Assembly: GCF_026278245.1 (NCBI RefSeq)
Contig: NZ_CP111079.1
Span: forward strand, 4,168,501-4,232,500
DNA length: 64,000 bases
Direction of reading: 5' to 3'
Source of the DNA: Pontibacter kalidii
Lineage (GTDB): Bacteria > Bacteroidota > Bacteroidia > Cytophagales > Hymenobacteraceae
In this document: piece after piece, positions 1 to 64,000 of the stretch
Position numbering within the stretch: the first letter of the stretch is position 1
Layout: the number at the start of each line of letters is the position of its first letter
Program-made: the position numbers and the translations under genes
The notes under the pieces: model-generated
Databases searched by the model: none
Told to the model about the DNA's origin: nothing
The model's input: only the letters and a program-made list of their open reading frames with translations

Positions 1-548
1 CGCGGATCGGAGAACTGGCTGGCGTTGGCCTGGTGCATGGTGGTGGTCAGGCCGAGATCGGAGAGGCAGCCCAATGCCTTCAGCACGTCGGGGCTCAGGT
101 AAGTATCGAGCCGGTGCAGCGACTTCTGCAGGAACGTGCCGGCGGTGCCCTGGTAGAGCCGCGCGCTTTTCCGCAACGCCTCCCGCACCGCCTGCCCTGG
201 CACCCCCAGCTGCTGCTCGGCCTCCCCGGCAAACTTTCCGGCGTCGGCCCAGGCCTTTACGTGGCTGCCGTCGGGCCAGAAGTAGTGCGTGATCGGGTCG
301 AGGCGGGTGTAGCGGAAGTAGTCGGAGGGGGTACGGCCAGCCAGCGTGAACAGCTCATCCACCAGGTGCGGCAGCGTGAACAGCGAGGGGCCGGCATCGA
401 ATCTATACTTGCCCAGCCAGAACTCCTGCATCTTGCCGCCAAAAGTAGGGTTGGCCTCCAGCACCGTGACCTCATAGCCTTTCACGGCCAGGCGCACGGC
501 TGTGGCAATGCCTCCTATACCCGCCCCGATGATGGCTGCCTTCCTCAT
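1..548 (-). CDS. Carotenoid desaturase, CrtI/CrtD family (partial, C-terminus beyond window)
   Basis: The N-terminal 182 residues of an FAD-dependent carotenoid desaturase are visible; the gene starts at ATG 548 and runs off the left edge. The dinucleotide-binding motif GAGIGG sits at residues 8-13, the acidic residue expected to bind the FAD ribose is E31, GGKM is at 37-40 and DAGPSLFTLP at 51-60, all characteristic of phytoene-desaturase-type oxidoreductases. These enzymes insert double bonds into C40 carotenoids at the membrane. The YFWPDG stretch resembles Bacteroidota CrtD (1-hydroxycarotenoid 3,4-desaturase) more than CrtI, but the substrate cannot be decided from this part. An SRPBCC gene lies about 60 bp upstream on the same strand and may be co-transcribed. 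Family certain, subfamily inferred. Confidence 0.85.
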   Translation of the reverse strand, partial: MRKAAIIGAGIGGIATAVRLAVKGYEVTVLEANPTFGGKMQEFWLGKYRFDAGPSLFTLPHLVDELFTLAGRTPSDYFRYTRLDPITHYFWPDGSHVKAWADAGKFAGEAEQQLGVPGQAVREALRKSARLYQGTAGTFLQKSLHRLDTYLSPDVLKALGCLSDLGLTTTMHQANASQFSDP

Positions 549-608
549 ACTTTCCTATACGGCATTATACTTTTTGTGCAGTAAACTGATGGGGTGGGGG
601 AAAGGTTT

Positions 609-1049
609 TTATACTTTCCCGAACTCCCGCTGGTAAACCGGCTTCCGCATGCCGAACTGCACCTTCATGAGCGGGTAGAGCAGCAAATCCAGCGGTTTAA
701 AGCCGGTGCTGTACGTGATGATATCATGAATCACGGCGCCGCTGCCATTTTTGGAAACCAGGTGCTTGTGATGCCATACTTTTAGCGGCGGCGGCAGTTC
801 CTGGCCCTGGTCTACAAAGTACGCCTCGGTGCCGGTTATACTTCTCTCGGTGATCAGGCTGGTCCAGCGGAAGGATTTGATGCCGGTCTGCAGCTCTACC
901 GCCACCACATCGCCGGGCCCGGAGCCATCGAAGCGCAGCAGCTTTAGCCTGGGGTAGGGCGGGGAGAGCTTCCCGAACAGCTGCTCATCAAAGGCGTTGA
1001 ATACGCTGAGGTAGTCCTGGCTGACGTATGTGCTGAGGTGGAGCTGCAT
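609..1049 (-). CDS. SRPBCC-superfamily ligand-binding protein (146 aa)
   Basis: A 146-residue protein with the length and pattern of a single START/SRPBCC (polyketide cyclase-like) domain: an N-terminal strand, a mid-region with alternating hydrophobic strands (VVAVELQTG, FRWTSLI, AYFVDQG) and a long C-terminal helix region ending near VYQREFGKV. It has no signal peptide, so it is probably cytoplasmic. It sits directly upstream of the carotenoid desaturase on the same strand, with a gap of about 60 bp, so a role in handling carotenoids or other hydrophobic substrates is plausible, but this is inference from position. No catalytic residues can be assigned. Starts at ATG 1049. Confidence 0.7.
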   Translation of the reverse strand: MQLHLSTYVSQDYLSVFNAFDEQLFGKLSPPYPRLKLLRFDGSGPGDVVAVELQTGIKSFRWTSLITERSITGTEAYFVDQGQELPPPLKVWHHKHLVSKNGSGAVIHDIITYSTGFKPLDLLLYPLMKVQFGMRKPVYQREFGKV

Positions 1050-1191
1050 TTTGTAATTGATGAATTGTGTGATTGCTGGTTTTGCAGTGCCGGGTCAAAC
1101 CACCCCTACTCCTCCTTAACCAAGGAGGGGAGTTCTTACTTACTCCTTTCAACCACCTCCGGGCCTTAAAGTTATACTCCCATAAAAAAAG

Positions 1192-1225
1192 AAACGCCGC
1201 TGCATGTATACTTGCGGCGGCGTTT
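1192..1225 (-). terminator. Rho-independent terminator of the SNF2 helicase gene
   Basis: The stem AAACGCCGC (1192-1200) pairs with GCGGCGTTT (1217-1225). A run of A precedes it on the plus strand (1184-1190) and T follows it, so it could act in both directions. It lies 50 bp past the stop of the helicase gene, which reads leftward. The loop contains a TATACTT heptamer. Confidence 0.75.
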
Positions 1226-1276
1226 TTATACTTTCTACTGAAAAACAATTATCAATCAACAACCAACAATCAAGCC

Positions 1277-4201
1277 TTAACTCAGCAGGTTGTCAATATC
1301 CTCTTTGGTGAGGCTCTTGATCACGGTTTCGTCAGTGCTGATGAGGTCGGTAACGAGCCGTATCTTGCGGTTTTGCAGCGCCAGTATCTTTTCCTCCACC
1401 GTGTCCTTGGTGATGAACTTATAGGTGAACACCGTGTTCTGCTGCCCGATGCGGTGCGCGCGGTCTATGGCCTGCGCCTCTACGGCCGGGTTCCACCAGG
1501 GGTCAAGTATAAACACATAGTCGGCAGCAGTCAGGTTCAGGCCCACGCCACCGGCCTTCAGCGAGATCAGGAACACCTGTATACTTTCGTCTTTCTGGAA
1601 ACGCTCTACCTGCTCGTGGCGGTTCTTGGTGTTGCCGTCCAGGTAGGTATACGTTATCTCCCGCTTATCCAAGGACCTCTTAATGATCTCGAGGTGCTTC
1701 ACGAACTGACTGAATATCAAAACTTTATGCCCCTTACTTACCACATCCATGGTTTTATGGACCACTTCCTTCAGCTTGCCTGAGCTTCCTTCGTAGCCCG
1801 GATCGGTCATCAGGGGGTGGTTGGCGATCTGGCGCAGTTTGGTGAGGCCCTGCAAGAGCATGAACTGGGTGTTCCCCGGGCCGTTCTCCTCCAGGTTCGT
1901 CAGGATCTTGTTGCGGTAAAAGGACTTCGTTTCCTCATAGGCGTGCTCCTGCTCCTCCGTCATCTTGCAGAAGGTGGTACTCTCTATCTTTTCGGGCAGC
2001 TCCCGGGCCACCTGCGACTTGTGCCTGCGAAGTATAAACGGCTTGATGAGCGCGTGCAAACGGCGCGTTTTCTGCTCGTCCTTCTCCTTCTCGATCGGTT
2101 TGAGGAATTCGTTTCGGAAGAAGTGCTGTGAGCCCAGCAGGCCCGGGTTAATGAACGACATCTGCGCCCACAGATCCATGGTGCTGTTCTCCACTGGCGT
2201 GCCCGTAAGTATGAGCCGGTGCCGCGACTTCAGTTCCCTGACCGAGCGCGAGGTGTTGGAGTCGGGGTTTTTGATCGCCTGCGACTCATCCAGTATGATA
2301 TAATCGAAGTAGTAAGTTTTAAGCAGCTCCGCATCCAGACGCACAATGCCGTAGGAGGTCAGGACCACATCGTACTCCGAGAACAGCTCCACATTCTTCT
2401 CGCGGTAAGTGCCGGTGTAATTAAGTATGCGCAGGTTCGGCGTGAACTTCTGCGCCTCGTTCATCCAGTTGTAAACCAGCGAGGTGGGCATCACTAGCAG
2501 CGTGGCGCTTTCTGCCCCGTTTTCTTTGCGGTGCTGCAGCATGGCCAGCGTCTGCACGGTTTTACCCAGGCCCATGTCATCGGCCAGGCAGCCGCCGAAC
2601 TTATAGTTCTGCACAAAGTGCAGCCAGTTATAGCCTGCCTTCTGGTAAGGGCGCAGTTCTCCCCTAAAGCCGGCCGGCATGGGCTGGTCTTCTATGGTTT
2701 CGAACTCGCGCAGTTTTTCCAGCCTGCGGCTCATGGTTACTGTGGCCAGGTTGCCGTTCTGCAGGTCGTTCACCAGCGCCATGTGGTGCCTGCGCAGCGT
2801 CAGGTGCTCCTCCCCCTCGGCAAAGGCAAACAGCTCTATATATTGCGTAAACCACTCCTCCGGAATAATAGCCACCTGCCCGTTAGGAAGCATAAACTCG
2901 TTATTCTTGGTAAGGATGTTGTTCCTGAGCCTGATAAACGGAATCTCGAACTCGCCGAAGCGCACGGTGCCGTAGATATCAAACCAATCGTTTTTCTCCG
3001 TGATGCCTACATCCAGCGTAATGTCGCCGATAAAGTAGTTCTTCCCGTTTCGCTGGCTCTGCTGCACGGTAAAGCCTATTTCCTCCAGCCCCTGCAGGTT
3101 ACTGTTAAGCCACGAGAAAGCTGCGCTCTTCTCCAACACCGCATGGCCATCCTTTACCTCCAGGGAGCGCTTGCTCAATTCCTTCAAAAACTTCTTCTCG
3201 GTGCTCACGTCCCGTATCAGCTTGTGGAAAACATAGGAATCCGGGGTTTTCTCCATGCTCACGCTGACGCGCTTGGCCTCCCGTGTCTCCACCATGTAAT
3301 CGCCATACTTGAACGAAAGATCGAAGAGAATCCTGCTCTTTTCCTGATCAACGGTTTCCTCTCTGCCGGCCATCACGACGGGCGCCTCGGTGGCAGCTAT
3401 CTCCGAAAAAGTAAGATACGGGCTCGGCACATACTTCTCGTCCCGGATGTCGAAGCCTTTGGCATGTACGTCAAACTGCTCCACCAGCGGCGCCACAAAC
3501 TTGCTGTAGTAGTTCTCTTCTACCGAGCGGGGCACCACAATGAACTTCTTGTTCAGGAAGGGCTGCAGCTTTTTGCCGTCCACGTTCTTCTCAAAGCTGT
3601 ATACTTTGTCGTTCAGCAACAGCCAGGCGGGGGTGTGGCAGATCAGGGCCGCGTTCTTATACTGGAACTCGAGCTTCTGCCCGGCATACTTCACCGTCGG
3701 GAAATAGTGGGTGTTATCGTCGTTGCGCCTGAAATGAAACAGCACCGTGGCCCGCTCCCGGGCAATATGGATCTGGCGCCAGGCTGGGTCTCCGTCCTTG
3801 CCCATGATAAAGGTCATCTTGCCGTTGCGCAGCAGCTCCAGTATCTTACCCATCTGGGTCTGCATGTGCTTGCTGATAGCCTCCTGCAGCGCCTTGTCGC
3901 CTCTTTCGGAGTCGTATACTTTCAGGAAGAAATCGGCTGCGGAGAGCTTCTTCTTGGGAGAGAACTTTCTCAGCACAGCGTCCTGCTGTATCTGGTCCAT
4001 CAGGGCGATAAGCTTAAAATCATCGGCGTCAAGGCGCGCCTTAAACTCATCGGCATTTTTCGCCGAGATGTTCTGGTGTTGCAGGGTAAGTTGCCCTTTG
4101 GTGTTTACCTGTACCACATATGACTCAAACAGGTAACCCAGGTATTCGTGCTCGAAGAGCGAATAGACTACCTGAAAAGGCTGCGTGGTATAAACATTCA
4201 T
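1277..4201 (-). CDS. SNF2-family DEAD/DEAH helicase (974 aa)
   Basis: A large cytoplasmic SWI2/SNF2-type ATPase. The N-terminal half (about residues 1-510) is a bacterial SNF2-associated region without recognisable motifs. The two RecA-like lobes follow: Walker A DDMGLGKT near residues 540-548, the DEAH-equivalent LDESQAIKNP near 635-645, the C-terminal helicase lobe with SQFVKHLE near 830, GGVGLNLT, and motif VI with AIDRAHRIGQ near 910. These proteins use ATP to translocate on duplex DNA and remodel protein-DNA or polymerase complexes (RapA-like). Targets in Bacteroidota are not established. It is a single gene, not embedded in a recognisable defence operon (no DUF1998, phospholipase D or methylase neighbours). 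Starts at ATG 4201; the whole catalytic core is intact. Confidence 0.93.
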   Translation of the reverse strand: MNVYTTQPFQVVYSLFEHEYLGYLFESYVVQVNTKGQLTLQHQNISAKNADEFKARLDADDFKLIALMDQIQQDAVLRKFSPKKKLSAADFFLKVYDSERGDKALQEAISKHMQTQMGKILELLRNGKMTFIMGKDGDPAWRQIHIARERATVLFHFRRNDDNTHYFPTVKYAGQKLEFQYKNAALICHTPAWLLLNDKVYSFEKNVDGKKLQPFLNKKFIVVPRSVEENYYSKFVAPLVEQFDVHAKGFDIRDEKYVPSPYLTFSEIAATEAPVVMAGREETVDQEKSRILFDLSFKYGDYMVETREAKRVSVSMEKTPDSYVFHKLIRDVSTEKKFLKELSKRSLEVKDGHAVLEKSAAFSWLNSNLQGLEEIGFTVQQSQRNGKNYFIGDITLDVGITEKNDWFDIYGTVRFGEFEIPFIRLRNNILTKNNEFMLPNGQVAIIPEEWFTQYIELFAFAEGEEHLTLRRHHMALVNDLQNGNLATVTMSRRLEKLREFETIEDQPMPAGFRGELRPYQKAGYNWLHFVQNYKFGGCLADDMGLGKTVQTLAMLQHRKENGAESATLLVMPTSLVYNWMNEAQKFTPNLRILNYTGTYREKNVELFSEYDVVLTSYGIVRLDAELLKTYYFDYIILDESQAIKNPDSNTSRSVRELKSRHRLILTGTPVENSTMDLWAQMSFINPGLLGSQHFFRNEFLKPIEKEKDEQKTRRLHALIKPFILRRHKSQVARELPEKIESTTFCKMTEEQEHAYEETKSFYRNKILTNLEENGPGNTQFMLLQGLTKLRQIANHPLMTDPGYEGSSGKLKEVVHKTMDVVSKGHKVLIFSQFVKHLEIIKRSLDKREITYTYLDGNTKNRHEQVERFQKDESIQVFLISLKAGGVGLNLTAADYVFILDPWWNPAVEAQAIDRAHRIGQQNTVFTYKFITKDTVEEKILALQNRKIRLVTDLISTDETVIKSLTKEDIDNLLS

Positions 4202-4370
4202 GCCAAAGACATTTTAGGACTTCAAATTTACTTAAAAAGCCGCTCATTTCCTATCTAAAACATGCCCTTTGACTTGCACTTTTGTAAGACTAGCTAACTT
4301 TTTATGCTGAAACAGACACGCGCCTCAGATGTTTCTAAAGTCGAGAAATTGTACTGTGGCAGGGAAGAAC

Positions 4371-5594
4371 CTAGATGTTCTCGGTAACAGACATGGCCGC
4401 GGCCTTATTGGCCGGCCGGATAGATACCAGCAGCGTGATGACGATGATCGCCAGACCTGTAAAAACAAAGTCCGCCACCTCCATCTTTACCGGGTACGCC
4501 TCCACCACCGAGGTGGCCATACCCATGCTGACCAGGCCGAATGTTTGCTGCAGGTTGCCGATCAGCATGCCGATGGAAAGGCCGTAGGCAGCCCCGATGA
4601 AAGCCACCAACGCTCCCTCCAGCAGAAAGATGTTGCGGATGGTCTTGGCTGTGGCGCCCATGGAGGCAAGTATGGCAATGTCCTTCTTCTTATCGATAAC
4701 GAGCATGGAGAGGGAAAAGAAGATGTTAAGGGAGGCGATGCCAAGTATAAACGCGAAGGTGATGAACACGAACAGCTTCTCCACCTTCACGGCGCGCAGC
4801 AGGCTGGTGTGCTGCTCATCAGAGTTCTGCACTTTAAAGCCCTCGCCCAGTATTTGCTGCAGTTCGCGCTTCACCTGGTCTATACGGGCACTTTCGTCCA
4901 CCTTTATCTCCAGGGCAGTACGGCGGCGGCCATACTCCAGCAACTCCTCGGCAAAGTTGAGAGGCACAAATACGTAGGCATCGTCGTACTGGCGTTCTAT
5001 GGCAAAAATGCCGCCCGGCAGAATGTTGAGGCTGTTAAAGGAGCCCTCGGGGTTAAGCGGGTTGAACTTTACGTTGCGCGGGTAGAGGAACTGCATCGGC
5101 ACAAACTGGTTGCCTGGCCGGATAGAGAGCTGGTACTGCACACCACGCCCCACCAGGGCCCGGTAGGTCTTGTTAAAGTACAGGTCGCTGGAGCCTTCCA
5201 CTACCGAGGCACCGATCTCGTTCTGCTCAAAGAAGTTTTCGCTCACGCCCTTCACCTTCACCACCATCTGGCGCTCGTTGTAACGGAGCAGGGCATTATC
5301 CTCTATCACCTCCGATACCACGGCCACGCCCGGCGTGTTGCGGATGCGGTTCATGAACTCGGTATCCGTCTCAAAGGACTTGCCCTCTGCGGCCGTAATC
5401 TTCAGATCCGGGTCGAAGCTGGAGTAGATCTCACGGATCAGGTCTTCCAGGCCGTTGAACACCGACAGCACGATGATGAGCGCCGCCGAGCCCACGGCCA
5501 CCCCGATCATGGCAATATTGGAGATAATGCTGATGATGTTCCTCTTCTTCCTAGAGAAAAAATATCGCTTCGCTATGAGAAAAGGTACGTTCAT
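4371..5594 (-). CDS. LolC/LolE-type ABC transporter permease (407 aa)
   Basis: An inner-membrane permease of the FtsX/LolCE family, which with a LolD ATPase releases lipoproteins from the inner membrane for transport to the outer membrane. Topology is the classic one: a membrane segment at about residues 20-50, a large periplasmic MacB-like domain (about 50-270) and three C-terminal segments (about 272-300, 325-350, 375-395). Length matches LolC/E (about 400 aa). It follows the methyltransferase and rbfA on the same strand, an arrangement I recall from other Bacteroidota. Which of LolC or LolE it represents cannot be decided; many Bacteroidota use a single homodimeric LolF-like protein. No ATPase gene is adjacent. 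Confidence 0.85.
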   Translation of the reverse strand: MNVPFLIAKRYFFSRKKRNIISIISNIAMIGVAVGSAALIIVLSVFNGLEDLIREIYSSFDPDLKITAAEGKSFETDTEFMNRIRNTPGVAVVSEVIEDNALLRYNERQMVVKVKGVSENFFEQNEIGASVVEGSSDLYFNKTYRALVGRGVQYQLSIRPGNQFVPMQFLYPRNVKFNPLNPEGSFNSLNILPGGIFAIERQYDDAYVFVPLNFAEELLEYGRRRTALEIKVDESARIDQVKRELQQILGEGFKVQNSDEQHTSLLRAVKVEKLFVFITFAFILGIASLNIFFSLSMLVIDKKKDIAILASMGATAKTIRNIFLLEGALVAFIGAAYGLSIGMLIGNLQQTFGLVSMGMATSVVEAYPVKMEVADFVFTGLAIIVITLLVSIRPANKAAAMSVTENI

Positions 5595-5596
5595 CT

Positions 5597-5690
5597 TAAT
5601 TGTTTATTGTTGCTTGCTGATTGTTAAAAGGTAATATCGTTAAGCATTCTGGAGAACAAACAATTAACAATTTAACAAACAGCAATTAAA
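5597..5690. repeat. AT-rich imperfect inverted repeat in an operon spacer (TTGCTGATTGTTAA type)
   Basis: The spacer between the methyltransferase and permease genes contains copies of an ATTGTT/GCTGATTGTTAA word facing AACAATT/AACAGCAATTAA words. Closely similar spacers occur at 1243-1275, 20611-20735 and 57542-57612, so this is a dispersed intergenic family and not a local accident. Confidence 0.55.
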
Positions 5691-6500
5691 CTATTTCCAT
5701 GCCTTTACGATCAGGCCGGTGCCTGAAGGGTGCCTGCCATTCACGTCCAGCCAGTTCAGCACCAGGCTCACCGGGAAGGTAACCAGGTAGTAGAACGGCA
5801 ACAGCACGAAGAAAATTTTAGAGGCGTTCAGCATCAGTAGCGGGTATTTCATGGACAAACGCCATGACACCTGCCCGGGTTTGCCGTAGGAGTAGCGCGC
5901 CTGCACTTTGCTAAAGCCGGCCAGCCTCAGCTTGTCCTCTATCTCCCTGATGTTGTAGCCGTCGCGCACGTGCTCCTCGATAAATGAAGTCTCGTCGTCG
6001 CCGTGCACATCCGAGCCGCCCTGGTCTGAGGGTGTGGAAATGAGCAGCATGCCCCCGGGACGCAGTGAGGCCTGGAAGTTACGGAACACCTCCACATCCT
6101 CCAGAATGTGCTCCATCACATCCACCGAAAGGATAAGGTCGTAGCTCTCAGGCTCGCGGAACTTCACCAGGTCGGCAATTTTGAACAGCACGTTATGGCG
6201 GCCGATGTTGCGCATAAAGCGGTTACAGTCCGAGACCTGCTCCTCCTTCACATCTACGGCAAGTATGCGCCACTTGCTGCTCATGCCCGAGAGCTTGTAG
6301 GTATACTGCCCGAAGCCGGAGCCGGCATCCAGGATGTGCTGCTCGCTGCCGCGGCGATGAGCAGCCCACTCGTTCAGCTCTTTGTGCACGTGCCAGGCGC
6401 GCAGCAACAGCAGGTCCAGCAGGTTGTAAAATACACGGCGCAGGAACGGTGTCTTGTTGAACACATCGCCAAGCACGCGCTTTATAGGGTCGTACTGCAT
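5691..6500 (-). CDS. Class I SAM-dependent methyltransferase with C-terminal membrane segment (269 aa)
   Basis: The SAM-binding motif I is clear: HILDAGSGFGQYTYKLS at about residues 55-71, followed by AVDVKEEQ (motif II) and LILSVDVMEHI (motif IV). A hydrophobic stretch at about 228-253 suggests membrane association. The small-molecule or lipid substrate cannot be told; similar proteins sit in glycan and quinone clusters, but nothing here supports either. It lies between rbfA (about 22 bp upstream) and the LolC/E-like permease, all on the minus strand, so the three probably form an operon. Confidence 0.82.
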   Translation of the reverse strand: MQYDPIKRVLGDVFNKTPFLRRVFYNLLDLLLLRAWHVHKELNEWAAHRRGSEQHILDAGSGFGQYTYKLSGMSSKWRILAVDVKEEQVSDCNRFMRNIGRHNVLFKIADLVKFREPESYDLILSVDVMEHILEDVEVFRNFQASLRPGGMLLISTPSDQGGSDVHGDDETSFIEEHVRDGYNIREIEDKLRLAGFSKVQARYSYGKPGQVSWRLSMKYPLLMLNASKIFFVLLPFYYLVTFPVSLVLNWLDVNGRHPSGTGLIVKAWK

Positions 6501-6522
6501 AAGGGTGGTGTGCGGCCTGGGC

Positions 6523-6918
6523 CTACTTGTTAGGGTATGTTTCGTCGTCCTCGTCCTCCTCGCGGGGTGGCGGGATGTCTATGTTCTCGAACAGCTTGTC
6601 GATTTTGGCGGCATACTCAGCCGTATCATCCAGGTAGAAGATGAGTTCCGGGATGATGCGCACCTGGTTCTTGATGCGCTGCGCCAGCTGGTGGCGGATA
6701 GTTTTGGCGTTTACACGCACCTCCTGTAGCACAGCCTCGTTGTTCTGGGCCATCATGATGCTCAGGTATATTTTGGCCACACCCAGATCCGGCGACACGC
6801 GTACCACACTCACCGATATATAAGCGCCTCCAAACAGGTGCGGCACCTCTCTTTGAAAGATGTCTGCCAGCTCTTTTTGAATCAGGCGCGAGAATTTCTG
6901 TTGTCTTTTACTTTCCAT
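6523..6918 (-). CDS. rbfA: Ribosome-binding factor A
   Basis: A 131-residue RbfA, a KH-fold protein that binds the 30S subunit late in assembly and helps 16S rRNA 5'-end maturation. It begins MESKRQQKFSRLIQKEL, the usual RbfA N-terminus, which is why I take ATG 6918 over the ATG at 6930 four codons upstream. The body shows VSVVRVSPDL, the internal helix RHQLAQRIK and PELIFYLDDT, all family signatures. The C-terminal tail is acidic (EEDEDDE), common in Bacteroidota. First gene of a likely operon with the methyltransferase and the permease. Confidence 0.95.
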   Translation of the reverse strand: MESKRQQKFSRLIQKELADIFQREVPHLFGGAYISVSVVRVSPDLGVAKIYLSIMMAQNNEAVLQEVRVNAKTIRHQLAQRIKNQVRIIPELIFYLDDTAEYAAKIDKLFENIDIPPPREEDEDDETYPNK

Positions 6919-7127
6919 ACGAAGATGCAAATATCATATTAATTTCGCATTTTTACCCCAAAAGCGCCCTATTCATTTCGGGGAGGGCACCATACTTAGG
7001 CAAGCTGGGGCAAGGGCTTTTGCTGTTTTATCCCTAACTATCCCTTGCTGGGGTAACGTAAGACAGCTTTTATACTTGCCCGCGTGCTTTTTATACTTTA
7101 ATACCGTTTTTCTAACTCTGTCTTTCC

Positions 7128-8528
7128 TTGATAAGTTACTTCCGTAGCATACTGCCTTCACGCCTTTTCCTGTTGATTTTGCTGTTTATAGGGATACAGC
7201 TACCGCTGGTGCTGCTCGGCATCCGGCCAACTGCTCCTGAGCTGCTGCACATGCTGGTGGGGGAGCGCCTGGCCGACGGCTACAACATGTACCGTGATAT
7301 TTACGATAACACAGCACCCCTTTCGGCCCTAGTTTTCTGGCTGCTGGATGTGGTGGCAGGGCGCTCTTTTCTGGCGTACCGGCTTACGGCCATGGGGCTT
7401 ATACTCCTGCAGGCGCTACTCCTAAACAGCACCCTGAACCGCCACAACGTGTATGCCACCAAAAACTATCTGCCGGCGCTGCTGTACCTGGTCCTGGGTA
7501 GCCTCTCGTTTGAGTTTAACATGCTCACGCCACTGCTCATCGGCAACACGTTTCTTATACTTTCGCTGCCCTACATCATCACGCTTAACCGCGAGGGGTT
7601 TGATAACAACCGTCTTTTTGTGGGTGGTTTTATGCTGGGCCTGGCGGCCATGAGTTACCTGCCGCTGGCGGTGTTCCTGCTGGTGGGCGTTTTTGCCGTT
7701 ATCTTCTTTGCCTCCAACACCTTCCGTAGCACCATGCTCATGCTATGCGGCTTCCTTTTCCCGTATGCGGTGCTGATGACCTACTACATGTACACCAACA
7801 CTGCCCAGGAGTTTCTGGAGCTGCATCTGCTGCGTCCCTGGCACCTGCAGGTGGCCTTTCTACGTCCTCCTTCCGATGTGGCCAAGCTCATGATGATCCC
7901 GGGGTTTGTACTGATACTCTCCTTACTCAGCGCCGCTTCCTTGCCGCAGCGCCTCGTGTTCCAGGTTAAGTTTCAGCAACTGATGTGGGTGTGGCTGCTA
8001 ACGAGCCTGTTGGTCATTTTTACAAGGGATGAGATCTCGGTGGCCACCTTCGTGATTATACTTCCGCCGGTGGCCTACTTCGGGCAGTTCTTTTTCACCT
8101 CCAACCGCAAAGGCTGGATCCTGAACACCGTGTTCCTGGTGATGCTGGCGGTAGCGCTGCTGCTGCGCTACCGGCTCGTGCTGGGCATTAACCAGTTTAT
8201 GCAGATGGACGAATCGCCGTTGCTGCTGCCGGAGCAGAGCCCGGTGCCTATGCAAAGCAGCACGGTGCTTGTGCTGGGCAGCGACATCAGCTACTATATG
8301 CAGAACAAGCCGGTGACGCCATACCTAAACTGGAACCTGGCGCAGCGCCACTTCAGCAGATTAAACGAATACCAGGCCGTGTTCCAGTTGCACGAGAACT
8401 TCAGGCATGAGATGCCGCAGTACCTGGTGGATAAAACCGGGCTGATGCCAGAGCTCTCTTACAAATTGCCCGACACCTTCGGCAAGTATGAGGCGACAGG
8501 TGAGGCCGGGGTCTACAAGCTAAAATAA
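7128..8528 (+). CDS. Polytopic membrane protein, GT-C/PMT-like (466 aa)
   Basis: An inner-membrane protein with roughly ten hydrophobic segments. The region around residues 43-75 (GERLADGYNMYRDIYDNTAPL) resembles the first periplasmic loop of GT-C (PMT/ArnT-like) glycosyltransferases, in which acidic and aromatic residues bind a lipid-linked sugar donor, and the C-terminal roughly 100 residues are soluble. I do not see enough to assign a substrate, and it may be only a distant relative. TTG at 7128 is the only start that keeps the first membrane segment: an in-frame stop lies at 7113 and the first internal Met is about residue 43. It ends inside a strong convergent terminator. Confidence 0.65.
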   Translation: MISYFRSILPSRLFLLILLFIGIQLPLVLLGIRPTAPELLHMLVGERLADGYNMYRDIYDNTAPLSALVFWLLDVVAGRSFLAYRLTAMGLILLQALLLNSTLNRHNVYATKNYLPALLYLVLGSLSFEFNMLTPLLIGNTFLILSLPYIITLNREGFDNNRLFVGGFMLGLAAMSYLPLAVFLLVGVFAVIFFASNTFRSTMLMLCGFLFPYAVLMTYYMYTNTAQEFLELHLLRPWHLQVAFLRPPSDVAKLMMIPGFVLILSLLSAASLPQRLVFQVKFQQLMWVWLLTSLLVIFTRDEISVATFVIILPPVAYFGQFFFTSNRKGWILNTVFLVMLAVALLLRYRLVLGINQFMQMDESPLLLPEQSPVPMQSSTVLVLGSDISYYMQNKPVTPYLNWNLAQRHFSRLNEYQAVFQLHENFRHEMPQYLVDKTGLMPELSYKLPDTFGKYEATGEAGVYKLK

Positions 8529-8565
8529 GAACAGCCACTCTTTCCAGGGTGGCTGTTCTTATTTT
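8522..8565. terminator. Bidirectional terminator between convergent genes
   Basis: A perfect 17-bp stem: AAAATAAGAACAGCCAC (8522-8538) pairs with its complement at 8549-8565 around a 10-nt loop. A-rich and T-rich flanks are built into the stem, so it works from both sides. It serves the membrane protein gene from the left and rpiB from the right. The stop codon of the left gene (8526-8528) lies inside the stem. Confidence 0.9.
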
Positions 8566-8593
8566 AGCTTGATCTTATCTTAACCTGTTCGGT

Positions 8594-9031
8594 TTAGCAG
8601 GCGGCAATCTTATTTACCCTGTTCAGGTGGCGCCCGCCCTCAAAGGCAGTGCTCAGGAAAGTCTTTACCATTTCCCTGGCCACCTCCTCCGACACAAACC
8701 GGGCCGGTATGCACAGGACGTTAGCGTTGTTGTGCTCCCGCGCCAGCTTCGCCAGCTCAGGCAACCAGCAGAGCGCCGCGCGTATTTCCTGGTACTTGTT
8801 TGCTGTGATGGCCACACCATTGCCGCTTCCGCAGATCAGGATGCCGAAATCAGCCTCTTTGCTTGCCACAGCCTTTGCTAGCGGGTGCACGTGGTCCGGG
8901 TAATCTACAGAGGCATCAGAGTCAGGACCGAAATCCTGCACCTGGTGGCCAAGCTCCGCTAGCAGCCCCTTCAGCATGCTTTTATAAGTATAGCCGGCAT
9001 GGTCGCCGCCAATTGCAATATTAAGTCCCAT
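8594..9031 (-). CDS. rpiB: Ribose-5-phosphate isomerase B
   Basis: A 145-residue RpiB that interconverts ribose 5-phosphate and ribulose 5-phosphate in the pentose phosphate pathway. The signatures GGDHAGY (8-14), DYPDH (43-47) and ICGSGNG (66-72, catalytic Cys67) are intact. Its ATG overlaps the stop of tatC by one base (TAATG), which points to translational coupling. Last gene of the likely glyA-tatC-rpiB run before the convergent terminator. Confidence 0.95.
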   Translation of the reverse strand: MGLNIAIGGDHAGYTYKSMLKGLLAELGHQVQDFGPDSDASVDYPDHVHPLAKAVASKEADFGILICGSGNGVAITANKYQEIRAALCWLPELAKLAREHNNANVLCIPARFVSEEVAREMVKTFLSTAFEGGRHLNRVNKIAAC

Positions 9032-9876
9032 TAGGATTGTGTGTTTTGTTCGTTAAGTCGCTTCAGGTCTTTTTTACGAATGTTATGCGAAATATGGATA
9101 CTTACCTCGTAGAGGAGCATCAGCGGCAACGAGATCAGCATCTGGCTCACGATATCCGGAGGCGTAATAATGGCACCTACCACCAGTATAACCACCAGGG
9201 CATGGCGCCGGTAAAGCTTCATCGTTTCCGGCGTTATCAGCCCCGCCTTCGTCAGGAAGAACACGATCACGGGCATCTCAAACATGATGGCGCAGGCCAG
9301 GCAAAGCGTGGTGAGCGTGGAAATGTAGGACGACAGGTCGAACTCATTCAGGATGCTTGGGTCTACCTGATACCCTGCCAGGAAGTTGATCGAGATGGGC
9401 GATACCACATAGTACCCGAACAGCAGGCCCAGCATAAACAGCACCGACACGAAGAATACAGCTCCCTGGGAGTTTTTACGCTCCTGCGGATATAGCCCCG
9501 GGCTTACGAAACGCCAGATCTCCCAGAATGCGTACGGGAAGGCACAGGCCAGCCCCAGCACCGCTGAAACCATCAGGTGCATCGTAAACTGCCCGCTCAT
9601 CTGCCTGCTCTGGATGGTAAAGCCCATGTCGTCAAAGCAGAGCGCGCCTGAACCGAAGTACTGCCCCACCTGGCACATGACCCGGTAGCTTAGGAAATCG
9701 GTGCGCGAAGGGGCAAGTATAATATCATGAAACACAAAGCCCTTCGCCAGAAAAGCAATGGTCGCAAACACGAAGATAGAGCCCAGCGCCCTGATGATGT
9801 GCCATCTTAACTCCTCCAGATGGTCCACAAAGGACATCTCCTGCGGTTCTTCTTCCTCCACAAATGGTTGATCCAT
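9031..9876 (-). CDS. tatC: Sec-independent (Tat) protein translocase subunit TatC
   Basis: The core receptor of the twin-arginine translocase, which exports folded proteins across the inner membrane. It opens with an acidic stretch and the family motif FVDHLEELRWHIIR, then six membrane segments; FPYAFWEIWRFVSPGLYPQER is the conserved central loop and ITPPD precedes the last segments. Length (281 aa) is slightly above E. coli TatC (258), partly from an insertion between the first two segments (FLSYRVMCQVGQYFGSGALC), a region often expanded in Bacteroidota. ATG 9876 is preferred over the TTG one codon earlier. No tatA/B gene is in the window. Confidence 0.95.
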   Translation of the reverse strand: MDQPFVEEEEPQEMSFVDHLEELRWHIIRALGSIFVFATIAFLAKGFVFHDIILAPSRTDFLSYRVMCQVGQYFGSGALCFDDMGFTIQSRQMSGQFTMHLMVSAVLGLACAFPYAFWEIWRFVSPGLYPQERKNSQGAVFFVSVLFMLGLLFGYYVVSPISINFLAGYQVDPSILNEFDLSSYISTLTTLCLACAIMFEMPVIVFFLTKAGLITPETMKLYRRHALVVILVVGAIITPPDIVSQMLISLPLMLLYEVSIHISHNIRKKDLKRLNEQNTQS

Positions 9877-9912
9877 CAAAAGCGGGTCCTCCTTCTATTC
9901 TTTCTGTTACTG

Positions 9913-11187
9913 TTAATACGCGAAAAGCGGATACTCCTGCATCCAGTTATTGATATCGCTGCGCACGCTGCTGAGCCTGCTCTCGTTGTCGTGGTTGGTC
10001 AGCACCTGGTCGATGTACTCCACGATGCGCTCCATGTCCTGCTCTTTCAGGCCACGCGTCGTAATGGCGGCCGTCCCCACACGCATACCCGAGGTAACGA
10101 ACGGCGACTTGTCATCAAACGGCACCATGTTCTTGTTGATGGTGATATCCGCCTTTACCAGCGTATTCTCGGCAAGTTTACCGGTTATACCTTTAGAGCG
10201 CAGGTCGATCAGCATCATGTGGTTTTCCGTGCCTCCCGAGATGATGTCATAGCCGCGCGCCACGAACGCTTTGGCCATGGCCTGCGCGTTTTGCTGCACC
10301 TGCTTTACATAGCTCAGGTAATCATCCGAAAGCGCCTCAAAGTATGCTACTGCCTTCGCCGCGATCACGTGCTCCAGCGGCCCGCCCTGCGTTCCTGGGA
10401 ATACCGCGCCGTCCAAAACAGACGACATCATGCGTGTCTCGCCCTTTGGTGTCTTCAGGCCGAACGGGTTCTCGAAGTCTTTGCCCATCATGATCATGCC
10501 GCCACGGGGGCCGCGCAATGTCTTGTGGGTAGTGGTGGTTACGATGTGGCAGTGCTCAAACGGATTGTTCAGCAAGCCGCGTGCGATGAGCCCGGAAGGG
10601 TGGGAGATATCGGCCAGCAGCAGGGCGCCCACCTCGTCAGCTGCCTGGCGCAGTTTCTTGTAGTCCCAGTCGCGGCTGTAGGCTGAGGCGCCGCAAATGA
10701 TGAGCTTCGGTTGTTCACGGCGGGCTGTCTCTACCACTTTATCAAAGTCGATAAGTCCGGTTTCCTTCTCTACACCGTAGAAAGACGGGTTATATAGCTT
10801 TCCAGAGAAGTTTACAGGGGAGCCATGCGTCAAGTGGCCACCGTGGGAGAGGTCGAAGCCCAGGATTTTGTCTCCCGGCTGTAGCACCGCCAGCATGACA
10901 GCCGAGTTCGCCTGCGCGCCTGAGTGCGGCTGCACGTTTACCCACTCCACGCCAAACAGTTCCTTGGCACGGTCGATGGCTAACTGCTCCGATTGGTCAA
11001 CAATCTCGCAGCCGCCATAGTAGCGCTTGCCTGGCAGGCCCTCGGCATACTTGTTCGTCATCACGCTGCCCATGGCCTGCATCACCTGCTCCGAAACAAA
11101 GTTCTCAGAGGCGATCAGTTCTATGCCATGCGTCTGGCGTGCTTTTTCCTTGTTTATCAGGTCGAATATAGCGGTATCTCTTTGCAT
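9913..11187 (-). CDS. glyA: Serine hydroxymethyltransferase
   Basis: The PLP enzyme that converts serine plus tetrahydrofolate to glycine plus methylene-tetrahydrofolate. The PLP-lysine motif [13 protein letters not shown] is present with the lysine at residue 222; the N-terminal [13 protein letters not shown] and [15 protein letters not shown] are also intact. Length 424 aa is normal. I use ATG 11187 ([11 protein letters not shown]) because family members begin there; the in-frame upstream extension to 11241 reads as non-coding. First gene of a probable operon with tatC and rpiB. Confidence 0.97.
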
Positions 11188-11310
11188 CAGTCTTCGTAAT
11201 GTTAAGCTCCCAAAATTAAAGTATGCGCCCGAATAAACCAATGTTTCAGAAGTTTATATACGTGGTTCCCCCTGATATCAAATGCGTAACTCCATTTGCA
11301 GGAGGCAAAA

Positions 11311-11344
11311 ATAAAGGCCCGGCGCTTTTGCACCGGGCCTTTAT
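11311..11344 (-). terminator. Terminator of the TIG-repeat surface protein gene
   Basis: The stem ATAAAGGCCCGG (11311-11322) pairs with CCGGGCCTTTAT (11333-11344). It lies just past the stop of the giant gene and before the glyA leader; the minus-strand transcript ends in a short U-rich tract. Confidence 0.85.
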
Positions 11345-11366
11345 GGTATAGCTTAATCTTTTGTTG

Positions 11367-14300
11367 CTATTCTTTCATCACTTTTATCTGGCTTACCTGG
11401 CCGTTCAGCTCCACACGCAGCACATACATGCCTTTCGACAGTTTATCGTATACCGGCAGCTGCACTTCGTTCGGGCCGTCCTGCACCTCTACCACTTTAG
11501 TGTATACTTTTTTACCGGTCATGTTGTGCAGTACCAGTGTGGCCTTGCCGCTTACTTCAGCTGTAAAGTACAGCTTAGAGTTGTAGTTGATCGGGTTCGG
11601 AGCCACCAGCAGTTGCTGCATCACTTCGCGGGCCTTCACGTTTACGGCTACTACTTTGCTGTAGTCTGTGGTACCATCTAGGTCAACCTGCTTCAGGCGG
11701 AAGTAGATTGTTCCTGTCTCGTTGCCCAGTTTGTGTGCGTACTGGTAGTCTAGCCTTACCGAGCTGTTAGAGCCCTTGCTGTCCACACGGCCTACCTTCT
11801 CAAAGCCCTTCTTCGGCTCTCTCGACATCTCTACCTCGAAGTGTGAGTTGTTCTGCTCAGAGGCAGTTGCCCACGTCAGCAGCACGTTGTTATTCTGCAG
11901 CGCCGCGTTGAAGGCCATGAGTTCTACTGGGAGGGGAAGAATTTCCGATTCCAGTGTAACCACACGAGTTGTTGCGTCAAGAGATGAGTGAGAGATGGTC
12001 CCTGTCTGCTCAGGATTAGCATCCTCACCTGGCTCGTTTTTCACATGAATGGTAGTTTCTGCAATATTACCAAAATCATCAGCTGTAAGGTTTGGCAGCG
12101 TTCTGCTCCAGTTGCTTCCGTCCATCGACATCAGGAAGTTGTCCGTTGTTGTTAATGTAAACTTCAGGGTCTCTCCAACAGCCAGGCTTCGAGCACTAAC
12201 CGTATAAGTCTGCTGCGAGGACTGTCCAGCTTCTACTTTAAAGCTCAGAAGTGCAGGCGTTGCTGTAATAGTCGGAACGGCAATTTGTAACTCTAGCGGC
12301 TCACTCGTATCATCGCCCCCGGCTGCCGTTATCGAAACTGCGCTTGTTCTGGCTCCGCTTGGCACTACCACTTCTAACCTTGTATCATCTCCAGGCTCGT
12401 AGAAGTTTGTAGCGTACACACTTCCGATCTTAACAGTTCCGATTCCCTCGAGGTTATAGCCTCTCAGCAGGATTCGCTCATTGATTCGAGCTGGGCTTGT
12501 GCTGCTGATAACGCTTTGTTCTTCATTATTGTGTTCAAATCTTACAAGAACAGGGCTGGTAACTTCGAACTCACTTGTTGAAGTTGCGTTGCCGGCTCTG
12601 TTTACTACAGTAATGTTACCCGAGATAGCATTATCAGGAATTTTCACCTCTACCCAGTTCCCACCTACTTGATCGTAGGCTGTCACAGCTGCTCTCAAGT
12701 CTATCACGCCTACTGAAGGAATATCAAAGCCGTCGTGTCTGTTGAAGTATACTTCTATGGCACCGTCTGGCACGCTGCCTGTACCGAATAGGTCCCAAAG
12801 GTTTGTACCGGTAATCTTTATCGTTTCACCGGACGCCCCTGAAGTAGGTGTAAATTCTGTAATTGTCGGCGCGTATACTACACGTAAGATATCTGTGCTT
12901 GTTACTGTTGTTCCTCCATTGTAAGGTGTTGTTACAGCAATCTTACCAGTTATAGCTCCTGCAGGAACAGTCAAGGTGATCTGTGTACCTGCTGCATTGA
13001 TTGTATAACCTGTTGTCAAAGCTACCTCGTCGCCGGCTGCATCGGTTCCCAAGAAAGTTACCTCAGTTGCTTCATCAAAGTTGGTACCAGTGATTGTGAA
13101 TGTAGAACCCACTAATCCTGAGTTAGCAGAGAAGCTTGTAATAGTTGGCGCTCCAATGATGGTTATATTCTGGCTCCATTCACCCGTACCACTTTCGCTT
13201 GCTACTCTGATTCTTCCTGTCGTGGCCGTGCTTGGAACAGTTACTACAACCTCATCTATACCCTCCTCTGTTGTACTATAGACAGAAGCAGTTGATTGTA
13301 TTGTAGCATTTACTCTTGCGCCAGCTGCTCCCGCAAAGCTTACTGTCGGTGCGGACCGTTGAACATCCCTAGTAATGGTATTATAATATTCATCAAATCT
13401 AGTACCTGAGATTTTAAGCGTACTTACCCCAGCATATACTCTAGTCCTAGACACACTAGTGATAATCGGCTTATGTACAGTTAATAGTGTTGATGTACCT
13501 GTACCACTTTTAGAAGTAATACTTAGTGTATTACTTGAATTTGCAGTCATTACCGGAGCACTGAACACTAGTTCCGTTTCAGAACTAACAAAATAATTGC
13601 TTTTAGGAATTTGGATACCCCCGTAACTTACCGACTGTACATCTATGAAGTTGCTGCCTGTTACAGTTACAGATTGACCAGCGTATACTGCTGTTGGATT
13701 TACGGCTGAAATGATTGGAGCCATTACCTCAAAGTACATAGGCTCACTCTCACCACTTCCAGATATTACCGTCACATTTCCTGTGCGCGCGCTAGTCGGC
13801 ACCAGGACCTCAATAGATTCGTTGGTATAGGTCGTTGCTGTAACCCGAGCTCCATTAAATACTACCTCAGGAGCTTTGTGCTCCACAGCGCCTGTCGCTT
13901 CGTTGTAGTAAGCGCTGAAGTTCTGGCCTGTAATAGTTAAAAGCGTTCTGTCGGCATAACCTTTGGCTGTGCCATCCTCCGCGCTAAGATTTTCTATAAT
14001 TGGCTCAATTACAGTATAGTTATCAGCGCTTGTACCAGTACCTGCCAGTGTAGTAACAGCAACAGGGCCTGTACCCGCATCAAATGGAGCTTTTACAGTA
14101 ATTGTGCCTGCTTCTTCATCCTTGCTTACTACCTCTGCCTCTTCGCCATTGAAGGTTACTTTGGTTATGTTCTTAAAGTAATCACCAGTAATAACCACTT
14201 GCTGGTTAGCATAGCTAGTAGTTGGAGTGAAGGCAATATTTGCTGGCACTGGAACTGTAAACACGTTCTCCCCGCTATTAGCTGTACCACCATCTGCTGT

Positions 14301-17300
14301 TACTGTTATAGGGCCAGTAGTTGCGCTATCTGGTACCGCAACCGTAAATTCCTGGTAAGTAACACCGCCATCTTCAACTGTGGAAATTGTTACTCCTGTC
14401 AGATCCTCCACTTTAGCCTCATTGAACACAACCTCTGATAGACCTTCGAAGTTGGTACCTCTGATTGTCACCGCTGTTCCTGCTTCGCCTTGTATAGGGT
14501 CAAAAGAAACAATCGTTGGGGCAGGGAAAACCGTGAAAACATCTGCACTTGTGAAAACTACTTCCTCGCCCACAATTAAGGTAAGATAACCAGTCGTAGC
14601 ACCTGTTGGCACTGTTACTGTGATAGTGCTATCAGCCGCATTATAATTAGGCGTAGCCTGTACGTCTCCGTTAAATCCTACTGCAGCTACTGACTCCAGT
14701 AACCATCCTTTAATAGTTACTTCATCACCCGCTTTACCTTCAATTGGGTTAAAGCTGATAATCTCGGGGCTTGTTACAACTGTGTACGTGCCTGCACTTG
14801 GCTCACTGTCTCCGGCTGCATTTGTTACCATCAGCTTGCCTGTTACGGCACCTGCAGGTACAGTGGCAGTGATTTTAGTTGGAGAGTCAACAGTTATACT
14901 TGTAGCGACTACTACTGCACCTTCTCCCAGGAAAGTTACTGTAATGTTATCGCCAACAAACTCAGTACCCTCAATCACCACAGTTGAGCCTTCTACACCT
15001 TTAAGAGGCGAAATACCTGTAATGGTTGGTTTCTGAGTGATGGTGAAGTTTGATGGGCTTTCACCAGGTCCGTTTGCGTTTGAAACAGTAATACGGCCGG
15101 TAATGGCGCCTGCTGGCACTGTTGCGGTTAAGGTCGTGTCGCTTGTTATAGTATACTCAGCAGCTACAGTTCCGTCTGCACTAGCAAATGATACAGCCGT
15201 TAGCTCACCCTCTTTGGTGAAGTTATAGCCTTCAATAGCTACTACTGTACCTACTACACCTTGGGCGGGCGTAAAAGACAGTATAACCGGCGTACGTACT
15301 ACTTCGAACTGACCTGTAGAAGTAGTTGTGTTTGCCGGGTTGGTAATACTCAACAAGCCCGTCTCGGCACCTTGTGGCACTGTTAGTTTCAGCTCCGTAT
15401 CTGTTGCACTTACAAACTCTGTTACAGACACTTCGTCAACAGCGGACTCATCGCCCAGGAACACCACCTCAGAAACATACTTTAGGTATTGGCCTGTGAT
15501 AGTGATTTCCTGACCGATCGGTCCTTTTGTTGGGCTGAAGCTTGCAATGATTGGGGCATAAACTACGTCAAACGGGCCCTGCCAGGTAGCTTCTCCACCT
15601 TGCGTACTTACAGTTACGCTACCTGATTCCGCTCCGTATGGAATGTTGAACGTGATAGCTGTACCCTCCGCATTCACTACAAAGCCAGCTGTGTTGGTTT
15701 CGGTAGTCGGAGTTAGGATTGCACTTCCGAGCGTCACTTCGTACGCTGTTCCGAAATTCTGGCCAGTAATGGTGATTTGGTCACCTACTATACCGTAAGT
15801 TCTGTCATCTCCTGCTGTTGTATTTGCTACGCTGGCAATAACTGGGGCAGGAACAAACGTAAAGGTCTGCTCGCTGGTGGCTACTTTTTCTCCAGGAGCG
15901 AGCAGCTGTATTTTTCCTGTCTTGGCGTCAACTGGCACTGTTACCACCAATTCAGTATCACTAATAGGGGCAGCAAAAGTAGCCTCTACATTATCTGTTT
16001 CGTCACCGTCTGCTCCCAGGAACACCACGCTGCTCACGCTGGCTAGGTTCACGCCATACAGCGTTATCTGCATGTTAGGGCCTGCCGATGTTGGCTTAAA
16101 CTGAGAATCAACTCCGTCATACGCGGCAAACTGAGGAGCCGGCACATTGAAAACAGTTGTACTTACCGCCTCGCCCGCCGGGCTCTTCACCGTGATCAGG
16201 CCTGTACCGGCACCAAGTGGCACTGTTGCTGTTATCACACTATCGTTCGATACCGCAAATGATGTAGCTTTCACCCCGTTAAAAAGCACCTCATTTACAG
16301 CTGTAAAATACTTGCCGTAAATGGTTACCTCGGTCGTAAGCGCAGGGCCTTCTGTTGGAGAGAACTCCAAGCCTGCATTTGTTTCCCCTTCTGCCTGGGC
16401 TATGATCTGCGGGCCGTACACCGTAAAGTCCTTGCTTACTCCGCTACCCGCCGGGCTAGTAGCCGTTATAGAGCCGGTAGTAGCCCCTTTCGGCACTACT
16501 ACTTCAATTTCAGTATCACTTTTAACTTCAATAGTTGCAGGGGCTGCGGCCGCTCCGTTAAATAAGACTTCATTTACACCAGTGAAATACTGGCCATACA
16601 GTGTTATTGTCTCTCCTGCACCTGCGGCGCTTGGGCTGAATTGAACATCAGCAGCAAACACAGGGTCTGGCACTACAAACTTTGTGGCACTTATGACCTC
16701 TCCGTATGGTGTTACTACTCTAATAAAATTACTTGACGCACCTGTTGGCACTGCTGTGGTAAGTACTGTACCTTCAGGATTCACCGCTATATTTTCAACT
16801 GGCACTGGCACTGTACCGAAAAATACTGCAGAAGTCTCATTTAAGTGCTTTCCTGTAATTGTAACCTGTGTACCCGGCACTCCCTCTGCAGGAGAGAAAC
16901 TTTCAAATTCAGGTTGCTGCGAAACTGTTACCGCATCCAGAAACACATAGGCATTTGATATATCCGCCAACTGGAACCTTACATCTGTTGCAGTAGCTGG
17001 CAAGTATAACTCTTCGCGGGAAACTTCTGTTGTCACAGCACTAGTGACAGCACCATTTCCAAAGCTCTGACCGCCGTCGGTGCTGTAGCTCACTGTCATG
17101 CTAGCAGAGCCTCCCCCAGGTGTAGTAGCCACCAGACTGTAGCTCAGCTTATAGCCTGTTAGTTCACCATTCTGGAGTTTAATGTCGACATAAGCAGAGG
17201 TGGTTCTGAACTGGGCTGAACCACCGGTAGTACTTGGCGCAATATTAGCACCATCCGCAACCAAGCCACTGCTCTTTACATTGTCAGAGGTTGGTGTTCG

Positions 17301-17426
17301 CCATGGACCTTGGTATGTAACGGTGCTTTGCGCCACACCAACGGCGACTATTCCGAGCAGGAAAACGCACTGCAGGAGCAGTGATCTGAGGAGTCGTGTA
17401 ATAGGGAGATTGTAGAGTTGTGCCAT
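11367..17426 (-). CDS. Giant TIG/IPT-repeat exported protein with T9SS type A sorting domain (2,019 aa)
   Basis: A secreted surface protein. Residues 1-33 are a signal peptide ending in VGVAQS. After an N-terminal jelly-roll-like domain (about 35-165, DAVTVSQQPEF at its end) come about 17 TIG/IPT immunoglobulin-like repeats, each opening with a variant of SFSPxxGxxGxxVTITGxNF and followed by VTFNG and ITVTVPxGAxTGxITV. The C-terminus has LPVELMAFNA and a final 80-residue type A sorting domain (VAPNPI to QIKVMKE) recognised by the type IX secretion system, which cleaves it and anchors or releases the protein. TIG arrays usually build adhesins or glycan-binding stalks; the ligand is unknown. 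Middle repeats are visibly more AT-rich than flanking genes. The repeats are diverged, not recent copies. Confidence 0.92.
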   Translation of the reverse strand: MAQLYNLPITRLLRSLLLQCVFLLGIVAVGVAQSTVTYQGPWRTPTSDNVKSSGLVADGANIAPSTTGGSAQFRTTSAYVDIKLQNGELTGYKLSYSLVATTPGGGSASMTVSYSTDGGQSFGNGAVTSAVTTEVSREELYLPATATDVRFQLADISNAYVFLDAVTVSQQPEFESFSPAEGVPGTQVTITGKHLNETSAVFFGTVPVPVENIAVNPEGTVLTTAVPTGASSNFIRVVTPYGEVISATKFVVPDPVFAADVQFSPSAAGAGETITLYGQYFTGVNEVLFNGAAAAPATIEVKSDTEIEVVVPKGATTGSITATSPAGSGVSKDFTVYGPQIIAQAEGETNAGLEFSPTEGPALTTEVTIYGKYFTAVNEVLFNGVKATSFAVSNDSVITATVPLGAGTGLITVKSPAGEAVSTTVFNVPAPQFAAYDGVDSQFKPTSAGPNMQITLYGVNLASVSSVVFLGADGDETDNVEATFAAPISDTELVVTVPVDAKTGKIQLLAPGEKVATSEQTFTFVPAPVIASVANTTAGDDRTYGIVGDQITITGQNFGTAYEVTLGSAILTPTTETNTAGFVVNAEGTAITFNIPYGAESGSVTVSTQGGEATWQGPFDVVYAPIIASFSPTKGPIGQEITITGQYLKYVSEVVFLGDESAVDEVSVTEFVSATDTELKLTVPQGAETGLLSITNPANTTTSTGQFEVVRTPVILSFTPAQGVVGTVVAIEGYNFTKEGELTAVSFASADGTVAAEYTITSDTTLTATVPAGAITGRITVSNANGPGESPSNFTITQKPTITGISPLKGVEGSTVVIEGTEFVGDNITVTFLGEGAVVVATSITVDSPTKITATVPAGAVTGKLMVTNAAGDSEPSAGTYTVVTSPEIISFNPIEGKAGDEVTIKGWLLESVAAVGFNGDVQATPNYNAADSTITVTVPTGATTGYLTLIVGEEVVFTSADVFTVFPAPTIVSFDPIQGEAGTAVTIRGTNFEGLSEVVFNEAKVEDLTGVTISTVEDGGVTYQEFTVAVPDSATTGPITVTADGGTANSGENVFTVPVPANIAFTPTTSYANQQVVITGDYFKNITKVTFNGEEAEVVSKDEEAGTITVKAPFDAGTGPVAVTTLAGTGTSADNYTVIEPIIENLSAEDGTAKGYADRTLLTITGQNFSAYYNEATGAVEHKAPEVVFNGARVTATTYTNESIEVLVPTSARTGNVTVISGSGESEPMYFEVMAPIISAVNPTAVYAGQSVTVTGSNFIDVQSVSYGGIQIPKSNYFVSSETELVFSAPVMTANSSNTLSITSKSGTGTSTLLTVHKPIITSVSRTRVYAGVSTLKISGTRFDEYYNTITRDVQRSAPTVSFAGAAGARVNATIQSTASVYSTTEEGIDEVVVTVPSTATTGRIRVASESGTGEWSQNITIIGAPTITSFSANSGLVGSTFTITGTNFDEATEVTFLGTDAAGDEVALTTGYTINAAGTQITLTVPAGAITGKIAVTTPYNGGTTVTSTDILRVVYAPTITEFTPTSGASGETIKITGTNLWDLFGTGSVPDGAIEVYFNRHDGFDIPSVGVIDLRAAVTAYDQVGGNWVEVKIPDNAISGNITVVNRAGNATSTSEFEVTSPVLVRFEHNNEEQSVISSTSPARINERILLRGYNLEGIGTVKIGSVYATNFYEPGDDTRLEVVVPSGARTSAVSITAAGGDDTSEPLELQIAVPTITATPALLSFKVEAGQSSQQTYTVSARSLAVGETLKFTLTTTDNFLMSMDGSNWSRTLPNLTADDFGNIAETTIHVKNEPGEDANPEQTGTISHSSLDATTRVVTLESEILPLPVELMAFNAALQNNNVLLTWATASEQNNSHFEVEMSREPKKGFEKVGRVDSKGSNSSVRLDYQYAHKLGNETGTIYFRLKQVDLDGTTDYSKVVAVNVKAREVMQQLLVAPNPINYNSKLYFTAEVSGKATLVLHNMTGKKVYTKVVEVQDGPNEVQLPVYDKLSKGMYVLRVELNGQVSQIKVMKE

Positions 17427-17869
17427 AGCTGAACTATAAGTATGTAAAAAAATTTCCTGTGCTATTTTAAAGAAAGTATAATTGCCACAAAATAAGATAA
17501 TTTATCTATCATTTAAGCAACATCCTGTTCTATTTTTTTATATAATTCTAATAAAATACTTATAAAAGGATATAACAGGATTTTTACATGTAGCTGGCAT
17601 TTGACAGGAGGGTTACACCTACTGGCTAAATAAAATACAGCTTTTATCCTAATACTATCTATAAAGCAGAATTAAGTGTACTCTGACGTTCCTTAAAGTA
17701 GTCCTATTCTCTTAAAAAGGCAATCTATAACATCATCAGGCAGAATCCAAAAAACTGAAGTCCAACATCTTACGTATATAGCAGAAAATAGATATAAAGT
17801 AGTACAACTTGGCAGCACAAATGTTTAAACAAATACACATCGATAAGAGAGCCAGGACCAAAATAGTAC
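17427..17869. other. 443-bp AT-rich intergenic region upstream of the giant gene
   Basis: The region is strongly AT-rich and presumably carries the promoter and leader of the TIG-repeat gene. I see no convincing TAnnTTTG box on the minus strand, no RNA gene and no repeat of the dispersed families except one AAGTATA heptamer near 17476. No clear terminator for the phosphatase gene is visible. Confidence 0.5.
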
Positions 17870-18565
17870 TTACCCTTTGCGTGCCACCGGGTAGGGCCGG
17901 TCTATGTTGGGCTGTATGAAGAGCTCCTGCGTGTCCATATCAAGCGCAGCGAGGTTTCCGTAGGCAGCGTTTTTATAGTACACGCAGCCCGCGTCCAGGT
18001 TTAGCCGCTGGTCTTTGTGCGAGGCAGCTTTTTTGATGGCGTGGAGCGAGGTGGGGGTGTGGCCATGTAGCAGCCTCTTGTTGCCCAGGCGTTTCCAGTC
18101 GGGGGTGTAGCCCCGGATGTTGAGCATGGCCTCTTTATCGGAGAAGATATCTGGTTGCCTGAAGTCGAAGCCCGCGTGCACCAGAAAGTAATCGGGAAGC
18201 TCAAGGTAGTAGGGAAGGGTATCGAGAAAATTGACATATTTCTCTGGCAAGTGCTCAAACCCATTGATACCGAAGCTCTGCAGCACCAGCTCCTGTTCTG
18301 TTGGCGTCAGGGTGAGCGCTTTTTTGCCTTTCTCTACCGACTTCAGCAGCATTTGGTCGTGGTTGCCACGCAGGCAGTGCACCTGGTAGCCCTGCTTCTG
18401 GAGATGAAGTATAAAATCAACCACTCCCCTGGAGTCGGGGCCCTTGTTCACGAAATCGCCAAGCAGGTACAATTCATCGTTGCGGGAGAGCTGGAGTTGG
18501 TTGTGCACCATGGCTTTGAATGTGCGGGCGCAGCCGTGTATGTCTGTGAGGGCGTAACGGGGCAT
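17870..18565 (-). CDS. PPP-type serine/threonine phosphatase (metallophosphoesterase, 231 aa)
   Basis: A small single-domain calcineurin-like phosphoesterase. The metal-binding motifs of the PPP family are in order: DIHG (8-11), GDFVNKGPDS (36-45) and RGNHD (66-70), with the later histidines in LVHAGFDF and LLHGHTPT. Such bacterial enzymes dephosphorylate proteins or cleave diadenosine tetraphosphate in the cytoplasm; the sequence does not distinguish the two. The GDxxxKGPDS form is closest to bacterial PrpA/PrpB-like and ApaH-like proteins. It follows the small hydrophilic gene on the same strand but beyond a terminator-like hairpin, so it is probably transcribed separately. Confidence 0.88.
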   Translation of the reverse strand: MPRYALTDIHGCARTFKAMVHNQLQLSRNDELYLLGDFVNKGPDSRGVVDFILHLQKQGYQVHCLRGNHDQMLLKSVEKGKKALTLTPTEQELVLQSFGINGFEHLPEKYVNFLDTLPYYLELPDYFLVHAGFDFRQPDIFSDKEAMLNIRGYTPDWKRLGNKRLLHGHTPTSLHAIKKAASHKDQRLNLDAGCVYYKNAAYGNLAALDMDTQELFIQPNIDRPYPVARKG

Positions 18566-18610
18566 ATGTCTCTATTTTCGCAGCCAGGGCAGCACCGTAA
18601 AGATAACACA

Positions 18611-18641
18611 GAAATAGCACCCGTGGTACAGGTGCTATTTC
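18611..18641 (-). terminator. Terminator-like hairpin after the 79-aa gene
   Basis: An 11-bp perfect stem, GAAATAGCACC (18611-18621) with GGTGCTATTTC (18631-18641), lies 22 bp past the stop of the small disordered protein gene. The T tract is short, so termination is probable but not certain. Confidence 0.6.
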
Positions 18642-18663
18642 CAGTTAAGCAATGTTAGGTATT

Positions 18664-18903
18664 CTAATTATACTTGTTGTTATCAATTTCAGGCTTGTTG
18701 GTGTTACGGTTCGGGTTGTTCGTCTGCGTGTTTTTCCCGGCCGCCTTGTCAGGCCCGTCAGTGTGCTTCTTCTTCAGCTCTTCGTGCTCCGCGCGGGTCT
18801 GGTTCGGGTCAACAGGCTTTCCGCCTGCGGCCTTGTCCTGTCCTCGTCCGGTCGGCTTTCCTTTGTTTTCACCGCCGGGCTGTGTGTGCTTATATGATGG
18901 CAT
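18664..18903 (-). CDS. Small hydrophilic, probably disordered protein (79 aa)
   Basis: No family recognised. The protein is almost devoid of hydrophobic residues and rich in Lys, Gly, Asn, Asp and Thr (for example GGENKGKPTGRGQDKAAGG and TNNPNRNTNKPEIDNN), as in intrinsically disordered or hydrophilin-like stress proteins. It has no signal peptide. It lies downstream of a second small hydrophilic gene and a YghA-like dehydrogenase on the same strand, which suggests a shared stress setting. The gene is supported by a clean ATG, non-repetitive coding composition and same-strand neighbours, but not by homology that I can name. Confidence 0.5.
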   Translation of the reverse strand: MPSYKHTQPGGENKGKPTGRGQDKAAGGKPVDPNQTRAEHEELKKKHTDGPDKAAGKNTQTNNPNRNTNKPEIDNNKYN

Positions 18904-18988
18904 GATATCCTCCTTTTTTAATTCAACTTCACGACAGACAAGATTTATACTTGCCGGCCATACTTTAAATCAATTTTATACTTTATGC

Positions 18989-19291
18989 TTAGGTGCCGCG
19001 GCCTTCCTCCTCGGTGCGCATGTTGTCTGGCGGCGGAATGCCGTCGTCGGCAAAGTCGTTTACGCCAGTGGCACTCGGCCCCTCGGAGGCGGTGTCGCTG
19101 CCGTAGCCCTCTTTGCCGTCGCGGTTACCGAAGCCACCGCGCTGGTGCTCGTTCTTCGGCGGATCAGCGCCCGGAATAATGTGGCCGGCACGCATTTCCT
19201 CGTCACCTGTGTCTGCCTCTAACTCGCGGAAGCCGCGCTTGTTAGGCAGCTGGTTCTGCAGTTTGTTCTTGTCCTCTTTATCTTCAGCCAT
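18989..19291 (-). CDS. Small acidic, probably disordered protein (100 aa)
   Basis: A very hydrophilic 100-residue protein rich in Glu, Asp, Gly and Asn, beginning MAEDKEDKNKLQNQ and ending EEEGRGT. No membrane segment, no cysteine and no known domain are visible. It contains the run AGHIIPGADPPKNEHQRGG, which might be a short conserved core. It sits between the 79-aa hydrophilic gene and the YghA-like dehydrogenase, all on the minus strand, suggesting a stress-related group. The function is unknown. Confidence 0.5.
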   Translation of the reverse strand: MAEDKEDKNKLQNQLPNKRGFRELEADTGDEEMRAGHIIPGADPPKNEHQRGGFGNRDGKEGYGSDTASEGPSATGVNDFADDGIPPPDNMRTEEEGRGT

Positions 19292-19371
19292 AATTGTATT
19301 CTTTTAATTTACATCGCGCCCTGTTGCCAAGGCGCTTCTACCTGGTTTTACTCTGTTTAGGCCGCTTAGGT

Positions 19372-20232
19372 TTAGCTACCGACCAATTCGCCGCCATTTA
19401 CGTGGATGACCTGACCGGTAATAAAAGAACCGTCCTCGGAGGCGAGGAACACGTAGGCGGGCGCGACCTCCGATGGCTGCCCGGGGCGTTTAAGCGGCAC
19501 ATCCTGCCCAAACTCCTTCACTTTTTTCTCATCAAAGGAGGCGGGTATGAGCGGGGTCCAGATAGGGCCGGGGGCCACGGCATTAACCCGAATTTTTTTC
19601 TCCGCCAGGTTAGAGGAAAGCGACCGGGTAAAGGAGGTAATGGCGCCCTTAGTGGAGGCGTAGTCCATGAGGTGATGGCTGCCGCGGTAGGAGGTAACGG
19701 AGGTAGAGTTCACAATGGCGCTGCCTTCCTTCATGTGCTCCAGAGCGGCCTTGGTCATATAAAACATCGAGAAGATGTTGGTCTGGAACGTACGCTGGAG
19801 CTGGTCTTTCGAAATGTCCCTCAGGTCGTTTTGCTCGTGCTGCTCGGCGGCGTTGTTGACAAGTATATCCAGCCCCCCCAGCTCCTTTACCACCTGCTGC
19901 ACGGCATTTCTGCAGAATTTTTCATCGCCAATGTCACCGGAGATGATGAGGCCTTTGCGTCCTTCCTGCTCAATCAGTTGCAGGGTGTCTTTGGCGTCTT
20001 TGTCTTCGTTTAAATACACAATGGCCACATCGGCCCCCTCGCGGGCGAAGTGCACAGCCACGGCGCGGCCAATGCCGCTGTCGCCGCCGGTTATCAGGGC
20101 TTTTTTGCCTTTCAGCTTGTCGCTGCCTTTATAGCTGTCCCGGATGTACTCGGGCTGCGGGGTCATTTTATGTTCTTTGCCAGGCTGCTGCTCCTGCTTC
20201 TGCGCAGGCAACTTGGTTGGTTTGTTTGCCAT
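19372..20232 (-). CDS. YghA-like SDR family oxidoreductase (286 aa)
   Basis: A classical short-chain dehydrogenase with the extended N-terminus of the YghA/YhxD general-stress group (KQEQQPGKEHKMTPQPEYI precedes the Rossmann fold). The cofactor motif is TGGDSGIG; NNAA, the catalytic serine in NSTSVTSY, and YASTK (catalytic Tyr and Lys) are present, and VNAVAPGPIWTPL is conserved. It reduces or oxidises a carbonyl/alcohol with NAD(P)(H); the substrate is unknown. I use ATG 20232 (MANKPTKLP); in-frame ATG 20241 and GTG 20262 also exist. Divergent from the pterin dehydratase gene across a roughly 130-bp spacer with TATACTT copies. Confidence 0.9.
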   Translation of the reverse strand: MANKPTKLPAQKQEQQPGKEHKMTPQPEYIRDSYKGSDKLKGKKALITGGDSGIGRAVAVHFAREGADVAIVYLNEDKDAKDTLQLIEQEGRKGLIISGDIGDEKFCRNAVQQVVKELGGLDILVNNAAEQHEQNDLRDISKDQLQRTFQTNIFSMFYMTKAALEHMKEGSAIVNSTSVTSYRGSHHLMDYASTKGAITSFTRSLSSNLAEKKIRVNAVAPGPIWTPLIPASFDEKKVKEFGQDVPLKRPGQPSEVAPAYVFLASEDGSFITGQVIHVNGGELVGS

Positions 20233-20361
20233 AGTTTTCATAGTTTTATGTGAGGCTGCCACTCAGGGCAGTTCCATACTATACGCCTGCGTTTTTAGGC
20301 TGGTTATCCCGGCTCGTAATCTTATACTTGCAGCAGCCGTTTATACTTTAAATTATACCTT

Positions 20362-20613
20362 ATGTGGAGAGAAGAAGAAAACAGCCTGAAACGCAGCCTC
20401 ACGTTCAAAGACTTTAAGCAGGCGCTAGCCTTTATGAACGCGGTAGGCGAGGTGGCCGAGGAGATGAACCACCATCCCTGGTGGAGCAATGTGTATAATA
20501 AGGTAGCCATAGAGCTCACCACCCACGATGCCGGCAACACCGTCACGGAGAAAGACCTGGCGCTGGCCCGGCGTATTGACGAGATTTATGACCGCATGAT
20601 GGCTGGCAACTAA
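20362..20613 (+). CDS. 4a-hydroxytetrahydrobiopterin (pterin-4a-carbinolamine) dehydratase
   Basis: An 83-residue PCD/DCoH-type dehydratase that removes water from 4a-hydroxy-tetrahydropterin, recycling the cofactor of aromatic amino acid hydroxylases; in bacteria lacking these it may serve molybdopterin. The catalytic signature EMNHHPWWSNVYNKV is at residues 34-48 with His37, His38 and Pro39, followed by VAIELTTHDAGNTVTEKDLALA, typical of the family. Length is slightly short but complete. It heads a run of plus-strand genes leading into rsmI; no hydroxylase is nearby. Confidence 0.93.
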   Translation: MWREEENSLKRSLTFKDFKQALAFMNAVGEVAEEMNHHPWWSNVYNKVAIELTTHDAGNTVTEKDLALARRIDEIYDRMMAGN

Positions 20614-20735
20614 TTGCTGATTGGTAATTGTTAATTGCTGTTGTTCTCAGCTTAAAAGCTTTTGCTGTGTTGCATCCGGCTCCTATACGTTACCCTATAA
20701 ACCAAACAACCAGCAATTATCAACCAACAATTAAG
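20611..20735. repeat. AT-rich inverted repeat spacer before rsmI (TTGCTGATTGTTAA type)
   Basis: The gap between the pterin dehydratase and rsmI contains TAATTGCTGATTGGTAATTG and, about 70 bp later, words of the opposite sense (CAGCAATTATCAACCAACAA). It is the same spacer family as at 5597-5690 and 57542-57612, again between two co-directional genes. Confidence 0.55.
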
Positions 20736-20750
20736 TCGTATCTTTACGCC

Positions 20751-21461
20751 ATGCAGGAACCGGAAAAGACAAGTTTATACCTGGTGCCGACACCCATCGG
20801 CAACCTGGAGGATATCACGCTGCGGGCCATCAGGATACTGAAGGAGGTGGACGTTATACTGGCCGAGGACACACGCACCAGCGGCAAGCTGCTGCAGCAC
20901 CTGGGCATTGAGAAGCGCATGCACAGCCACCACCTGCACAACGAGCACAAAGCCACCGCCCATTTAGTAGACCGCCTGAAGGCAGGGGAGGTGATGGCCC
21001 TGATCTCAGACGCGGGCACGCCCGGCATCTCGGACCCCGGCTTCTACCTGGTGCGCGAGTGCCTCAAAAACGACATCAAGGTAGAATGCCTGCCGGGAGC
21101 CACGGCCTTTGTGCCGGCGCTGGTAAAGTCCGGCTTCAGCACCGACCGCTTTACCTTTGAAGGATTCCTGCCCATAAAGAAAGGGCGCCAGACGCGCCTG
21201 CAGAGCCTGGCCGAGGAGGAGCGCACCATGATCTTCTATGAGTCGCCGCACCGCCTGCTCAAAACGCTCGCGCAGTTTAAGGAGTATTTCGGAGGGGAGC
21301 GCGAAGCCTCTGTTTCACGTGAAATCTCCAAAATGTTTGAGGAGACCATCAACGGCACCCTGGAGGAGCTGATTCATACTTTCTCCAACAAAGCCATCAA
21401 AGGGGAATTTGTGCTAGTGGTGTCCGGAGCCGCCAAAGGAGGCAAAGCCGATAAAGAATAA
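20751..21461 (+). CDS. rsmI: 16S rRNA (cytidine(1402)-2'-O)-methyltransferase
   Basis: RsmI methylates the 2'-hydroxyl of C1402 in the decoding centre of 16S rRNA using SAM. The tetrapyrrole-methylase fold signatures are present: LVPTPIGNLEDITLRA at the N-terminus, AEDTRTSGKLL, ISDAGTPGISDPG and CLPGATAFVPAL. I start at ATG 20751 (MQEPEKTSLY) because an upstream in-frame extension to 20628 is repeat spacer and not protein-like. At 236 aa it is a short but complete RsmI. Positions 21311-21326 inside the gene match the parS consensus at 14 of 16 bases (listed separately). The next gene starts one base past its stop. Confidence 0.96.
   Translation: MQEPEKTSLYLVPTPIGNLEDITLRAIRILKEVDVILAEDTRTSGKLLQHLGIEKRMHSHHLHNEHKATAHLVDRLKAGEVMALISDAGTPGISDPGFYLVRECLKNDIKVECLPGATAFVPALVKSGFSTDRFTFEGFLPIKKGRQTRLQSLAEEERTMIFYESPHRLLKTLAQFKEYFGGEREASVSREISKMFEETINGTLEELIHTFSNKAIKGEFVLVVSGAAKGGKADKE
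21311..21326. promoter_or_regulatory. parS-like site inside rsmI (14/16 match)
   Basis: TGTTTCACGTGAAATC matches the ParB-binding consensus TGTTTCACGTGAAACA at 14 of 16 positions, with the whole central TTTCACGTGAAA intact. It is coding, reading V-S-R-E-I. A perfect site exists at 63274-63289. It may be a weaker genuine site or a coincidence of a conserved RsmI motif. Confidence 0.5.
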
Positions 21462-21462
21462 G

Positions 21463-22698
21463 ATGAAGAATTACCTGAAAAAGATCTCGCTGGCGTTGTT
21501 GCTCAGCATGTTCACCCTGCCAACCTGGGCGCAGTTTGAAGATATGGCGCTCTCGCCGGAGGCAAAGATCAGCCTCATCACCTGCTCGCCGGGGCCTGAC
21601 CTGTACGCCATCTTCGGGCACAGCGCCGTGCGCGTAAACGACCCGGCCACCGGCATGGACGTGGTCTTTAACTACGGCACGTTTGATTTCGACGAGCCCA
21701 ACTTCTACCTTAAGTTCGCGCAGGGCAAGCTCCGCTACAAGCTGTCTGCAGCGCACTTCCGCGACTTCGTGTACAGCTATACCATGGACAACCGCTCGGT
21801 GTATGAGCAGGAGTTCAATTTTACCGAGGCGCAGAAGCAGCAGTACTGGAATTTCCTGACGCACAACTACCTGCCCGAGAACCGCTTCTACCTCTACGAT
21901 TTTTTCTTTGATAACTGCGCCACCCGCATCCGCGACGGCATAGAAGCGACCTTCCCCAACCAACTGGCCTTCAACATCAGCCACTTCGATAAAGGCTACA
22001 GCTTCCGCAACCTCATCGATTTATACTTAGGTCCGCAGCCGTGGGGCGATTTCGGCATCGACATAGCCCTGGGTGCCCGCATCGATCAGGAGGCAACGCC
22101 TTACCAGTACATGTTCCTGCCGGATTATTTGGCGAAAGGCTTAGGCAGCGCCACCATCTCCCAGAATGGCAAGACTGCGCCACTGACACTGGAGCAGAAG
22201 GTGATCTTTGAACGCGACCCTTCCCAGCCGCTAGAGGCCGGCTGGTTTACGCCACAGCTGTTGTTCTGGACTTTCCTGCTGATCGTGGTTGCCCTTACGG
22301 TGATGGATTTTATCAAACGCCGCCGCAGCCGCGTATTCGATATGGCGTTCTTCTTTATGCTGGGCGTGCTGGGCATTGTGGTGCTGCTGCTCTGGTTTGC
22401 CACCGACCACCAGGCCACTGCCTACAACTTCAACCTGCTCTGGGCCATCCCCACACATGCCGTGGTTGCCTTTTTCCTGGGCCAAATCATACTTGTGGAG
22501 TGGGTGCGCAAGTACATGCTGGTTACCGCCATCATCACGACCGTGGCGCTTATCGGCTGGCCGCTGTGGCCGCAAATGTACCATGCCGCTTTCCTGCCCA
22601 TTATGGTGGCCGCCGTACTTAGAGGCGCCTACGCCGTATGGTTCTCTAAAAAGGCACAAGCCCTGGCACATCCACAAAGTATAGCACAAAAGATATGA
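21463..22698 (+). CDS. DUF4105 / Lnb N-terminal periplasmic-domain protein (411 aa)
   Basis: A membrane-attached periplasmic protein. It has a signal peptide (residues 1-23, ending TWAQ) and then a DUF4105-like cysteine-protease-fold domain, the same domain as the periplasmic part of Lnb lipoprotein acyltransferase: LITCSPGPDLYAIFGHSAVRV carries the invariant His, and YDFFFDNCATRIRD the invariant Asn-Cys. The C-terminal third has about four membrane segments (near 268-385) in place of the usual layout. Lnb transfers an acyl chain to the lipoprotein N-terminus in some Firmicutes; whether Bacteroidota homologues do the same is not established. Starts one base after rsmI and overlaps the next gene by 4 bp (ATGA). 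Confidence 0.85.
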   Translation: MKNYLKKISLALLLSMFTLPTWAQFEDMALSPEAKISLITCSPGPDLYAIFGHSAVRVNDPATGMDVVFNYGTFDFDEPNFYLKFAQGKLRYKLSAAHFRDFVYSYTMDNRSVYEQEFNFTEAQKQQYWNFLTHNYLPENRFYLYDFFFDNCATRIRDGIEATFPNQLAFNISHFDKGYSFRNLIDLYLGPQPWGDFGIDIALGARIDQEATPYQYMFLPDYLAKGLGSATISQNGKTAPLTLEQKVIFERDPSQPLEAGWFTPQLLFWTFLLIVVALTVMDFIKRRRSRVFDMAFFFMLGVLGIVVLLLWFATDHQATAYNFNLLWAIPTHAVVAFFLGQIILVEWVRKYMLVTAIITTVALIGWPLWPQMYHAAFLPIMVAAVLRGAYAVWFSKKAQALAHPQSIAQKI

Positions 22699-23498
22699 AC
22701 CTGAACCAACTGGCTAACAACCTGAACATACTTTGCCGCAGCGTCGGCGCTTTTATACAGAAGGAAGGAGAAGGCTTTGAGCGCTCCAGCATCGAGCAGA
22801 AGGGCTTTAACGACCTGGTTTCTTATGTGGACAAGGAGGCGGAGCAGAAACTGGTGGAAGGCCTGCGCAAGCTGCTCCCCGAGGCCGGCTTCATTACTGA
22901 GGAAGGCACCGACACCACCCGGGGCGAGCGTCTTAACTGGGTAATCGACCCCCTGGACGGCACCACCAACTTTATACACGGCCTGCCAGCCTACTGCGTG
23001 AGCGTGGGCCTGATGGACGGCGAGGAGGTAGTGCTGGGCACCGTGTTCGACCCGAACCGCGACGAGTGTTTCTGGGCCTACAAAGGCGGCGGCGCCTTCT
23101 GCAACGATACACCGATAAAGGTTTCTGATGCCCCGGCCCTGCAGGATGGCCTTATCGCCACCGGCTTTCCTTATTATGATTTTGGCCTGACGCAGCAGTA
23201 CCTGCAGGTGCTGGGCGCTTTTATGTCTCGGTCGCATGGGATACGGCGCATAGGCTCGGCTGCGCTGGACCTGGTATACGTGGCCTGCGGCCGTTTCGAG
23301 GGCTTCTTCGAGTACAACCTGAATGCCTGGGACGTGGCAGCAGGCGTTATTATTGTGCAGGAGGCCGGCGGAAGGCTCAGCAAATTTACCGGGGATGGCG
23401 ATGTTGTCTTTGGACGGGAGATCGTGGCCAGCAACGGCAACGTGCACCCGGAGATGCTGCAGACCATCGGCGAGTTCTGGAAAAAGCCCGTGGCCTAA
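22695..23498 (+). CDS. Inositol-1-monophosphatase family protein (SuhB-like, 267 aa)
   Basis: A Mg-dependent phosphatase of the IMPase/FIG superfamily. The metal-binding motif DPLDGTTNF (residues 85-93), the upstream Glu pair FITEEG and the C-terminal WDVAAGVIIVQEAGG are all intact. It hydrolyses myo-inositol phosphate or a related sugar phosphate; SuhB homologues also act as rRNA transcription/maturation factors. Start ATG overlaps the preceding stop (ATGA), so translation is probably coupled, placing it in the rsmI operon. Confidence 0.93.
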   Translation: MNLNQLANNLNILCRSVGAFIQKEGEGFERSSIEQKGFNDLVSYVDKEAEQKLVEGLRKLLPEAGFITEEGTDTTRGERLNWVIDPLDGTTNFIHGLPAYCVSVGLMDGEEVVLGTVFDPNRDECFWAYKGGGAFCNDTPIKVSDAPALQDGLIATGFPYYDFGLTQQYLQVLGAFMSRSHGIRRIGSAALDLVYVACGRFEGFFEYNLNAWDVAAGVIIVQEAGGRLSKFTGDGDVVFGREIVASNGNVHPEMLQTIGEFWKKPVA

Positions 23499-23529
23499 AC
23501 TTTTTATACTTCTTAAAGGTTTCTAAAGT

Positions 23530-23709
23530 ATGATCCAGCAAGTCCTCATTCTGCTTATTTTTCTGGCGGCGGTAGCCTACATGCTGCGCATGGTGTACCA
23601 GGTGTTCTCGGCCAAGAGCGGCTGCGCCAAGAGCTGCGGCGCCTGCTCCTCCATCGACTTTAAGAAGATACAGCAGGACCTGGAGAAATCAGCGATCAAT
23701 AAACAATGA
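23530..23709 (+). CDS. Small Cys-rich single-pass membrane protein, FeoB-associated type (59 aa)
   Basis: A 59-codon ORF: one N-terminal membrane segment (QVLILLIFLAAVAYMLRMVY) followed by a cysteine cluster with C32, C36 and a GACSS motif (SGCAKSCGACSS), then a charged tail. This layout is that of the FeoB-associated Cys-rich membrane protein family, in which the cysteines may hold a metal. The gene starts 31 bp after the inositol phosphatase stop on the same strand and is probably the last gene of that operon. No feoA/feoB gene is in the window. Its stop lies at the edge of a 9-bp inverted repeat (23713-23758). Confidence 0.7.
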   Translation: MIQQVLILLIFLAAVAYMLRMVYQVFSAKSGCAKSCGACSSIDFKKIQQDLEKSAINKQ

Positions 23710-23712
23710 GCA

Positions 23713-23758
23713 ATGAATGGTTTGGCCTGGCCAGCCACCGGTACGCAGCACCATTCAT
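23713..23758. repeat. Short inverted repeat ATGAATGGT/ACCATTCAT
   Basis: Perfect 9-bp arms at 23713-23721 and 23750-23758 flank a GC-rich centre that itself has partial symmetry (TGGCCTGGCCA). It follows the end of the rsmI operon and could be a weak terminator or a short dispersed repeat. Confidence 0.4.
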
Positions 23759-23856
23759 CACTCCCTACGCACTATTCGTGACCAAACTCCGTATCTAAAC
23801 TTTGTTTTTGCGTATAGTTCTATACTTAAGAGTAGAACCACTTAAAACGATATACC

Positions 23857-24195
23857 ATGCAAGATAAAGTTGAAGAGAGATCTTTGGTGAATGTGCTGAA
23901 CCGCCTTCGCAAGGATGGCTACAAGTATGATTTTAAGGTAGGGCGGGATGGAAAGCTCTGTACCATGGAAGAGAAGGAGTCTTTTGCCCCAGACCAGGTG
24001 CGTATCGTGGACCACTATCGCTTTGAGGGCGAGAGCAACCCGGACGACATGTCTATACTTTACGCGCTGGAAACTGCTAGCGGCCTGAAAGGAACTATCT
24101 CCAACTCGTACGGCCCTTACGCCGACGAGAATGTGGACACGTTCCTGAAGCAGGTGGAGGATCTAGGCAAAAACCTGGATAAGAATGACAAGTAA
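23857..24195 (+). CDS. Conserved hypothetical protein, Bacteroidota-type (112 aa)
   Basis: A soluble 112-residue protein with two recognisable stretches: VNVLNRLRKDGYKYDFKV near the N-terminus, and IVDHYRFEGESNPDDMSILYALE followed by GLKGTISNSYGPYAD. I recall short Bacteroidota proteins with the same RFEGxSNPDD and YGxYAD pattern that databases label, probably wrongly, phosphoribosylpyrophosphate synthetase; no PRPP-binding motif is present here. The function is unknown. It stands alone between the Cys-rich gene and a convergent terminator, with TATACTT about 35 bp upstream. Confidence 0.75.
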   Translation: MQDKVEERSLVNVLNRLRKDGYKYDFKVGRDGKLCTMEEKESFAPDQVRIVDHYRFEGESNPDDMSILYALETASGLKGTISNSYGPYADENVDTFLKQVEDLGKNLDKNDK

Positions 24196-24232
24196 AACAG
24201 GAAGGGCCGGTGCAATACCGGCCCTTCCTGTT
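24196..24232. terminator. Bidirectional terminator between convergent genes
   Basis: A perfect 15-bp stem, AACAGGAAGGGCCGG (24196-24210) with its complement at 24218-24232, around a 7-nt loop. It lies directly after the 112-aa gene and 28 bp past the stop of the MscS gene on the other strand. Confidence 0.85.
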
Positions 24233-24259
24233 GCTGCTAAAGCATAAAGCCAAAGCCAC

Positions 24260-25195
24260 CTAGGGGTTGCTTCCGCCAAGTTGCTGCCCGTTTTTAACGG
24301 AGGCACTCATGGCCGCCTTTAGCTCCTCACTTAGCTTATCGCCTCCCTTTATAGCAAAATCCAGCGTACGGATCGGGAACGGGATCAGGATCTCATTTTC
24401 ATCAAAGGCCTTTTTGATCTTGATGATGGCATCGCTCTTGGCTGCTATGTAGTCCAGCTGCTTTTTGTAGTGAATCCAGAAACGGGCCTTAAAGTTGATG
24501 GAACTGTCGCCGAAGGCGTCATACATCACCTGGATCTCCTTGCCCTTCACACGGTTTTTCACCTCCTGCAGCGCCTCTATCACCACCTGCTGCACCCGTT
24601 CCAGGTCTTCCCCATACGACACCCCCACCTCCAGGTCTACCCGCCGGGTGCCGCGCACAGAGAAATTGGTAACCGGGTTCTCGAACACCATTTTGTTTGG
24701 CAGCCAAACCATCTCGCCTGTTACCTGCCGTATGTCGATGGTGCGCAGCGTGATACGCTCTATCGTGCCGGTGTAGTCGTTGGTTTCGATGAAGTCGCCC
24801 ACCCTGAATGGCTTGCGTATGGCAATAATAATCCCTGCTATAAAGTTGGCGGCAATATCCTGGAAGGCAAAGCCCAGCGCCAGTCCTATAATACCCACAC
24901 CTGCCAGCAGCGAGACAACCAGCTTATCCAACCCCACCACATTGAGCGCCATGAAGAACCCAATGCTAAGCATGATGATGTAGATGATCGTGAGGGCCAG
25001 ATTGTTCAGGGCTGTACTATGTGAGAAGCGTCCTATGATTTTTCCCAGCGAGTTGCGGATGACTCTGGCCAGAAAGAAGGTCAGGACCAGCACCAGCAGG
25101 GCCACGAGGATGTTCGGCAGCAGCAGCACGGCATGCTTGCCCCAGGCCTCCAGCTTACTCAACAGCAGCTCCAGGGCATCGTTAATGTCTTTCAT
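24260..25195 (-). CDS. MscS-family small-conductance mechanosensitive channel (311 aa)
   Basis: An inner-membrane channel that opens on hypo-osmotic shock. Three membrane segments (about 22-45, 63-88, 92-125) precede the MscS beta domain. The pore helix carries AGVGIIGLALGFAFQDIAANFIAG, matching the Gly/Ala-packed TM3 of MscS, and the next stretch IRKPFRVGDFIE is the hallmark of the family. Length (311) is close to E. coli MscS (286). Minus strand, next to the radical SAM gene but separated by about 33 bp; functional linkage is not implied. Confidence 0.93.
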   Translation of the reverse strand: MKDINDALELLLSKLEAWGKHAVLLLPNILVALLVLVLTFFLARVIRNSLGKIIGRFSHSTALNNLALTIIYIIMLSIGFFMALNVVGLDKLVVSLLAGVGIIGLALGFAFQDIAANFIAGIIIAIRKPFRVGDFIETNDYTGTIERITLRTIDIRQVTGEMVWLPNKMVFENPVTNFSVRGTRRVDLEVGVSYGEDLERVQQVVIEALQEVKNRVKGKEIQVMYDAFGDSSINFKARFWIHYKKQLDYIAAKSDAIIKIKKAFDENEILIPFPIRTLDFAIKGGDKLSEELKAAMSASVKNGQQLGGSNP

Positions 25196-25228
25196 AAAGT
25201 GTGTTCAAGTTGATATCGATCCAAAAGT

Positions 25229-26251
25229 CTAAGCCCATACCTTCGTGCCCTCGGTGCAGTTGCGGCACATCTCCACCTCGCTGCGGGAGCGCAGCACCTG
25301 CTGCCTGAACGAATTATACTTCTCGCCGCGCCACACCTGGGCAAAGCTCTGCCGCTGCAGGTCGCCCTGGCGGTACTCGGCGTCCTTGTCAAAGCAGCAG
25401 GGCACCACCAAGCCGTCCCAGGTGATCACGCAGGAGTGCCACATCTTCCAGCAGTGGTTGAGCAGCTTGTTTTTGATGCTGTAGCTGCCGTTGCCGTTGT
25501 TGCTGTACCTGGAGTAATAATCTATTGTCGGGATAAGCGGAGAGCCGTTCTCATAGTCGTATATCTGCGCCGTCTTGAACACCACCTCATCCACACCCAG
25601 CTCCTTTGCCAGCTCTTTCACGTCCTCCAGCTGATGCTCGTTGGGGCGCACCACCAGAAACTGGAACATGATGTGCGGCGTCTTCGACTTCAGCTCCTTC
25701 TTCCACTTCACCACGTTGCGCGTGCCCTCAAGCACTTTCTCCAGCTTGCCCCCCACACGGTAGGCAGCGTACGTTTCCTGCGTGGTGCCGTCTATCGACA
25801 CGATGAGCCTGTCCAGCCCCGACTCCACGGTTTTCCGGGCGGTGGCGTCGTCGAGGAAGTGCGCGTTGGTGGAGGTGGCCGTGTAGATGCCACGGTCCGA
25901 GGCATACTTTACCAGCTCCAGAAAGCTCTTATGCAGGTAGGGCTCGCCCTGGAAATAGAAGATCAGGTACATCAGCCGACGGTGCAGCTGGTCTATGGTG
26001 TCTTTAAAGAGCTCGTTCTGCAGCATGCCGGTGGGGCGGGAGAAGGAGCGCAGGCCGCTGGGGCACTCCGGGCAACGCAGGTTGCAGGAGGTAGTGGGCT
26101 CCAGCGAGATGCTGAGCGGGTAGCCCCAGTGCGTTGCCTTGCCGGTGAGCTTGGAGTATAGGTAACTGCCTACCACCTGCAGCGCATTCAGCGCGCGCAG
26201 CGGCGTCAGTTTTGATAAAAAGTTAAACCCATCGGCTAAATGAAGTGCCAT
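25229..26251 (-). CDS. Radical SAM/SPASM-domain protein (340 aa)
   Basis: A radical SAM enzyme: the Cys triad CNLRCPEC at residues 56-63 (C56, C60, C63) binds the 4Fe-4S cluster that cleaves SAM. The C-terminus has a SPASM-like cysteine set: CWKMWHSCVITWDGLVVPCC and the terminal CRNC, expected to hold auxiliary clusters. SPASM enzymes often modify peptides or act in cofactor maturation, but no precursor peptide is evident beside it, and many Bacteroidota members sit near glycan genes. The substrate is unknown. Confidence 0.88.
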   Translation of the reverse strand: MALHLADGFNFLSKLTPLRALNALQVVGSYLYSKLTGKATHWGYPLSISLEPTTSCNLRCPECPSGLRSFSRPTGMLQNELFKDTIDQLHRRLMYLIFYFQGEPYLHKSFLELVKYASDRGIYTATSTNAHFLDDATARKTVESGLDRLIVSIDGTTQETYAAYRVGGKLEKVLEGTRNVVKWKKELKSKTPHIMFQFLVVRPNEHQLEDVKELAKELGVDEVVFKTAQIYDYENGSPLIPTIDYYSRYSNNGNGSYSIKNKLLNHCWKMWHSCVITWDGLVVPCCFDKDAEYRQGDLQRQSFAQVWRGEKYNSFRQQVLRSRSEVEMCRNCTEGTKVWA

Positions 26252-26307
26252 AGAAGTATACAGGTGCTATGGCAGCAGCTAGAGGTACTGCTTTCTGCCA
26301 AAATAAA

Positions 26308-26330
26308 GGGGCAGCCGCTCTGGCTGCCCC
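26308..26330 (-). terminator. Terminator of the baeRF gene
   Basis: A 9-bp GC-rich stem, GGGGCAGCC (26308-26316) with GGCTGCCCC (26322-26330), followed on the minus strand by a T-rich tract. It is 45 bp past the stop of the gene to its right. Confidence 0.8.
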
Positions 26331-26374
26331 ACTAAATTATACTTTTTGCCGCTAACAGCCAAAAGAGTGGCCAT

Positions 26375-27556
26375 TTAGTACCTGAAAAGCGCCTTTACGC
26401 TGGCACTTCCATCGGCAGACTCTGTTAGCCCGTTATAGCTGCTCACGAACACTTTGCCGCCCTGTGCCAGTGTTTTAATGGCTGCCAGGTTTATCAGGTC
26501 GTCATCGCCGCGCTTATACTCGTTGTGTATCTCGGCAGTAGCGCTTTTAGCGTCATACTTCCCCCAAACAGGTTGGCTCGGAGTGATGAATAGTGTATCC
26601 ACGCGGCCATGCACGGCCTCTGCCGCCACTGTGGCAACATCCTCGGAGGTGGCGCCTGTTCCGGCTACGTTCTGGTATCGGGTCAGCGAGTCGTTGTGGC
26701 CCTGCTGCATCATCGGCTTCATGATAGCCAGCGCTTTCTCATGTAGTGAGTTCATGGTATCAATGCCCTCGTTCACGTTGATGTTCTGAGGCACGATATG
26801 CTTATACTTGCTGTGTTGCTTGTAGAGGCTGCAGTAGTGGTCTACACCGGCCAGCACGAGGGGCTCGTGCGCATCATGCAGTATCTTTTGCATGCTGTTG
26901 TCTATCTCTATCACAAACTCACGCACACGCTCGTGTTCTTCATCGCCTTTCGTGCTGCCCGGGCCGTGCACAATATTAGAGCCGTTTACGGTAGTGGTGG
27001 AGTGGGTAAAGTCCTGGTCGTTGCCTTTCACGTCGAACTTCAGGGCCTTGTTCATCGTCTCCGGCACAAAGGAGCTAATATCTATCTGCCTGATCCGCTC
27101 GATGGTTGCCTCGAAGAAGGCTACTTTCTCGCGATACAGGCTAAGTATGAAGAAGCGGCCGTTCTGACTCAGGATCGGCAACATCGGTGTCAGGTAAAAC
27201 TGGTCGAGCACATACACTACCTCTGGCATAGTGAAGGGGAGGGTATAATGGGCCGAAAAGCCTTTGGTAAGGAAAACGGCGAGCCCCTCTGCCTGGTGAC
27301 GCCAGAAACTGTTGTCGTTCAGGAGCTCTTCGGCTGGCTTCAGGTACTGCTCAATCTCGGCTTCGGGCACATCGTGCCTTTGCAGCAGGGCACGTGCCTC
27401 TCTAAGTTTGTTCTTGAATAAGATATGGTCCTGACCATTGAGGGTTTCGTGCCCGGCACGATGCGTGGGGATGTAAAGAGAGATACACAAAGCATTCTGT
27501 GTGTTGTTCTGCACATTCAGCAGCTTCTCAATGTCACTCTTATTGATTAATGCCAT
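26375..27556 (-). CDS. Bacterial archaeo-eukaryotic release factor-like (baeRF) protein (393 aa)
   Basis: Related to the baeRF families, bacterial proteins with the eRF1 domain 2/3 architecture. The N-terminus CISLYIPTHRAGHETLNGQDHILFKN and the mid-region LAVFLTKGFSAHYTLPF ... RFFILSLYREKVAFFEATIERIRQID fit the group (baeRF3/baeRF7-like). No GGQ peptide-hydrolysis loop is visible, so a classical termination role is unlikely; the C-terminal domain (about 260-393) resembles the ribosome-binding L7Ae-like domain 3. Some relatives are proposed to act in ribosome rescue or stress. It stands alone between two terminators or repeats. The function is inferred only. Confidence 0.7.
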   Translation of the reverse strand: MALINKSDIEKLLNVQNNTQNALCISLYIPTHRAGHETLNGQDHILFKNKLREARALLQRHDVPEAEIEQYLKPAEELLNDNSFWRHQAEGLAVFLTKGFSAHYTLPFTMPEVVYVLDQFYLTPMLPILSQNGRFFILSLYREKVAFFEATIERIRQIDISSFVPETMNKALKFDVKGNDQDFTHSTTTVNGSNIVHGPGSTKGDEEHERVREFVIEIDNSMQKILHDAHEPLVLAGVDHYCSLYKQHSKYKHIVPQNINVNEGIDTMNSLHEKALAIMKPMMQQGHNDSLTRYQNVAGTGATSEDVATVAAEAVHGRVDTLFITPSQPVWGKYDAKSATAEIHNEYKRGDDDLINLAAIKTLAQGGKVFVSSYNGLTESADGSASVKALFRY

Positions 27557-27771
27557 ATTATTTGGGGTTAAAAAGTAGGGTATTTATTACTTCAAATTTG
27601 CTTTCATAGCACCCCGAACCATGCGGAGGTGTAGGGTTTAAGTACGCAGCAAAACATTCAACGGTTATTTTGAGGGAGTTTGCATTTGCTGGCGCAGCGG
27701 TTGAAGCAGGCTATATACTTTTATAACTCTCTGGCGCAATCCTTCAGACCCGTGTCCTACTGTGGTGTTGT

Positions 27772-28000
27772 GTTTGCAACTCGATTGGCTTGGAGAGCCA
27801 TACTTTATACTTTGGCTATACTTCTATTCTTGTGTCTGCTATACTATCATAGCCGCTTTACTGGTGCAAGCGTTTGCTTGTGCCTTTACCTGGGCTGCAT
27901 TCTTCGCTGGCGCGCGTTTGCAACTCGTGTCCTGCTATGATGTCAGGTTTGCAACCCGGCTAGGTCGCAGAGCCATACTTCATATTTGGGCTATACTTTC
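27772..28000. repeat. Two direct copies of a GTTTGCAAC...GGCTATACTT module
   Basis: Unit 1 runs from 27772 to about 27830 and unit 2 from 27947 to 28000. Both start GTTTGCAAC, have GAGCCATACTT in the middle and end GGCTATACTT. A third copy is at 36513-36567. The order and spacing of words differ by small insertions, so these are diverged copies. Confidence 0.65.
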
Positions 28001-28094
28001 CTAGCCGCTGCTTCCCTCTTTTTGACACAAGCTATCCTTGCTAGCTGCCGTTCATCCTCCAGACTTACCAACCTACAGTTGCATTTCCTGCTTT

Positions 28095-28284
28095 GGTGCT
28101 CTCCAGCCCGAGAGGGCTCGTCCTTTGGCATCGCACTGGGAGCTTTTCCTGCCCTCGTACCTCGGGCTGCCTGCGGCACCGGAAAAACTCGCATAGGCGC
28201 TCAACCCAAGGACTGGGATCAGTTTTCGATAGCTACGGCCTTACTGTCATCTCGAATGAAATAAGAGATCTCTTTAGAATTCCC
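28095..28284. repeat. Core of composite repeat, copy 1 (about 190 bp)
   Basis: Starts GGTGCTCTCCAGCCCGAGAG and ends GAGATCTCTTTAGAATTCC. It aligns along its length with 36826-37021; long blocks are identical, for example CTCGTACCTCGGGCTGCCT and ACTCGCATAGGCGCTCAACC. By eye identity is clearly above 80%. Not protein-coding in any consistent frame between copies. Confidence 0.85.
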
Positions 28285-28386
28285 GGTAAATCCCTCATTT
28301 TATTCGGGATGACAGGGCTTGGTGCTACAGAATTCCCCTCCTCGGAGGGGTTAGGGGTGGGTTTATACTTTGTTGTCCTGCTGTTC

Positions 28387-28509
28387 CGGATTTGCAATCC
28401 GGGACGCTGTTACCTGCGGATTTGCAATCCGCTTTTCTGTCCGTAGCTACTGCCTTTGCTATGGCAAATTACAAATCCACGGCTATTATATTTCCGGATT
28501 GCAAATCCG
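28387..28509. repeat. Three 15-bp CGGATTTGCAATCCG units
   Basis: CGGATTTGCAATCCG occurs at 28387-28401 and 28417-28431 in direct orientation, and its exact reverse complement CGGATTGCAAATCCG at 28495-28509. Each unit is itself a near-palindrome. They lie between the CCCCTCC unit and the GGACAGGTCG palindrome of the same intergenic region. Confidence 0.75.
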
Positions 28510-28552
28510 AAAGAGCAGGATTCCCTTCCGGGGTGGGTTCCATACTTTGTAG

Positions 28553-28572
28553 GGACAGGTCGCGACCTGTCC
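28553..28572. repeat. 20-bp palindrome GGACAGGTCG/CGACCTGTCC
   Basis: A perfect 20-bp palindrome preceded by CATACTTTGTA. A near-perfect copy with the same TTTGTAG prefix is at 37156-37175. Confidence 0.75.
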
Positions 28573-28785
28573 GCGCAATACCAACAGAATCGGAGTTCAT
28601 ACTTTAGACAAAGCAATTACAAGCTCCCCTCCTTGGACAAGGAGGGGCAGGGGTGGTTGGACCCGGTATCAGAAACTCCCTCTCCTGTTTTGGAGTAGGG
28701 GCTCTCGAGAAAAGGAGAGGGCTGGGGTGAGGTGATGATGGGTAGAGGTGGTTGGACCCGGCACTACAGTGACGAGCAAAAAAAA

Positions 28786-28813
28786 AGCCCGGCTCCTGTC
28801 GGGAAGCCGGGCT
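28786..28813 (-). terminator. Terminator of the TlpA-like gene
   Basis: The stem AGCCCGGCT (28786-28794) pairs with AGCCGGGCT (28805-28813). A run of about ten A on the plus strand (28777-28786) becomes the U tract of the minus-strand transcript. It is about 25 bp past the stop of the gene. Confidence 0.85.
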
Positions 28814-28837
28814 GGGTATAAACTGTGAACGAAATGT

Positions 28838-30256
28838 CTATTTAAGTGAGGCCTGCCGCACCTCCAGATGCCGCAAGATATCGTTAGCCGCCTCATAGTC
28901 GCTGGGGCGGCGGGCTTTCAGGGAGATAAACCGGCCTTCCTCATCCAGCAGGAAGTAGGCGGGCACGTCTTTCAGGCCATAGCGTTTTGCCAGTTCGGCA
29001 GCTGCACCCTTTGCCAGCACGTGCTCGCCCTGCAGCTCCTTTTTCTCCACCAGCTTCCGCCACTGCTCCTCGTTGTCGCCTATGGCCACATTCAGGAAAA
29101 CGATCTTGTGGTTACCCATTTTACCGGTGAGGCGCTGCAGGTGCGGCAGTTCCACGTGGCACAAACCACAATCGCTACGCCAAAAGTTCAGATAAACCAA
29201 ACTTCCTTTAAAATCGCTGAGCGAAATGGTGTCGCCGTTGATGTCGTTGAGCTTAAAATCAGGCGCTTGCCCGCCGGCGACCAACGTGCTGTTCTCGCTG
29301 AGCAGACCGGCAAGGTAAGCGCTCACAGCTTCCTCCCGGTTTTTGGCGTTAAAGTCCCGAAGCATCAGTTCGGTATACTTCAAATGCCCCTGTTGCACCG
29401 ACTGCTTGAGCACCTGCGCCTGCGCCAGCAGCTTTACCTGCCCCTGCAGCTTCTGCTCCGCCACATCATAACGGGCTTTGTAATACAGCGGATCCTTCTC
29501 CGTATAGCCAGCCTCCTTCGCAAAGTATGCCGTGTAGCTGCGCAGGAAATTCTGGAAAGACGGGCTTAGCAGGTTAGTAGGCTTCTGCAGGTCCAGGTGG
29601 TGCAGGTAATCATAAAACGCCGCCGATGGCCTGGTGAGCGATACTTGCATTATCTGCTGGCGCAGCGGGTGGTAACCCAGCTTGTCTATGGCATAGCTAA
29701 AGTCGATCTCGGCCAGCAGAAACGCTCTGAACTCCTCTGAGACCTCCATTTTACCGCTATACTTCTCAAAACTACCCAGCTGGTCCTCGCGGCGGTAATT
29801 TAAGAACTGCGTGAACTCCTTTTCCTGTAGCTTGATGTTATCCGGCAGCACCTGGTACTCTTCCTCTTCCTCGAAACGATAGGTATACTTTGCCAGGTAG
29901 TTATTCTCATTAGCACCTTTGCCTCTATAGATCAGCGACTTTAGGAAGCTCTTGCCGTTGGAGCTCAGTTGTAGCTCGTAGCCAGGCTCCAGGTATACCT
30001 GCGCCACTTCATCGCCATGCACCAGCTCGGCTACCAGAGGCTTCTGCACCGGCACCTCCAGCCAAAAGGAATTCCTGTCGAGCTTTACCTCCGTCTTCAC
30101 CTCCTCCGGCAGCAGCGGGTTGGGATAGATGATGAGCTCTACCTGATCGGAGAGGGGGCTGGAGATTTTGCCACTGATGATGGCTGTGTTCTGGGCGAGG
30201 AGCTGGTTGGTAGCCAGCAGCAGAAAGGCTGACAGCAGCATGTAAATCTGTTTCAT
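28838..30256 (-). CDS. TlpA-family thioredoxin-like exported protein (472 aa)
   Basis: A periplasmic protein with a signal peptide (1-21, ending LLAQ), a long N-terminal region (about 22-325; first a beta-rich DUF4369-like part with SGKISSPLSDQVELIIYPNP, then helices), and a C-terminal thioredoxin fold (about 328-470). The redox motif CGLC is at C363-C366 (SDCGLCHVELPHL), with the cis-proline region DVPAYFLLDEEG. Such Bacteroidota proteins resemble TlpA/ResA thiol-disulfide oxidoreductases that reduce periplasmic disulfides or act in cytochrome maturation; CGLC is an uncommon active-site variant. No partner gene is adjacent. Confidence 0.9.
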   Translation of the reverse strand: MKQIYMLLSAFLLLATNQLLAQNTAIISGKISSPLSDQVELIIYPNPLLPEEVKTEVKLDRNSFWLEVPVQKPLVAELVHGDEVAQVYLEPGYELQLSSNGKSFLKSLIYRGKGANENNYLAKYTYRFEEEEEYQVLPDNIKLQEKEFTQFLNYRREDQLGSFEKYSGKMEVSEEFRAFLLAEIDFSYAIDKLGYHPLRQQIMQVSLTRPSAAFYDYLHHLDLQKPTNLLSPSFQNFLRSYTAYFAKEAGYTEKDPLYYKARYDVAEQKLQGQVKLLAQAQVLKQSVQQGHLKYTELMLRDFNAKNREEAVSAYLAGLLSENSTLVAGGQAPDFKLNDINGDTISLSDFKGSLVYLNFWRSDCGLCHVELPHLQRLTGKMGNHKIVFLNVAIGDNEEQWRKLVEKKELQGEHVLAKGAAAELAKRYGLKDVPAYFLLDEEGRFISLKARRPSDYEAANDILRHLEVRQASLK

Positions 30257-30686
30257 CAGGAGATATTGTTTTTCTTTGGCTAAAGGAATTATACCATTAC
30301 TATACTACACAGAGCATCCGCAGCAGTAATAATATAACTTTGAACAACATCAACCAACAACAAAATTCCGATGCAAGGTTAAATTTATAGTTTTACAGGA
30401 AGTTAATAAGAAAAGCTTTGTTAAACATATGGCCAGCAACTGCTTTGATTACTAACTTATACTTTAATAATAGCCAAAGGACAAACCAAAGCACAGGTAA
30501 AGGCAAATTAAAGTATACAGGTTAATCACTCCTCTACATAAAGACACTTGTACTCTATCAAGCTTTATACTTGGCGGCAGAACAGACACTAACCAAGAAC
30601 AGTACAAAAAAAACGCAGGCTGCTATACCTGCGTTCCTTCATACCTGTGGCTGAGAAATAGTCAAATTCATACTTTACAGGAGCGC
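30257..30686. other. 430-bp AT-rich intergenic region
   Basis: Contains the promoter side of the TlpA-like gene and the radA terminator. TATACTT or AAGTATA occurs several times. A plus-strand TAACTTTG near 30337 fits a Bacteroidota -7 box, but no plus-strand gene follows, so I take it as chance. No RNA gene recognised. Confidence 0.5.
30612..30635 (-). terminator. radA terminator
   Basis: The stem AACGCAGG (30612-30619) pairs with CCTGCGTT (30628-30635); an A run at 30606-30613 gives the U tract on the minus strand. It lies about 50 bp beyond the radA stop. Confidence 0.8.
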
Positions 30687-32066
30687 TTAGCCGAACAAGC
30701 TTGCGAACACCTCCTCCAGTCGCCCATACGCATGCACGTTGATGGAGAACTTACTCAGGTCCACGCCTTTCTTGTTATACTTGGAGATGTAGATATCGGT
30801 AAAGCCCAGCTTTTCGGCCTCCGTGATGCGGTTCTCCACGCGGTTTACGGCGCGCACCTCGCCGCCCAAGCCTACCTCTGCGGCAAAGCAGGCGGTGTTG
30901 GAGATCGGCATGTCCTCGAAAGAGGAGAGGATGGAGGCGCACACGGCTAAATCCAGCGCGGGGTCTTCCACTTTCAGGCCGCCGGCAATGTTCAGGAACA
31001 CGTCCTGGGCGCCGAGGCGGTAGCCGCCGCGCTTCTCCAGCACGGCCAGCAGCATGTTCAGGCGCTTGGCATCGAAGCCGGTGCTGGTGCGCTGCGGCGT
31101 GCCATAGGTAGCAGGGCTCACCAGGCTTTGCACCTCTATCAGCAGCGGGCGGTTGCCCTCCAGCGTGGCGCCTATACTGATGCCGCTAAAAGCGTCCTCG
31201 CGCTGCGAGATCAGGATCTCTGACGGGTTGCTCACCTCCCGCAGCCCGGAGCCCATCATCTCATAGATGCCCAGCTCCGAGGTGGAGCCAAAGCGATTTT
31301 TTGTAGTGCGCAGGATGCGGTAGGTCATGTGGCGGTCGCCTTCGAACTGCAGCACCGTGTCTACCATGTGCTCCAGTATCTTTGGCCCCGCCAGGTTGCC
31401 CTCTTTGGTGATGTGGCCGATCAGGAAAACGGGCGTGCCGCTCTCTTTGGCGAACTTCAGCAGCTCGGCGGTACACTCGCGCACCTGGCTCACGCTGCCC
31501 GCGCCAGCCTCTATAAAAGAGGAGTGGAGGGTCTGGATAGAGTCGATGATGAGCACCTGCGGCCGCACCAGTTCCACTTGCTTAAAGATGTTCTGCGTGC
31601 CGGTCTCGGTCAGGATAAAGCAGTCGGAGGTTTGGGCCATGAGGCGCTCGGCGCGCATTTTTATCTGCTGCTCGCTCTCCTCGCCGCTCACGTAGAGCAC
31701 CTTCAGCCCCTGCAGGCTCAGGGCGATCTGCAGCATCAGCGTACTTTTACCGATGCCCGGCTCGCCGCCAATCAGCACCATAGAGCCCGGCACAATGCCG
31801 CCGCCCAGCACCCGGTTCAGCTCCTGGTCCTGCGTCACGACACGCTGCTGCTCCTGGTAGCTGATGTCGGCAATGGGCTTGGGCTTGTTGGATACCTGCG
31901 CCGTGCTGCTGCCCACCTTCCAGGCGGTGGTGGGCGTTACCTCCTCGCGCTGCACCACCTCTTCCACGTAAGTGTTCCACTCGCCGCAGGCCGGGCACTT
32001 GCCGATCCACTTGGCCGACTGGGCGCCGCAGTTCTGGCAGAAGTAGGATGTCTTTATCTTAGCCAT
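30687..32066 (-). CDS. radA: DNA repair protein RadA (Sms)
   Basis: RadA is a RecA-like ATPase and hexameric branch-migration helicase acting on recombination intermediates. The N-terminal zinc finger has C10, C13, C24 and C27 (CQNCGAQSAKWIGKCPAC), the Walker A is GGEPGIGKST, the RadA-specific KNRFG motif is present in TTKNRFGSTSELGIYEM, and the C-terminal Lon-protease-like domain is complete. Length 459 aa is standard. It lies just downstream of the histidine kinase gene, but about 75 bp apart and with no evident functional link. Confidence 0.97.
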   Translation of the reverse strand: MAKIKTSYFCQNCGAQSAKWIGKCPACGEWNTYVEEVVQREEVTPTTAWKVGSSTAQVSNKPKPIADISYQEQQRVVTQDQELNRVLGGGIVPGSMVLIGGEPGIGKSTLMLQIALSLQGLKVLYVSGEESEQQIKMRAERLMAQTSDCFILTETGTQNIFKQVELVRPQVLIIDSIQTLHSSFIEAGAGSVSQVRECTAELLKFAKESGTPVFLIGHITKEGNLAGPKILEHMVDTVLQFEGDRHMTYRILRTTKNRFGSTSELGIYEMMGSGLREVSNPSEILISQREDAFSGISIGATLEGNRPLLIEVQSLVSPATYGTPQRTSTGFDAKRLNMLLAVLEKRGGYRLGAQDVFLNIAGGLKVEDPALDLAVCASILSSFEDMPISNTACFAAEVGLGGEVRAVNRVENRITEAEKLGFTDIYISKYNKKGVDLSKFSINVHAYGRLEEVFASLFG

Positions 32067-32140
32067 TTAGTTAATTCTGAATGAGTGAATGAGCCAATAG
32101 GTAAACAGGGGGATAATTTCCAGAGCTTCAAATCATCAAC

Positions 32141-35059
32141 CTATACTTCCTGCTCTACGGGCACCTGCCTGAAGTATACCCTGAAGGTAGTACCCTTGCC
32201 ATGCTCGCTTTCTACTTCTATTTTGCCGCCGTTGTTCTCTATAATGCGCTTCACGATGTAGAGGCCGATGCCGGTGCCCTCCACGTGCGTGTGCAGGCGC
32301 TTGAACATGGTAAAGAGCTTGTGCTGCTGCTCCTTTTTAATGCCCAGGCCGTTGTCCTGCACCTCCAGCACCACGTAATCGCCCTGCTCATACGTTCTGA
32401 GGTTGATCTCCGGTTTGCGGTCCGGGGATTTATACTTAATGGCGTTGCTGACCAGGTTGTAGATGATACTGCGCAGGTTCTTGCGGGCGTAGAGGATGTT
32501 CTTCACCTGCAGGTCTGTGTGCAGCACCGCCCCATGCTCTTCCATTACTGTGCCGAGGTCGGAGGTGATGTCCTGCAGCATGTGCTCGAACAGGAGCGGC
32601 TCCATGGCAGACTGCAGCTCCTTCTGCACCTTGGTGATCTCGGCCAGGTCGGCGATAGTGCCCTTCAGCTTGTTGATCGAGCTCTGCACCATGTCCAGCA
32701 CCTGCATGTCCTCGCCGTGCAGCTTGCCTTGCAGGATGTCGCGCAGCAGCGTAACCAGCCCCTCCATATTGGCGATCGGCGACTTCAGGTCGTGGGAGGC
32801 AGTGTAGACAAAGTTGTCAAGGTCGTTGTTGATGCGCAGCAGCTCGTTGTTCTTACCGCTCAGCTCATCGTTGGTGAGCACGAGTGCCTTCCGGGCATTC
32901 ACCAGCTCCGTCACCTCCACGGCAAACAGCAGCACGGCCTCTATTTTGCCGTTCTCGTCCACCAGCGGCTGGTACACCAGGTTAAAGTAGCCGTACACCA
33001 GCTCGCCGTTGTTCCTAAAGTCGATGGCGGTAGACACCTCGTTTCCGACAAAGGGTACACCCGTCTCGAAGACCTGCTCCAGGCGGTTGAAGAAGCCGCG
33101 CCCCTCCTCCTCGGAGTGGGCCTCGTAAATGGTTTTGCCCACCAACGGACGGTTGCCGTACAATTTGCGGTACTCCGGGTTGGCCAGCACGTACTGGAAA
33201 TCCTGGGCCCGCACCAGGCCTACCACCGCCGGCACCTCCAGGAACAGCTTCTGCAGCAGTTCTGCGTTCTGCTTCACCTTACGCTCGGCCTCTTTTATCT
33301 CCGTGATATCGATCACAGAGCCAATGAACCCCTGGAACTCATCGTTGGCGCCGAAACGCGGGGTATTCGTTGCCACCATCCAACGGTACTCCCCGTCAAA
33401 GCGGCGCATCCTGAACTCTATCCTGAAAGGGCGGTGGTCTTTTATCGCCTGCAGGGTCACGGCTTCCTTCCGCTCCACATCATCGGGATGAACCACCTCT
33501 TTCCAGCTCATGTTGATCGTGTCCTCAAAGCTGTAGCCCGTAAAGTCGAGCCACTGCTTGTTCACGTACATGAAGTTGGTGGCATCGTCCATGATCTTGA
33601 TCATTACCGGGGCGTTGTCGGCCATGGTGCGGAAGCGGGCCTCACTCTCGACAATAGCCTGCTGGGCATGCTTCTCGTCGGTAATGTCCCGCACCTCAAT
33701 AATGGCAAAGCTCTCGCTGCCGCTCTCTCCCATTGGCTGCACTGAGCACGACACGTTAAAGAAAGTGCCATCTTTGCGAATGAACATATCCTCATAGCCC
33801 CTCAATGGCGTTACGTTGATCAGGGAACTGTGCATCAGGCACTCTTCCGCTGGGAAAGGCGAGCCGTCCGGGTGCTTGTAGTGCATCATCTCGTGCAGTG
33901 TCTTCTTCCGCATATCCTCCAACGTATAGCCGGTCATTTCCTCTGCGGCCGGGTTCATGAACGTGCAGTACCCCTTCGAGTCGAGTATAAACAGGGCCGC
34001 CGTGGCGTTGTCGGTAATAGTCTGCTTCAGGCTGTTGGAGCGGCGCGTGTTGGAAAGCGACCAGATGATGAAGAACATGAGCAAGCTGATGATGATGCCG
34101 CCCAAAAGTATAAAGTAGGGCAAATCCGACTCCGCGGTGCGCCCAAAACTATCTTTTGCCGAGACGTACAGCCGCCAGGTATGGTTGCCGATGGTGATGG
34201 TGCTCAGGTTGCTGTGCTCCCGATCGTTGCTGCCATAGTATAGCTGGGAGCCTGTGGCAAAAAGCAGGTTGGCCTTAGAGGGCTCGCTGCCGTCGTATAC
34301 TTCCACATCGATGTCATCAAAGCTGTGGGTAAGTACCGAGGTCATCAGGTCTTTGGCCCGGAAGGGGCTGTACACGAAACCCTTTATTAGTCGCTGCCGC
34401 TCTTTAATAGACTCCGGCTCCGCATTGTTCTGGTACACGGGCAGGTAAATCAGGAAGCCGGCCTGCTCGTCCTGGCCCGTTTCCTGCACCAGCCGCACCT
34501 TCCCCGACAGCGTGGGCTGCCTTGTGTCGCGGGCAATGCGCATGGCCGACTGGCGCACCGGCTCACTGTACATATCATACCCGAAGGCACGCAGGTTACG
34601 GTCGGTAAAGGGCTCCAGGAAAACAATGGCGGTGTAAAGATCGCGCTTGCCCTCGGGCGTGATGCGGTAGTTCTCGAAACCTTCGCGGCGGATCTGGCTC
34701 ACGTGCTGCTCCACTTCCGCTGGCCTTACCACGTGGGTATACCCAAAGCCCTGCAGGCCAGGGTAGCTTTCGTCCAGCCTCAGGGTTTCGTAGTAGCTTT
34801 TCCAGTTCTCACGCGTCACGGTATCGGAGGAGATGAACAGGGCCTTGCCCCCAAGCAGAATCTGGATGTAATCGCGCATGCGCTTGTCGATGGCCTCTGT
34901 CACCTGCTCGGTGCGCATAGAGAACAGTTTAGCGCTTCGCTCGTCTGACTTCTTCTTGGTTTCTGTGTAAGTGAAAAGCGTAAGCAGGAAGATGAGCAGA
35001 AAAGAGAAAATCGCTATGAAGTAATCCCTTACAAAAGAAGCCAGCTTGGCAAGTTTCAT
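32141..35059 (-). CDS. CHASE/PAS sensor histidine kinase (972 aa)
   Basis: A membrane sensor kinase. A signal-anchor (about 10-30) is followed by a periplasmic CHASE domain (about 40-290; YPGLQGFGYTHVV is typical), a second membrane segment (about 312-335), and at least three PAS domains (about 345-465, 470-600, 605-725). The phosphorylation site is in a HisKA domain with ASHDLKSP (His756); the ATPase domain has NLVSNAIKYK, VQDNGLGI and GTGIGLYIVKRI. No response regulator gene is adjacent, so the partner is unknown. CHASE often senses small ligands such as cytokinin-like molecules or peptides. Confidence 0.92.
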   Translation of the reverse strand: MKLAKLASFVRDYFIAIFSFLLIFLLTLFTYTETKKKSDERSAKLFSMRTEQVTEAIDKRMRDYIQILLGGKALFISSDTVTRENWKSYYETLRLDESYPGLQGFGYTHVVRPAEVEQHVSQIRREGFENYRITPEGKRDLYTAIVFLEPFTDRNLRAFGYDMYSEPVRQSAMRIARDTRQPTLSGKVRLVQETGQDEQAGFLIYLPVYQNNAEPESIKERQRLIKGFVYSPFRAKDLMTSVLTHSFDDIDVEVYDGSEPSKANLLFATGSQLYYGSNDREHSNLSTITIGNHTWRLYVSAKDSFGRTAESDLPYFILLGGIIISLLMFFIIWSLSNTRRSNSLKQTITDNATAALFILDSKGYCTFMNPAAEEMTGYTLEDMRKKTLHEMMHYKHPDGSPFPAEECLMHSSLINVTPLRGYEDMFIRKDGTFFNVSCSVQPMGESGSESFAIIEVRDITDEKHAQQAIVESEARFRTMADNAPVMIKIMDDATNFMYVNKQWLDFTGYSFEDTINMSWKEVVHPDDVERKEAVTLQAIKDHRPFRIEFRMRRFDGEYRWMVATNTPRFGANDEFQGFIGSVIDITEIKEAERKVKQNAELLQKLFLEVPAVVGLVRAQDFQYVLANPEYRKLYGNRPLVGKTIYEAHSEEEGRGFFNRLEQVFETGVPFVGNEVSTAIDFRNNGELVYGYFNLVYQPLVDENGKIEAVLLFAVEVTELVNARKALVLTNDELSGKNNELLRINNDLDNFVYTASHDLKSPIANMEGLVTLLRDILQGKLHGEDMQVLDMVQSSINKLKGTIADLAEITKVQKELQSAMEPLLFEHMLQDITSDLGTVMEEHGAVLHTDLQVKNILYARKNLRSIIYNLVSNAIKYKSPDRKPEINLRTYEQGDYVVLEVQDNGLGIKKEQQHKLFTMFKRLHTHVEGTGIGLYIVKRIIENNGGKIEVESEHGKGTTFRVYFRQVPVEQEV

Positions 35060-35548
35060 GTGTTGTGAGTTAAAACCGGGAGACGGCTGGCAAGGCCATC
35101 GCTATTCATACAAGCCCGGTAACGTATGATCTTCTTCAAATGTATAAAAAACAAAGTCATCTGCCAACACAAAAAGTTCAATAATAGATAGCAAAAGGCA
35201 GCCAGAAGGTACAAAGAATAAGTATAATCCCACCTCATTCCCTAACCCGTATTTTTATTATTATTTTGATATACTTCAGGTAATAAAGAGGCCTTAAACC
35301 ATGCTCCAAACAGCCTAAGGGGGATAACAATAAGCCTGTCCTGTTGTTCGCCACTGCTGCATTTTGGCTGTGCCATACTTTAGAAACGAGGGTTATGCCG
35401 CAATTCTTTTGCTACCTGGTTGGGTGCCCATACTTCATTGGCGTATAAGGAAGACGGATGGCGCTACGGCGGCAGGTATGGCTGCAAGGTTAATATGTAT
35501 CGGAATTTGAGGATAGGGTGTTAACTTTGGGTCCTAATTGCTTACCCT
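35060..35548. other. 489-bp intergenic region
   Basis: The part next to 35059 is presumably the promoter of the histidine kinase; near 35522 is the -7-like box for the following gene. I see nothing else that is convincing: no hairpin terminator, no RNA gene, no dispersed repeat unit. Confidence 0.45.
35522..35529 (+). promoter_or_regulatory. Candidate Bacteroidota -7 box (TAACTTTG)
   Basis: TAACTTTG matches the TAnnTTTG consensus exactly and lies 19 bp before the start of the 238-aa membrane protein gene. A TTTG is found at 35506-35509, but 12 bp upstream is too close for the usual -33 element, so only the -7 box fits. Confidence 0.3.
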
Positions 35549-36265
35549 ATGCTTGAGATACTCAAAAGCCTGTTGATTGCCTTTTTTGCCGTAGCCGTGC
35601 TGCTGCCGGTTGTACGTTACGCGCTGCGCCGCCTTTCTCCGGTGGGGGAGGAGGACGCCTTGACGGCGGAGGAGGTGAAGTACATGCAGAAAAAAGAGTT
35701 GAAGCTGACCATCGTCTACTTCTTTTTCGCCTGTGTGCTGTCCGTGTTCAGTGCTGGTCTGCTGGCCATCTTATCCAGCATCATCCATGCCTCCAAGGAG
35801 CACCTGCATGTGCTTACGCCCAACTTCAGGGCGCTTTTTGCGCCGGGCCTGCTGCTGGGCCTCACGCTGGCCATTATACCGCTGCGCCTGGTGCAGGGCA
35901 CGCTGCTGGGTCAGGAGCAGGAGCTGTACAGGAGGTATATGAACCGCCTGGAAGGCAGAAACTCCAACCGTATGTATAACATGCTGCTAGCGGTAATGCT
36001 GCTGGTGTCCGGGGTGATTGCGTGGCATGCCATGCGCTGGCACGTAGACATAGACGAGAACAGGATCGAGATAACGAACCTGCTGCTGGAGCACCGCTCT
36101 TACACCATGCAGGAGATCGAAAGTATACATTACCTGGGCGCAGAGGGAGAGTACCTGGTATCCTTTACCGACAAGACCAACTTCAACACGACTTACTTGA
36201 AGCCGGTGCAGCTGGAGATGATCGCGCTGCTGGCCGAGGAATCGGGGCACCGGGTGATTAGGTAA
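35549..36265 (+). CDS. Membrane protein of unknown function (238 aa)
   Basis: No family recognised. Four hydrophobic segments (about residues 4-24, 50-75, 93-117, 143-160), then a C-terminal soluble domain of about 75 residues with VDIDENRIEITNLLLEHRSYTMQEIESIHYL, which looks like a small PH-like beta domain of the type seen in bacterial PH_2 membrane proteins. Between segments 3 and 4 lies a charged loop (GQEQELYRRYMNRLEGRNSNRM). It stands alone, with intergenic repeats downstream. Confidence 0.65.
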   Translation: MLEILKSLLIAFFAVAVLLPVVRYALRRLSPVGEEDALTAEEVKYMQKKELKLTIVYFFFACVLSVFSAGLLAILSSIIHASKEHLHVLTPNFRALFAPGLLLGLTLAIIPLRLVQGTLLGQEQELYRRYMNRLEGRNSNRMYNMLLAVMLLVSGVIAWHAMRWHVDIDENRIEITNLLLEHRSYTMQEIESIHYLGAEGEYLVSFTDKTNFNTTYLKPVQLEMIALLAEESGHRVIR

Positions 36266-36512
36266 GGGGGCAGCCATATTTAAACTTCAGCTATACTTAT
36301 AGTTCCTTAGCCGTTGCCCTTCCATTGCTGTTCCGTACAACCGTGTCCGGAACCTTAAAGAGGGGCCCTACCCCCATCTGCTGCGGATCTCCACGTCCGT
36401 GTAAGCCATATTTTATACTTCGGCCATATCTTATACTTTCTCTGGCGCAAGCGTCCGCTTGTGCCTTCTCTCGCTGGCGCGGGCTTGCAGCCCGTGTCTT
36501 TATATTCGTTGG

Positions 36513-36567
36513 GTTTGCAACCTGGCTGGCTCGCAGAGCCGTGCTTTATACTTGGGCTATACTTTCT
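36513..36567. repeat. Third copy of the GTTTGCAAC...GGCTATACTT module
   Basis: Begins GTTTGCAACC, contains TCGCAGAGCC and ends GGCTATACTTTC, as in 27947-28000. It is preceded by GCTTGTGCC/CGCTGGCGCG words shared with 27870-27915. Confidence 0.6.
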
Positions 36568-36612
36568 ACTCTGTTTATACTTTCTACTCTATTTATACTT
36601 GCTGCTATACTT
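36547..36612. repeat. Cluster of five TATACTT heptamers in 66 bp
   Basis: TATACTT starts at 36547, 36558, 36576, 36594 and 36606. The middle three are spaced by 18 bp, including a direct repeat of TTTATACTTTCTACTC. Confidence 0.8.
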
Positions 36613-36825
36613 GCCAATTACAGCGACAACACCGTCCCTCTTTTGTCATCCTGAAAGGATCTTGTGGGCAAGCTGCTATAAGCGTTTCCTTTCAGGTTGC
36701 CTTCTGAACAACAGTTCCTATTTATACTTGCATAGCCGCTGCTTCCTTCAGCTTGATACAAGCTATACTTGCTAACTGCCGTTCATCCACAGCCTTACAA
36801 CCTGCATTGTTTCATTTCCGATTGT

Positions 36826-37021
36826 GGTGCTCTCCAGCCCGAGAGGGCTCGTCTTCGGGCATCGCGCTGGGAGCTTTTCCTGCCCTCGTACCTCGGGCTG
36901 CCTCACTTACGTTCGTCACCGGAAAAACTCGCATAGGCGCTCAACCCAAAGACTGGGATCAGATTCGATAGCTGCGGCAGTTTGTCATCTCGACCTGTGG
37001 GAGAGATCTCTTTAGAATTCC
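36826..37021. repeat. Core of composite repeat, copy 2 (about 196 bp)
   Basis: Starts GGTGCTCTCCAGCCCGAGAG and ends GAGATCTCTTTAGAATTCC like copy 1 at 28095-28284. The largest difference is in the middle, where copy 2 has about 10 extra bases (around 36903-36915) and the region before GAGATC differs (GACCTGTGGGA against GAATGAAATAA). Confidence 0.85.
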
Positions 37022-37029
37022 AGATAGAT

Positions 37030-37090
37030 TCCTCCCCTGTTCTTAGGGGAGGGCTGAATTCCCCTCCTCGGAGGGGCCAGGGGTGGGTAA
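37030..37090. repeat. CCCCTCC/GGAGGGG units next to composite repeat
   Basis: TCCCCTGTTCTTAGGGGA and CCCCTCCTCGGAGGGG, followed by CCAGGGGTGGGT. The second unit matches 28335-28362 almost exactly, so it belongs to the composite element; similar words stand at 28624-28660 and 45242-45357. Confidence 0.7.
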
Positions 37091-37155
37091 GGCACAAGCG
37101 GACGCCTGCGCCATAAGTAAGTCGCTGCTCTCGGGAGTGGATTTATACTTTGTAG

Positions 37156-37175
37156 GGACAGGTTGCGACCTGTCC
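37156..37175. repeat. 20-bp palindrome, second copy
   Basis: GGACAGGTTGCGACCTGTCC is one base different from the perfect palindrome at 28553-28572, with the same ACTTTGTAG prefix. Confidence 0.75.
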
Positions 37176-37287
37176 GGGCAGCGGGGGCATCTTATCCCGG
37201 TAACTGAAGGAAACTTTGCTGATTTTGCCTGAACACCTCCACTCGCAACAAAATAAGCACATCCCTGCACTCAAGTGTATTTTTTTG

Positions 37288-37295
37288 TAGTTTTG
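37288..37295 (+). promoter_or_regulatory. Candidate -7 box (TAGTTTTG) for fumC
   Basis: TAGTTTTG fits TAnnTTTG and lies 40 bp before the fumC ATG. No TTTG is found at the right distance for a -33 element. Confidence 0.25.
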
Positions 37296-37334
37296 CTACG
37301 TACAGATAATCCTTTAAACCTAAGTATAAACGAT

Positions 37335-38732
37335 ATGCAAGTTCGCGTAGAGAAAGACACGATGGGCCCTGTGGAGGTGCCTGCAGACAAATACTGGGGC
37401 GCCCAGACACAGCGCTCTAAGCAAAACTTTACCATCGGCGGGCAGCAGATGCCGCAGGAGGTGATCGAGGCCTTCGCTATACTTAAGAAATCGGCGGCAC
37501 AGGCTAACGCCGAGCTGGGTGTGCTGGCGCAGGAGAAAGCAGATATCATCTCTACCGTATGCGATGAGATACTGGAGGGCAAGCTGAATGACCAGTTCCC
37601 GCTGGTGGTGTGGCAGACCGGCTCAGGCACGCAGTCGAACATGAACGTGAACGAGGTGGTGGCCAACCGTGCGCACGTGCTGCTGGGCGGCAACCTGCTG
37701 GACGAGAAAAAGAAGATCCACCCGAACGACGATGTGAACAAGTCGCAATCCTCAAACGATACTTTCCCGACAGCCATGCACATTGCTGCTTACAAGAAAG
37801 TGGTGGAGCACACGCTACCAATGGTGAAGAAGCTGCACGACACGCTGAAGGCCAAGTCAGAGGAGTTTATGAATGTGGTGAAGATTGGCCGTACGCACCT
37901 GATGGATGCCACGCCGCTGACATTGGGCCAGGAACTGTCTGGCTACGTGAAGCAGCTGGAGTACGGCATGAAGGCACTGGAAAACACGCTCGACCACCTG
38001 AAGGACCTGGCGCTGGGCGGCTCTGCCGTAGGTACCGGCCTGAACACACCGGCTGGCTACGCGGAACTGGTGGCTGAGAAGATCTCCAAGTACGCGGGCC
38101 ACGACTTCCGTACGGCTCCTAACAAATTCGAGGCGCTGGCCGCACACGATGCCATGGTGGAAACCTCCGGCGCACTGAAGCAACTGGCTGTATCGCTGAT
38201 GAAGATCGCCAACGATATCCGTCTGCTGGCTTCCGGCCCGCGTTCAGGTATTGCTGAGATCCTGATCCCGGAAAACGAGCCCGGTTCTTCTATCATGCCA
38301 GGTAAAGTAAACCCAACACAGGCGGAGGCCATGACGATGGTTTGCGCGCAGGTGATCGGAAACGACGTGGCGATCTCGGTGGGTGGCATGAACGGCCATT
38401 TTGAGTTGAACGTGTTTAAGCCGGTGATGATCTTTAACCTGCTGATGAGCGCCCAGCTGATCGGCGACGCCTGCGACTCGTTCGACAAGCACTGCGCCGT
38501 AGGTATTGAGCCGAACACGGCCCGCATCAAAGAGAACCTGGAGAACTCACTGATGCTGGTAACGGCCCTGAACCCGCACATCGGCTACGACAACGCCGCC
38601 AAGATCGCAAAGAAGGCGCACAAGGAAGGCACCACGCTTCGCCAGGCAGCCATCGCCCTTGGCCTGCTCACCAACGAGCAGTACGACGAGTGGGTGAAGC
38701 CGGAGGACATGATCGGCAGCTTGAAAAAGTAG
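37335..38732 (+). CDS. fumC: Class II fumarate hydratase
   Basis: The iron-independent, homotetrameric fumarase that interconverts fumarate and malate in the TCA cycle. The superfamily signature [15 protein letters not shown] is intact, as are [29 protein letters not shown] and the catalytic HLMDATPL. 465 aa is normal. I start at ATG 37335 ([22 protein letters not shown]), where fumarases begin, not at the ORF extension to 37275. It shares the malate branch of the cycle with mqo at 54.7-56.2 kb. It ends at a terminator at 38791. Confidence 0.97.
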
Positions 38733-38790
38733 CCTTTCACGTATCTCGTACTTCGACACACGATTTTGTACTTGTGTTATAGACAAAGGA

Positions 38791-38816
38791 AAAGCAGCTC
38801 CGGCAGGGGCTGCTTT
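38791..38816 (+). terminator. fumC terminator
   Basis: The stem AAAGCAGC (38791-38798) pairs with GCTGCTTT (38809-38816), followed by a run of T. The loop TCCGGCAGGG and the stem are repeated almost exactly in the terminator at 42143-42188. Confidence 0.85.
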
Positions 38817-38833
38817 TTTGTTTATATTGTACT

Positions 38834-39721
38834 ATGGATGAAAACGAAAATAAAAATATAATAGACCTTTATAAGGAAGTAAAAAGTAAAGGCACTTTCA
38901 CATATCTCAAGGAACTAGAAAACTTTAAGGATGGAGAATTCTACAAATTCTACCTGTTCCTTAAAGCAAATCGGCAAGTAGTATCTATTCTTAAATACAA
39001 TTACAATCAGCTTATCAAATCAGTTAATTACCACAATTTACCTGAGAACCAATCGAAAGTTTGGAACGAGATAAACTCTAAATATAGGTGGAGGCAGCAA
39101 AGGATAATTACAAGCCAACTCTTTAACTACCTAACTAGTGTTTTTGCAACAGTAGACTATTCAAGAAGTCAATTAAAAAAATACATAGCTCTGAATCCAG
39201 AGGTAGCTAATAATCTCAAATTAAGTGCAGAAGCTTATTTCGATAAAAATCCACAACACAAGTTTATCCAAGGCTTAAGAAATTACACTAGCCATAATTC
39301 ATATTTAAGAGTAGCAACTGAGCTTAAATCTAAAAGCCATGCTAATGAAGTAGAGAGAAGAGTATATTTATTGAAGGAGGATTTGCTCAATTCTGATAAG
39401 TGGTCTGGTTTATCTAAAGATTTCCTTAGCTCATCGGATGCAAAAATTTATATAATTGACATTATCGAGTCTCACTTTCCTTTATTTAAAGAGTTCCAAG
39501 ATTGGACATACTTAGCCCTACTACAAGTAGATCCAAAGTTCACTTTAGAGTTTAGAGCTAAGCTATTAAGTATTCTTGATTTTGCAGAAAAAGTAAATAT
39601 GGCTCGAACTTCACTTCCATTTAACCGTGCATATATTAAATATCTAGACCAGATCATCAAGGAGAGTACCTATAGGTGCAATTCTCAATTTAAGTATGTT
39701 GCTCCCATCCCGCAAGTTTAG
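38834..39721 (+). CDS. AT-rich orphan protein with HEPN-like R-x4-H motif (295 aa)
   Basis: No family recognised. The gene is visibly far more AT-rich than its neighbours, with AT-ending codons (AAA, TTA, ATA, AGA) in place of the GC-ending ones of fumC and rlmF, a sign of recent acquisition. It is mostly alpha-helical by sequence, rich in Lys, Leu and Asn, with no signal or membrane segment. Residues 149-154 read RNYTSH, an R-x4-H as in HEPN-domain RNases, in the typical context QGLRNYTSHNSYL. HEPN proteins often serve in toxin-antitoxin or phage defence. No antitoxin gene is beside it. Its last codons (from 39707) fall in the arm of an inverted repeat (39707-39852). Confidence 0.6.
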   Translation: MDENENKNIIDLYKEVKSKGTFTYLKELENFKDGEFYKFYLFLKANRQVVSILKYNYNQLIKSVNYHNLPENQSKVWNEINSKYRWRQQRIITSQLFNYLTSVFATVDYSRSQLKKYIALNPEVANNLKLSAEAYFDKNPQHKFIQGLRNYTSHNSYLRVATELKSKSHANEVERRVYLLKEDLLNSDKWSGLSKDFLSSSDAKIYIIDIIESHFPLFKEFQDWTYLALLQVDPKFTLEFRAKLLSILDFAEKVNMARTSLPFNRAYIKYLDQIIKESTYRCNSQFKYVAPIPQV

Positions 39722-39852
39722 CGACAGCACAACTTGTGGTTTTACTTTGAGGCCAGTTTGTAACTGGCGATTATCGCAACTATACTTTCGCCAGTTACAA
39801 ACCCGCTGCCATACTTCCCCACACATTACCGCTGCGCTCAAACTTGCGGGAT
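39707..39852. repeat. Nested inverted repeat overlapping the orphan gene's stop codon
   Basis: Outer arms ATCCCGCAAGTTT (39707-39719) and AAACTTGCGGGAT (39840-39852), 13 bp, perfect. Inner arms GTTTGTAACTGGCGA (39756-39770) and its perfect complement (39788-39802), 15 bp. The outer left arm is coding (end of the orphan gene, whose stop TAG is at 39719-39721). The layout looks like a small palindromic insertion element or a long hairpin. Confidence 0.75.
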
Positions 39853-39928
39853 AAATAGCTGAATTAACTATGGCTTTATCAAAATCTTCTCAAATTTTAC
39901 GTATTACCAATTCAATACAAGAAGTATA

Positions 39929-40894
39929 ATGCTTCCCAAAAAGAAAGTACATCCAAAAGTAAAATCCGCTTTACACCCACGCAGTAAACACCGGGAGCGC
40001 TACAATTTCGAACAGTTGGTTGCGAGTTGCCCCGATTTAAAGCCGTTTGTAAAGCTGAACGAATACCAGGACGAGTCTGTGGATTTCTTCGACCCGAAGG
40101 CGGTAAAAGCGCTGAACAAAGCCCTTCTGGCGCATTTTTATGGTATTAAGCACTGGGACATTCCGAACAACTACTTAACCCCACCCATACCCGGACGGGC
40201 AGATTACATACATCATGTGGCTGATCTGTTAGGCGCCACCAACCAAGGGAAAATCCCGACAGGAAAGAAGATCAAGTGCCTCGACGTTGGGGTAGGCGCC
40301 AGCTGCATTTACCCCATCATTGGGAACAAGGAGTATGGCTGGTCGTTTATTGGGGCAGACATCGACCCTGTTTCCATCCATTCCTCAAACAACATCGTTC
40401 AGGCAAACCCATCTTTGCAGGGCAATGTGGAGCTACGGCTGCAGCCTGATTCCAAACATATCTTCCACGGTATCATCCGGAAAGCCGAATGCTTTGACCT
40501 GACCATTTGCAACCCGCCTTTCCACAGTTCCCTGGCAGAAGCCCAGGCAGGCACCATGCGTAAGCTGAAAAACCTGCAGCAAAAGCGCATTACGAAACCA
40601 ACCTTAAACTTTGGCGGACAAAATGCAGAACTGTGGTGCCAAGGAGGGGAGCGGAAGTTCGTAGAAAACATGGTTTCAGAGAGTAAGCAATTCGCCACTT
40701 CCTGCTTTTGGTTTACAACCCTGCTCTCTAAAGAATCGAACCTGAAAAGTGTGCTGTATGCTATAAAAGCAGCCGGTGCGTCAGAGATAAAAACCATTCC
40801 GATGGGCCAAGGCAACAAAATAAGCCGCATCGTTGCCTGGACGTTCCTTACTCCTGAACAGCAGAAAAACTGGGTAGCAACGAGGTGGAAGTAA
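39929..40894 (+). CDS. rlmF: 23S rRNA (adenine(1618)-N6)-methyltransferase
   Basis: RlmF methylates A1618 of 23S rRNA with SAM. Recognised by the N-terminal LHPRSKHRERYNFEQLV, the SAM-binding CLDVGVGASCIYPIIG, and the catalytic NPPF in LTICNPPFHSSLAEA; GGQNAELWCQGGERKFVENM is a further family block. Length 321 aa fits. It starts at ATG 39929, and AAGTATA overlaps the region just before the start. It is a single gene between the nested inverted repeat and a repeat-like spacer. Confidence 0.95.
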   Translation: MLPKKKVHPKVKSALHPRSKHRERYNFEQLVASCPDLKPFVKLNEYQDESVDFFDPKAVKALNKALLAHFYGIKHWDIPNNYLTPPIPGRADYIHHVADLLGATNQGKIPTGKKIKCLDVGVGASCIYPIIGNKEYGWSFIGADIDPVSIHSSNNIVQANPSLQGNVELRLQPDSKHIFHGIIRKAECFDLTICNPPFHSSLAEAQAGTMRKLKNLQQKRITKPTLNFGGQNAELWCQGGERKFVENMVSESKQFATSCFWFTTLLSKESNLKSVLYAIKAAGASEIKTIPMGQGNKISRIVAWTFLTPEQQKNWVATRWK

Positions 40895-41222
40895 GGAGAA
40901 GAAGCCAAAAGCTATACTTGTAGTAACCAGCCGGTGCGAGCTTGTAGCTCGTACTCCCTTTTCTGTTTTATAGTAGTTTACAGTCATCCCGGCGCTCATT
41001 TTATACTTGCATTCCGCTACTCCCTTAAGGCACAACTGCTGTTGGCTTTACCGCAAATTCGGCCTCCCTCGTATAACCAAGTAGTTTTTATACCTCCGGG
41101 CTCACCCTCTCCCCATCACCCTCCTAACTTTTGCCGGGGCTTCCACACCGAGCCTTTGAAAGGCAGGTTATACCATGTTACGAGCCTCCTGTAATCTTGA
41201 GTTCTACCCTAAATAATATATT
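40895..41222. other. 328-bp intergenic region
   Basis: Contains two heptamer copies and a short inverted pair GAGCTTGTAGCTC (near 40938). The part from 41020 to 41110 is moderately pyrimidine-rich and resembles, but does not match, the composite repeat. No gene or terminator is recognised. Confidence 0.4.
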
Positions 41223-42014
41223 ATGAGCGCATTTGATCAAAAATCCATCATTATCACGGGGGCTGCCATGGGCCTGGGGCTGGCGGCGGCGAAAGAGTTG
41301 GCAGGTCAGGGGGCAAATCTTACATTGATGGATTTCAATGAAGCCGAGCTTTCTGATGCAGCCAAAGACCTAACCCAAGCGTTTCCGGCTGCAAAGATCA
41401 TCACTGTTGTGGGCGACGCATCAAGCGAGGAAGACGTCAAAAGGTATGTTTCTGAAACGGAAAAGGCATTTGGCCGCATCGACGGGCTGTATAACAACGC
41501 CGGGATCGAGGGCCGCCAGGCACCTATGACCGAGTATGACATCAAGGTTTTTAGAAAGGTGATCGACATTAACCTGATGGGTGTTTACTACGGCATGCGC
41601 TATGTGATTCCGGTCATGCAAAAGCAGAAGTATGGACGCATTGTGAATGTGGCCTCTGTGGGCGGCATACGGGGTGTGCTGAACCAGGTGGCCTACGTGG
41701 CAAGCAAACACGCCGTTTCCGGCATGACAAAAAACGCCGCCCTGGAATACGGCAAGGATGGCATCATAACCAATGCCATTGCGCCGGGAGCCATACTTAC
41801 CCCCATGGTGGCCGAGGCCTTTAGAGAAGTTAACCCGGATGACCCCAAAGCTGCAGAAAGCGAATACGCCCAACGAAACCCCACAAGGCGCCTGGGCCTG
41901 CCGGAAGAGGTGGCCAGGGTGGTGGCCTTCCTGTTGAGTGAGGCTGCTTCCTATGTGAATGGCCAAACCATCGCCATCGACGGGGGCGAGTCAAATATGT
42001 ATGGGAATCCTTAA
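41223..42014 (+). CDS. SDR family oxidoreductase (263 aa)
   Basis: A classical short-chain dehydrogenase: cofactor motif TGAAMGLG near residues 12-19 (an altered TGxxxGxG), NNAG, the catalytic serine in NVASVGGIRG, YVASK (catalytic Tyr and Lys) and the C-terminal AIDGGESNMYG. D37 (MDFNEAE) at the end of the second strand suggests NAD(H) preference. The substrate is unknown. It stands alone between two spacers and ends with a strong terminator at 42143. Confidence 0.88.
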   Translation: MSAFDQKSIIITGAAMGLGLAAAKELAGQGANLTLMDFNEAELSDAAKDLTQAFPAAKIITVVGDASSEEDVKRYVSETEKAFGRIDGLYNNAGIEGRQAPMTEYDIKVFRKVIDINLMGVYYGMRYVIPVMQKQKYGRIVNVASVGGIRGVLNQVAYVASKHAVSGMTKNAALEYGKDGIITNAIAPGAILTPMVAEAFREVNPDDPKAAESEYAQRNPTRRLGLPEEVARVVAFLLSEAASYVNGQTIAIDGGESNMYGNP

Positions 42015-42516
42015 CTGCCATCAGTGCAGGCCTTGGCGCCTGCTACCAGGTAGAGCCAAAGCCTACCCCGGCTCTTCATCGTAAGGCCTGCAAAGTATAA
42101 AGCTTAGTCCTTTAAGCAACGAGGGAGCCTTTATACTTGGAGAGAAAACAAGAAAGCAGCTCCGGCAGGGGCTGCTTTCTTGTTTTCTACTCTTTCCTGC
42201 CCGACTCTGGAAGTGCGCTTCCAGGGCCATTTCACTCGAATTTTGAAATATATTTATTTTTAGTGCAAATTTTAAACTTATAAAAAGTATCCTACGTACC
42301 TACAAACCAACAGCATCCACCTATCTAATTTCATAATTCCGATTATAAACAATTCCCTGTCAATTACACTGCCATAAGCGGCTAAATTGATTATAGCAGC
42401 ACATTTTATGAGCCACAATACTATTATTGCTTGGACACAACAACCTTGTCTTATAAGTAATATACCAATAGTTTGGCCGGAAGAAAGATTTCACTTTACC
42501 TCTTAATAAACACTAT
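42015..42516. other. 502-bp intergenic region
   Basis: Holds the terminator at 42143-42188; the rest (42200-42500) is AT-rich and presumably the promoter region of the following lipoprotein gene. No box was convincing (TAGTTTG at 42470 lacks one base of the consensus). No RNA gene seen. Confidence 0.45.
42143..42188 (+). terminator. Strong terminator after the SDR gene
   Basis: An 18-bp perfect stem: 42143-42160 (AGAAAACAAGAAAGCAGC) pairs with 42171-42188. The loop TCCGGCAGGG and inner stem AAAGCAGC are identical to those of the fumC terminator. Confidence 0.9.
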
Positions 42517-43542
42517 ATGAAAACAATTAGTACAAAAATGATCGCAGTTGCTATAGCATCTGTTTTTCTATTTGCCTGTGACCGCGACGATGAGCAGGAG
42601 TTAGTAGAGCCCATGAAGGTATCGCAGGAAGCTGAGCTCGTGGGCTACAACCCTACCACCTGTAACCTGGTGCAGACGTTCGGCTCCGGAGAGCTTCCGC
42701 GCCACGTGAACATGATAGAAGAGGATCGTGCCATGATGACCGTAAAGGCCCAGCGAAGAGGGCACAACGGCAAGTACCTGGAGGAGACCGAGGGGTTACT
42801 GCTCGACCCGTACGACCCGGCTACAGACCTCACCAACCCATTTGACAGGCAGATGCTGGGCATGTTTGGCGGAATCCTGACCGTGCCGGACGAAACGGGC
42901 ACCAAGGCCAACCGGGCAGGCGGGCGCGTGACGCTGGATTTCTCGCCGGTAGGCTCCGTTACGATGAAAACCATGCTGTTTACCGATATCGCGGAAGAAG
43001 ACGCGGGCTCTAAGGTGGAGCTCTACAGCGCTTCCGGGCAACTGCTGGAACAGAAGGAGATACCGGTAGTGGGCAAGAATGAATCCATCTTTGTTTCCTT
43101 TGACAACATTCCCGGTGTAGTGAAAGCAGTGGTGACGTTCGGTGCCGAGCGCCAAAATGTTGGCTCAGGCGCTATTGCGCGTCTGCAGCTTTGTGTGGAA
43201 GGCCAGGGGCGCTACGATGAGGCGCGTTACAACGGTGTCCATACGCTGTGGCTGGAGTACACAGGCAGCCAACCAGCCAACGTGACCATTACCGCCAAAG
43301 AAGGTGCGTCGGGCAAACAGATTTTCTCAGCAAAAGGCATGAAACCCGGCACCATGTTTAAGCTTGCCTCCGCAGACAGAATGATACCGCTGGGCGAGGC
43401 GCTGGAAATTGAAACGAACCGAAAAGAGAAGCAAACCATCCCCGTTAACCCGGACCGTACAGCTTCTCTGAAAAAACAATATGGCAGCTTTAGGGTAGTG
43501 GAGGCCAGATGCAGCGATTACCCTTTACAGCTTGAGTGGTAG
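42517..43542 (+). CDS. Orphan lipoprotein (341 aa)
   Basis: A predicted lipoprotein: signal peptide (1-20) with lipobox LFAC, so Cys21 is the lipidated residue (KTISTKMIAVAIASVFLFAC). The +2 to +6 residues are acidic (DRDDE), which fits the Bacteroidota rule for surface-exposed lipoproteins. The rest is beta-rich with blocks GRVTLDFSPVGSVTMKTMLF and IARLQLCVEGQGRYDEARYNG, the former resembling carbohydrate-binding jelly rolls, but I do not recognise a family. It is alone between two terminators. The function is unknown. Confidence 0.7.
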   Translation: MKTISTKMIAVAIASVFLFACDRDDEQELVEPMKVSQEAELVGYNPTTCNLVQTFGSGELPRHVNMIEEDRAMMTVKAQRRGHNGKYLEETEGLLLDPYDPATDLTNPFDRQMLGMFGGILTVPDETGTKANRAGGRVTLDFSPVGSVTMKTMLFTDIAEEDAGSKVELYSASGQLLEQKEIPVVGKNESIFVSFDNIPGVVKAVVTFGAERQNVGSGAIARLQLCVEGQGRYDEARYNGVHTLWLEYTGSQPANVTITAKEGASGKQIFSAKGMKPGTMFKLASADRMIPLGEALEIETNRKEKQTIPVNPDRTASLKKQYGSFRVVEARCSDYPLQLEW

Positions 43543-43568
43543 TTAGAGCCATTTCACCGCATAGCAGG

Positions 43569-43596
43569 AAAAGCAGCCCCGCTCGGGGCTGCTTTT
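43569..43596. terminator. Terminator between convergent genes
   Basis: A 12-bp stem, AAAAGCAGCCCC (43569-43580) with GGGGCTGCTTTT (43585-43596), loop GCTC. T-rich and A-rich ends suit both directions; it serves the lipoprotein gene and possibly the minus-strand gene at 43680. Confidence 0.85.
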
Positions 43597-43679
43597 TTAT
43601 TTAGTTAGTTATTTTTAAATCGTTCTAAGCAGGCTCTTCCTGTGTTATATACTACTTTCTGGTCCTCAATCTGATAGAC

Positions 43680-44120
43680 TTACCAGCTGTAAAGGTCGGA
43701 ATAGGTTGCCTTCCATTCAGTTTTATCTGTCGCTCTTACCTGCATGGTACCATTGGAGGTCACTGTCACGTTCTTAAGCGTATACAGCCCTTCCTTCAGC
43801 TCCCTGGGTATAGACAGGCCTTCTACCGTAACCTGGCCGGGGATGCCTCCTCCGTCACCGGCAGAGAGTTTATCGAGCACCTCCATAGACTTCATCGGGC
43901 AGAAATACAGCACCATTTTACCCCGGCTTTTCTCGAGGCGCACAGGGGATAAGTTTGCCATCACTGTCTCCCCATGAGATAAGTGTTCTTCCCGCATCAC
44001 TTTCTGCAGAACCTCTGGCTGTGAAGAAGAGGTAACTACTACCTGTCGTGGTTCTTTGGCTCCTGAAGGTTGATCCTTGAAGCCAAATAAATTGTTAAAA
44101 AAGGAAGTGTAAGAACTCAT
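43680..44120 (-). CDS. Hypothetical protein (146 aa)
   Basis: No family recognised. The N-terminus MSSYTSFFNNLFGFKDQPSG is short and mildly hydrophobic, followed by a stretch rich in Val, Thr and Ser (VVVTSSSQPEVLQKVMREEH) and a beta-rich remainder. Start: ATG 44120 leads into a normal reading frame and is preferred over the ATG at 44162, which adds 14 residues read from an AT-rich leader. It is convergent with the lipoprotein gene. Confidence 0.5.
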   Translation of the reverse strand: MSSYTSFFNNLFGFKDQPSGAKEPRQVVVTSSSQPEVLQKVMREEHLSHGETVMANLSPVRLEKSRGKMVLYFCPMKSMEVLDKLSAGDGGGIPGQVTVEGLSIPRELKEGLYTLKNVTVTSNGTMQVRATDKTEWKATYSDLYSW

Positions 44121-44170
44121 AGCATTTAACTTTAGATATGAATAAATAATATAAAGGTTCATCCCTCTCA

Positions 44171-44188
44171 GGCAGTCGCCCGACTGCC
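44171..44188. repeat. Short hairpin GGCAGTCG/CGACTGCC
   Basis: Two 8-bp arms separated by 2 bp upstream of the minus-strand gene at 43680-44120. It could be a regulatory hairpin; there is no T run. Confidence 0.3.
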
Positions 44189-44415
44189 CGTCTCATCCAT
44201 CAACTTATCTATATTGATTTATTGCTTGTACTATAAAACGAGGCTCCCCCTACTCTTGTTCTTCTTAAACACCAAAATATTATTTGGTAATTATAATTTC
44301 AGAAAAGCACCCTGCTCTTGCCTCCTGTTTCAAACCAATAAGCCGTACAGGCAGTATGTGTACCTAAAGCCTTCTGGTTTTTACAGGAGGTGACCACTCT
44401 ACCCAACAAAGGCTT

Positions 44416-45192
44416 ATGGACAGACTTAAAAGCAAGGTTGCCTTGATCACAGGCTCGGACTCAGGCATAGGCAGGGCAACAGCCATAGAGTTCGCCAGAG
44501 AAGGCGCAGACGTAGTTATCTGCTACCACTCCGATAAAAAAGGCGCTGAGGAAACACTACAGGAAGTTGAAAAGCAGAACAGGAAAGGCCTTGTTCTTCA
44601 GGTCGATATCAGCGATGAGCAGCGCGTGGAGCAGCTGTTTAGGCAAGCCCTGCAGGAGTTCGGGAGTATAGACATACTCGTAAACAACGCTGCCGTGAAT
44701 GGCTCCGGCATCCACGTGGCCGACATGGACACCGAGGTTTTCGACCGCACCATCCGCACCAACCTCTACGGCACCTTCTTCTGCTCCCGTGCCTTTATCC
44801 GGCACCGCAAACAGGAGGGCGGCAAGGGCAAGATCATCAACGTATCCTCGGTGCATGAGGAGATTGTCTCGGCGGGCACGGCAGACTACTGCGCCTCCAA
44901 GGCCGCTGTGCGCAACCTTACCCGCACCCTGGCGCTGGAACTGGCCGAGGACGGTATCAACGTAAACAACATTTGCCCCGGCATGATCCTGACACCGATG
45001 AACCAGAAGGCCATAGATGATAAAGAAGCCCGTAAAGAGAGCGAGCAGAACATCCCCATGAGGCGCGCCGGCAAGCCCGAAGAGATCGCCAAGGTGGCTT
45101 TGTTCCTGGCCTCCCCAGACGCTGACTACGTCACCGGCTCGAGCTACTTTATGGATGGCGGTTTATCGCAGCATGTGGGGCAGGGGGCGTAG
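44416..45192 (+). CDS. SDR family oxidoreductase, glucose 1-dehydrogenase-like (258 aa)
   Basis: A classical SDR with TGSDSGIG (residues 13-20), NNAAVNGSGIH, the Ser in NVSSVHEEIV, YCASK (catalytic Tyr and Lys) and VTGSSYFMDGG. Closest in pattern to the glucose 1-dehydrogenase group, which oxidises glucose with NAD(P), but the substrate is not proven. A near-perfect Shine-Dalgarno word AGGAGGTGA is at 44385-44393, about 22 bp before the ATG, which is too far for normal use; Bacteroidota rarely need one. Confidence 0.87.
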   Translation: MDRLKSKVALITGSDSGIGRATAIEFAREGADVVICYHSDKKGAEETLQEVEKQNRKGLVLQVDISDEQRVEQLFRQALQEFGSIDILVNNAAVNGSGIHVADMDTEVFDRTIRTNLYGTFFCSRAFIRHRKQEGGKGKIINVSSVHEEIVSAGTADYCASKAAVRNLTRTLALELAEDGINVNNICPGMILTPMNQKAIDDKEARKESEQNIPMRRAGKPEEIAKVALFLASPDADYVTGSSYFMDGGLSQHVGQGA

Positions 45193-45469
45193 GCAAAGTA
45201 TAAAACCCAAGTTGCGATCTACTCATGATGTGCAGGTGTAAACCCACCCCTAACCCCTCCGAGGAGGGGAATCACCTACTCTTTTGCAAAATTCCCCTCC
45301 TCTGGACTAGCCAAAACGCGAGTTTTGAGCTAGCGAGCGCAGCTCTCAGTGGTGGGTTAATCGCAACCTTGAGGTATAAAGTATAAGCAAGCCCAAAGAC
45401 CGACCCAAACCTTGCGGCGCGTTGTTTGTTTACACAAGTATAAATTACCTTATCACAAAGTATAACCCT
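45193..45469. other. 277-bp intergenic region with CCCCTCC units
   Basis: Contains CCCCTCCGAGGAGGGG-type words (about 45250-45290) in the opposite orientation to the copy at 28335, a TAGCTAGCGAGC-like symmetrical stretch, and TATA/AAGTATA words near 45370 and 45437. The last 50 bp is the msrB leader. Confidence 0.55.
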
Positions 45470-45865
45470 ATGAAGATAGCGAAAGACCCATCAGAGTATA
45501 ACAAGCTTACCCCGGAAGAAGCACGCATTATCGTGAACAAAGGAACCGAGTACCCGGGAACCGGCGAGTACTATACCCATAAGGCAGAAGGCGTGTACTT
45601 GTGTCGCCGTTGCAACGCGCCGCTTTATACCTCGGAGTATAAGTTTGAGTCGAGCTGTGGCTGGCCGAGCTTTGATGACGAGATAACCGGGGCCGTAAAG
45701 CGTGTGCCGGATGCCGATGGCCACCGCACTGAGATTGTATGCGCCAACTGCGATGCGCACCTGGGCCACGTGTTCGAGGGGGAGTACCTGACTCCAAAGA
45801 ACATCCGCCACTGCGTAAACTCCCTCTCCATGAAGTTTGTGCCGGTGGAGGACCTGGAAAAGTAA
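45470..45865 (+). CDS. msrB: Peptide-methionine (R)-S-oxide reductase MsrB
   Basis: MsrB reduces methionine-R-sulfoxide in proteins, repairing oxidative damage. The structural zinc ligands are C45, C48, C91 and C94, the resolving Cys is C63 (SSCGWPSF), and the catalytic Cys is C115 (RHCVNSLSM). 131 aa is typical of a stand-alone MsrB without MsrA. I take ATG 45470, where the family begins ([10 protein letters not shown]); the ORF extension to 45422 is not protein-like. A second MsrB-like gene follows at 45949. Confidence 0.95.
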
Positions 45866-45948
45866 TTGCTAGACTTTCCTCTTAATAGATCATCCCCTAC
45901 CACCTTCCAGAGGATGGGGGATGACAAATTTGCCTGCCCGGTCCTGAA

Positions 45949-46278
45949 ATGAAATTTGTTCGCAATCAGAAAATAGACCCGAGCCCACATGCCCAGGACA
46001 GCGGAGTGTATACTTGCGCTGCCTGCGGGCTCATACTTTTTGAGGCCAGTAAGAAGTTCGAAGTCGGTTCCGGTTTCCCTAGTTTTTGGGCGCAGGTAGG
46101 GGAGCATGTGCGGCATCGCCCCCTCGATACCTATGGCCGGCAACGCATACAGTTGCTCTGCCAGCGGTGCGGGCAGCACCTGGGCCACCTGTTCGAGGAT
46201 GCCCGCACGCCAACTAAGGTGCGCTATTGCGTTAACGCCAATTCTATTACCTTTGGTCCGGAGCAACGGCAGCCGTGA
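45949..46278 (+). CDS. Second MsrB-like protein, lacking the resolving cysteine (109 aa)
   Basis: Same fold and zinc ligands as MsrB (C23, C26, C71, C74) and the catalytic Cys94 in VRYCVNANSI, but the position of the resolving Cys is glycine (GSGFPSF at residues 40-46 in place of SSCGWPSF). It is shorter by about 20 residues at the N-terminus. One-Cys MsrBs are known and use direct reduction by thioredoxin or glutaredoxin. It lies 83 bp after the first MsrB on the same strand, a likely old tandem duplication with divergence. Confidence 0.88.
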   Translation: MKFVRNQKIDPSPHAQDSGVYTCAACGLILFEASKKFEVGSGFPSFWAQVGEHVRHRPLDTYGRQRIQLLCQRCGQHLGHLFEDARTPTKVRYCVNANSITFGPEQRQP

Positions 46279-46357
46279 AAGCGGACTACTGCATACTCTC
46301 TAAAGTATAAACCGTACAAGCTTCTGAATTTATACTTCGCCATAAACCCTTTCATAC

Positions 46358-46738
46358 TTGCGCGCCTATCTCAAAAAACGCTACAACAGCTTCCGGTTCG
46401 CCTTCAGGGGGATTAACGCTGCCGTAAGATCGGAGCCACACATGCGCCTGCACGTGCTGTCGGCCTTCGCGGTGCTGGCCCTGGGCTTTGCCTTTGGTGT
46501 GTCTAAAACGGAATGGTGCCTGCTGGTGGGAAGTATAGGGCTGGTGGTAACGGCGGAGATCATCAACACCGCCATTGAGACGGTGGTGAACCTCGTGTCG
46601 CCGGATTTTAACCAGTTGGCAGGCCGGGCAAAGGATCTGGCCGCTGGTGCCGTGCTGGTGGCAGCCTTCACAGCAGCCCTTATCGGCACCATCATCTTCC
46701 TGCCCTACCTGCTGGCTTTTGCCAAAGTATACTTTTAG
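46358..46738 (+). CDS. Diacylglycerol kinase family protein (DgkA-type, 126 aa)
   Basis: A small three-helix membrane kinase. The DgkA motif EIINTAIETVVNLVSPDFNQLAGRAKDLAAGAVL (residues about 67-101) includes the conserved Asn-Ala-Glu and Lys-Asp. The family phosphorylates undecaprenol or diacylglycerol. The only start in the frame is TTG at 46358 because an in-frame stop is at 46343; the TTG lies within the repeated TATACTTG-like word. Stop at 46738. Confidence 0.88.
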   Translation: MRAYLKKRYNSFRFAFRGINAAVRSEPHMRLHVLSAFAVLALGFAFGVSKTEWCLLVGSIGLVVTAEIINTAIETVVNLVSPDFNQLAGRAKDLAAGAVLVAAFTAALIGTIIFLPYLLAFAKVYF

Positions 46739-47040
46739 TGATGCATCCGTACGTATAAACCGCCGCTTTGCGCCTTCTTTCAATGTCGCGACATTCAAAA
46801 AATTGCTTAAATTGCCTGCTTAACCAGGCCAAGTCGGCGCAGAGCACTTGTAAGGCACGGCTATTGGGTTGCTGGCAACCTAATAGCTGAAAGGGTAATA
46901 GGCGAGGAGCGCCTGCCAGCATGTGCCGTTATACTTGCCTGGGGCAGGAAGTATGCCTGCTTACAGGCCGCTGCTCATTTTTTTGATCAGCGCCAGGATG
47001 AAACTATAATTTGGGAAGATAAACGAGAAAGCTAATAACC
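46739..47040. other. 302-bp intergenic region
   Basis: I see no gene or hairpin. The last 60 bp is the DinB leader; TATACTT at 46929-46935 is one of the few marks. No dispersed repeat is recognised. Confidence 0.4.
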
Positions 47041-47517
47041 ATGACCGGAAACGACGTACTAAAAAACCTATCGGAGTATAATATCTGGGCAAACAAAACC
47101 ATGCTCGATGTATTCAGCAGCCTGCCCGAAGTACCAGCCAATGCAGCCCGCCTGTTCAGCCACGCCCTCAACGCACAGGCTATCTGGATCGCCCGCATCA
47201 CCGGCACCGAGAGCCCTGTTAAAGTATGGCAGGAGCACACGCTGGAGGAGCTGAAGAAGCTGCACGAGTATGCTTCTTATAAAATTGCTGAGTTGGTAGC
47301 TAGTTCAGATGAAGCCGAGTTTAACCGCCTGATCGACTATACCAACAGCCTGGGCCAAAAGTATAGCACCCGCGTCCTTGACATCCTGACGCACGCCTTT
47401 AACCACGCCACCTACCACCGCGCCCAGGTGGCCACCGACCTGCGCAAAAACGGCCACACCCCGCCCAACACCGACTACGTAACCTACGTGCGCGAGCTGA
47501 TGGGCCAAGTGTATTAG
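47041..47517 (+). CDS. DinB family protein (158 aa)
   Basis: A four-helix-bundle DinB/YfiT-like protein. The putative metal-binding triad is His41, His122 and His126, in SHALNAQ and THAFNHATYHRAQV. This superfamily includes damage-inducible and thiol-dependent (bacillithiol, mycothiol) transferases. The actual substrate is not known. It starts at ATG 47041 and ends at the convergent terminator. Confidence 0.85.
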   Translation: MTGNDVLKNLSEYNIWANKTMLDVFSSLPEVPANAARLFSHALNAQAIWIARITGTESPVKVWQEHTLEELKKLHEYASYKIAELVASSDEAEFNRLIDYTNSLGQKYSTRVLDILTHAFNHATYHRAQVATDLRKNGHTPPNTDYVTYVRELMGQVY

Positions 47518-47520
47518 GCT

Positions 47521-47638
47521 TTTGACAAAGGACAAAAGACCAAAAACAAAAGAGGGCGCTTCATGGAGAAGCGCCCTCTTTTGTTTTTGTGGCAGATTTA
47601 AAGTTCTAAAGGATCAAAGTCCTTTGTCTTTTGTCAAA
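47521..47638. repeat. Outer imperfect inverted repeat around the terminator
   Basis: TTTGACAAAGGACAAAAGAC (47521-47540) is the complement, with two mismatches, of GTCCTTTGTCTTTTGTCAAA (47619-47638). The same type of word recurs once more nearby (CCTTTGTGTCAAA, 47642-47654). The structure could make a large cruciform together with the terminator. Confidence 0.65.
47541..47589. terminator. Bidirectional terminator (21-bp stem) between convergent genes
   Basis: Perfect 21-bp stem, 47541-47561 with 47569-47589, loop CATGGAG. Its A/T-rich ends suit both directions; it separates dinB-like and the DUF4382 lipoprotein. It is flanked by outer near-complementary arms at 47521-47540 and 47619-47638. 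Confidence 0.9.
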
Positions 47639-47659
47639 GAATCCTTTGTGTCAAAAAGA

Positions 47660-48451
47660 TTACTCCTGCGGCAGCATTACCACGCCCAGGTCTTTGATCT
47701 GGTTCTGCGATACGCTTACGTTTTCTATGGTTTTATTGTGCTGGCCATACTCCGTGATGAACTCAACGCGGTAAGTACCTGCCGGAACGCCTTTGATCAG
47801 GAAATCGCCATTGTCGCTGGCAAAACCACCGATCGTGTCATTCTCTGCTGAGATAACGTAAATACCCGGCTTATACTCTGCTGGCGTAACCGAACCTTTA
47901 ATACCGCCGGCAATCGCCTGGGTAATGGTGCGAATCACTGGCTTCAGGTTATAGCCGCCGTTGCCCTTTGGCACTACCGACCGGGCTGCGTCGAAGTCGA
48001 GCAGCACCATGTAGGTCACGTCGTCCTCCAGATGAGCATCGATCTTCAGTTTAACGCCGGATGTCTGGCCGCTTGGGGTTTTCAGGTCGATCACATCCCC
48101 GTTCTTCAGCTTCACCGAGTTATTATCGCCCAGCACAAGCCTGAGCTGAGAGATATGCCCCACCGGCAGTTCTGCGCTGGCCAGCAGCGTATCCTTGCCA
48201 TTCGCAAAGTCCAGCAGGTTGTAAACGCCCGGATGGATCTTATCCAACGTTATCCAGCCATCCTCGCCATCACCGTCTTCCCTGTGTATCTGCACCGACT
48301 TGATCTCGACATTCACCTCGTCATAATCGCCAGGCGCATCGGTCATGCGTACTTCCATGCGGCCTGTGCCGTTTCCATCATTGTCGCTATCGCATGAGCT
48401 GAATCCTATCAGCCCGCTCAGCAGTAAAGGGAGAAAAAATCTTTTTTTCAT
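47660..48451 (-). CDS. DUF4382 domain-containing lipoprotein (263 aa)
   Basis: A lipoprotein with lipobox GFSSC (Cys20) and acidic residues just after (DSDND), suggesting surface exposure. The first domain (about 30-170) matches DUF4382: MEVRMTDAPGDYDEVNVEIKSVQIH. A second domain (about 180-263) is a carboxypeptidase-regulatory-like beta sandwich: GGIKGSVTPAEYKPGIYV ... GDFLIKGVPAGTYRVEF. The function of DUF4382 is unknown. Confidence 0.9.
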   Translation of the reverse strand: MKKRFFLPLLLSGLIGFSSCDSDNDGNGTGRMEVRMTDAPGDYDEVNVEIKSVQIHREDGDGEDGWITLDKIHPGVYNLLDFANGKDTLLASAELPVGHISQLRLVLGDNNSVKLKNGDVIDLKTPSGQTSGVKLKIDAHLEDDVTYMVLLDFDAARSVVPKGNGGYNLKPVIRTITQAIAGGIKGSVTPAEYKPGIYVISAENDTIGGFASDNGDFLIKGVPAGTYRVEFITEYGQHNKTIENVSVSQNQIKDLGVVMLPQE

Positions 48452-48554
48452 CGTTTAGAATTGCATTGGTTTAAGCATTATGCTTTCCGGAAAGCTCCTT
48501 TTACACACCATAACGGCGGAAAGTTGCACTCTAATATATAGTGCTTAAAAAATA

Positions 48555-48588
48555 AAATCCAGCAGAAGCATCTTCTTCTGCTGGATTT
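48555..48588 (-). terminator. AsmA gene terminator
   Basis: The stem AAATCCAGCAGAAG (48555-48568) pairs with CTTCTGCTGGATTT (48575-48588). It lies about 45 bp after the AsmA stop. Confidence 0.85.
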
Positions 48589-48631
48589 ATGCTAATCCGC
48601 TGGTTCTCCAGCGATTCTATACTTTAAAAAA

Positions 48632-51600
48632 TTACTGCTGATTCTTCGTTGTATCGGGCGGTGTGGTCGTCTTCGGCTTGGTGATCTGCTTCAGGAAACC
48701 ACCTACCTTATCGGTAGCCTGCTTCTGTATCTGCTGCTCCGCCTCCTGCCGCTTCTTCTGTAGTTCCTCCTGCGCTTTGCGCTCCAGTTCCTGCTTTCTG
48801 CGGTCTACCTCGGCGTTTACGCTATCCTGCAGTTGCTGCTTGCGCGCATCGGCCTGTTGCTTCACCACGTTCAGCTTCTCCTGCACTACACTCTCTACCA
48901 CATCGGCGGCTTTCTCTTTTACAGAACCACCGGCCAGCGCTACTTTAGGGTCCTTAAAGGTGCCGCCCACGCTCAGGTTCAGCGTCACGCGCTCCGTGTT
49001 CACCAGGTTCTGATTCTCGCCTAGTATGCCCGCAAGCCTGGAGCCGAGTTGCTGCCCCACTTTCCCGGTTGGCACGTTCAGGGCGGTGGTGAAGTCCATG
49101 TTGCCGCTTGCGGCTGTGCTGCCCCCCACCGACATGTTGATGTCGCCGATGCTGAGGTTAAAAGGCTTCACGACCAGCTTGCCATCCACAATCTGCGCAT
49201 CAATCATCTTGTTCTCAATCACAAAGCTTTGCAGCTCCTGCAGGTTTGTCAGGTTGCTGATCTTCTCCACTACCGGCACATCACGCACGGCGGCACGCAG
49301 CACCTTTATCACGCCTTTGCCATCCAGCGTCTGGAAAACCGGCACCATATCCTGGCCAAGTTCTCCGGCAAAAGCAAAGTTGGTGCTAAACTTCCCATCC
49401 AGCAGTGCTGCGATCGGCGCAAAGGCTTGTACTGTGTTAAAGGAGTTGAAAGCTTCCTTAAAGCCCAGGTTCTGGATATCGAGTTTCATGTCGAACAGGG
49501 GCTTCTGCAGGTTCTGCGTGCTGTAGCTTCCGCTGGTGGCAAAGGTGCCGCCCAAGGTGTTAAAAGTCACTTTATTCAGCTTCGCTACCTGGTCTTTCAC
49601 CTGCACCTGTCCATTCACGTTACTCAGTTTCAGGTTAGAATACAGCACCTGCTTGGCGTCTATGTTCAGCGCCAGGTCCAGGTTGGCCGGCACTTCCACC
49701 ACGCCCTCAGTAGACTCATCTGCAGGCGCACCCTCATCATCCACCATCCACTCATTCACATCAAAGACGTTAGAGTTCAGGTTAAAGCTTCCGCGCAGCG
49801 GCTGATCATCGGCCAGGGCATAGCCGATGTAGTTCGACACCGTGCCACTTGCCTGGAAATCGCTCTTGCCCAGGTGCCCGCTCATGTTCTGCAGGTTCAC
49901 ACGCTCGTTGTTAAAGGTAGCATTGGCCTTGGCGATCTTGATGCCCTGCGGCATATCGGTACTCACATAGCTCAGGTTATGGATGGCCATGGTTCCGTTT
50001 GCCGTCACGTTGTTATACTTCTCGGCCTCGATATCGCTCAGCTTTCCTTTGGCCGTTACATCCGCGTTGATGCGACCTGCCACCGTCATACCTTCCTGCG
50101 GGAAGATCTTCGTTAGTTTCGTCAGATCCAGTATACCCTTGATGCGACCGTCAAAAGCGGGTTTGTCTATGCCTGTAATCAACATACGACCCTCCAGCGG
50201 CTCCCCGTCCAGGCTCATGTTAAAGCGCTCTATGTTGATGCGGGTGTCGTCAGTATTGCCGGTGGTGTTGCGCACGTTGGTCACCATGTTCAGGTTCTGG
50301 ATCGGCGCCGGGAAGTCTTTGGATTTGATATAGCCATTGGTCAGGTTCAGATCGGCGTCTATCACCGGCATGCTAGTTTCGGAGTAGGTACCCTTGGCAT
50401 CAGCATCCACTTTCAGCAGGCCGCGCAGCGTCATACCCTCCACCGGATATACTTTGGTCAGCTCAGCCAGGTCTACGTTCGCCTTCACGTTGCCGTCCAC
50501 CTGCATCGTCTCCAGGCCGTTTATCACTACGCGGGCGTCAATCGGGTTTTTACCCAGGTCCATGTGAAACTGGCGTATGTTGATGTTGGTGTTCTGCGGC
50601 GTGCCATCCTCGCTGGCCACGCTCATGTCCACGTTAATGTTGCGGGCGGCCTCCGGCAGGTCCGGGTACTTAAAGAAGCCTTCCATCACCTTCAGGTCCA
50701 CGCCATAACCCGGCATCAGCGTATCGATCATGCGGCCCTTGAAGTAACCGTCGAAGCTCAGCTTGCCCTCTGTTTTGATGTTCTCAAACTCCTCCGTATA
50801 CATGCCCGGCACCACCGACAGCACGTTGCGGAAGTCAGTTCCGGTCGCGCTGAAGGTCAGGTCAAAGTCTATGGCCTCGTCAGGCATCAGAATAGTGCCA
50901 TCGAACTTGAACGGAAACTCGTTTATGCGGATGTTGTTGTCCTTGAACGTATACAGCGACTGGTTCAGGTCCATGGCCATGGTCACGTCGGCGTCCAGGC
51001 GGGCGTTCTCCAGGTAGTTGGTGCCGTCATAGGTCATCACAAAGCGCTCTGCCGTGGTGTTTGACTTCATATCGAACACGTCTTTCTCGAAATCACCGCT
51101 GCCGCTGTGCTGCACGTTGTAGGCCGCAAAGCCAAACGGAATGCTCAGGTCGTCGTAGTAGATGGTGCCGTTGTTCACTTGCCAGCCTTTTATGGCCATG
51201 TTAAAGTCCGAGGCAGTGGTATCTGTTTCTGCGGCAGCCGTCGTATCTTCCTTCATGATGTCCCAGTTGGCTTTGCCGCTCTTGAGCACCAGCAGGCGTA
51301 TCACGGGCTCTTCCAGGGTAATGGAGTTCACCTTCAGTTCATCACCAAAGGCGCTCAGCAGGTTCAGGCCCATCTGGAAGGAGGGGATGCGGGCCAGGGT
51401 ATCGGTGGCGAAGGAGTCTACGCCTACCACGGTGAGGTTCTCCACGCCCAGCGAGAGATTCGGGAAATCGCGCAGCAGCGACAGGCTCACGTCATCGGTC
51501 TCGTAAAGGACTTGTGCATTTATACTTTCGGAGATTTGCTGGTCGAGGGCGAGTTTAATCTTATCCTTGAAAATAACAGGCACCAGCACCGCAGCAACAA

Positions 51601-51646
51601 GCAGCAGGGCCAGAAAGATAAAAAAGCCAATGGCTACTTTTTTCAT
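48632..51646 (-). CDS. AsmA family protein (1004 aa)
   Basis: A large inner-membrane-anchored periplasmic protein of the AsmA-like group, proposed to move phospholipids between inner and outer membranes. Residues 5-25 form the single N-terminal anchor (IGFFIFLALLLVAAVLVPVIF). The AsmA N-terminal domain follows (VTRxP-type SLSLLRDFPNLSLGVENLTVVG), then repeated beta-groove blocks and the conserved C-terminal AsmA domain (about 720-890; FNTLGGTFATSGSY, GDINMSVGGS). The last 80 residues are a charged coiled coil (DARKQQLQDSVNAEVDRRKQ), an add-on seen in Bacteroidota. It is a single gene, no operon visible. Confidence 0.92.
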   Translation of the reverse strand: MKKVAIGFFIFLALLLVAAVLVPVIFKDKIKLALDQQISESINAQVLYETDDVSLSLLRDFPNLSLGVENLTVVGVDSFATDTLARIPSFQMGLNLLSAFGDELKVNSITLEEPVIRLLVLKSGKANWDIMKEDTTAAAETDTTASDFNMAIKGWQVNNGTIYYDDLSIPFGFAAYNVQHSGSGDFEKDVFDMKSNTTAERFVMTYDGTNYLENARLDADVTMAMDLNQSLYTFKDNNIRINEFPFKFDGTILMPDEAIDFDLTFSATGTDFRNVLSVVPGMYTEEFENIKTEGKLSFDGYFKGRMIDTLMPGYGVDLKVMEGFFKYPDLPEAARNINVDMSVASEDGTPQNTNINIRQFHMDLGKNPIDARVVINGLETMQVDGNVKANVDLAELTKVYPVEGMTLRGLLKVDADAKGTYSETSMPVIDADLNLTNGYIKSKDFPAPIQNLNMVTNVRNTTGNTDDTRINIERFNMSLDGEPLEGRMLITGIDKPAFDGRIKGILDLTKLTKIFPQEGMTVAGRINADVTAKGKLSDIEAEKYNNVTANGTMAIHNLSYVSTDMPQGIKIAKANATFNNERVNLQNMSGHLGKSDFQASGTVSNYIGYALADDQPLRGSFNLNSNVFDVNEWMVDDEGAPADESTEGVVEVPANLDLALNIDAKQVLYSNLKLSNVNGQVQVKDQVAKLNKVTFNTLGGTFATSGSYSTQNLQKPLFDMKLDIQNLGFKEAFNSFNTVQAFAPIAALLDGKFSTNFAFAGELGQDMVPVFQTLDGKGVIKVLRAAVRDVPVVEKISNLTNLQELQSFVIENKMIDAQIVDGKLVVKPFNLSIGDINMSVGGSTAASGNMDFTTALNVPTGKVGQQLGSRLAGILGENQNLVNTERVTLNLSVGGTFKDPKVALAGGSVKEKAADVVESVVQEKLNVVKQQADARKQQLQDSVNAEVDRRKQELERKAQEELQKKRQEAEQQIQKQATDKVGGFLKQITKPKTTTPPDTTKNQQ

Positions 51647-51790
51647 GAGTTATAGTAGTTTTGGTGTATTACGGATGTAAAAGCTAAGCTATAGAAATTA
51701 TAGCTAAAATCGTGCTACTTTATACTTTGGATTTGCGGCAGGCGCGCACACCACCAATTAAACAGTAGCTTTCAGATTAAATTGCGAAGT

Positions 51791-52810
51791 ATGGGTTCAG
51801 GTTTAAAAAAGATATTGCTGCTGTGCATGGCCTGCCTGTGCGCCACTCTTGCCGTGGCCCAGGATGTGCAGCACACGCAGCAGTATGCCAACCGCCTGTA
51901 CCTGAACCCCGCCTTTGCCGGCCTCGGCCACAGTTGGAGCGTAGGGCTCTCGCACCGCAAGCAATGGCCTTCACTCAACGGCTCCTTTATCACCAACTCG
52001 CTTGCCGCCGACCTGCGCATCCCCGATTCGAAAAGTGCAATCGGCCTTTTTCTGCAACAGGACCGTGCCGGCGTGGGCGGCCTTAAGAAACTGCAGGCCG
52101 GGCTGGGCTATGCCTACCACACCAACATCAGTGACAGCTGGGCCATGTCGGCGGGGCTGCAGGCAAGTATAGCCCGCCTCAGCCTGGATTACGACAACCT
52201 GGTTTTCGGGGATCAACTCTCTGACAACGGCATGGTGGCGGTAAGATCGGCGGAGGTAATCGAATTCAACCCAAACACTTACATTGACTTTACAGTAGGG
52301 GGGCTGCTATATGCTGAGCAGGCATGGGTGGGGCTAACGGTGGCCCACCTCAACCAGCCAACTTATGAGCTGGGACGGGAAACTGAGTTGCCGCTGCGCT
52401 TCACGGCCGTGGCCGGGTACAAATTCTACGCCCGCTCTTACGAGGACCAGGGGCAACTGTTCGAACTGAGCTTTACGCCGGCGGCCACGTTTATACATCA
52501 GCAAAGTTCTAAAAGATTAGATGTAGGCCTGTACACTAAATACACTCCTGTTTCGTTAGGGATAATATATAAAGGAGTACCCGTTGTTGGTGGAACTAAC
52601 CAGGACCAATCCTTGTCCGTAATTGCAGGGCTCCAACTGAAGCAGTTCAGAGTTGGCTTTAGCCACGATGTGGGCCTGCGGGGAATGAGCAGGGAAGTGG
52701 GCGGCACCAACGAAGTTTCGCTTGTTTTTGAACGTGCCGACATTAACAATTTGTTTAGAAGCCGCTTAAAGAGTAAAATTAACAGAAGCATTGTTTGTCC
52801 GGCATTCTAA
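51791..52810 (+). CDS. PorP/SprF-family T9SS membrane protein (339 aa)
   Basis: An outer-membrane beta-barrel of the PorP/SprF family, which in Bacteroidota supports export of T9SS cargo, often as a partner of a specific adhesin. The signal peptide is residues 1-24 (ending AVAQ), followed by DVQHTQQYANRLYLNPAFAGLG, a family hallmark, and SVGLSHRKQWPSLNG. The remainder alternates in beta-strands and ends without a terminal aromatic. I use ATG 51791 over TTG 51782. It is 63 bp before GldJ and probably co-transcribed with it. Confidence 0.93.
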   Translation: MGSGLKKILLLCMACLCATLAVAQDVQHTQQYANRLYLNPAFAGLGHSWSVGLSHRKQWPSLNGSFITNSLAADLRIPDSKSAIGLFLQQDRAGVGGLKKLQAGLGYAYHTNISDSWAMSAGLQASIARLSLDYDNLVFGDQLSDNGMVAVRSAEVIEFNPNTYIDFTVGGLLYAEQAWVGLTVAHLNQPTYELGRETELPLRFTAVAGYKFYARSYEDQGQLFELSFTPAATFIHQQSSKRLDVGLYTKYTPVSLGIIYKGVPVVGGTNQDQSLSVIAGLQLKQFRVGFSHDVGLRGMSREVGGTNEVSLVFERADINNLFRSRLKSKINRSIVCPAF

Positions 52811-52873
52811 TATTATTTATAATTGCACATTAATCTACGTTACAAGAACCTTATCTTAATTAGGTACTATTTT

Positions 52874-54100
52874 ATGAAGTTAATCAAGTATTTATCGGCT
52901 GCGGTTTTGGGAGGGTTCCTGTTGACGGCCTGCTCTAAGGGCGGCCAGCCAACCAGCACAAACCCAGGTGCTTACAGCTCTGCCACTGGTGCTGAGTACG
53001 GCGAAGATGAAGATGCTTTTGATGTTGCCGACTACGCTGAGTTCCCGCAGGGCCCGGGCCTGATCTTTATTGAGGGTGGCCGTACCGTGCTTGGCTCTAT
53101 GGAAGAGGACATCGCCATGACCCGCGACAACGTGGAGCGTACCGTGACTGTGGCCTCTTTTTATATGGACGAAACAGAGGTGGCCAACATCCACTGGCTG
53201 GAGTACCTGCACGATTTGAAGCGCGATTCGCTGCCGGAAGTTTACGCGGCGGCCCTGCCTGATACCACCGTGTGGTCTCAGCAACTGTCTTTCAACGACC
53301 CTTACGTAACGTATTACCTGCGCTACCCAGGCTTCCGCTTCTTCCCGGTGGTAGGCGTAAGCTGGCTGCAGGCCAACGACTTTACTGTTTGGCGCACCAA
53401 CAAGGTAAATAACATTCTTGCCCAGCAGGCTAACGGCGGCGGCAGAAGAGGCTTATTTGGTCGTCGTGGTGGCGACGAGTCGGCAGAAGGCGAGAGACCA
53501 TCGATCGAGTCGGGCTATGTGCTGCCGAACTACCGCCTCCCAACAGAGGCCGAGTGGGAGTACGCTGCCCAGGCAATGATCGGTACGCAATATACCGAAG
53601 ACGAAAACCAGAACAACCGCCGCATGTACCCATGGGACGGCCACCAGGTGCGTAACCCGTATGGCAAGCAGATGGGTAAGTTCCTGGCTAACTTTAAGCG
53701 TGGCCGTGGTGACTATGCTGGTATCGCTGGCTCACTGAACGACGGCGCCATGATCACCGACTACATTTATGCTTACCCTCCAAACGATTTCGGCCTCTAC
53801 AACATGGCCGGTAATGTGAACGAGTGGGTGCAGGATGTGTATCGTCCGCTTTCCTTCCAGGATGTGGAAGACCTGAACCCGTTCCGTCGTGATGGCTTCC
53901 TGGACGAGTCTACTAACTACGACTCCAGCGAAGGTTTTCATTCCCTGGTAAGCGACGAGGTACGTGTTTACAAAGGAGGTTCCTGGAAAGACGTAGCTTA
54001 CTGGCTGTCTCCGGGTACCCGCCGCTTCATGGCGCAGGATTCATCCACAGCCACTATCGGCTTCCGTTGCGCCATGATCAACGCTGGCTCTAACAAGTAA
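52874..54100 (+). CDS. gldJ: Gliding-motility/T9SS lipoprotein GldJ
   Basis: A lipoprotein with an FGE-sulfatase (SUMF1-like) domain required for type IX secretion and gliding. The lipobox is LLTAC (Cys20, MKLIKYLSAAVLGGFLLTAC). The FGE domain (about 60-405) includes GLIFIEGGRTVLGSMEED, SFYMDETEVANIHWLEYL, FPVVGVSWLQANDF, LPTEAEWEYAA, NVNEWVQDVYR and the final TIGFRCAMI. The block LPDTTVWSQQLSFNDPYVTYYLR matches GldJ, not GldK. I use ATG 52874 because the 17-residue upstream extension is not a signal peptide. The partners gldK/L/M/N are not in the window. Confidence 0.92.
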   Translation: MKLIKYLSAAVLGGFLLTACSKGGQPTSTNPGAYSSATGAEYGEDEDAFDVADYAEFPQGPGLIFIEGGRTVLGSMEEDIAMTRDNVERTVTVASFYMDETEVANIHWLEYLHDLKRDSLPEVYAAALPDTTVWSQQLSFNDPYVTYYLRYPGFRFFPVVGVSWLQANDFTVWRTNKVNNILAQQANGGGRRGLFGRRGGDESAEGERPSIESGYVLPNYRLPTEAEWEYAAQAMIGTQYTEDENQNNRRMYPWDGHQVRNPYGKQMGKFLANFKRGRGDYAGIAGSLNDGAMITDYIYAYPPNDFGLYNMAGNVNEWVQDVYRPLSFQDVEDLNPFRRDGFLDESTNYDSSEGFHSLVSDEVRVYKGGSWKDVAYWLSPGTRRFMAQDSSTATIGFRCAMINAGSNK

Positions 54101-54121
54101 GACAGACATCACTTTCATATG

Positions 54122-54150
54122 AAAAGCCCGGGCTCACGCTTCGGGCTTTT
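54122..54150 (+). terminator. gldJ terminator
   Basis: The stem AAAAGCCCG (54122-54130) pairs with CGGGCTTTT (54142-54150), followed by T-rich sequence containing TATACTT. Confidence 0.85.
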
Positions 54151-54168
54151 TACTTTTATACTTTTTTC

Positions 54169-54645
54169 ATGAGCGAGAACAAGCAAGCCCACAAGATCAT
54201 TTTCCGTTTCTACAGCGAAGTTTTTGACCGCGAGATGGTAGAGACGCTCTGGGCACAGGAGGTGGACGCCGATCAGGGCCTTTATAAAATCGACAGCATC
54301 CCCTACTATGTGCCGCTTATCGCCACCGATGATATCGTGCGCGCCAAGTATGACTCGATGGAGGAGGGGCTCCTCTTCCAGGAAACGGTAACGCCTTCGG
54401 GCAACTCCACCATACAGGTTATCCGCCAGAACGAAGACACGCCGCTGCTCGATATCCGGAAAAAGTTTGCGCAACTTGGCTGTGTGTCGGTGGAGGTAAA
54501 CGCGGATTTCTTTGTGCTGGAGGTGCCCCTGACCATCAACTACGCCGTAGTAAAAGAGCTGCTGGACGATTTGGAGGCCGATGGGGAAATAGAGTATGCC
54601 GAGCCGTCTCTCTCAGACGTGCACCGCGAGCAGACGAGCAGTTAA
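54169..54645 (+). CDS. DUF4265 domain-containing protein (158 aa)
   Basis: A small soluble protein; IIFRFYSEVFDREMVETLWAQEVDADQGLYKIDSIPYYVPLIATDD is the DUF4265 signature region, and the second half (IRKKFAQLGCVSVEVNADFFVLEVPL) is also in the family pattern. The biochemical role of DUF4265 is unknown. It starts 19 bp after the gldJ terminator. Confidence 0.82.
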   Translation: MSENKQAHKIIFRFYSEVFDREMVETLWAQEVDADQGLYKIDSIPYYVPLIATDDIVRAKYDSMEEGLLFQETVTPSGNSTIQVIRQNEDTPLLDIRKKFAQLGCVSVEVNADFFVLEVPLTINYAVVKELLDDLEADGEIEYAEPSLSDVHREQTSS

Positions 54646-54663
54646 GTATACCTCAACACAAAA

Positions 54664-54706
54664 CATCGCGGCAGGGGCATCCATTCCAGAATCTCCTGCC
54701 GCGATG
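54664..54706. terminator. Hairpin between convergent genes
   Basis: The 12-bp stem CATCGCGGCAGG (54664-54675) pairs with CCTGCCGCGATG (54695-54706) around a 19-nt loop. T tract is weak, so it may be a stabilising hairpin more than a terminator. It lies between the DUF4265 gene and mqo. Confidence 0.65.
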
Positions 54707-54728
54707 CTATGTATACAGTTTGTTCTTT

Positions 54729-56249
54729 CTATTTCTTCTCCACCGCCGGCACCAGCCCCAGCACCTCGCTGGTATAGTTTCTCACCTGGTCCAGCAAGGC
54801 CGGGTCGCTACTCAGGGATTGTCCGTAGGAAGGAATCATCTCTTTCAGTTTTTCCTGCCACTCCTCGGTGTTAATGCGGTGCATAAAGCAGCGCTCCAGT
54901 AGCCCCAGCATAATAGATACCGCCGTGGAGGCACCGGGCGAGGCCCCAAGCAATGCAGCCAACGTACAGTTGGCACCACTCACCACCTCGGTACCAAACT
55001 CCAGCACGCCTCCCTTGTCGGGGTCTTTCTTTATGATCTGCACCCGCTGGCCGGCCACGGCCAGTTCCCAGTCCTCTGGCCTGGCATTCGGAAAGTAGTC
55101 CTTCAGGGCCTCCACCCGCTCATCCGGCGTTTGCCGTACCTGGTCAATCAGGTAGCGGGTCAACGCCATGTTCCGCAAACCGGCCGACAGCATGGGCCGC
55201 AGGTTACCGGCCTTGATCGATTTGGGCAGATCCATAAAGGAACCTTTCTTCAGGAATTTGGTAGAGAAGCCCGCGTAAGGGCCGAACAGCAACTCGCGTT
55301 TGCCGTTGATATAGCGCGTGTCCAGGTGCGGTACTGACATGGGCGGCGAGCCAACGGCAGCCTTGCCGTATACTTTGGCCTCGTGCCGCTCTATGACGTC
55401 GCGATTCGTGCACCTGAGCCACTGTCCGCTTACCGGGAAACCGCCGTAGCCCTTGCCCTCGGGTATGTCCGATTTTTCCAGCAGCGGCAACGCCCCACCG
55501 CCGGCACCGATAAACACGTAGCGGGAGTAAATCTTGCGTTTCTCGCCGTTCTTTAGGTTCTTCACCGTGATGCGCCAGCGACCGTCCTCCACCTGCCGCA
55601 GCTTCCGCACTTCGTGGGTAAAGTGCATGATCACATTGTTCTCCTCCTGCAAGTGCTTGAACATACTCTGCGTGAGGGCACCGAAGTTCACGTCCGTTCC
55701 CAAATCCATACGTGTGGCTGCCACAGGCTCTTGGCTGTCTCGGCCTTCCATCACCAGGGGTATCCATTCCTTCAGGTCGCGGTGGTCTTCAGAATAAACC
55801 ATGTCCTTGAACAGGTGGCACTGCACCATCGCCTCGTAACGCTTCCGCAGGAAATTCACATTATCCCTGCCCCACACAAAGCTGATGTGCGGTATGTTGC
55901 GGATAAAGGAGGTAGGCAGCTCAATGATTCTGTTCTTGATGAGGTAGGCCCAGAACTGCTTCGATATCTCGAACGACTCGGCAATGCGAACGGCCTTGGA
56001 GGTATCGATGGAGCCGTCGGGTCTTTCGGGAGTGTAGTTAAGTTCGCAGAAGGCGGAGTGGCCGGTACCGGCGTTGTTCCAGGCATCCGAGCTTTCGGCG
56101 GCAGCCACGTCCAGCCTTTCCAGCACCTCTATCTTCAGATCCGGGTTCAGCTCCTTCAGCAGCATGCCCAGCGTGGCACTCATGATCCCTGCCCCGATCA
56201 GCACAACATCCGGTCCTTTGATATCCTTTGCCTCGTTATTATTCTTCAT
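54729..56249 (-). CDS. mqo: Malate:quinone oxidoreductase
   Basis: A membrane-associated FAD enzyme that oxidises malate to oxaloacetate and reduces quinone in the TCA cycle. The FAD motif GAGIMS is at residues 19-24, with LERLDVAAAESSDAWNNAGTGHSAFCELNYTP just after, the signature of MQO. Length 506 is normal. It complements fumC (37.3-38.7 kb), although the genes are not linked. Confidence 0.96.
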   Translation of the reverse strand: MKNNNEAKDIKGPDVVLIGAGIMSATLGMLLKELNPDLKIEVLERLDVAAAESSDAWNNAGTGHSAFCELNYTPERPDGSIDTSKAVRIAESFEISKQFWAYLIKNRIIELPTSFIRNIPHISFVWGRDNVNFLRKRYEAMVQCHLFKDMVYSEDHRDLKEWIPLVMEGRDSQEPVAATRMDLGTDVNFGALTQSMFKHLQEENNVIMHFTHEVRKLRQVEDGRWRITVKNLKNGEKRKIYSRYVFIGAGGGALPLLEKSDIPEGKGYGGFPVSGQWLRCTNRDVIERHEAKVYGKAAVGSPPMSVPHLDTRYINGKRELLFGPYAGFSTKFLKKGSFMDLPKSIKAGNLRPMLSAGLRNMALTRYLIDQVRQTPDERVEALKDYFPNARPEDWELAVAGQRVQIIKKDPDKGGVLEFGTEVVSGANCTLAALLGASPGASTAVSIMLGLLERCFMHRINTEEWQEKLKEMIPSYGQSLSSDPALLDQVRNYTSEVLGLVPAVEKK

Positions 56250-56404
56250 AGCTTATCTTCTTAGTTTCTCTGCTCCTTAAATTTTCTGCCTGCCGCCAAA
56301 CCGGCCGCAAGAGCAGTTAATCTGACTACGGAAAAAAGCAGGGGCATGGCGAAAATCTTCTGCAGGAGGGGCAGGGCCGTGCCGTCATAAAGTATCAACC
56401 TTAC

Positions 56405-57091
56405 CTATGCCGCCGCAATGGTGGCTATACTTACCTCTGCGGCTCCGGCTGCCAGCAAAGCGCGGGCACAGGCCTCCAAGGTGGCACCCGTGGTCAGCAC
56501 ATCGTCTACCAGCAGGATGTGTCTGCCCTGCACCTCTTCCGGCCTTGCCACCTCAAACACCTGCTCCACGTTCTGCCAGCGGTCGAGGCGGCTCTTGCGG
56601 GTTTGGGTGCTGGTGGGGGTGTTACGGCGTATGGCCTTTCCGCTGTAGGGCAGCTTCATACTTTGGGAAAGCCCCCTGGCGAAGCTTTCGGCCTGGTTGT
56701 AGCCCCGGCGGCGCAGTTTATACGTGTGCAGCGGCACGGGCACGATCACATCGAAATGGCTGCTGTAGTGGTAATCGGAGAGGAGGGAACCGTAGCGCTG
56801 CCCCAGGTGCTCGCCCAGTTCTTTGGCGCCTTTATACTTTAACTGATGCAACAACCGCTGTACCCGTCCCTTCGGCATAAAGTATAAATAGGAGAAAGCA
56901 AACCGCACCGGCACCTTGCCCCAGAACCTGCGCTGCAGTGGGTTCAGCTCGGTGGCCCCGTGCACATGGAAATCTGTGTAAGTCAATTTCACGCTGCAGT
57001 CGGTGCAGATGTACTCCTCGCCACGCGCCAGGGCGCCCCTGCAGGCGTAGCAGGTTTGCGGGAACAGCAGACTCAGCAGGTCTTCGAACAT
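56405..57091 (-). CDS. ComF family protein (228 aa)
   Basis: A phosphoribosyltransferase-fold protein, homologous to ComF/GntX. The N-terminal zinc finger is C14-x2-C17 and C29-x2-C32. The PRPP-binding loop VDDVLTTGATLEA is at about residues 195-207, and the LKYKGAKELGEHLG and PVPLHTYKLRRRGYNQ blocks are the ComF signatures. ComF supports natural transformation in some bacteria; in Bacteroidota its role is unproved. Confidence 0.93.
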   Translation of the reverse strand: MFEDLLSLLFPQTCYACRGALARGEEYICTDCSVKLTYTDFHVHGATELNPLQRRFWGKVPVRFAFSYLYFMPKGRVQRLLHQLKYKGAKELGEHLGQRYGSLLSDYHYSSHFDVIVPVPLHTYKLRRRGYNQAESFARGLSQSMKLPYSGKAIRRNTPTSTQTRKSRLDRWQNVEQVFEVARPEEVQGRHILLVDDVLTTGATLEACARALLAAGAAEVSIATIAAA

Positions 57092-57187
57092 GGGCTAGCA
57101 AGTATGGTTTAAGGTATTCTGATGATTTTGCCGTAACTTTATACTTGGACTAATTACAAAGTCATCCTAATCAAGAACAACCTAACA

Positions 57188-57541
57188 ATGAGCTTAGTAG
57201 AAGAATTCAACGACTACCGCACGCGCATGAACGAGCGCATCATGTCATACGACAATAAGGTGATCAAGCGTTTCTTTAACCTCGACACCAACACCTACAT
57301 GGCCGGTGCCCTGGACGTAAAAACGAAGGAGATGCTGGGCCTGGTAGCCTCCATGGTGCTGCGCTGCGACGACTGCATTAAATATCACGTGGGCAAGTGC
57401 TACGAAGAAGGCGTGACAGACGAGCAGTTTATGGAAGTAGCTTCCATCGCCAACCTGGTGGGCGGCTCTATCGTGATCCCGCACTTCCGCCGCGCCGTGG
57501 AGTACTGGGAGGAACTGAAGGAGCGGGGATCTGCCGAATAA
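57188..57541 (+). CDS. Carboxymuconolactone decarboxylase (AhpD-like) family protein (117 aa)
   Basis: A small helical protein of the CMD/AhpD family. The catalytic CxxC is C60-x2-C63 with His67 (RCDDCIKYHVGKC), as in AhpD alkylhydroperoxidases, which points to a thiol peroxidase or disulfide-reducing role. The N-terminal half lacks further motifs. It heads a two-gene run with the 120-aa gene, separated by an AT-rich repeat spacer. Confidence 0.9.
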   Translation: MSLVEEFNDYRTRMNERIMSYDNKVIKRFFNLDTNTYMAGALDVKTKEMLGLVASMVLRCDDCIKYHVGKCYEEGVTDEQFMEVASIANLVGGSIVIPHFRRAVEYWEELKERGSAE

Positions 57542-57612
57542 ATTATTGCTGATTGTTAATTGCTGATTGTTTTCAAGTATAGCAATCAACAGTTAACTAC
57601 TAACAATCAACC
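57542..57612. repeat. AT-rich inverted repeat spacer (TTGCTGATTGTTAA type)
   Basis: Contains TTGCTGATTGTTAATTGCTG and, reversed, AGCAATCAACAGTTAAC, with an AAGTATA between. Same family as at 5597-5690 and 20611-20735, again between co-directional genes. Confidence 0.6.
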
Positions 57613-57613
57613 T

Positions 57614-57976
57614 ATGTACGATAGCGATAACCTGGAACATAACTGGACGCAGCTGCGGGCTGACCTGATGAAGCGTTTCGGCAAAAAGCCGGACATGAAC
57701 GCCATCCTGTTCCTGATCGGGATTCAGGAACTGGGCATGGGCATCCGGGAGTTTACCAAAGAAGAAAAGCAGGACCTGATGCACATCGCCACCTGCCGCG
57801 TCTTCGCCGAGTCGGGCTACTACGAGTTTACCGGTCGCGACGAGGAGGGCTGGCCCCACTTTAAGGCAGTGAAGTCCATCCCTTTTGCCAACCTGAAAGA
57901 GCAGGAGAAAATGCTCAAATGGCACGTGATCGAGTATTTCAACCGTGCCGACGAAATCCGTAAACCTAATCCGTAG
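57614..57976 (+). CDS. Conserved hypothetical protein (120 aa)
   Basis: A soluble Bacteroidota protein without a named domain. Conserved-looking blocks are LMKRFGKKPDMNAILFLIGIQELG and FTKEEKQDLMHIATCRV, then GWPHFKAVKSIPF. I recall homologues next to carboxymuconolactone decarboxylase genes in related genomes, so the pair may be functionally linked. I use ATG 57614 (MYDSDNLEHNW) because the ORF extension upstream is repeat spacer. The function is unknown. Confidence 0.78.
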   Translation: MYDSDNLEHNWTQLRADLMKRFGKKPDMNAILFLIGIQELGMGIREFTKEEKQDLMHIATCRVFAESGYYEFTGRDEEGWPHFKAVKSIPFANLKEQEKMLKWHVIEYFNRADEIRKPNP

Positions 57977-57977
57977 C

Positions 57978-58141
57978 ACGTATTTCGTATCATGTAGTAC
58001 GACAGCCGGCAAAGTATAAAATCAAAGTATAAGCCCATGAAGAAGTATAAAATCCTGAAACTTATACTTGTCTCATCGCTGTTACTGCTTACCAGCGATA
58101 CCGCTAAGAAAAAAAATCGTGCTACCTGATACGAAGTACGT
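57978..58141. repeat. 164-bp element bounded by 25-bp inverted repeats
   Basis: The left arm (57978-58002) reads ACGTATTTCGTATCATGTAG followed by TACGA; the right arm (58117-58141) is its complement with three mismatches. A related word is at 38738-38765. The interior contains a 30-codon ORF. It looks like a small non-autonomous palindromic element. Confidence 0.7.
58037..58129 (+). CDS. Putative 30-aa peptide inside the inverted-repeat element
   Basis: ATG 58037 opens a 30-codon frame with a lysine-rich start and a hydrophobic core (KKYKILKLILVSSLLLLTSD) then a polar KKKNR tail; it resembles a signal peptide or a tiny membrane peptide. The stop is in the right arm of the 25-bp inverted repeat. 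It may be only a chance ORF. No known family. Confidence 0.2.
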   Translation: MKKYKILKLILVSSLLLLTSDTAKKKNRAT

Positions 58142-58161
58142 GTGTCGCAAAAATTTCACCC

Positions 58162-58923
58162 ATGAAAATTATAACCTATAACGTAAACGGCATTCGTGCC
58201 GCTCTTACCAAAGGCTTCGATACCTGGCTGAAGGCCGCCAACCCCGATGTGCTGTGCCTGCAGGAAATTAAGGCCGATGAATCTAAATTTGATAAGGCGC
58301 TGTTTGAGGATATGGGCTACCATGTGTACCTGCATCCGGCCGTAAAGAAGGGCTACAGCGGCGTAGCCATCCTTTCCAGGGATAAACCGCAGCACGTAGA
58401 AGTGGGCTGTGGCATAGACTGCTATGATATGGAAGGCCGTGTGCTGCGCGCCGATTACGGCGACGTGTCAGTGATGAGCGTATACATGCCTTCGGGCTCC
58501 AGTGGTGAGGAGCGCCAGAAGTTTAAGTTCCAGTGGATGGATGATTTCCATGGTTACATGGGCGACCTGAAGCAGACGCTGCCGGGGCTGGTGGTGAGCG
58601 GCGACTACAACATCTGCCATAAGCCCATCGACATCCATAACCCGAAATCCAACGCAAAGAGCTCGGGCTTTCTGCCGGAGGAGCGCGAATGGATGTGCAA
58701 AATAGTAGATAGCGGCTTCATCGACACGTTCCGCCACTTTAACCAGGAGCCGCATAACTATACCTGGTGGAGTTACCGTGCCGGCGCACGCAACAAAAAT
58801 CTGGGCTGGCGTATTGATTATAACATGGCCACCGAAAACCTGCGCAGCCGTTTGAAGCGCTCCGCCATACTTACCGAAGCCAGGCACTCGGACCATTGCC
58901 CGGTGCTACTGGAACTGGAGTAG
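58162..58923 (+). CDS. xthA: Exodeoxyribonuclease III / AP endonuclease
   Basis: A 253-residue ExoIII/APE1-type enzyme that cleaves at abasic sites and acts 3' to 5' on duplex DNA. Catalytic signatures: NVNGIRAA (N7), LQEIKADE (E35), SGDYN, GWRIDYNMAT and the terminal HSDHCPVLLEL (catalytic Asp-His). A typical EEP fold and length. It is monocistronic. Confidence 0.95.
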   Translation: MKIITYNVNGIRAALTKGFDTWLKAANPDVLCLQEIKADESKFDKALFEDMGYHVYLHPAVKKGYSGVAILSRDKPQHVEVGCGIDCYDMEGRVLRADYGDVSVMSVYMPSGSSGEERQKFKFQWMDDFHGYMGDLKQTLPGLVVSGDYNICHKPIDIHNPKSNAKSSGFLPEEREWMCKIVDSGFIDTFRHFNQEPHNYTWWSYRAGARNKNLGWRIDYNMATENLRSRLKRSAILTEARHSDHCPVLLELE

Positions 58924-59063
58924 GGGAGGCATACTAAAATGCGCCGGCAAACAGTTATATGATAGGTATTCCTACTTTTTTATCGCCTGTTGCATAATGC
59001 TTTAGATACTTATGCTTAACTTACAACTATAGCCGCCATGCCTTAACATTATAATAGCGAGAC

Positions 59064-62000
59064 ATGAAACATACCGATGCACTCGATCAGTTGCTGCATC
59101 AATTGCAGGAGTTCAAGCAGAAATTCTACCTCAACATGCTGTTGCGGGGCGGGATTTTCGCGGTTGGGCTCCTGCTTTCCGTTTACATCGTGTACAGCCT
59201 GCTGGAGTACATGTTCTACTTCCCGGAGTATGTGCGGGCGTTCCTGCTCTTCTCGTTTGTGGCGGCGGTTATCTATGTGTTTGTGCGCTGGATAGCCTTG
59301 CCAGCAGCTGCGCTAATAAAGCTGCGGCGGGTGCTCTCCGACGAGCAGGCGGCGCAGCAGGTAGGCGCCTACTTCCCCGAGGTCCGCGACAAGCTGCTTA
59401 ACGCCATCCAGCTGCAGCAGCAGGACCGCAGCAACGAGCTGATCCGGGCAAGTATCGCCCAGCGCAGCCAGCAGTTGCTTTCCTTCAAGTTTAAGGAAGC
59501 CGTTTCGTACCGTGAGAACAAGCCGCTGCTGAAGTACATCGCTCTACCCGCCCTGGTAGCTTTCCTGATCATGCTGGTGTACCCGGCTATCTTCGTGCAG
59601 GGTACCGAACGCATCATCAACTACAAAACGCATTACACGCCGCAGGCGCCTTTCAATTTTGTGGTGCAGAACGAGGGGCTGCAGACATTCCGCGGCGAGG
59701 ATTTTATACTTCACGTGGGAGTGGAGGGCAAGACCGTGCCCAGCGAAGTATACATTAACTACAACGGGCGCCGCCAAAGGTTAAGCCAAAATGCCAACGG
59801 CAGCTATAGTTATACGTTCAAGCAGCTGCAGCGCCCTGTGGATTTTCAGCTGGAGGGCTCCGGTTTCTTCTCCAACAATTACACGTTAAACCTGCTCTCT
59901 CGCCCGAACCTGAAGGACTTCCGGATGCTGGTGCAATACCCAAAATACCTCAACCGGAAAGCCGAGGAGATACAGAACACCGGCAATGCCACCGTGCCCG
60001 AGGGCAGCACCATCACCTGGAACTTCTCCACCTCCGAGACCGATAGCGTAAAGCTCTCTTTTGAGGAGCCGGCCCAAAGTATAAATGCCCAAAAAGACGG
60101 CGGCACGTTTGCTGCCAGCAAGGCCTTTAGCCAGAGCCAGAACTACAGCATCAACCTGCGCAACGCGCACACGACAAACAAAGAGCAGATCAACTACCAG
60201 ATCACCACCATTCCGGACCGCAACCCGCAGATCAGCCTGGAGCAGTACCAGGATACGGCGCTGTACTCCTTTATGGTGTTGGGGGGTGATGTGTCGGATG
60301 ACTACGGGCTGACGCGGCTGGCCCTGACCTACCGCATCAGCAACGGCAAAAACCCTCAGGCAACATACAAAAGCCAGGCCCTGCCGCTAAACAAGCAGCA
60401 GCTCAGCCAGACCTATTACTACCAGTGGAACACGGCCGCCCTTAACCTGCAGCCCGGCGATAAGCTGGAGTACTTTGTGCAGGTATGGGACAACGATGGC
60501 ATCCGCGGCCCCAAAAGCACCCGCACCCGCACCTTCGAGCTCAAGATTCCGGACAAGCGCCAGTTGCAGCAGGAGCTGGACAGCAACTCACAGTCGGTGG
60601 CCAGCCAGATGAGCAAGACGCTGGAGCGGGCAAATCAGCTGGAGCAAGAGCTATCTAAGTCGGAGGAGAAGATGAAGACCAAGCGCGACCTGAACTGGCA
60701 GGACCGCAAGCAGCTGGAGGACCTGGCAGCGAAAAAGCGGCAGCTGGAGCAGGACATCCGTTCCATGAAGGAGCTCTTTGAGGAACTCAACAAGAAGCAG
60801 AACATGCTCAACGAGCCAAGCAGGCAGCTGGCCGAGAAGGCGCAGGAACTGCAGAAACTCATGAACGACCTGCTGGACCCCGAGACAAAGAAGCTGTACG
60901 AAGAGCTGGAGAAGCTACTGCAGCAACAGCAGCCCAACGACCAGGACCTGCAGCAGCTTCTGAGCAAACTCGATAACCGGGAGAAGAACCTGGAGCGTGA
61001 ACTGGAGCGGGCCCTGGAGCTGTTCAAGCAGCTGCAGTTTGAGCAAAAACTCGACAACATCGCCAACAAGCTGGAAGAGATGGGGGAGAAGGAGCAGCAG
61101 TTGGCCCAGAAAACCGAGCAGAAGCAAGAGAGCAACCAAGCCTTACAGGAGCAGCAGAAAGAGCTGCAGCAGGATTTTGAGAATGTGAAAGAGCAGATGG
61201 AGGAACTCAAGGACCTGAACAAGCAACTGGACAACCCGAACCAACTAAACGAGCAGCAACAGCAGCAGGACCAGCAAAGCATAGAGCAGCAGATGGAGCA
61301 AAGCCAGGAGCAGCTTCAGAAGAACGAAAACAAAAAGGCCAGCGAGTCGCAGCAGAAGGCGGGGCAGCAAATGAAGCAGATGGCCCAGCAGATGGAGGAG
61401 ATGAAGAGCAGCATGAGCATGGCCGGCATGCAGCAGAACCTCGACAACCTCCGCGACATCCTCGAGAACCTGATCACGCTCTCCTTCGACCAGGAGGACT
61501 TGATGAAGCAGTTCCGCAGCGTGAACCAGAGCGATCCACGCATGGTGGAGCTGTCGCAGCGGCAGCTAAACATCCGCGACAATGCCCAGGTGATAGAGGA
61601 TAGCCTGTTTGCGCTAGCCAAAAAAGTATTCCAGATCGAGTCGTTCGTGACACGGGAGGTAGCCGCCATGAACCAGAGCATGGACAACAGCGTGCAGGAG
61701 CTCCGCGACCGTAACCTGGGCAAAGCCACCGGACAGCAGCAATTGGCTATGACGAGCATGAACAACTTGGCCCTGATGCTCAACGACGCCCTGAAGCAGA
61801 TGCAGCAGGCGATGCAGCAAATGCAGGGCGGCATGGCCGGAAAACAGAAGAGCAATAAGCCGATGCCCGGCAACATGGGTGAATTGCAGCAACAATTGAA
61901 CAAAAAAATCGAAGATCTGAAAAAAGGAGGCAAATCAGGCAAGGCACTTTCTGAAGAATTAGCTAAATTGGCTGCGGAGCAGGAGGCTCTCCGAAATGCC

Positions 62001-62375
62001 TTGAAAGAACTGGAGAAACAGGGGGCAAAACCGGGTGAAAAGGGCCAAAATGGCAAGCTGGGAAATATTAGCAAGATGATGGAACAAAGCGAAACTGATC
62101 TCGTTAATAAACGTTTGACTGAGCAAACCATTCAGCGGCAGCGCGAAATCCTGACTCGTTTGCTGGAGGCAGAGAAGTCTGCGAGAGAACGGGAATTGGA
62201 CAATAAACGCGAAGCAAAGACAGCTCAGGAAGTCGCGCGCAATGTTCCTCCTTCATTCGAGAGATATATAAAGGCAAAAGAGAAGCATACAGAATTGCTC
62301 AAGACCATACCTCCTGCGCTTTCACCGTATTATAAGCAGAAGGTAAACGAGTACTTCAAAAACATAAGCAAATAA
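59064..62375 (+). CDS. DUF4175-family giant membrane/coiled-coil protein (1,103 aa)
   Basis: A large Bacteroidota inner-membrane protein with unknown function. Two N-terminal membrane segments (about 27-47 and 55-80), a third at about 158-180, then a beta-rich periplasmic domain (about 190-500), then a long Gln- and Glu-rich coiled coil (about 515-900, with segments such as QQKELQQDFENVKEQMEELK) and a Met/Gln-rich tail. This fits DUF4175 in domain order and length. It starts the run DUF4175-RsbW-like-ybeY-mnmG. Possible roles (cell envelope, division) are speculation. Confidence 0.82.
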   Translation: MKHTDALDQLLHQLQEFKQKFYLNMLLRGGIFAVGLLLSVYIVYSLLEYMFYFPEYVRAFLLFSFVAAVIYVFVRWIALPAAALIKLRRVLSDEQAAQQVGAYFPEVRDKLLNAIQLQQQDRSNELIRASIAQRSQQLLSFKFKEAVSYRENKPLLKYIALPALVAFLIMLVYPAIFVQGTERIINYKTHYTPQAPFNFVVQNEGLQTFRGEDFILHVGVEGKTVPSEVYINYNGRRQRLSQNANGSYSYTFKQLQRPVDFQLEGSGFFSNNYTLNLLSRPNLKDFRMLVQYPKYLNRKAEEIQNTGNATVPEGSTITWNFSTSETDSVKLSFEEPAQSINAQKDGGTFAASKAFSQSQNYSINLRNAHTTNKEQINYQITTIPDRNPQISLEQYQDTALYSFMVLGGDVSDDYGLTRLALTYRISNGKNPQATYKSQALPLNKQQLSQTYYYQWNTAALNLQPGDKLEYFVQVWDNDGIRGPKSTRTRTFELKIPDKRQLQQELDSNSQSVASQMSKTLERANQLEQELSKSEEKMKTKRDLNWQDRKQLEDLAAKKRQLEQDIRSMKELFEELNKKQNMLNEPSRQLAEKAQELQKLMNDLLDPETKKLYEELEKLLQQQQPNDQDLQQLLSKLDNREKNLERELERALELFKQLQFEQKLDNIANKLEEMGEKEQQLAQKTEQKQESNQALQEQQKELQQDFENVKEQMEELKDLNKQLDNPNQLNEQQQQQDQQSIEQQMEQSQEQLQKNENKKASESQQKAGQQMKQMAQQMEEMKSSMSMAGMQQNLDNLRDILENLITLSFDQEDLMKQFRSVNQSDPRMVELSQRQLNIRDNAQVIEDSLFALAKKVFQIESFVTREVAAMNQSMDNSVQELRDRNLGKATGQQQLAMTSMNNLALMLNDALKQMQQAMQQMQGGMAGKQKSNKPMPGNMGELQQQLNKKIEDLKKGGKSGKALSEELAKLAAEQEALRNALKELEKQGAKPGEKGQNGKLGNISKMMEQSETDLVNKRLTEQTIQRQREILTRLLEAEKSARERELDNKREAKTAQEVARNVPPSFERYIKAKEKHTELLKTIPPALSPYYKQKVNEYFKNISK

Positions 62376-62405
62376 CCAGCACCTATTTTACACTTAACGA
62401 TTAAT

Positions 62406-62831
62406 ATGAATCAGGTTAAAATTCAGATTCCTTCCCTAATCGAAAACATCAGAGTAATAGAAAGCTTTATCGATAACTCTAAAGATGAGTTTGAGTTTGA
62501 AGATGACATCTATGGCAACATCATGGTTGCTGTAACGGAATCTGTAAACAACGCTATTCGCCACGGCAATAAGTTTGATAAAGACAAGAATGTATACTTG
62601 ACGTTACAGGTAGAGGAGAACAAACTACTTTTTGAGGTGGCCGATGAAGGCCCGGGCTTTGATTACGAGCACCTGCCGGACCCCACCGCCCCTGAGAACC
62701 TGGAGAACCCCGGTGGCCGCGGCATCTTCCTGATGCGTAACCTGTGCGACGAGGTTAACTTTCTGGACGAAGGAAAAAAAGTACAACTAATCTTTAATAT
62801 CCCTATTCCCGAGAATGGATCATCCAATTGA
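62406..62831 (+). CDS. RsbW-like serine/threonine kinase or anti-sigma ATPase (141 aa)
   Basis: A GHKL-type ATP-binding protein. The N-box AVTESVNNAIRHGNK (E45, N49), the G1 box ADEGPGFD (around D80) and the G2 box GGRGIFLM (103-110) identify the RsbW/SpoIIAB family, which phosphorylate anti-anti-sigma factors or bind sigma factors. Its partner is not in the window. The stop overlaps the start of ybeY by 17 bp. Confidence 0.9.
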   Translation: MNQVKIQIPSLIENIRVIESFIDNSKDEFEFEDDIYGNIMVAVTESVNNAIRHGNKFDKDKNVYLTLQVEENKLLFEVADEGPGFDYEHLPDPTAPENLENPGGRGIFLMRNLCDEVNFLDEGKKVQLIFNIPIPENGSSN

Positions 62832-63243
62832 GTTTTTTAGCGAGGATGTAGAGTTTGAGCTAAACAACCCAGAGCAGGTAGCAGAGTGGATTGCCGACAT
62901 CATTGAACGCCACGAACGAGAGCTCACCAACCTCACCTACATCTTCTGCTCTGATGAGTACCTCCACGAGATCAACGTAGCCTATCTCGACCACGATACG
63001 CTAACAGACATCATCACCTTCAATAATGCCGACGAGGAAGGCACTATTGAAGGTGATGTTTTTATTAGCATAGACCGTGTGCACGACAATGCTCAGGACC
63101 ACGGCACTGCTTTTGAAGACGAACTGCACCGTGTGATCATACACGGGGTGCTGCACCTACTTGGTTTTAAAGATAAGACTGAAGAGCAAGAGGTACTTAT
63201 GCGCAAAGAAGAAGATTCTTCGTTATCTTTGCGGAAATTTTAA
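62815..63243 (+). CDS. ybeY: Endoribonuclease YbeY (rRNA maturation factor)
   Basis: The single-strand-specific metal-dependent RNase that helps 16S rRNA 3'-end maturation and ribosome quality control. The metal site is H110-x3-H114-x5-D120 (HGVLHLLGFKD): the third ligand is Asp where most bacteria have His; I recall this in other Bacteroidota. 142 aa. ATG 62815 overlaps the preceding ORF by 17 bp, so co-translation is likely. Confidence 0.95.
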   Translation: MDHPIEFFSEDVEFELNNPEQVAEWIADIIERHERELTNLTYIFCSDEYLHEINVAYLDHDTLTDIITFNNADEEGTIEGDVFISIDRVHDNAQDHGTAFEDELHRVIIHGVLHLLGFKDKTEEQEVLMRKEEDSSLSLRKF

Positions 63244-63271
63244 GCTCAAACGGAATTACCAACCCCCTGCT

Positions 63272-63291
63272 GATGTTTCACGTGAAACATC
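63272..63291. promoter_or_regulatory. parS: ParB-binding site, exact 16-bp consensus in a 20-bp palindrome
   Basis: TGTTTCACGTGAAACA (63274-63289) is an exact match to the conserved bacterial parS consensus, embedded in a perfect 20-bp palindrome (63272-63291). It lies between ybeY and mnmG. In many bacteria parS clusters near oriC, so it suggests this is an origin-proximal region. Confidence 0.9.
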
Positions 63292-63307
63292 TCTTAAACC
63301 AGAATAC

Positions 63308-64000
63308 ATGTTTCCAGAATACGATATTATAGTTGTTGGCGCTGGGCACGCAGGCTGTGAAGCCGCGGCGGCTGCAGCGAAGATGGGTTCGAAGGTGCTG
63401 CTGGCAACCATGAACATGAACACGATCGCGCAGATGTCGTGCAACCCGGCTATGGGTGGCGTGGCCAAAGGGCAGATCGTGCGGGAAGTGGATGCGCTCG
63501 GCGGCATGAGCGGCATCATCACCGACCAGACCATGATCCAGTTCCGCATGCTCAACAAGTCGAAAGGACCGGCCATGTGGAGCCCACGTGCACAAAGCGA
63601 CCGTATGCGTTTCGCTGAGGCTTGGCGCCTAAGCCTGGAACAGACAGAGAACGTAGACTTCTGGCAGGAGATGGTGACAGGGATCGAAGTAGAGGATGGA
63701 CGGGCGGTAGGCGTGCGTACTAGTCTGGGGATAACCATACGCGGAAAGGCCGTTGTCTTAACGAACGGCACGTTTTTAAATGGCATTATCCACATTGGCG
63801 AAAAGCAAATGGGGGGAGGCCGCTCAGCAGAAAAAGCAGCAAAGGGTATCACGGAGCAGCTGAAAGAATTAGGCTTTGAGGCTGGCCGCATGAAGACCGG
63901 AACACCGCCACGGGTAGATGGGCGCTCGCTCGACTACAGCAAAATGGAGGAGCAGTTCGGAGACGAAAACCCAAGCAAGTTCTCTTACACCGATACGCAG
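63308..64000 (+). CDS. mnmG: tRNA uridine-5-carboxymethylaminomethyl synthesis enzyme MnmG (partial)
   Basis: MnmG (GidA) with MnmE modifies U34 of several tRNAs. The first 231 residues are visible; the gene runs off the right edge. FAD motif VVGAGHAGCEAA at residues 9-20, then MSCNPAMGGVAKGQIVREVDALGG, which is nearly invariant in MnmG, and TGTPPRVDGRS. ATG 63308 is the natural start, 17 bp past the parS site. The mnmE and rsmG/par genes may follow outside the window. Confidence 0.96.
   Translation, partial: MFPEYDIIVVGAGHAGCEAAAAAAKMGSKVLLATMNMNTIAQMSCNPAMGGVAKGQIVREVDALGGMSGIITDQTMIQFRMLNKSKGPAMWSPRAQSDRMRFAEAWRLSLEQTENVDFWQEMVTGIEVEDGRAVGVRTSLGITIRGKAVVLTNGTFLNGIIHIGEKQMGGGRSAEKAAKGITEQLKELGFEAGRMKTGTPPRVDGRSLDYSKMEEQFGDENPSKFSYTDTQ

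Follow-up and report, generated by a model that had tools for sequence, protein, structure and literature searches.

To our knowledge, DNA words by which genomes label themselves are known only from the Neisseriaceae and Pasteurellaceae, where they serve DNA uptake, and from cyanobacteria with their HIP1 word, whose use is unclear; all uptake-sequence systems that we know of employ type IV pili. The DUS words of the Neisseriaceae form dialects that differ by a few bases around a fixed CTG core and follow phylogeny; S. muelleri carries two dialects, differing by a transversion, in nearly equal numbers, and related genomes without any DUS exist (Frye et al. 2013, PMC3630211). A graded drive has been described for uptake sequences (Bakkali 2007, PMC1939737), and HIP1 is an octamer in genome-wide excess that has alternate words, has been lost in some lineages and is tied to methyltransferases (Elhai 2015, PMC4390886). 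In the Bacteroidota, transformation of Riemerella anatipestifer needs ComEC, DprA, ComF, RecA, an HHH protein and a DUF1343 protein as well as two surface proteins without known homologues, and its proposed DNA receptor contains the domain DUF5689 (PF18942); the main text of that report does not use the term 'uptake sequence' (PMC8459023).

The word AAGTATA (TATACTT on the other strand) of Pontibacter resembles the DUS in its thousands of copies, in dialects that follow phylogeny around a fixed core (TATA instead of CTG) and in the existence of word-less relatives, and the two-dialect genomes G026, G032 and G046 recall S. muelleri. Unlike the DUS it is AT-rich, unrelated in sequence and found in another phylum, in a genus whose genomes gave no convincing match to a type IV pilus ATPase, and this 7-mer recurs once per ~330-570 bp (in G030 and G000, the genome studied here), compared to at most 5,918 10-mers in 2.4 Mb in the Neisseriaceae (PMC3630211). 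With the USS of the Pasteurellaceae it has in common that it is short and asymmetric and that its mismatch neighbours are over-represented in a graded way (PMC1939737), whereas it differs in sequence, in phylum and apparently in machinery. Like HIP1 it is over-represented genome-wide, with alternate words and secondary losses; unlike the palindromic, methyltransferase-tied HIP1 it is asymmetric, with no common methyltransferase within the PF01555 family (PMC4390886).

Abundance of the word in the window and the genome

Within the window, the entire 64-kb stretch of Pontibacter kalidii DNA analysed here, AAGTATA/TATACTT occurs 113 times where an order-1 Markov model expects 4.8 copies, with the highest z among all 7-mers. 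This bears out the over-representation that a sequence-only reading had proposed for the whole window, and the approximately 18 words it had counted by eye in the first 10 kb agree with the exact count of 18. Of the copies 57 lie entirely inside predicted genes, 55 entirely outside, and one spans a border. The sites and their most conspicuous groupings are:

Starts 404, 566, 610, 837, 1207, 1227, 1580, 3600, 3915, 7071, 7092, 7556, 8057, 11503, 12748 and on to 62593: TATACTT, 76 sites
Starts 1505, 2030, 4743, 8986, 9715, 12745 and on to 60077: AAGTATA, 37 sites
36292..36770, minus strand: densest cluster, ten TATACTT in one direction with core spacing of 11-12 and 18 bp, no ORF of at least 120 aa there
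Starts 36292, 36414, 36432, 36547, 36558, 36576, 36594, 36606, 36723, 36764, minus strand: the TATACTT copies of the densest cluster
12745..12754, either strand: overlapping palindromic pair AAGTATACTT, the word being readable on both strands
46725..46734, either strand: overlapping palindromic pair AAGTATACTT
45436..45464, plus strand: two AAGTATA closely upstream of an ATG, on inspection of the sequence
58012..58049, plus strand: three AAGTATA (58012, 58025, 58043) around an ATG, on inspection of the sequence

The strong excess extends to the genome, whose 5.05 Mb hold 8,861 copies (4,451 and 4,410 on the two strands) compared to 356 (170 and 186) of a reversed-word control. In an 832.5-kb sample made up of 39 chromosomal stretches and the window, AAGTATA ranks first among all 7-mers, with 1,518 copies versus 107 under an order-2 model; stretches below 10 kb were excluded from the word analysis, and a stretch of a second contig (L075) was kept out of the chromosomal statistics and its density treated separately. 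The 605 genes predicted by a simple ORF scoring made for this analysis contain 720 copies, versus 91.4 +/- 8.3 after synonymous-codon shuffling (40 shuffles, maximum 107), while the reversed word occurs 34 times in them versus 48.0 after shuffling. Markov models and codon shuffling together show that the frequency of AAGTATA goes beyond what dinucleotide, trinucleotide or codon bias explains. Like DUS and USS, the word is short, non-palindromic and surrounded by a graded excess of near-matches: at 0, 1, 2 and 3 mismatches the observed/expected ratios are 25.1, 2.0, 1.08 and 0.98, compared to 1.03, 1.04, 1.06 and 1.02 for the reversed word and 1.34, 1.13, 1.07 and 1.04 for a second control word. 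The sampled copies have a fuller form of about aAAGTAT(A/g)Aa.

Placement in genes, strands and foreign-looking DNA

The word had been said to occur between genes and inside them in all frames. Both statements stand, all six codon phases being occupied, with the correction that non-coding DNA is denser (4.18 versus 1.11 words per kb in the sample, border-spanning hits counted in neither class). The density is highest, at 8.29 per kb, between converging genes, and 75 sense-strand copies lie within 20 bp after the stop codons of the 605 predicted genes, some of them overlapping the stop codon in K-V-stop and E-V-stop readings. No sharp distance from AAGTATA to the starts of these genes was seen, and a promoter or terminator word was rejected on this ground, though the sense-strand peak after stop codons is present. 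The same peaks, together with dispersed intergenic repeats of which some bear the word, would suit a spreading mini-repeat, one of the roles first suggested, or a fixed promoter or terminator element with which the word is copied. This is contradicted for most copies by the flanks, which are close to random except for one base 5' and about two bases 3' of the 7-mer, by the 720 copies in predicted genes in every phase, by the lack of a sharp start distance and by multi-base gains without clear excess (see below), and we consider it highly improbable.

The coding strand carries 403 of the 720 copies in predicted genes, and the G-rich strand 839 of the 1,518 sampled copies. Because this is only 55%, the suggested role in segregation is unlikely, and a KOPS reading was rejected for the same weak bias. 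A Chi-like recombination hotspot, in which the word would regulate a RecBCD/AddAB-type helicase-nuclease and be kept for its aid to repair, could accommodate the modest G-rich-strand excess and a short, asymmetric, genome-wide word that is scarce in foreign-looking DNA. The Chi words known to us, however, are G-rich and strongly oriented, whereas AAGTATA is AT-rich and densest between genes and shows no strong replication-linked orientation, its strand bias being slight and similar to the one seen for coding strands; such a role seems improbable to us.

The word is scarce in AT-rich, foreign-looking DNA and on a conjugative plasmid, as would be expected of a DUS or USS; the basis is small, with eight out of 165 5-kb bins and a single 20-kb stretch from the second contig. 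Bins below 48% GC hold 0.80-0.84 words per kb versus 1.9-2.05 at 52-56% GC, which runs opposite to the expectation from composition; the nine most GC-rich bins are word-poor as well (0.96 per kb). Word-poor places include a polysaccharide cluster, a ribosomal L1 gene and a contig with relaxase and TraG.

Dialects across Pontibacter

The sequence-only reading had envisaged a species-specific word. Restriction to one species does not hold, since the word is genus-wide and comes in dialects: among 50 Pontibacter genomes the strongest word is AAGTATA in 22, AGGTATA in 12, AACTATA in five and GGTATAA in one, so that 40 carry one of these four words, which have a TATA core in common, and ten carry none of them. 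Outside the genus (98 genomes), AAGTATA never exceeds 2.5 times its control. When 35 loci of 16-23 kb from named Pontibacter/Botryobacter were compared, the top 7-mer was AAGTATA in 14, AGGTATA in ten, AACTATA in two and GGTATAG in one; AGGTATA comes second in one more, AACTATA second and weak in another, and six show none. By these loci P. flavimaris has the AAG, P. roseus the AGG and P. populi the AAC dialect. As with DUS and USS, related species have related dialects that track phylogeny: in a tree of a 1,103-aa protein of the window, the AGG dialect (11/11, 100/100) and the AAC dialect (2/2, 100/100) each form one clade.

Some genomes are mixed, with AAG/AAC counts of 7,552/8,118 in G026, 9,116/6,094 in G032, 10,614/3,531 in G043 and 5,110/11,674 in G046, and in the remaining four AAC genomes AAGTATA still stands at 4.3-4.5 times its control. 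In scans of 100 kb, the word-less G023, G024 and G033 contain no alternative word prominent above ~5-fold, G042 contains TATATAA (144 versus 26.5, possibly simple TA repeats) and G025 AATAATT (63 versus 12.6); the scan covered 20 kb of G002, G007 and G041 and 40 kb of G045, and G027 was left out. The Pontibacter word would be an independent case in the Bacteroidota. Since a single genus holds several dialects together with genomes in transition and relatives that lack the word, it provides a natural experiment, in which dialect shifts can point to the reader protein through co-variation and mixed genomes show how one dialect replaces another.

Switching, gain and loss of sites

Orthologous sites have switched dialect in place. 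Among nine AAG species, at least one has AAGTATA at 21 of 100 aligned AAC sites (46 and 54 from two species, which are not independent), compared to five of 549 control C-to-G swaps (P 4e-14 if sites were independent), and at 7/19, 11/33, 11/23, 12/30 and 11/36 AGG sites in five species, compared to 78/554 and 79/465 control G-to-A swaps in two of these (P 0.010 and 0.005). Aligned positions with gaps were excluded from the species-unique-site, in-place and rate counts. Parallel gain from pre-existing near-words may raise the in-place signal.

In its home clade, each of the AAG and AGG words outpaces permuted words in gain, and it is lost at a lower rate there than where the other dialect prevails. 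In likelihood fits on trees, gain is 1.33e-3 versus 2.4e-4 for permuted words and loss 2.4 versus 3.4 in the AAG clade (seven species; the tree omitted the shorter row of the window), and 5.5e-4 versus 1.4e-4 and 1.9 versus 4.9 in the AGG clade (11 species); reciprocal loss rates are 5.4 for AAGTATA in the AGG clade and 4.3 for AGGTATA in the AAG clade. Species-unique sites amount to 16/205 words versus 516/1,692 permuted words for AAG and 9/310 versus 1,311/5,048 for AGG; a pairwise comparison with P. flavimaris (14/20 words kept versus 4/9 control words) was too small and was superseded by these counts and rates. Along with the Markov and shuffling results, the gains and losses show action on the DNA word and support the earlier view that this word, rather than the protein, is the target of selection or mutation. 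The idea that whole words are 'stamped' in by multi-base changes was rejected for lack of a clear excess, despite striking single cases: among the species-unique sites, which are too few for a decision, 0/16 (AAG) and 1/9 (AGG) differ by at least three bases, versus 2-4% in controls.

A stricter count with resolved ancestors gave no reduced loss, with 45 losses versus 45.3 expected (permuted words 179 versus 211.7), and six gains versus 4.2 expected (permuted words 126 versus 267). The equilibrium frequency fitted by maximum likelihood is below the root frequency (AAG 5.5e-4 versus 1.45e-3, AGG 2.9e-4 versus 1.14e-3) and the words would therefore be slowly declining; for permuted words it is below the root in the AGG set only.

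Machinery and candidate readers

Like the pilus-less Riemerella anatipestifer of the same phylum (PMC8459023), Pontibacter has ComEC and DprA, each matched in all 50 genomes, and HHH proteins (HHH_3 in all 37 searched, with a protein of 304-346 aa in at least 36 of these among the matches listed). They do not explain the word distribution, because word-less Pontibacter and related genera have them just as well. For the type IV pilus/secretion ATPase (PF00437) the 50 Pontibacter gave no convincing match: alignments span 40-65 of 370 positions at up to 25.9 bits, three of them just above the cut-off of 24.9, whereas six other genomes from this order score 353-431 bits. Judged on this ATPase there is no convincing type IV pilus uptake machine of the kind that serves DUS and USS, and a ComP-type pilin receptor is therefore not expected. 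A Riemerella-type receptor was rejected, since its domain DUF5689 (PMC8459023) matches in only 22 of 50 Pontibacter and not in the window's genome; the frames bearing it are about 413-450 or about 1,100-1,300 aa long, and in most of 12 neighbourhoods the adjoining genes appear SusD- or SusC-like by eye. No surface-gene candidate was seen beside ComEC in 20 genomes, its adjoining genes being common to word-rich and word-less genomes, and the candidates examined (PF00437, DUF5689, the ComEC neighbourhood and PF01555) yielded no reader protein. In the literature searched, with most subscription journals outside its scope, natural transformation was nowhere reported for Pontibacter, and among the matches listed there was no paper on such a word.

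The main rival explanation is a by-product akin to HIP1, in which an orphan DNA modification or a mismatch repair guided by modification would favour the word in the course of repair. The word would then build up without a use in uptake, and the dialects would mirror shifts in the specificity of the enzyme. HIP1 shows comparable enrichment, alternate words, lineage losses and the methyltransferase tie (PMC4390886), and dialect-dependent gain and loss would follow as well. AAGTATA, however, is not self-complementary and thus lacks the palindromic form of HIP1, and none of its single-step neighbours is prominently depleted as a source word (lowest 0.81 of order-1 expectation). A restriction or methylation word had also been suggested; for PF01555 methyltransferases, the one family concerned here, a reader role is unlikely because matches are missing from 13 of the 39 genomes in which AAG, AGG or AAC words abound (G003, G011, G014, G018, G021, G022, G030, G032, G035, G037, G039, G044 and G049). 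We hold the HIP1-like explanation to be unlikely, if the most serious of the competitors.

A possible label for DNA uptake

Among the roles listed in the sequence-only reading, uptake is the best fit, still unproven, and we regard the chances as evenly balanced that AAGTATA serves as a signal for the uptake of self-DNA in transformation without a pilus. AAGTATA (~aAAGTAT(A/g)Aa) would be one dialect of a Pontibacter-wide label of self-DNA. A cell-surface or periplasmic DNA-binding protein presumably reads the word and would favour DNA that bears it, promoting its uptake. Fragments that gain the word by mutation would be taken up and recombined more often, and copies would build up wherever the sequence tolerates them until the gain by drive balances mutational loss; drive, and not cell-level selection, would thus maintain them. 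A shift in reader specificity would cause sites to be rewritten in place and a new dialect to spread in the lineage, and loss of the reader would let the words decay.

Somewhat short of even, and tentative, is the fuller proposal of an uptake-sequence system with dialects outside the Proteobacteria, pilus-less and with an undescribed receptor, whose specificity before the TATA core would have shifted two or more times if AAG is the ancestral form, and with dialect borders that would act as gene-exchange barriers between species. An uptake signal would offer a handle on pilus-less transformation in the Bacteroidota and a practical tag for transforming such bacteria. Points that count against uptake are the word-poor GC-rich bins and the missing convincing pilus ATPase, further the stricter count without reduced loss and the fitted equilibrium below root frequency, and possibly the rarity of opposed hairpin pairs.

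Spacing and orientation of neighbouring sites

The AAGTATR sites of the sample form same-direction clusters at spacings of 7, 11 and 18 bp, which the uptake explanation does not predict. They could mean cooperative binding to a genome-wide chromosome or defence protein, such as a nucleoid protein or a self/non-self immunity label, that marks self DNA inside the cell under cell-level selection. Distribution and dialects would fit this too, but the spacing preferences of other dialects differ from those of AAG, no candidate was found, and we know of no nucleoid or self-marking protein that needs thousands of copies in coding regions; we think it quite unlikely, a shade less so than a Chi-like role. 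Opposed pairs in terminator-like hairpins are common for DUS and USS; in Pontibacter opposed pairs are rare at most distances, with a few such hairpins seen. Overlapping palindromic pairs at distance 3 number 23 among the 2,134 AAGTATR sites of the sample.

Abundance and placement of the word

The heptamer AAGTATA (reverse complement TATACTT) occurs 113 times in the window against 4.8 copies expected under an order-1 model, and the hand count of about 18 made for the first 10 kb in the sequence-only reading proves exact. The whole P. kalidii genome (5.05 Mb in two contigs, the window being one piece, C1:4168501-4232500) holds 8,861 copies, balanced between the strands, and 356 copies of the reversed word. 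In an 832.5-kb sample it is the most over-represented 7-mer of all (1,518 versus 107, order-2 model). Sampled copies yield the fuller consensus aAAGTAT(A/g)Aa, with almost no information in the flanks beyond it; directly after the 7-mer, T is nearly missing (4%). Over-representation falls from 25.1 for the exact word to 2.0, 1.08 and 0.98 with one, two and three mismatches. The 605 predicted genes carry 720 copies versus 91.4 +/- 8.3 after synonymous codon shuffling within each gene; it is thus at the DNA level that the word is favoured, as the same reading had argued in placing the force on the DNA word and not on protein.

The word is denser in non-coding than in coding DNA (4.18 versus 1.11 copies/kb) and densest between converging genes (8.29/kb; 4.83-4.86/kb in other intergenic stretches; 20-1,500 bp). 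Density per stretch round the chromosome ranges from 0.85 to 3.15/kb, and the G-rich strand holds 839 of the 1,518 sampled copies. Although the word itself is AT-rich, 5-kb bins below 48% GC (8 of 165) contain only 0.80-0.84 words/kb, those with 52-56% GC contain 1.9-2.05, and those above 56% (n=9) are again low at 0.96. Word-poor places include:

A polysaccharide cluster
A gap with a ribosomal L1 gene
The 74-kb second contig, of which 20 kb were read and gave 11 copies; it encodes a relaxase and a TraG protein

At window positions 36547-36612 and in the sample, same-direction word pairs favour distances of 7, 11 and 18 bp (38, 29 and 34 pairs versus 0, 8 and 2 in opposed orientation). In the 18-bp pairs only 0.41 of the spacer bases agree with the sequence that follows the second word, so not all pairs can be put down to simple tandem duplication. 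Opposed words lie in terminator-like hairpins at 2 of the 30 AAGTATGG places among those listed for the sample, for example GCCATACTTTGCAAAGTATGGC, which has GC-rich arms and a T run.

Dialects and their phylogeny

AAGTATA was counted in 148 genomes, 50 from Pontibacter and 98 from other genera of the order. It is abundant in many Pontibacter and reaches at most 2.5 times its control in the 98; many other Pontibacter use related words instead, as seen in named loci and genome-wide counts. For each genome the words were ranked by their ratio to the respective reversed control, and the top one was assigned if it reached at least 8-fold. By this measure 22 Pontibacter use AAGTATA (AAG), 12 AGGTATA (AGG), five AACTATA (AAC) and one GGTATAA (G036, 8.5x); ten show none of the four (G002, G007, G023, G024, G025, G027, G033, G041, G042 and G045; best ratios 1.4-4.0). 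Outside Pontibacter, the counts of the latter three words cover 39 of the 98 genomes. In G030, AACTATA reaches 13,168 copies in 4.3 Mb. TATA is common to all four words, and a T after it is avoided in the AAG, AGG and AAC dialects (4-5%). The AAG and AAC words are both abundant in G026, G032, G043 and G046; in the remaining four AAC genomes AAGTATA still stands at 4.3-4.5 times control, which is what an older dialect in decay would be expected to show. Among the word-less genomes, 120 kb of G042 (L118, L201, L220-L223) contain 144 TATATAA versus 26.5, and 120 kb of G025 (L109, L204, L224-L227) contain 63 AATAATT versus 12.6; these are either further dialects or simple AT repeats.

The dialects were placed on a tree of one gene, encoding a 1,103-aa protein of the window (37 rows). 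Its closest homologue is in P. flavimaris (94%), and 33 of its 34 closest loci are labelled Pontibacter or 'Pontibacter sp.'. AGG and AAC each form a single clade with full support. AAG is scattered (six changes) and may be ancestral, and the word-less species require at least 3-4 changes.

Replacement, gain and loss

Aligned orthologous regions show that dialects are replaced in place. Among the 100 AAC sites aligned from two species, 21 read AAGTATA in one or more of the nine AAG species, as against 5 of 549 for C-to-G swaps used as control. For AGG sites (five species) the figures run from 7/19 to 11/23, with 78/554 and 79/465 for control G-to-A swaps. In a two-state likelihood model on trees, with permuted words as control, AAG and AGG words are gained about 4-6 times as fast as permuted words and lost more slowly in their home clade, while a foreign-dialect word is lost about as fast as the permuted words or faster. 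AAG and AGG words are seldom restricted to one species. For both, the fitted equilibrium frequency lies below the root frequency, as if they were slowly declining; this may partly be model bias, because permuted words in the AGG set do the same. Counter to the model, when only sites with resolved ancestors were counted, gains were few and loss was no slower; this count is weighted less because word-less sites are resolved less often in it, but its result stands.

Candidate roles and machinery

The word behaves like an uptake sequence, and we propose a role in self-DNA uptake, to which we give an even chance. Known uptake-sequence systems work through the type IV pilus machine. Unlike their members, Pontibacter appears to be without it, judged by the search for the pilus/type II secretion ATPase PF00437: the 50 genomes gave only partial matches (at most 25.9 bits), and six genomes from other families of the order score 353-431 bits. 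ComEC and DprA match in all 50 Pontibacter, with or without the word, and HHH_3 proteins in all 37 searched, including seven of the ten word-less genomes. The DUF5689 domain, part of the receptor proposed for Riemerella, occurs patchily in the genus and was not found in P. kalidii. In G009 and G021 both the ComEC and DprA matches contain in-frame stops and words are still many; the stops may stem from errors in the assembly or from a recent loss of the ability to transform.

A by-product of modification or repair is a less likely source of the word. PF01555 methyltransferases occur in a scattered fashion in Pontibacter. Chi-like, intracellular self-marking and other roles jointly take up the remaining probability. 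The DUS of Neisseriaceae (PMC3630211) is the closest behavioural match, sharing thousands of copies, a fixed core with varying neighbours, dialects along the phylogeny, relatives without the word and two dialects within one genome. HIP1 (PMC4390886) is a second analogue.

Other words and repeats

Dispersed repeats of intergenic type, unrelated to the word, in the 832.5 kb include AGGCGCTCAACCCAAGGACT (20 copies), the palindrome GGACAGGTCGCGACCTGTCC (16 counted over both strands, hence 8 places) and CGCAAGCGTCCGCTTGTGCC (13 copies, one in the window at 36440-36470). The palindromes CATATG, GGATCC and ATGCAT are strongly depleted (114, 140 and 118 versus 477, 468 and 424; both strands, L056-L095 and window), as restriction avoidance would give. 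In 20-kb stretches from other genera of the family, AAATATT is over-represented in L127 (G064; 64, 14.2 expected) and L128 (G068; 38, 13.6 expected), and ACCTAGG in L130 (G052; 27 versus 1.9 expected).
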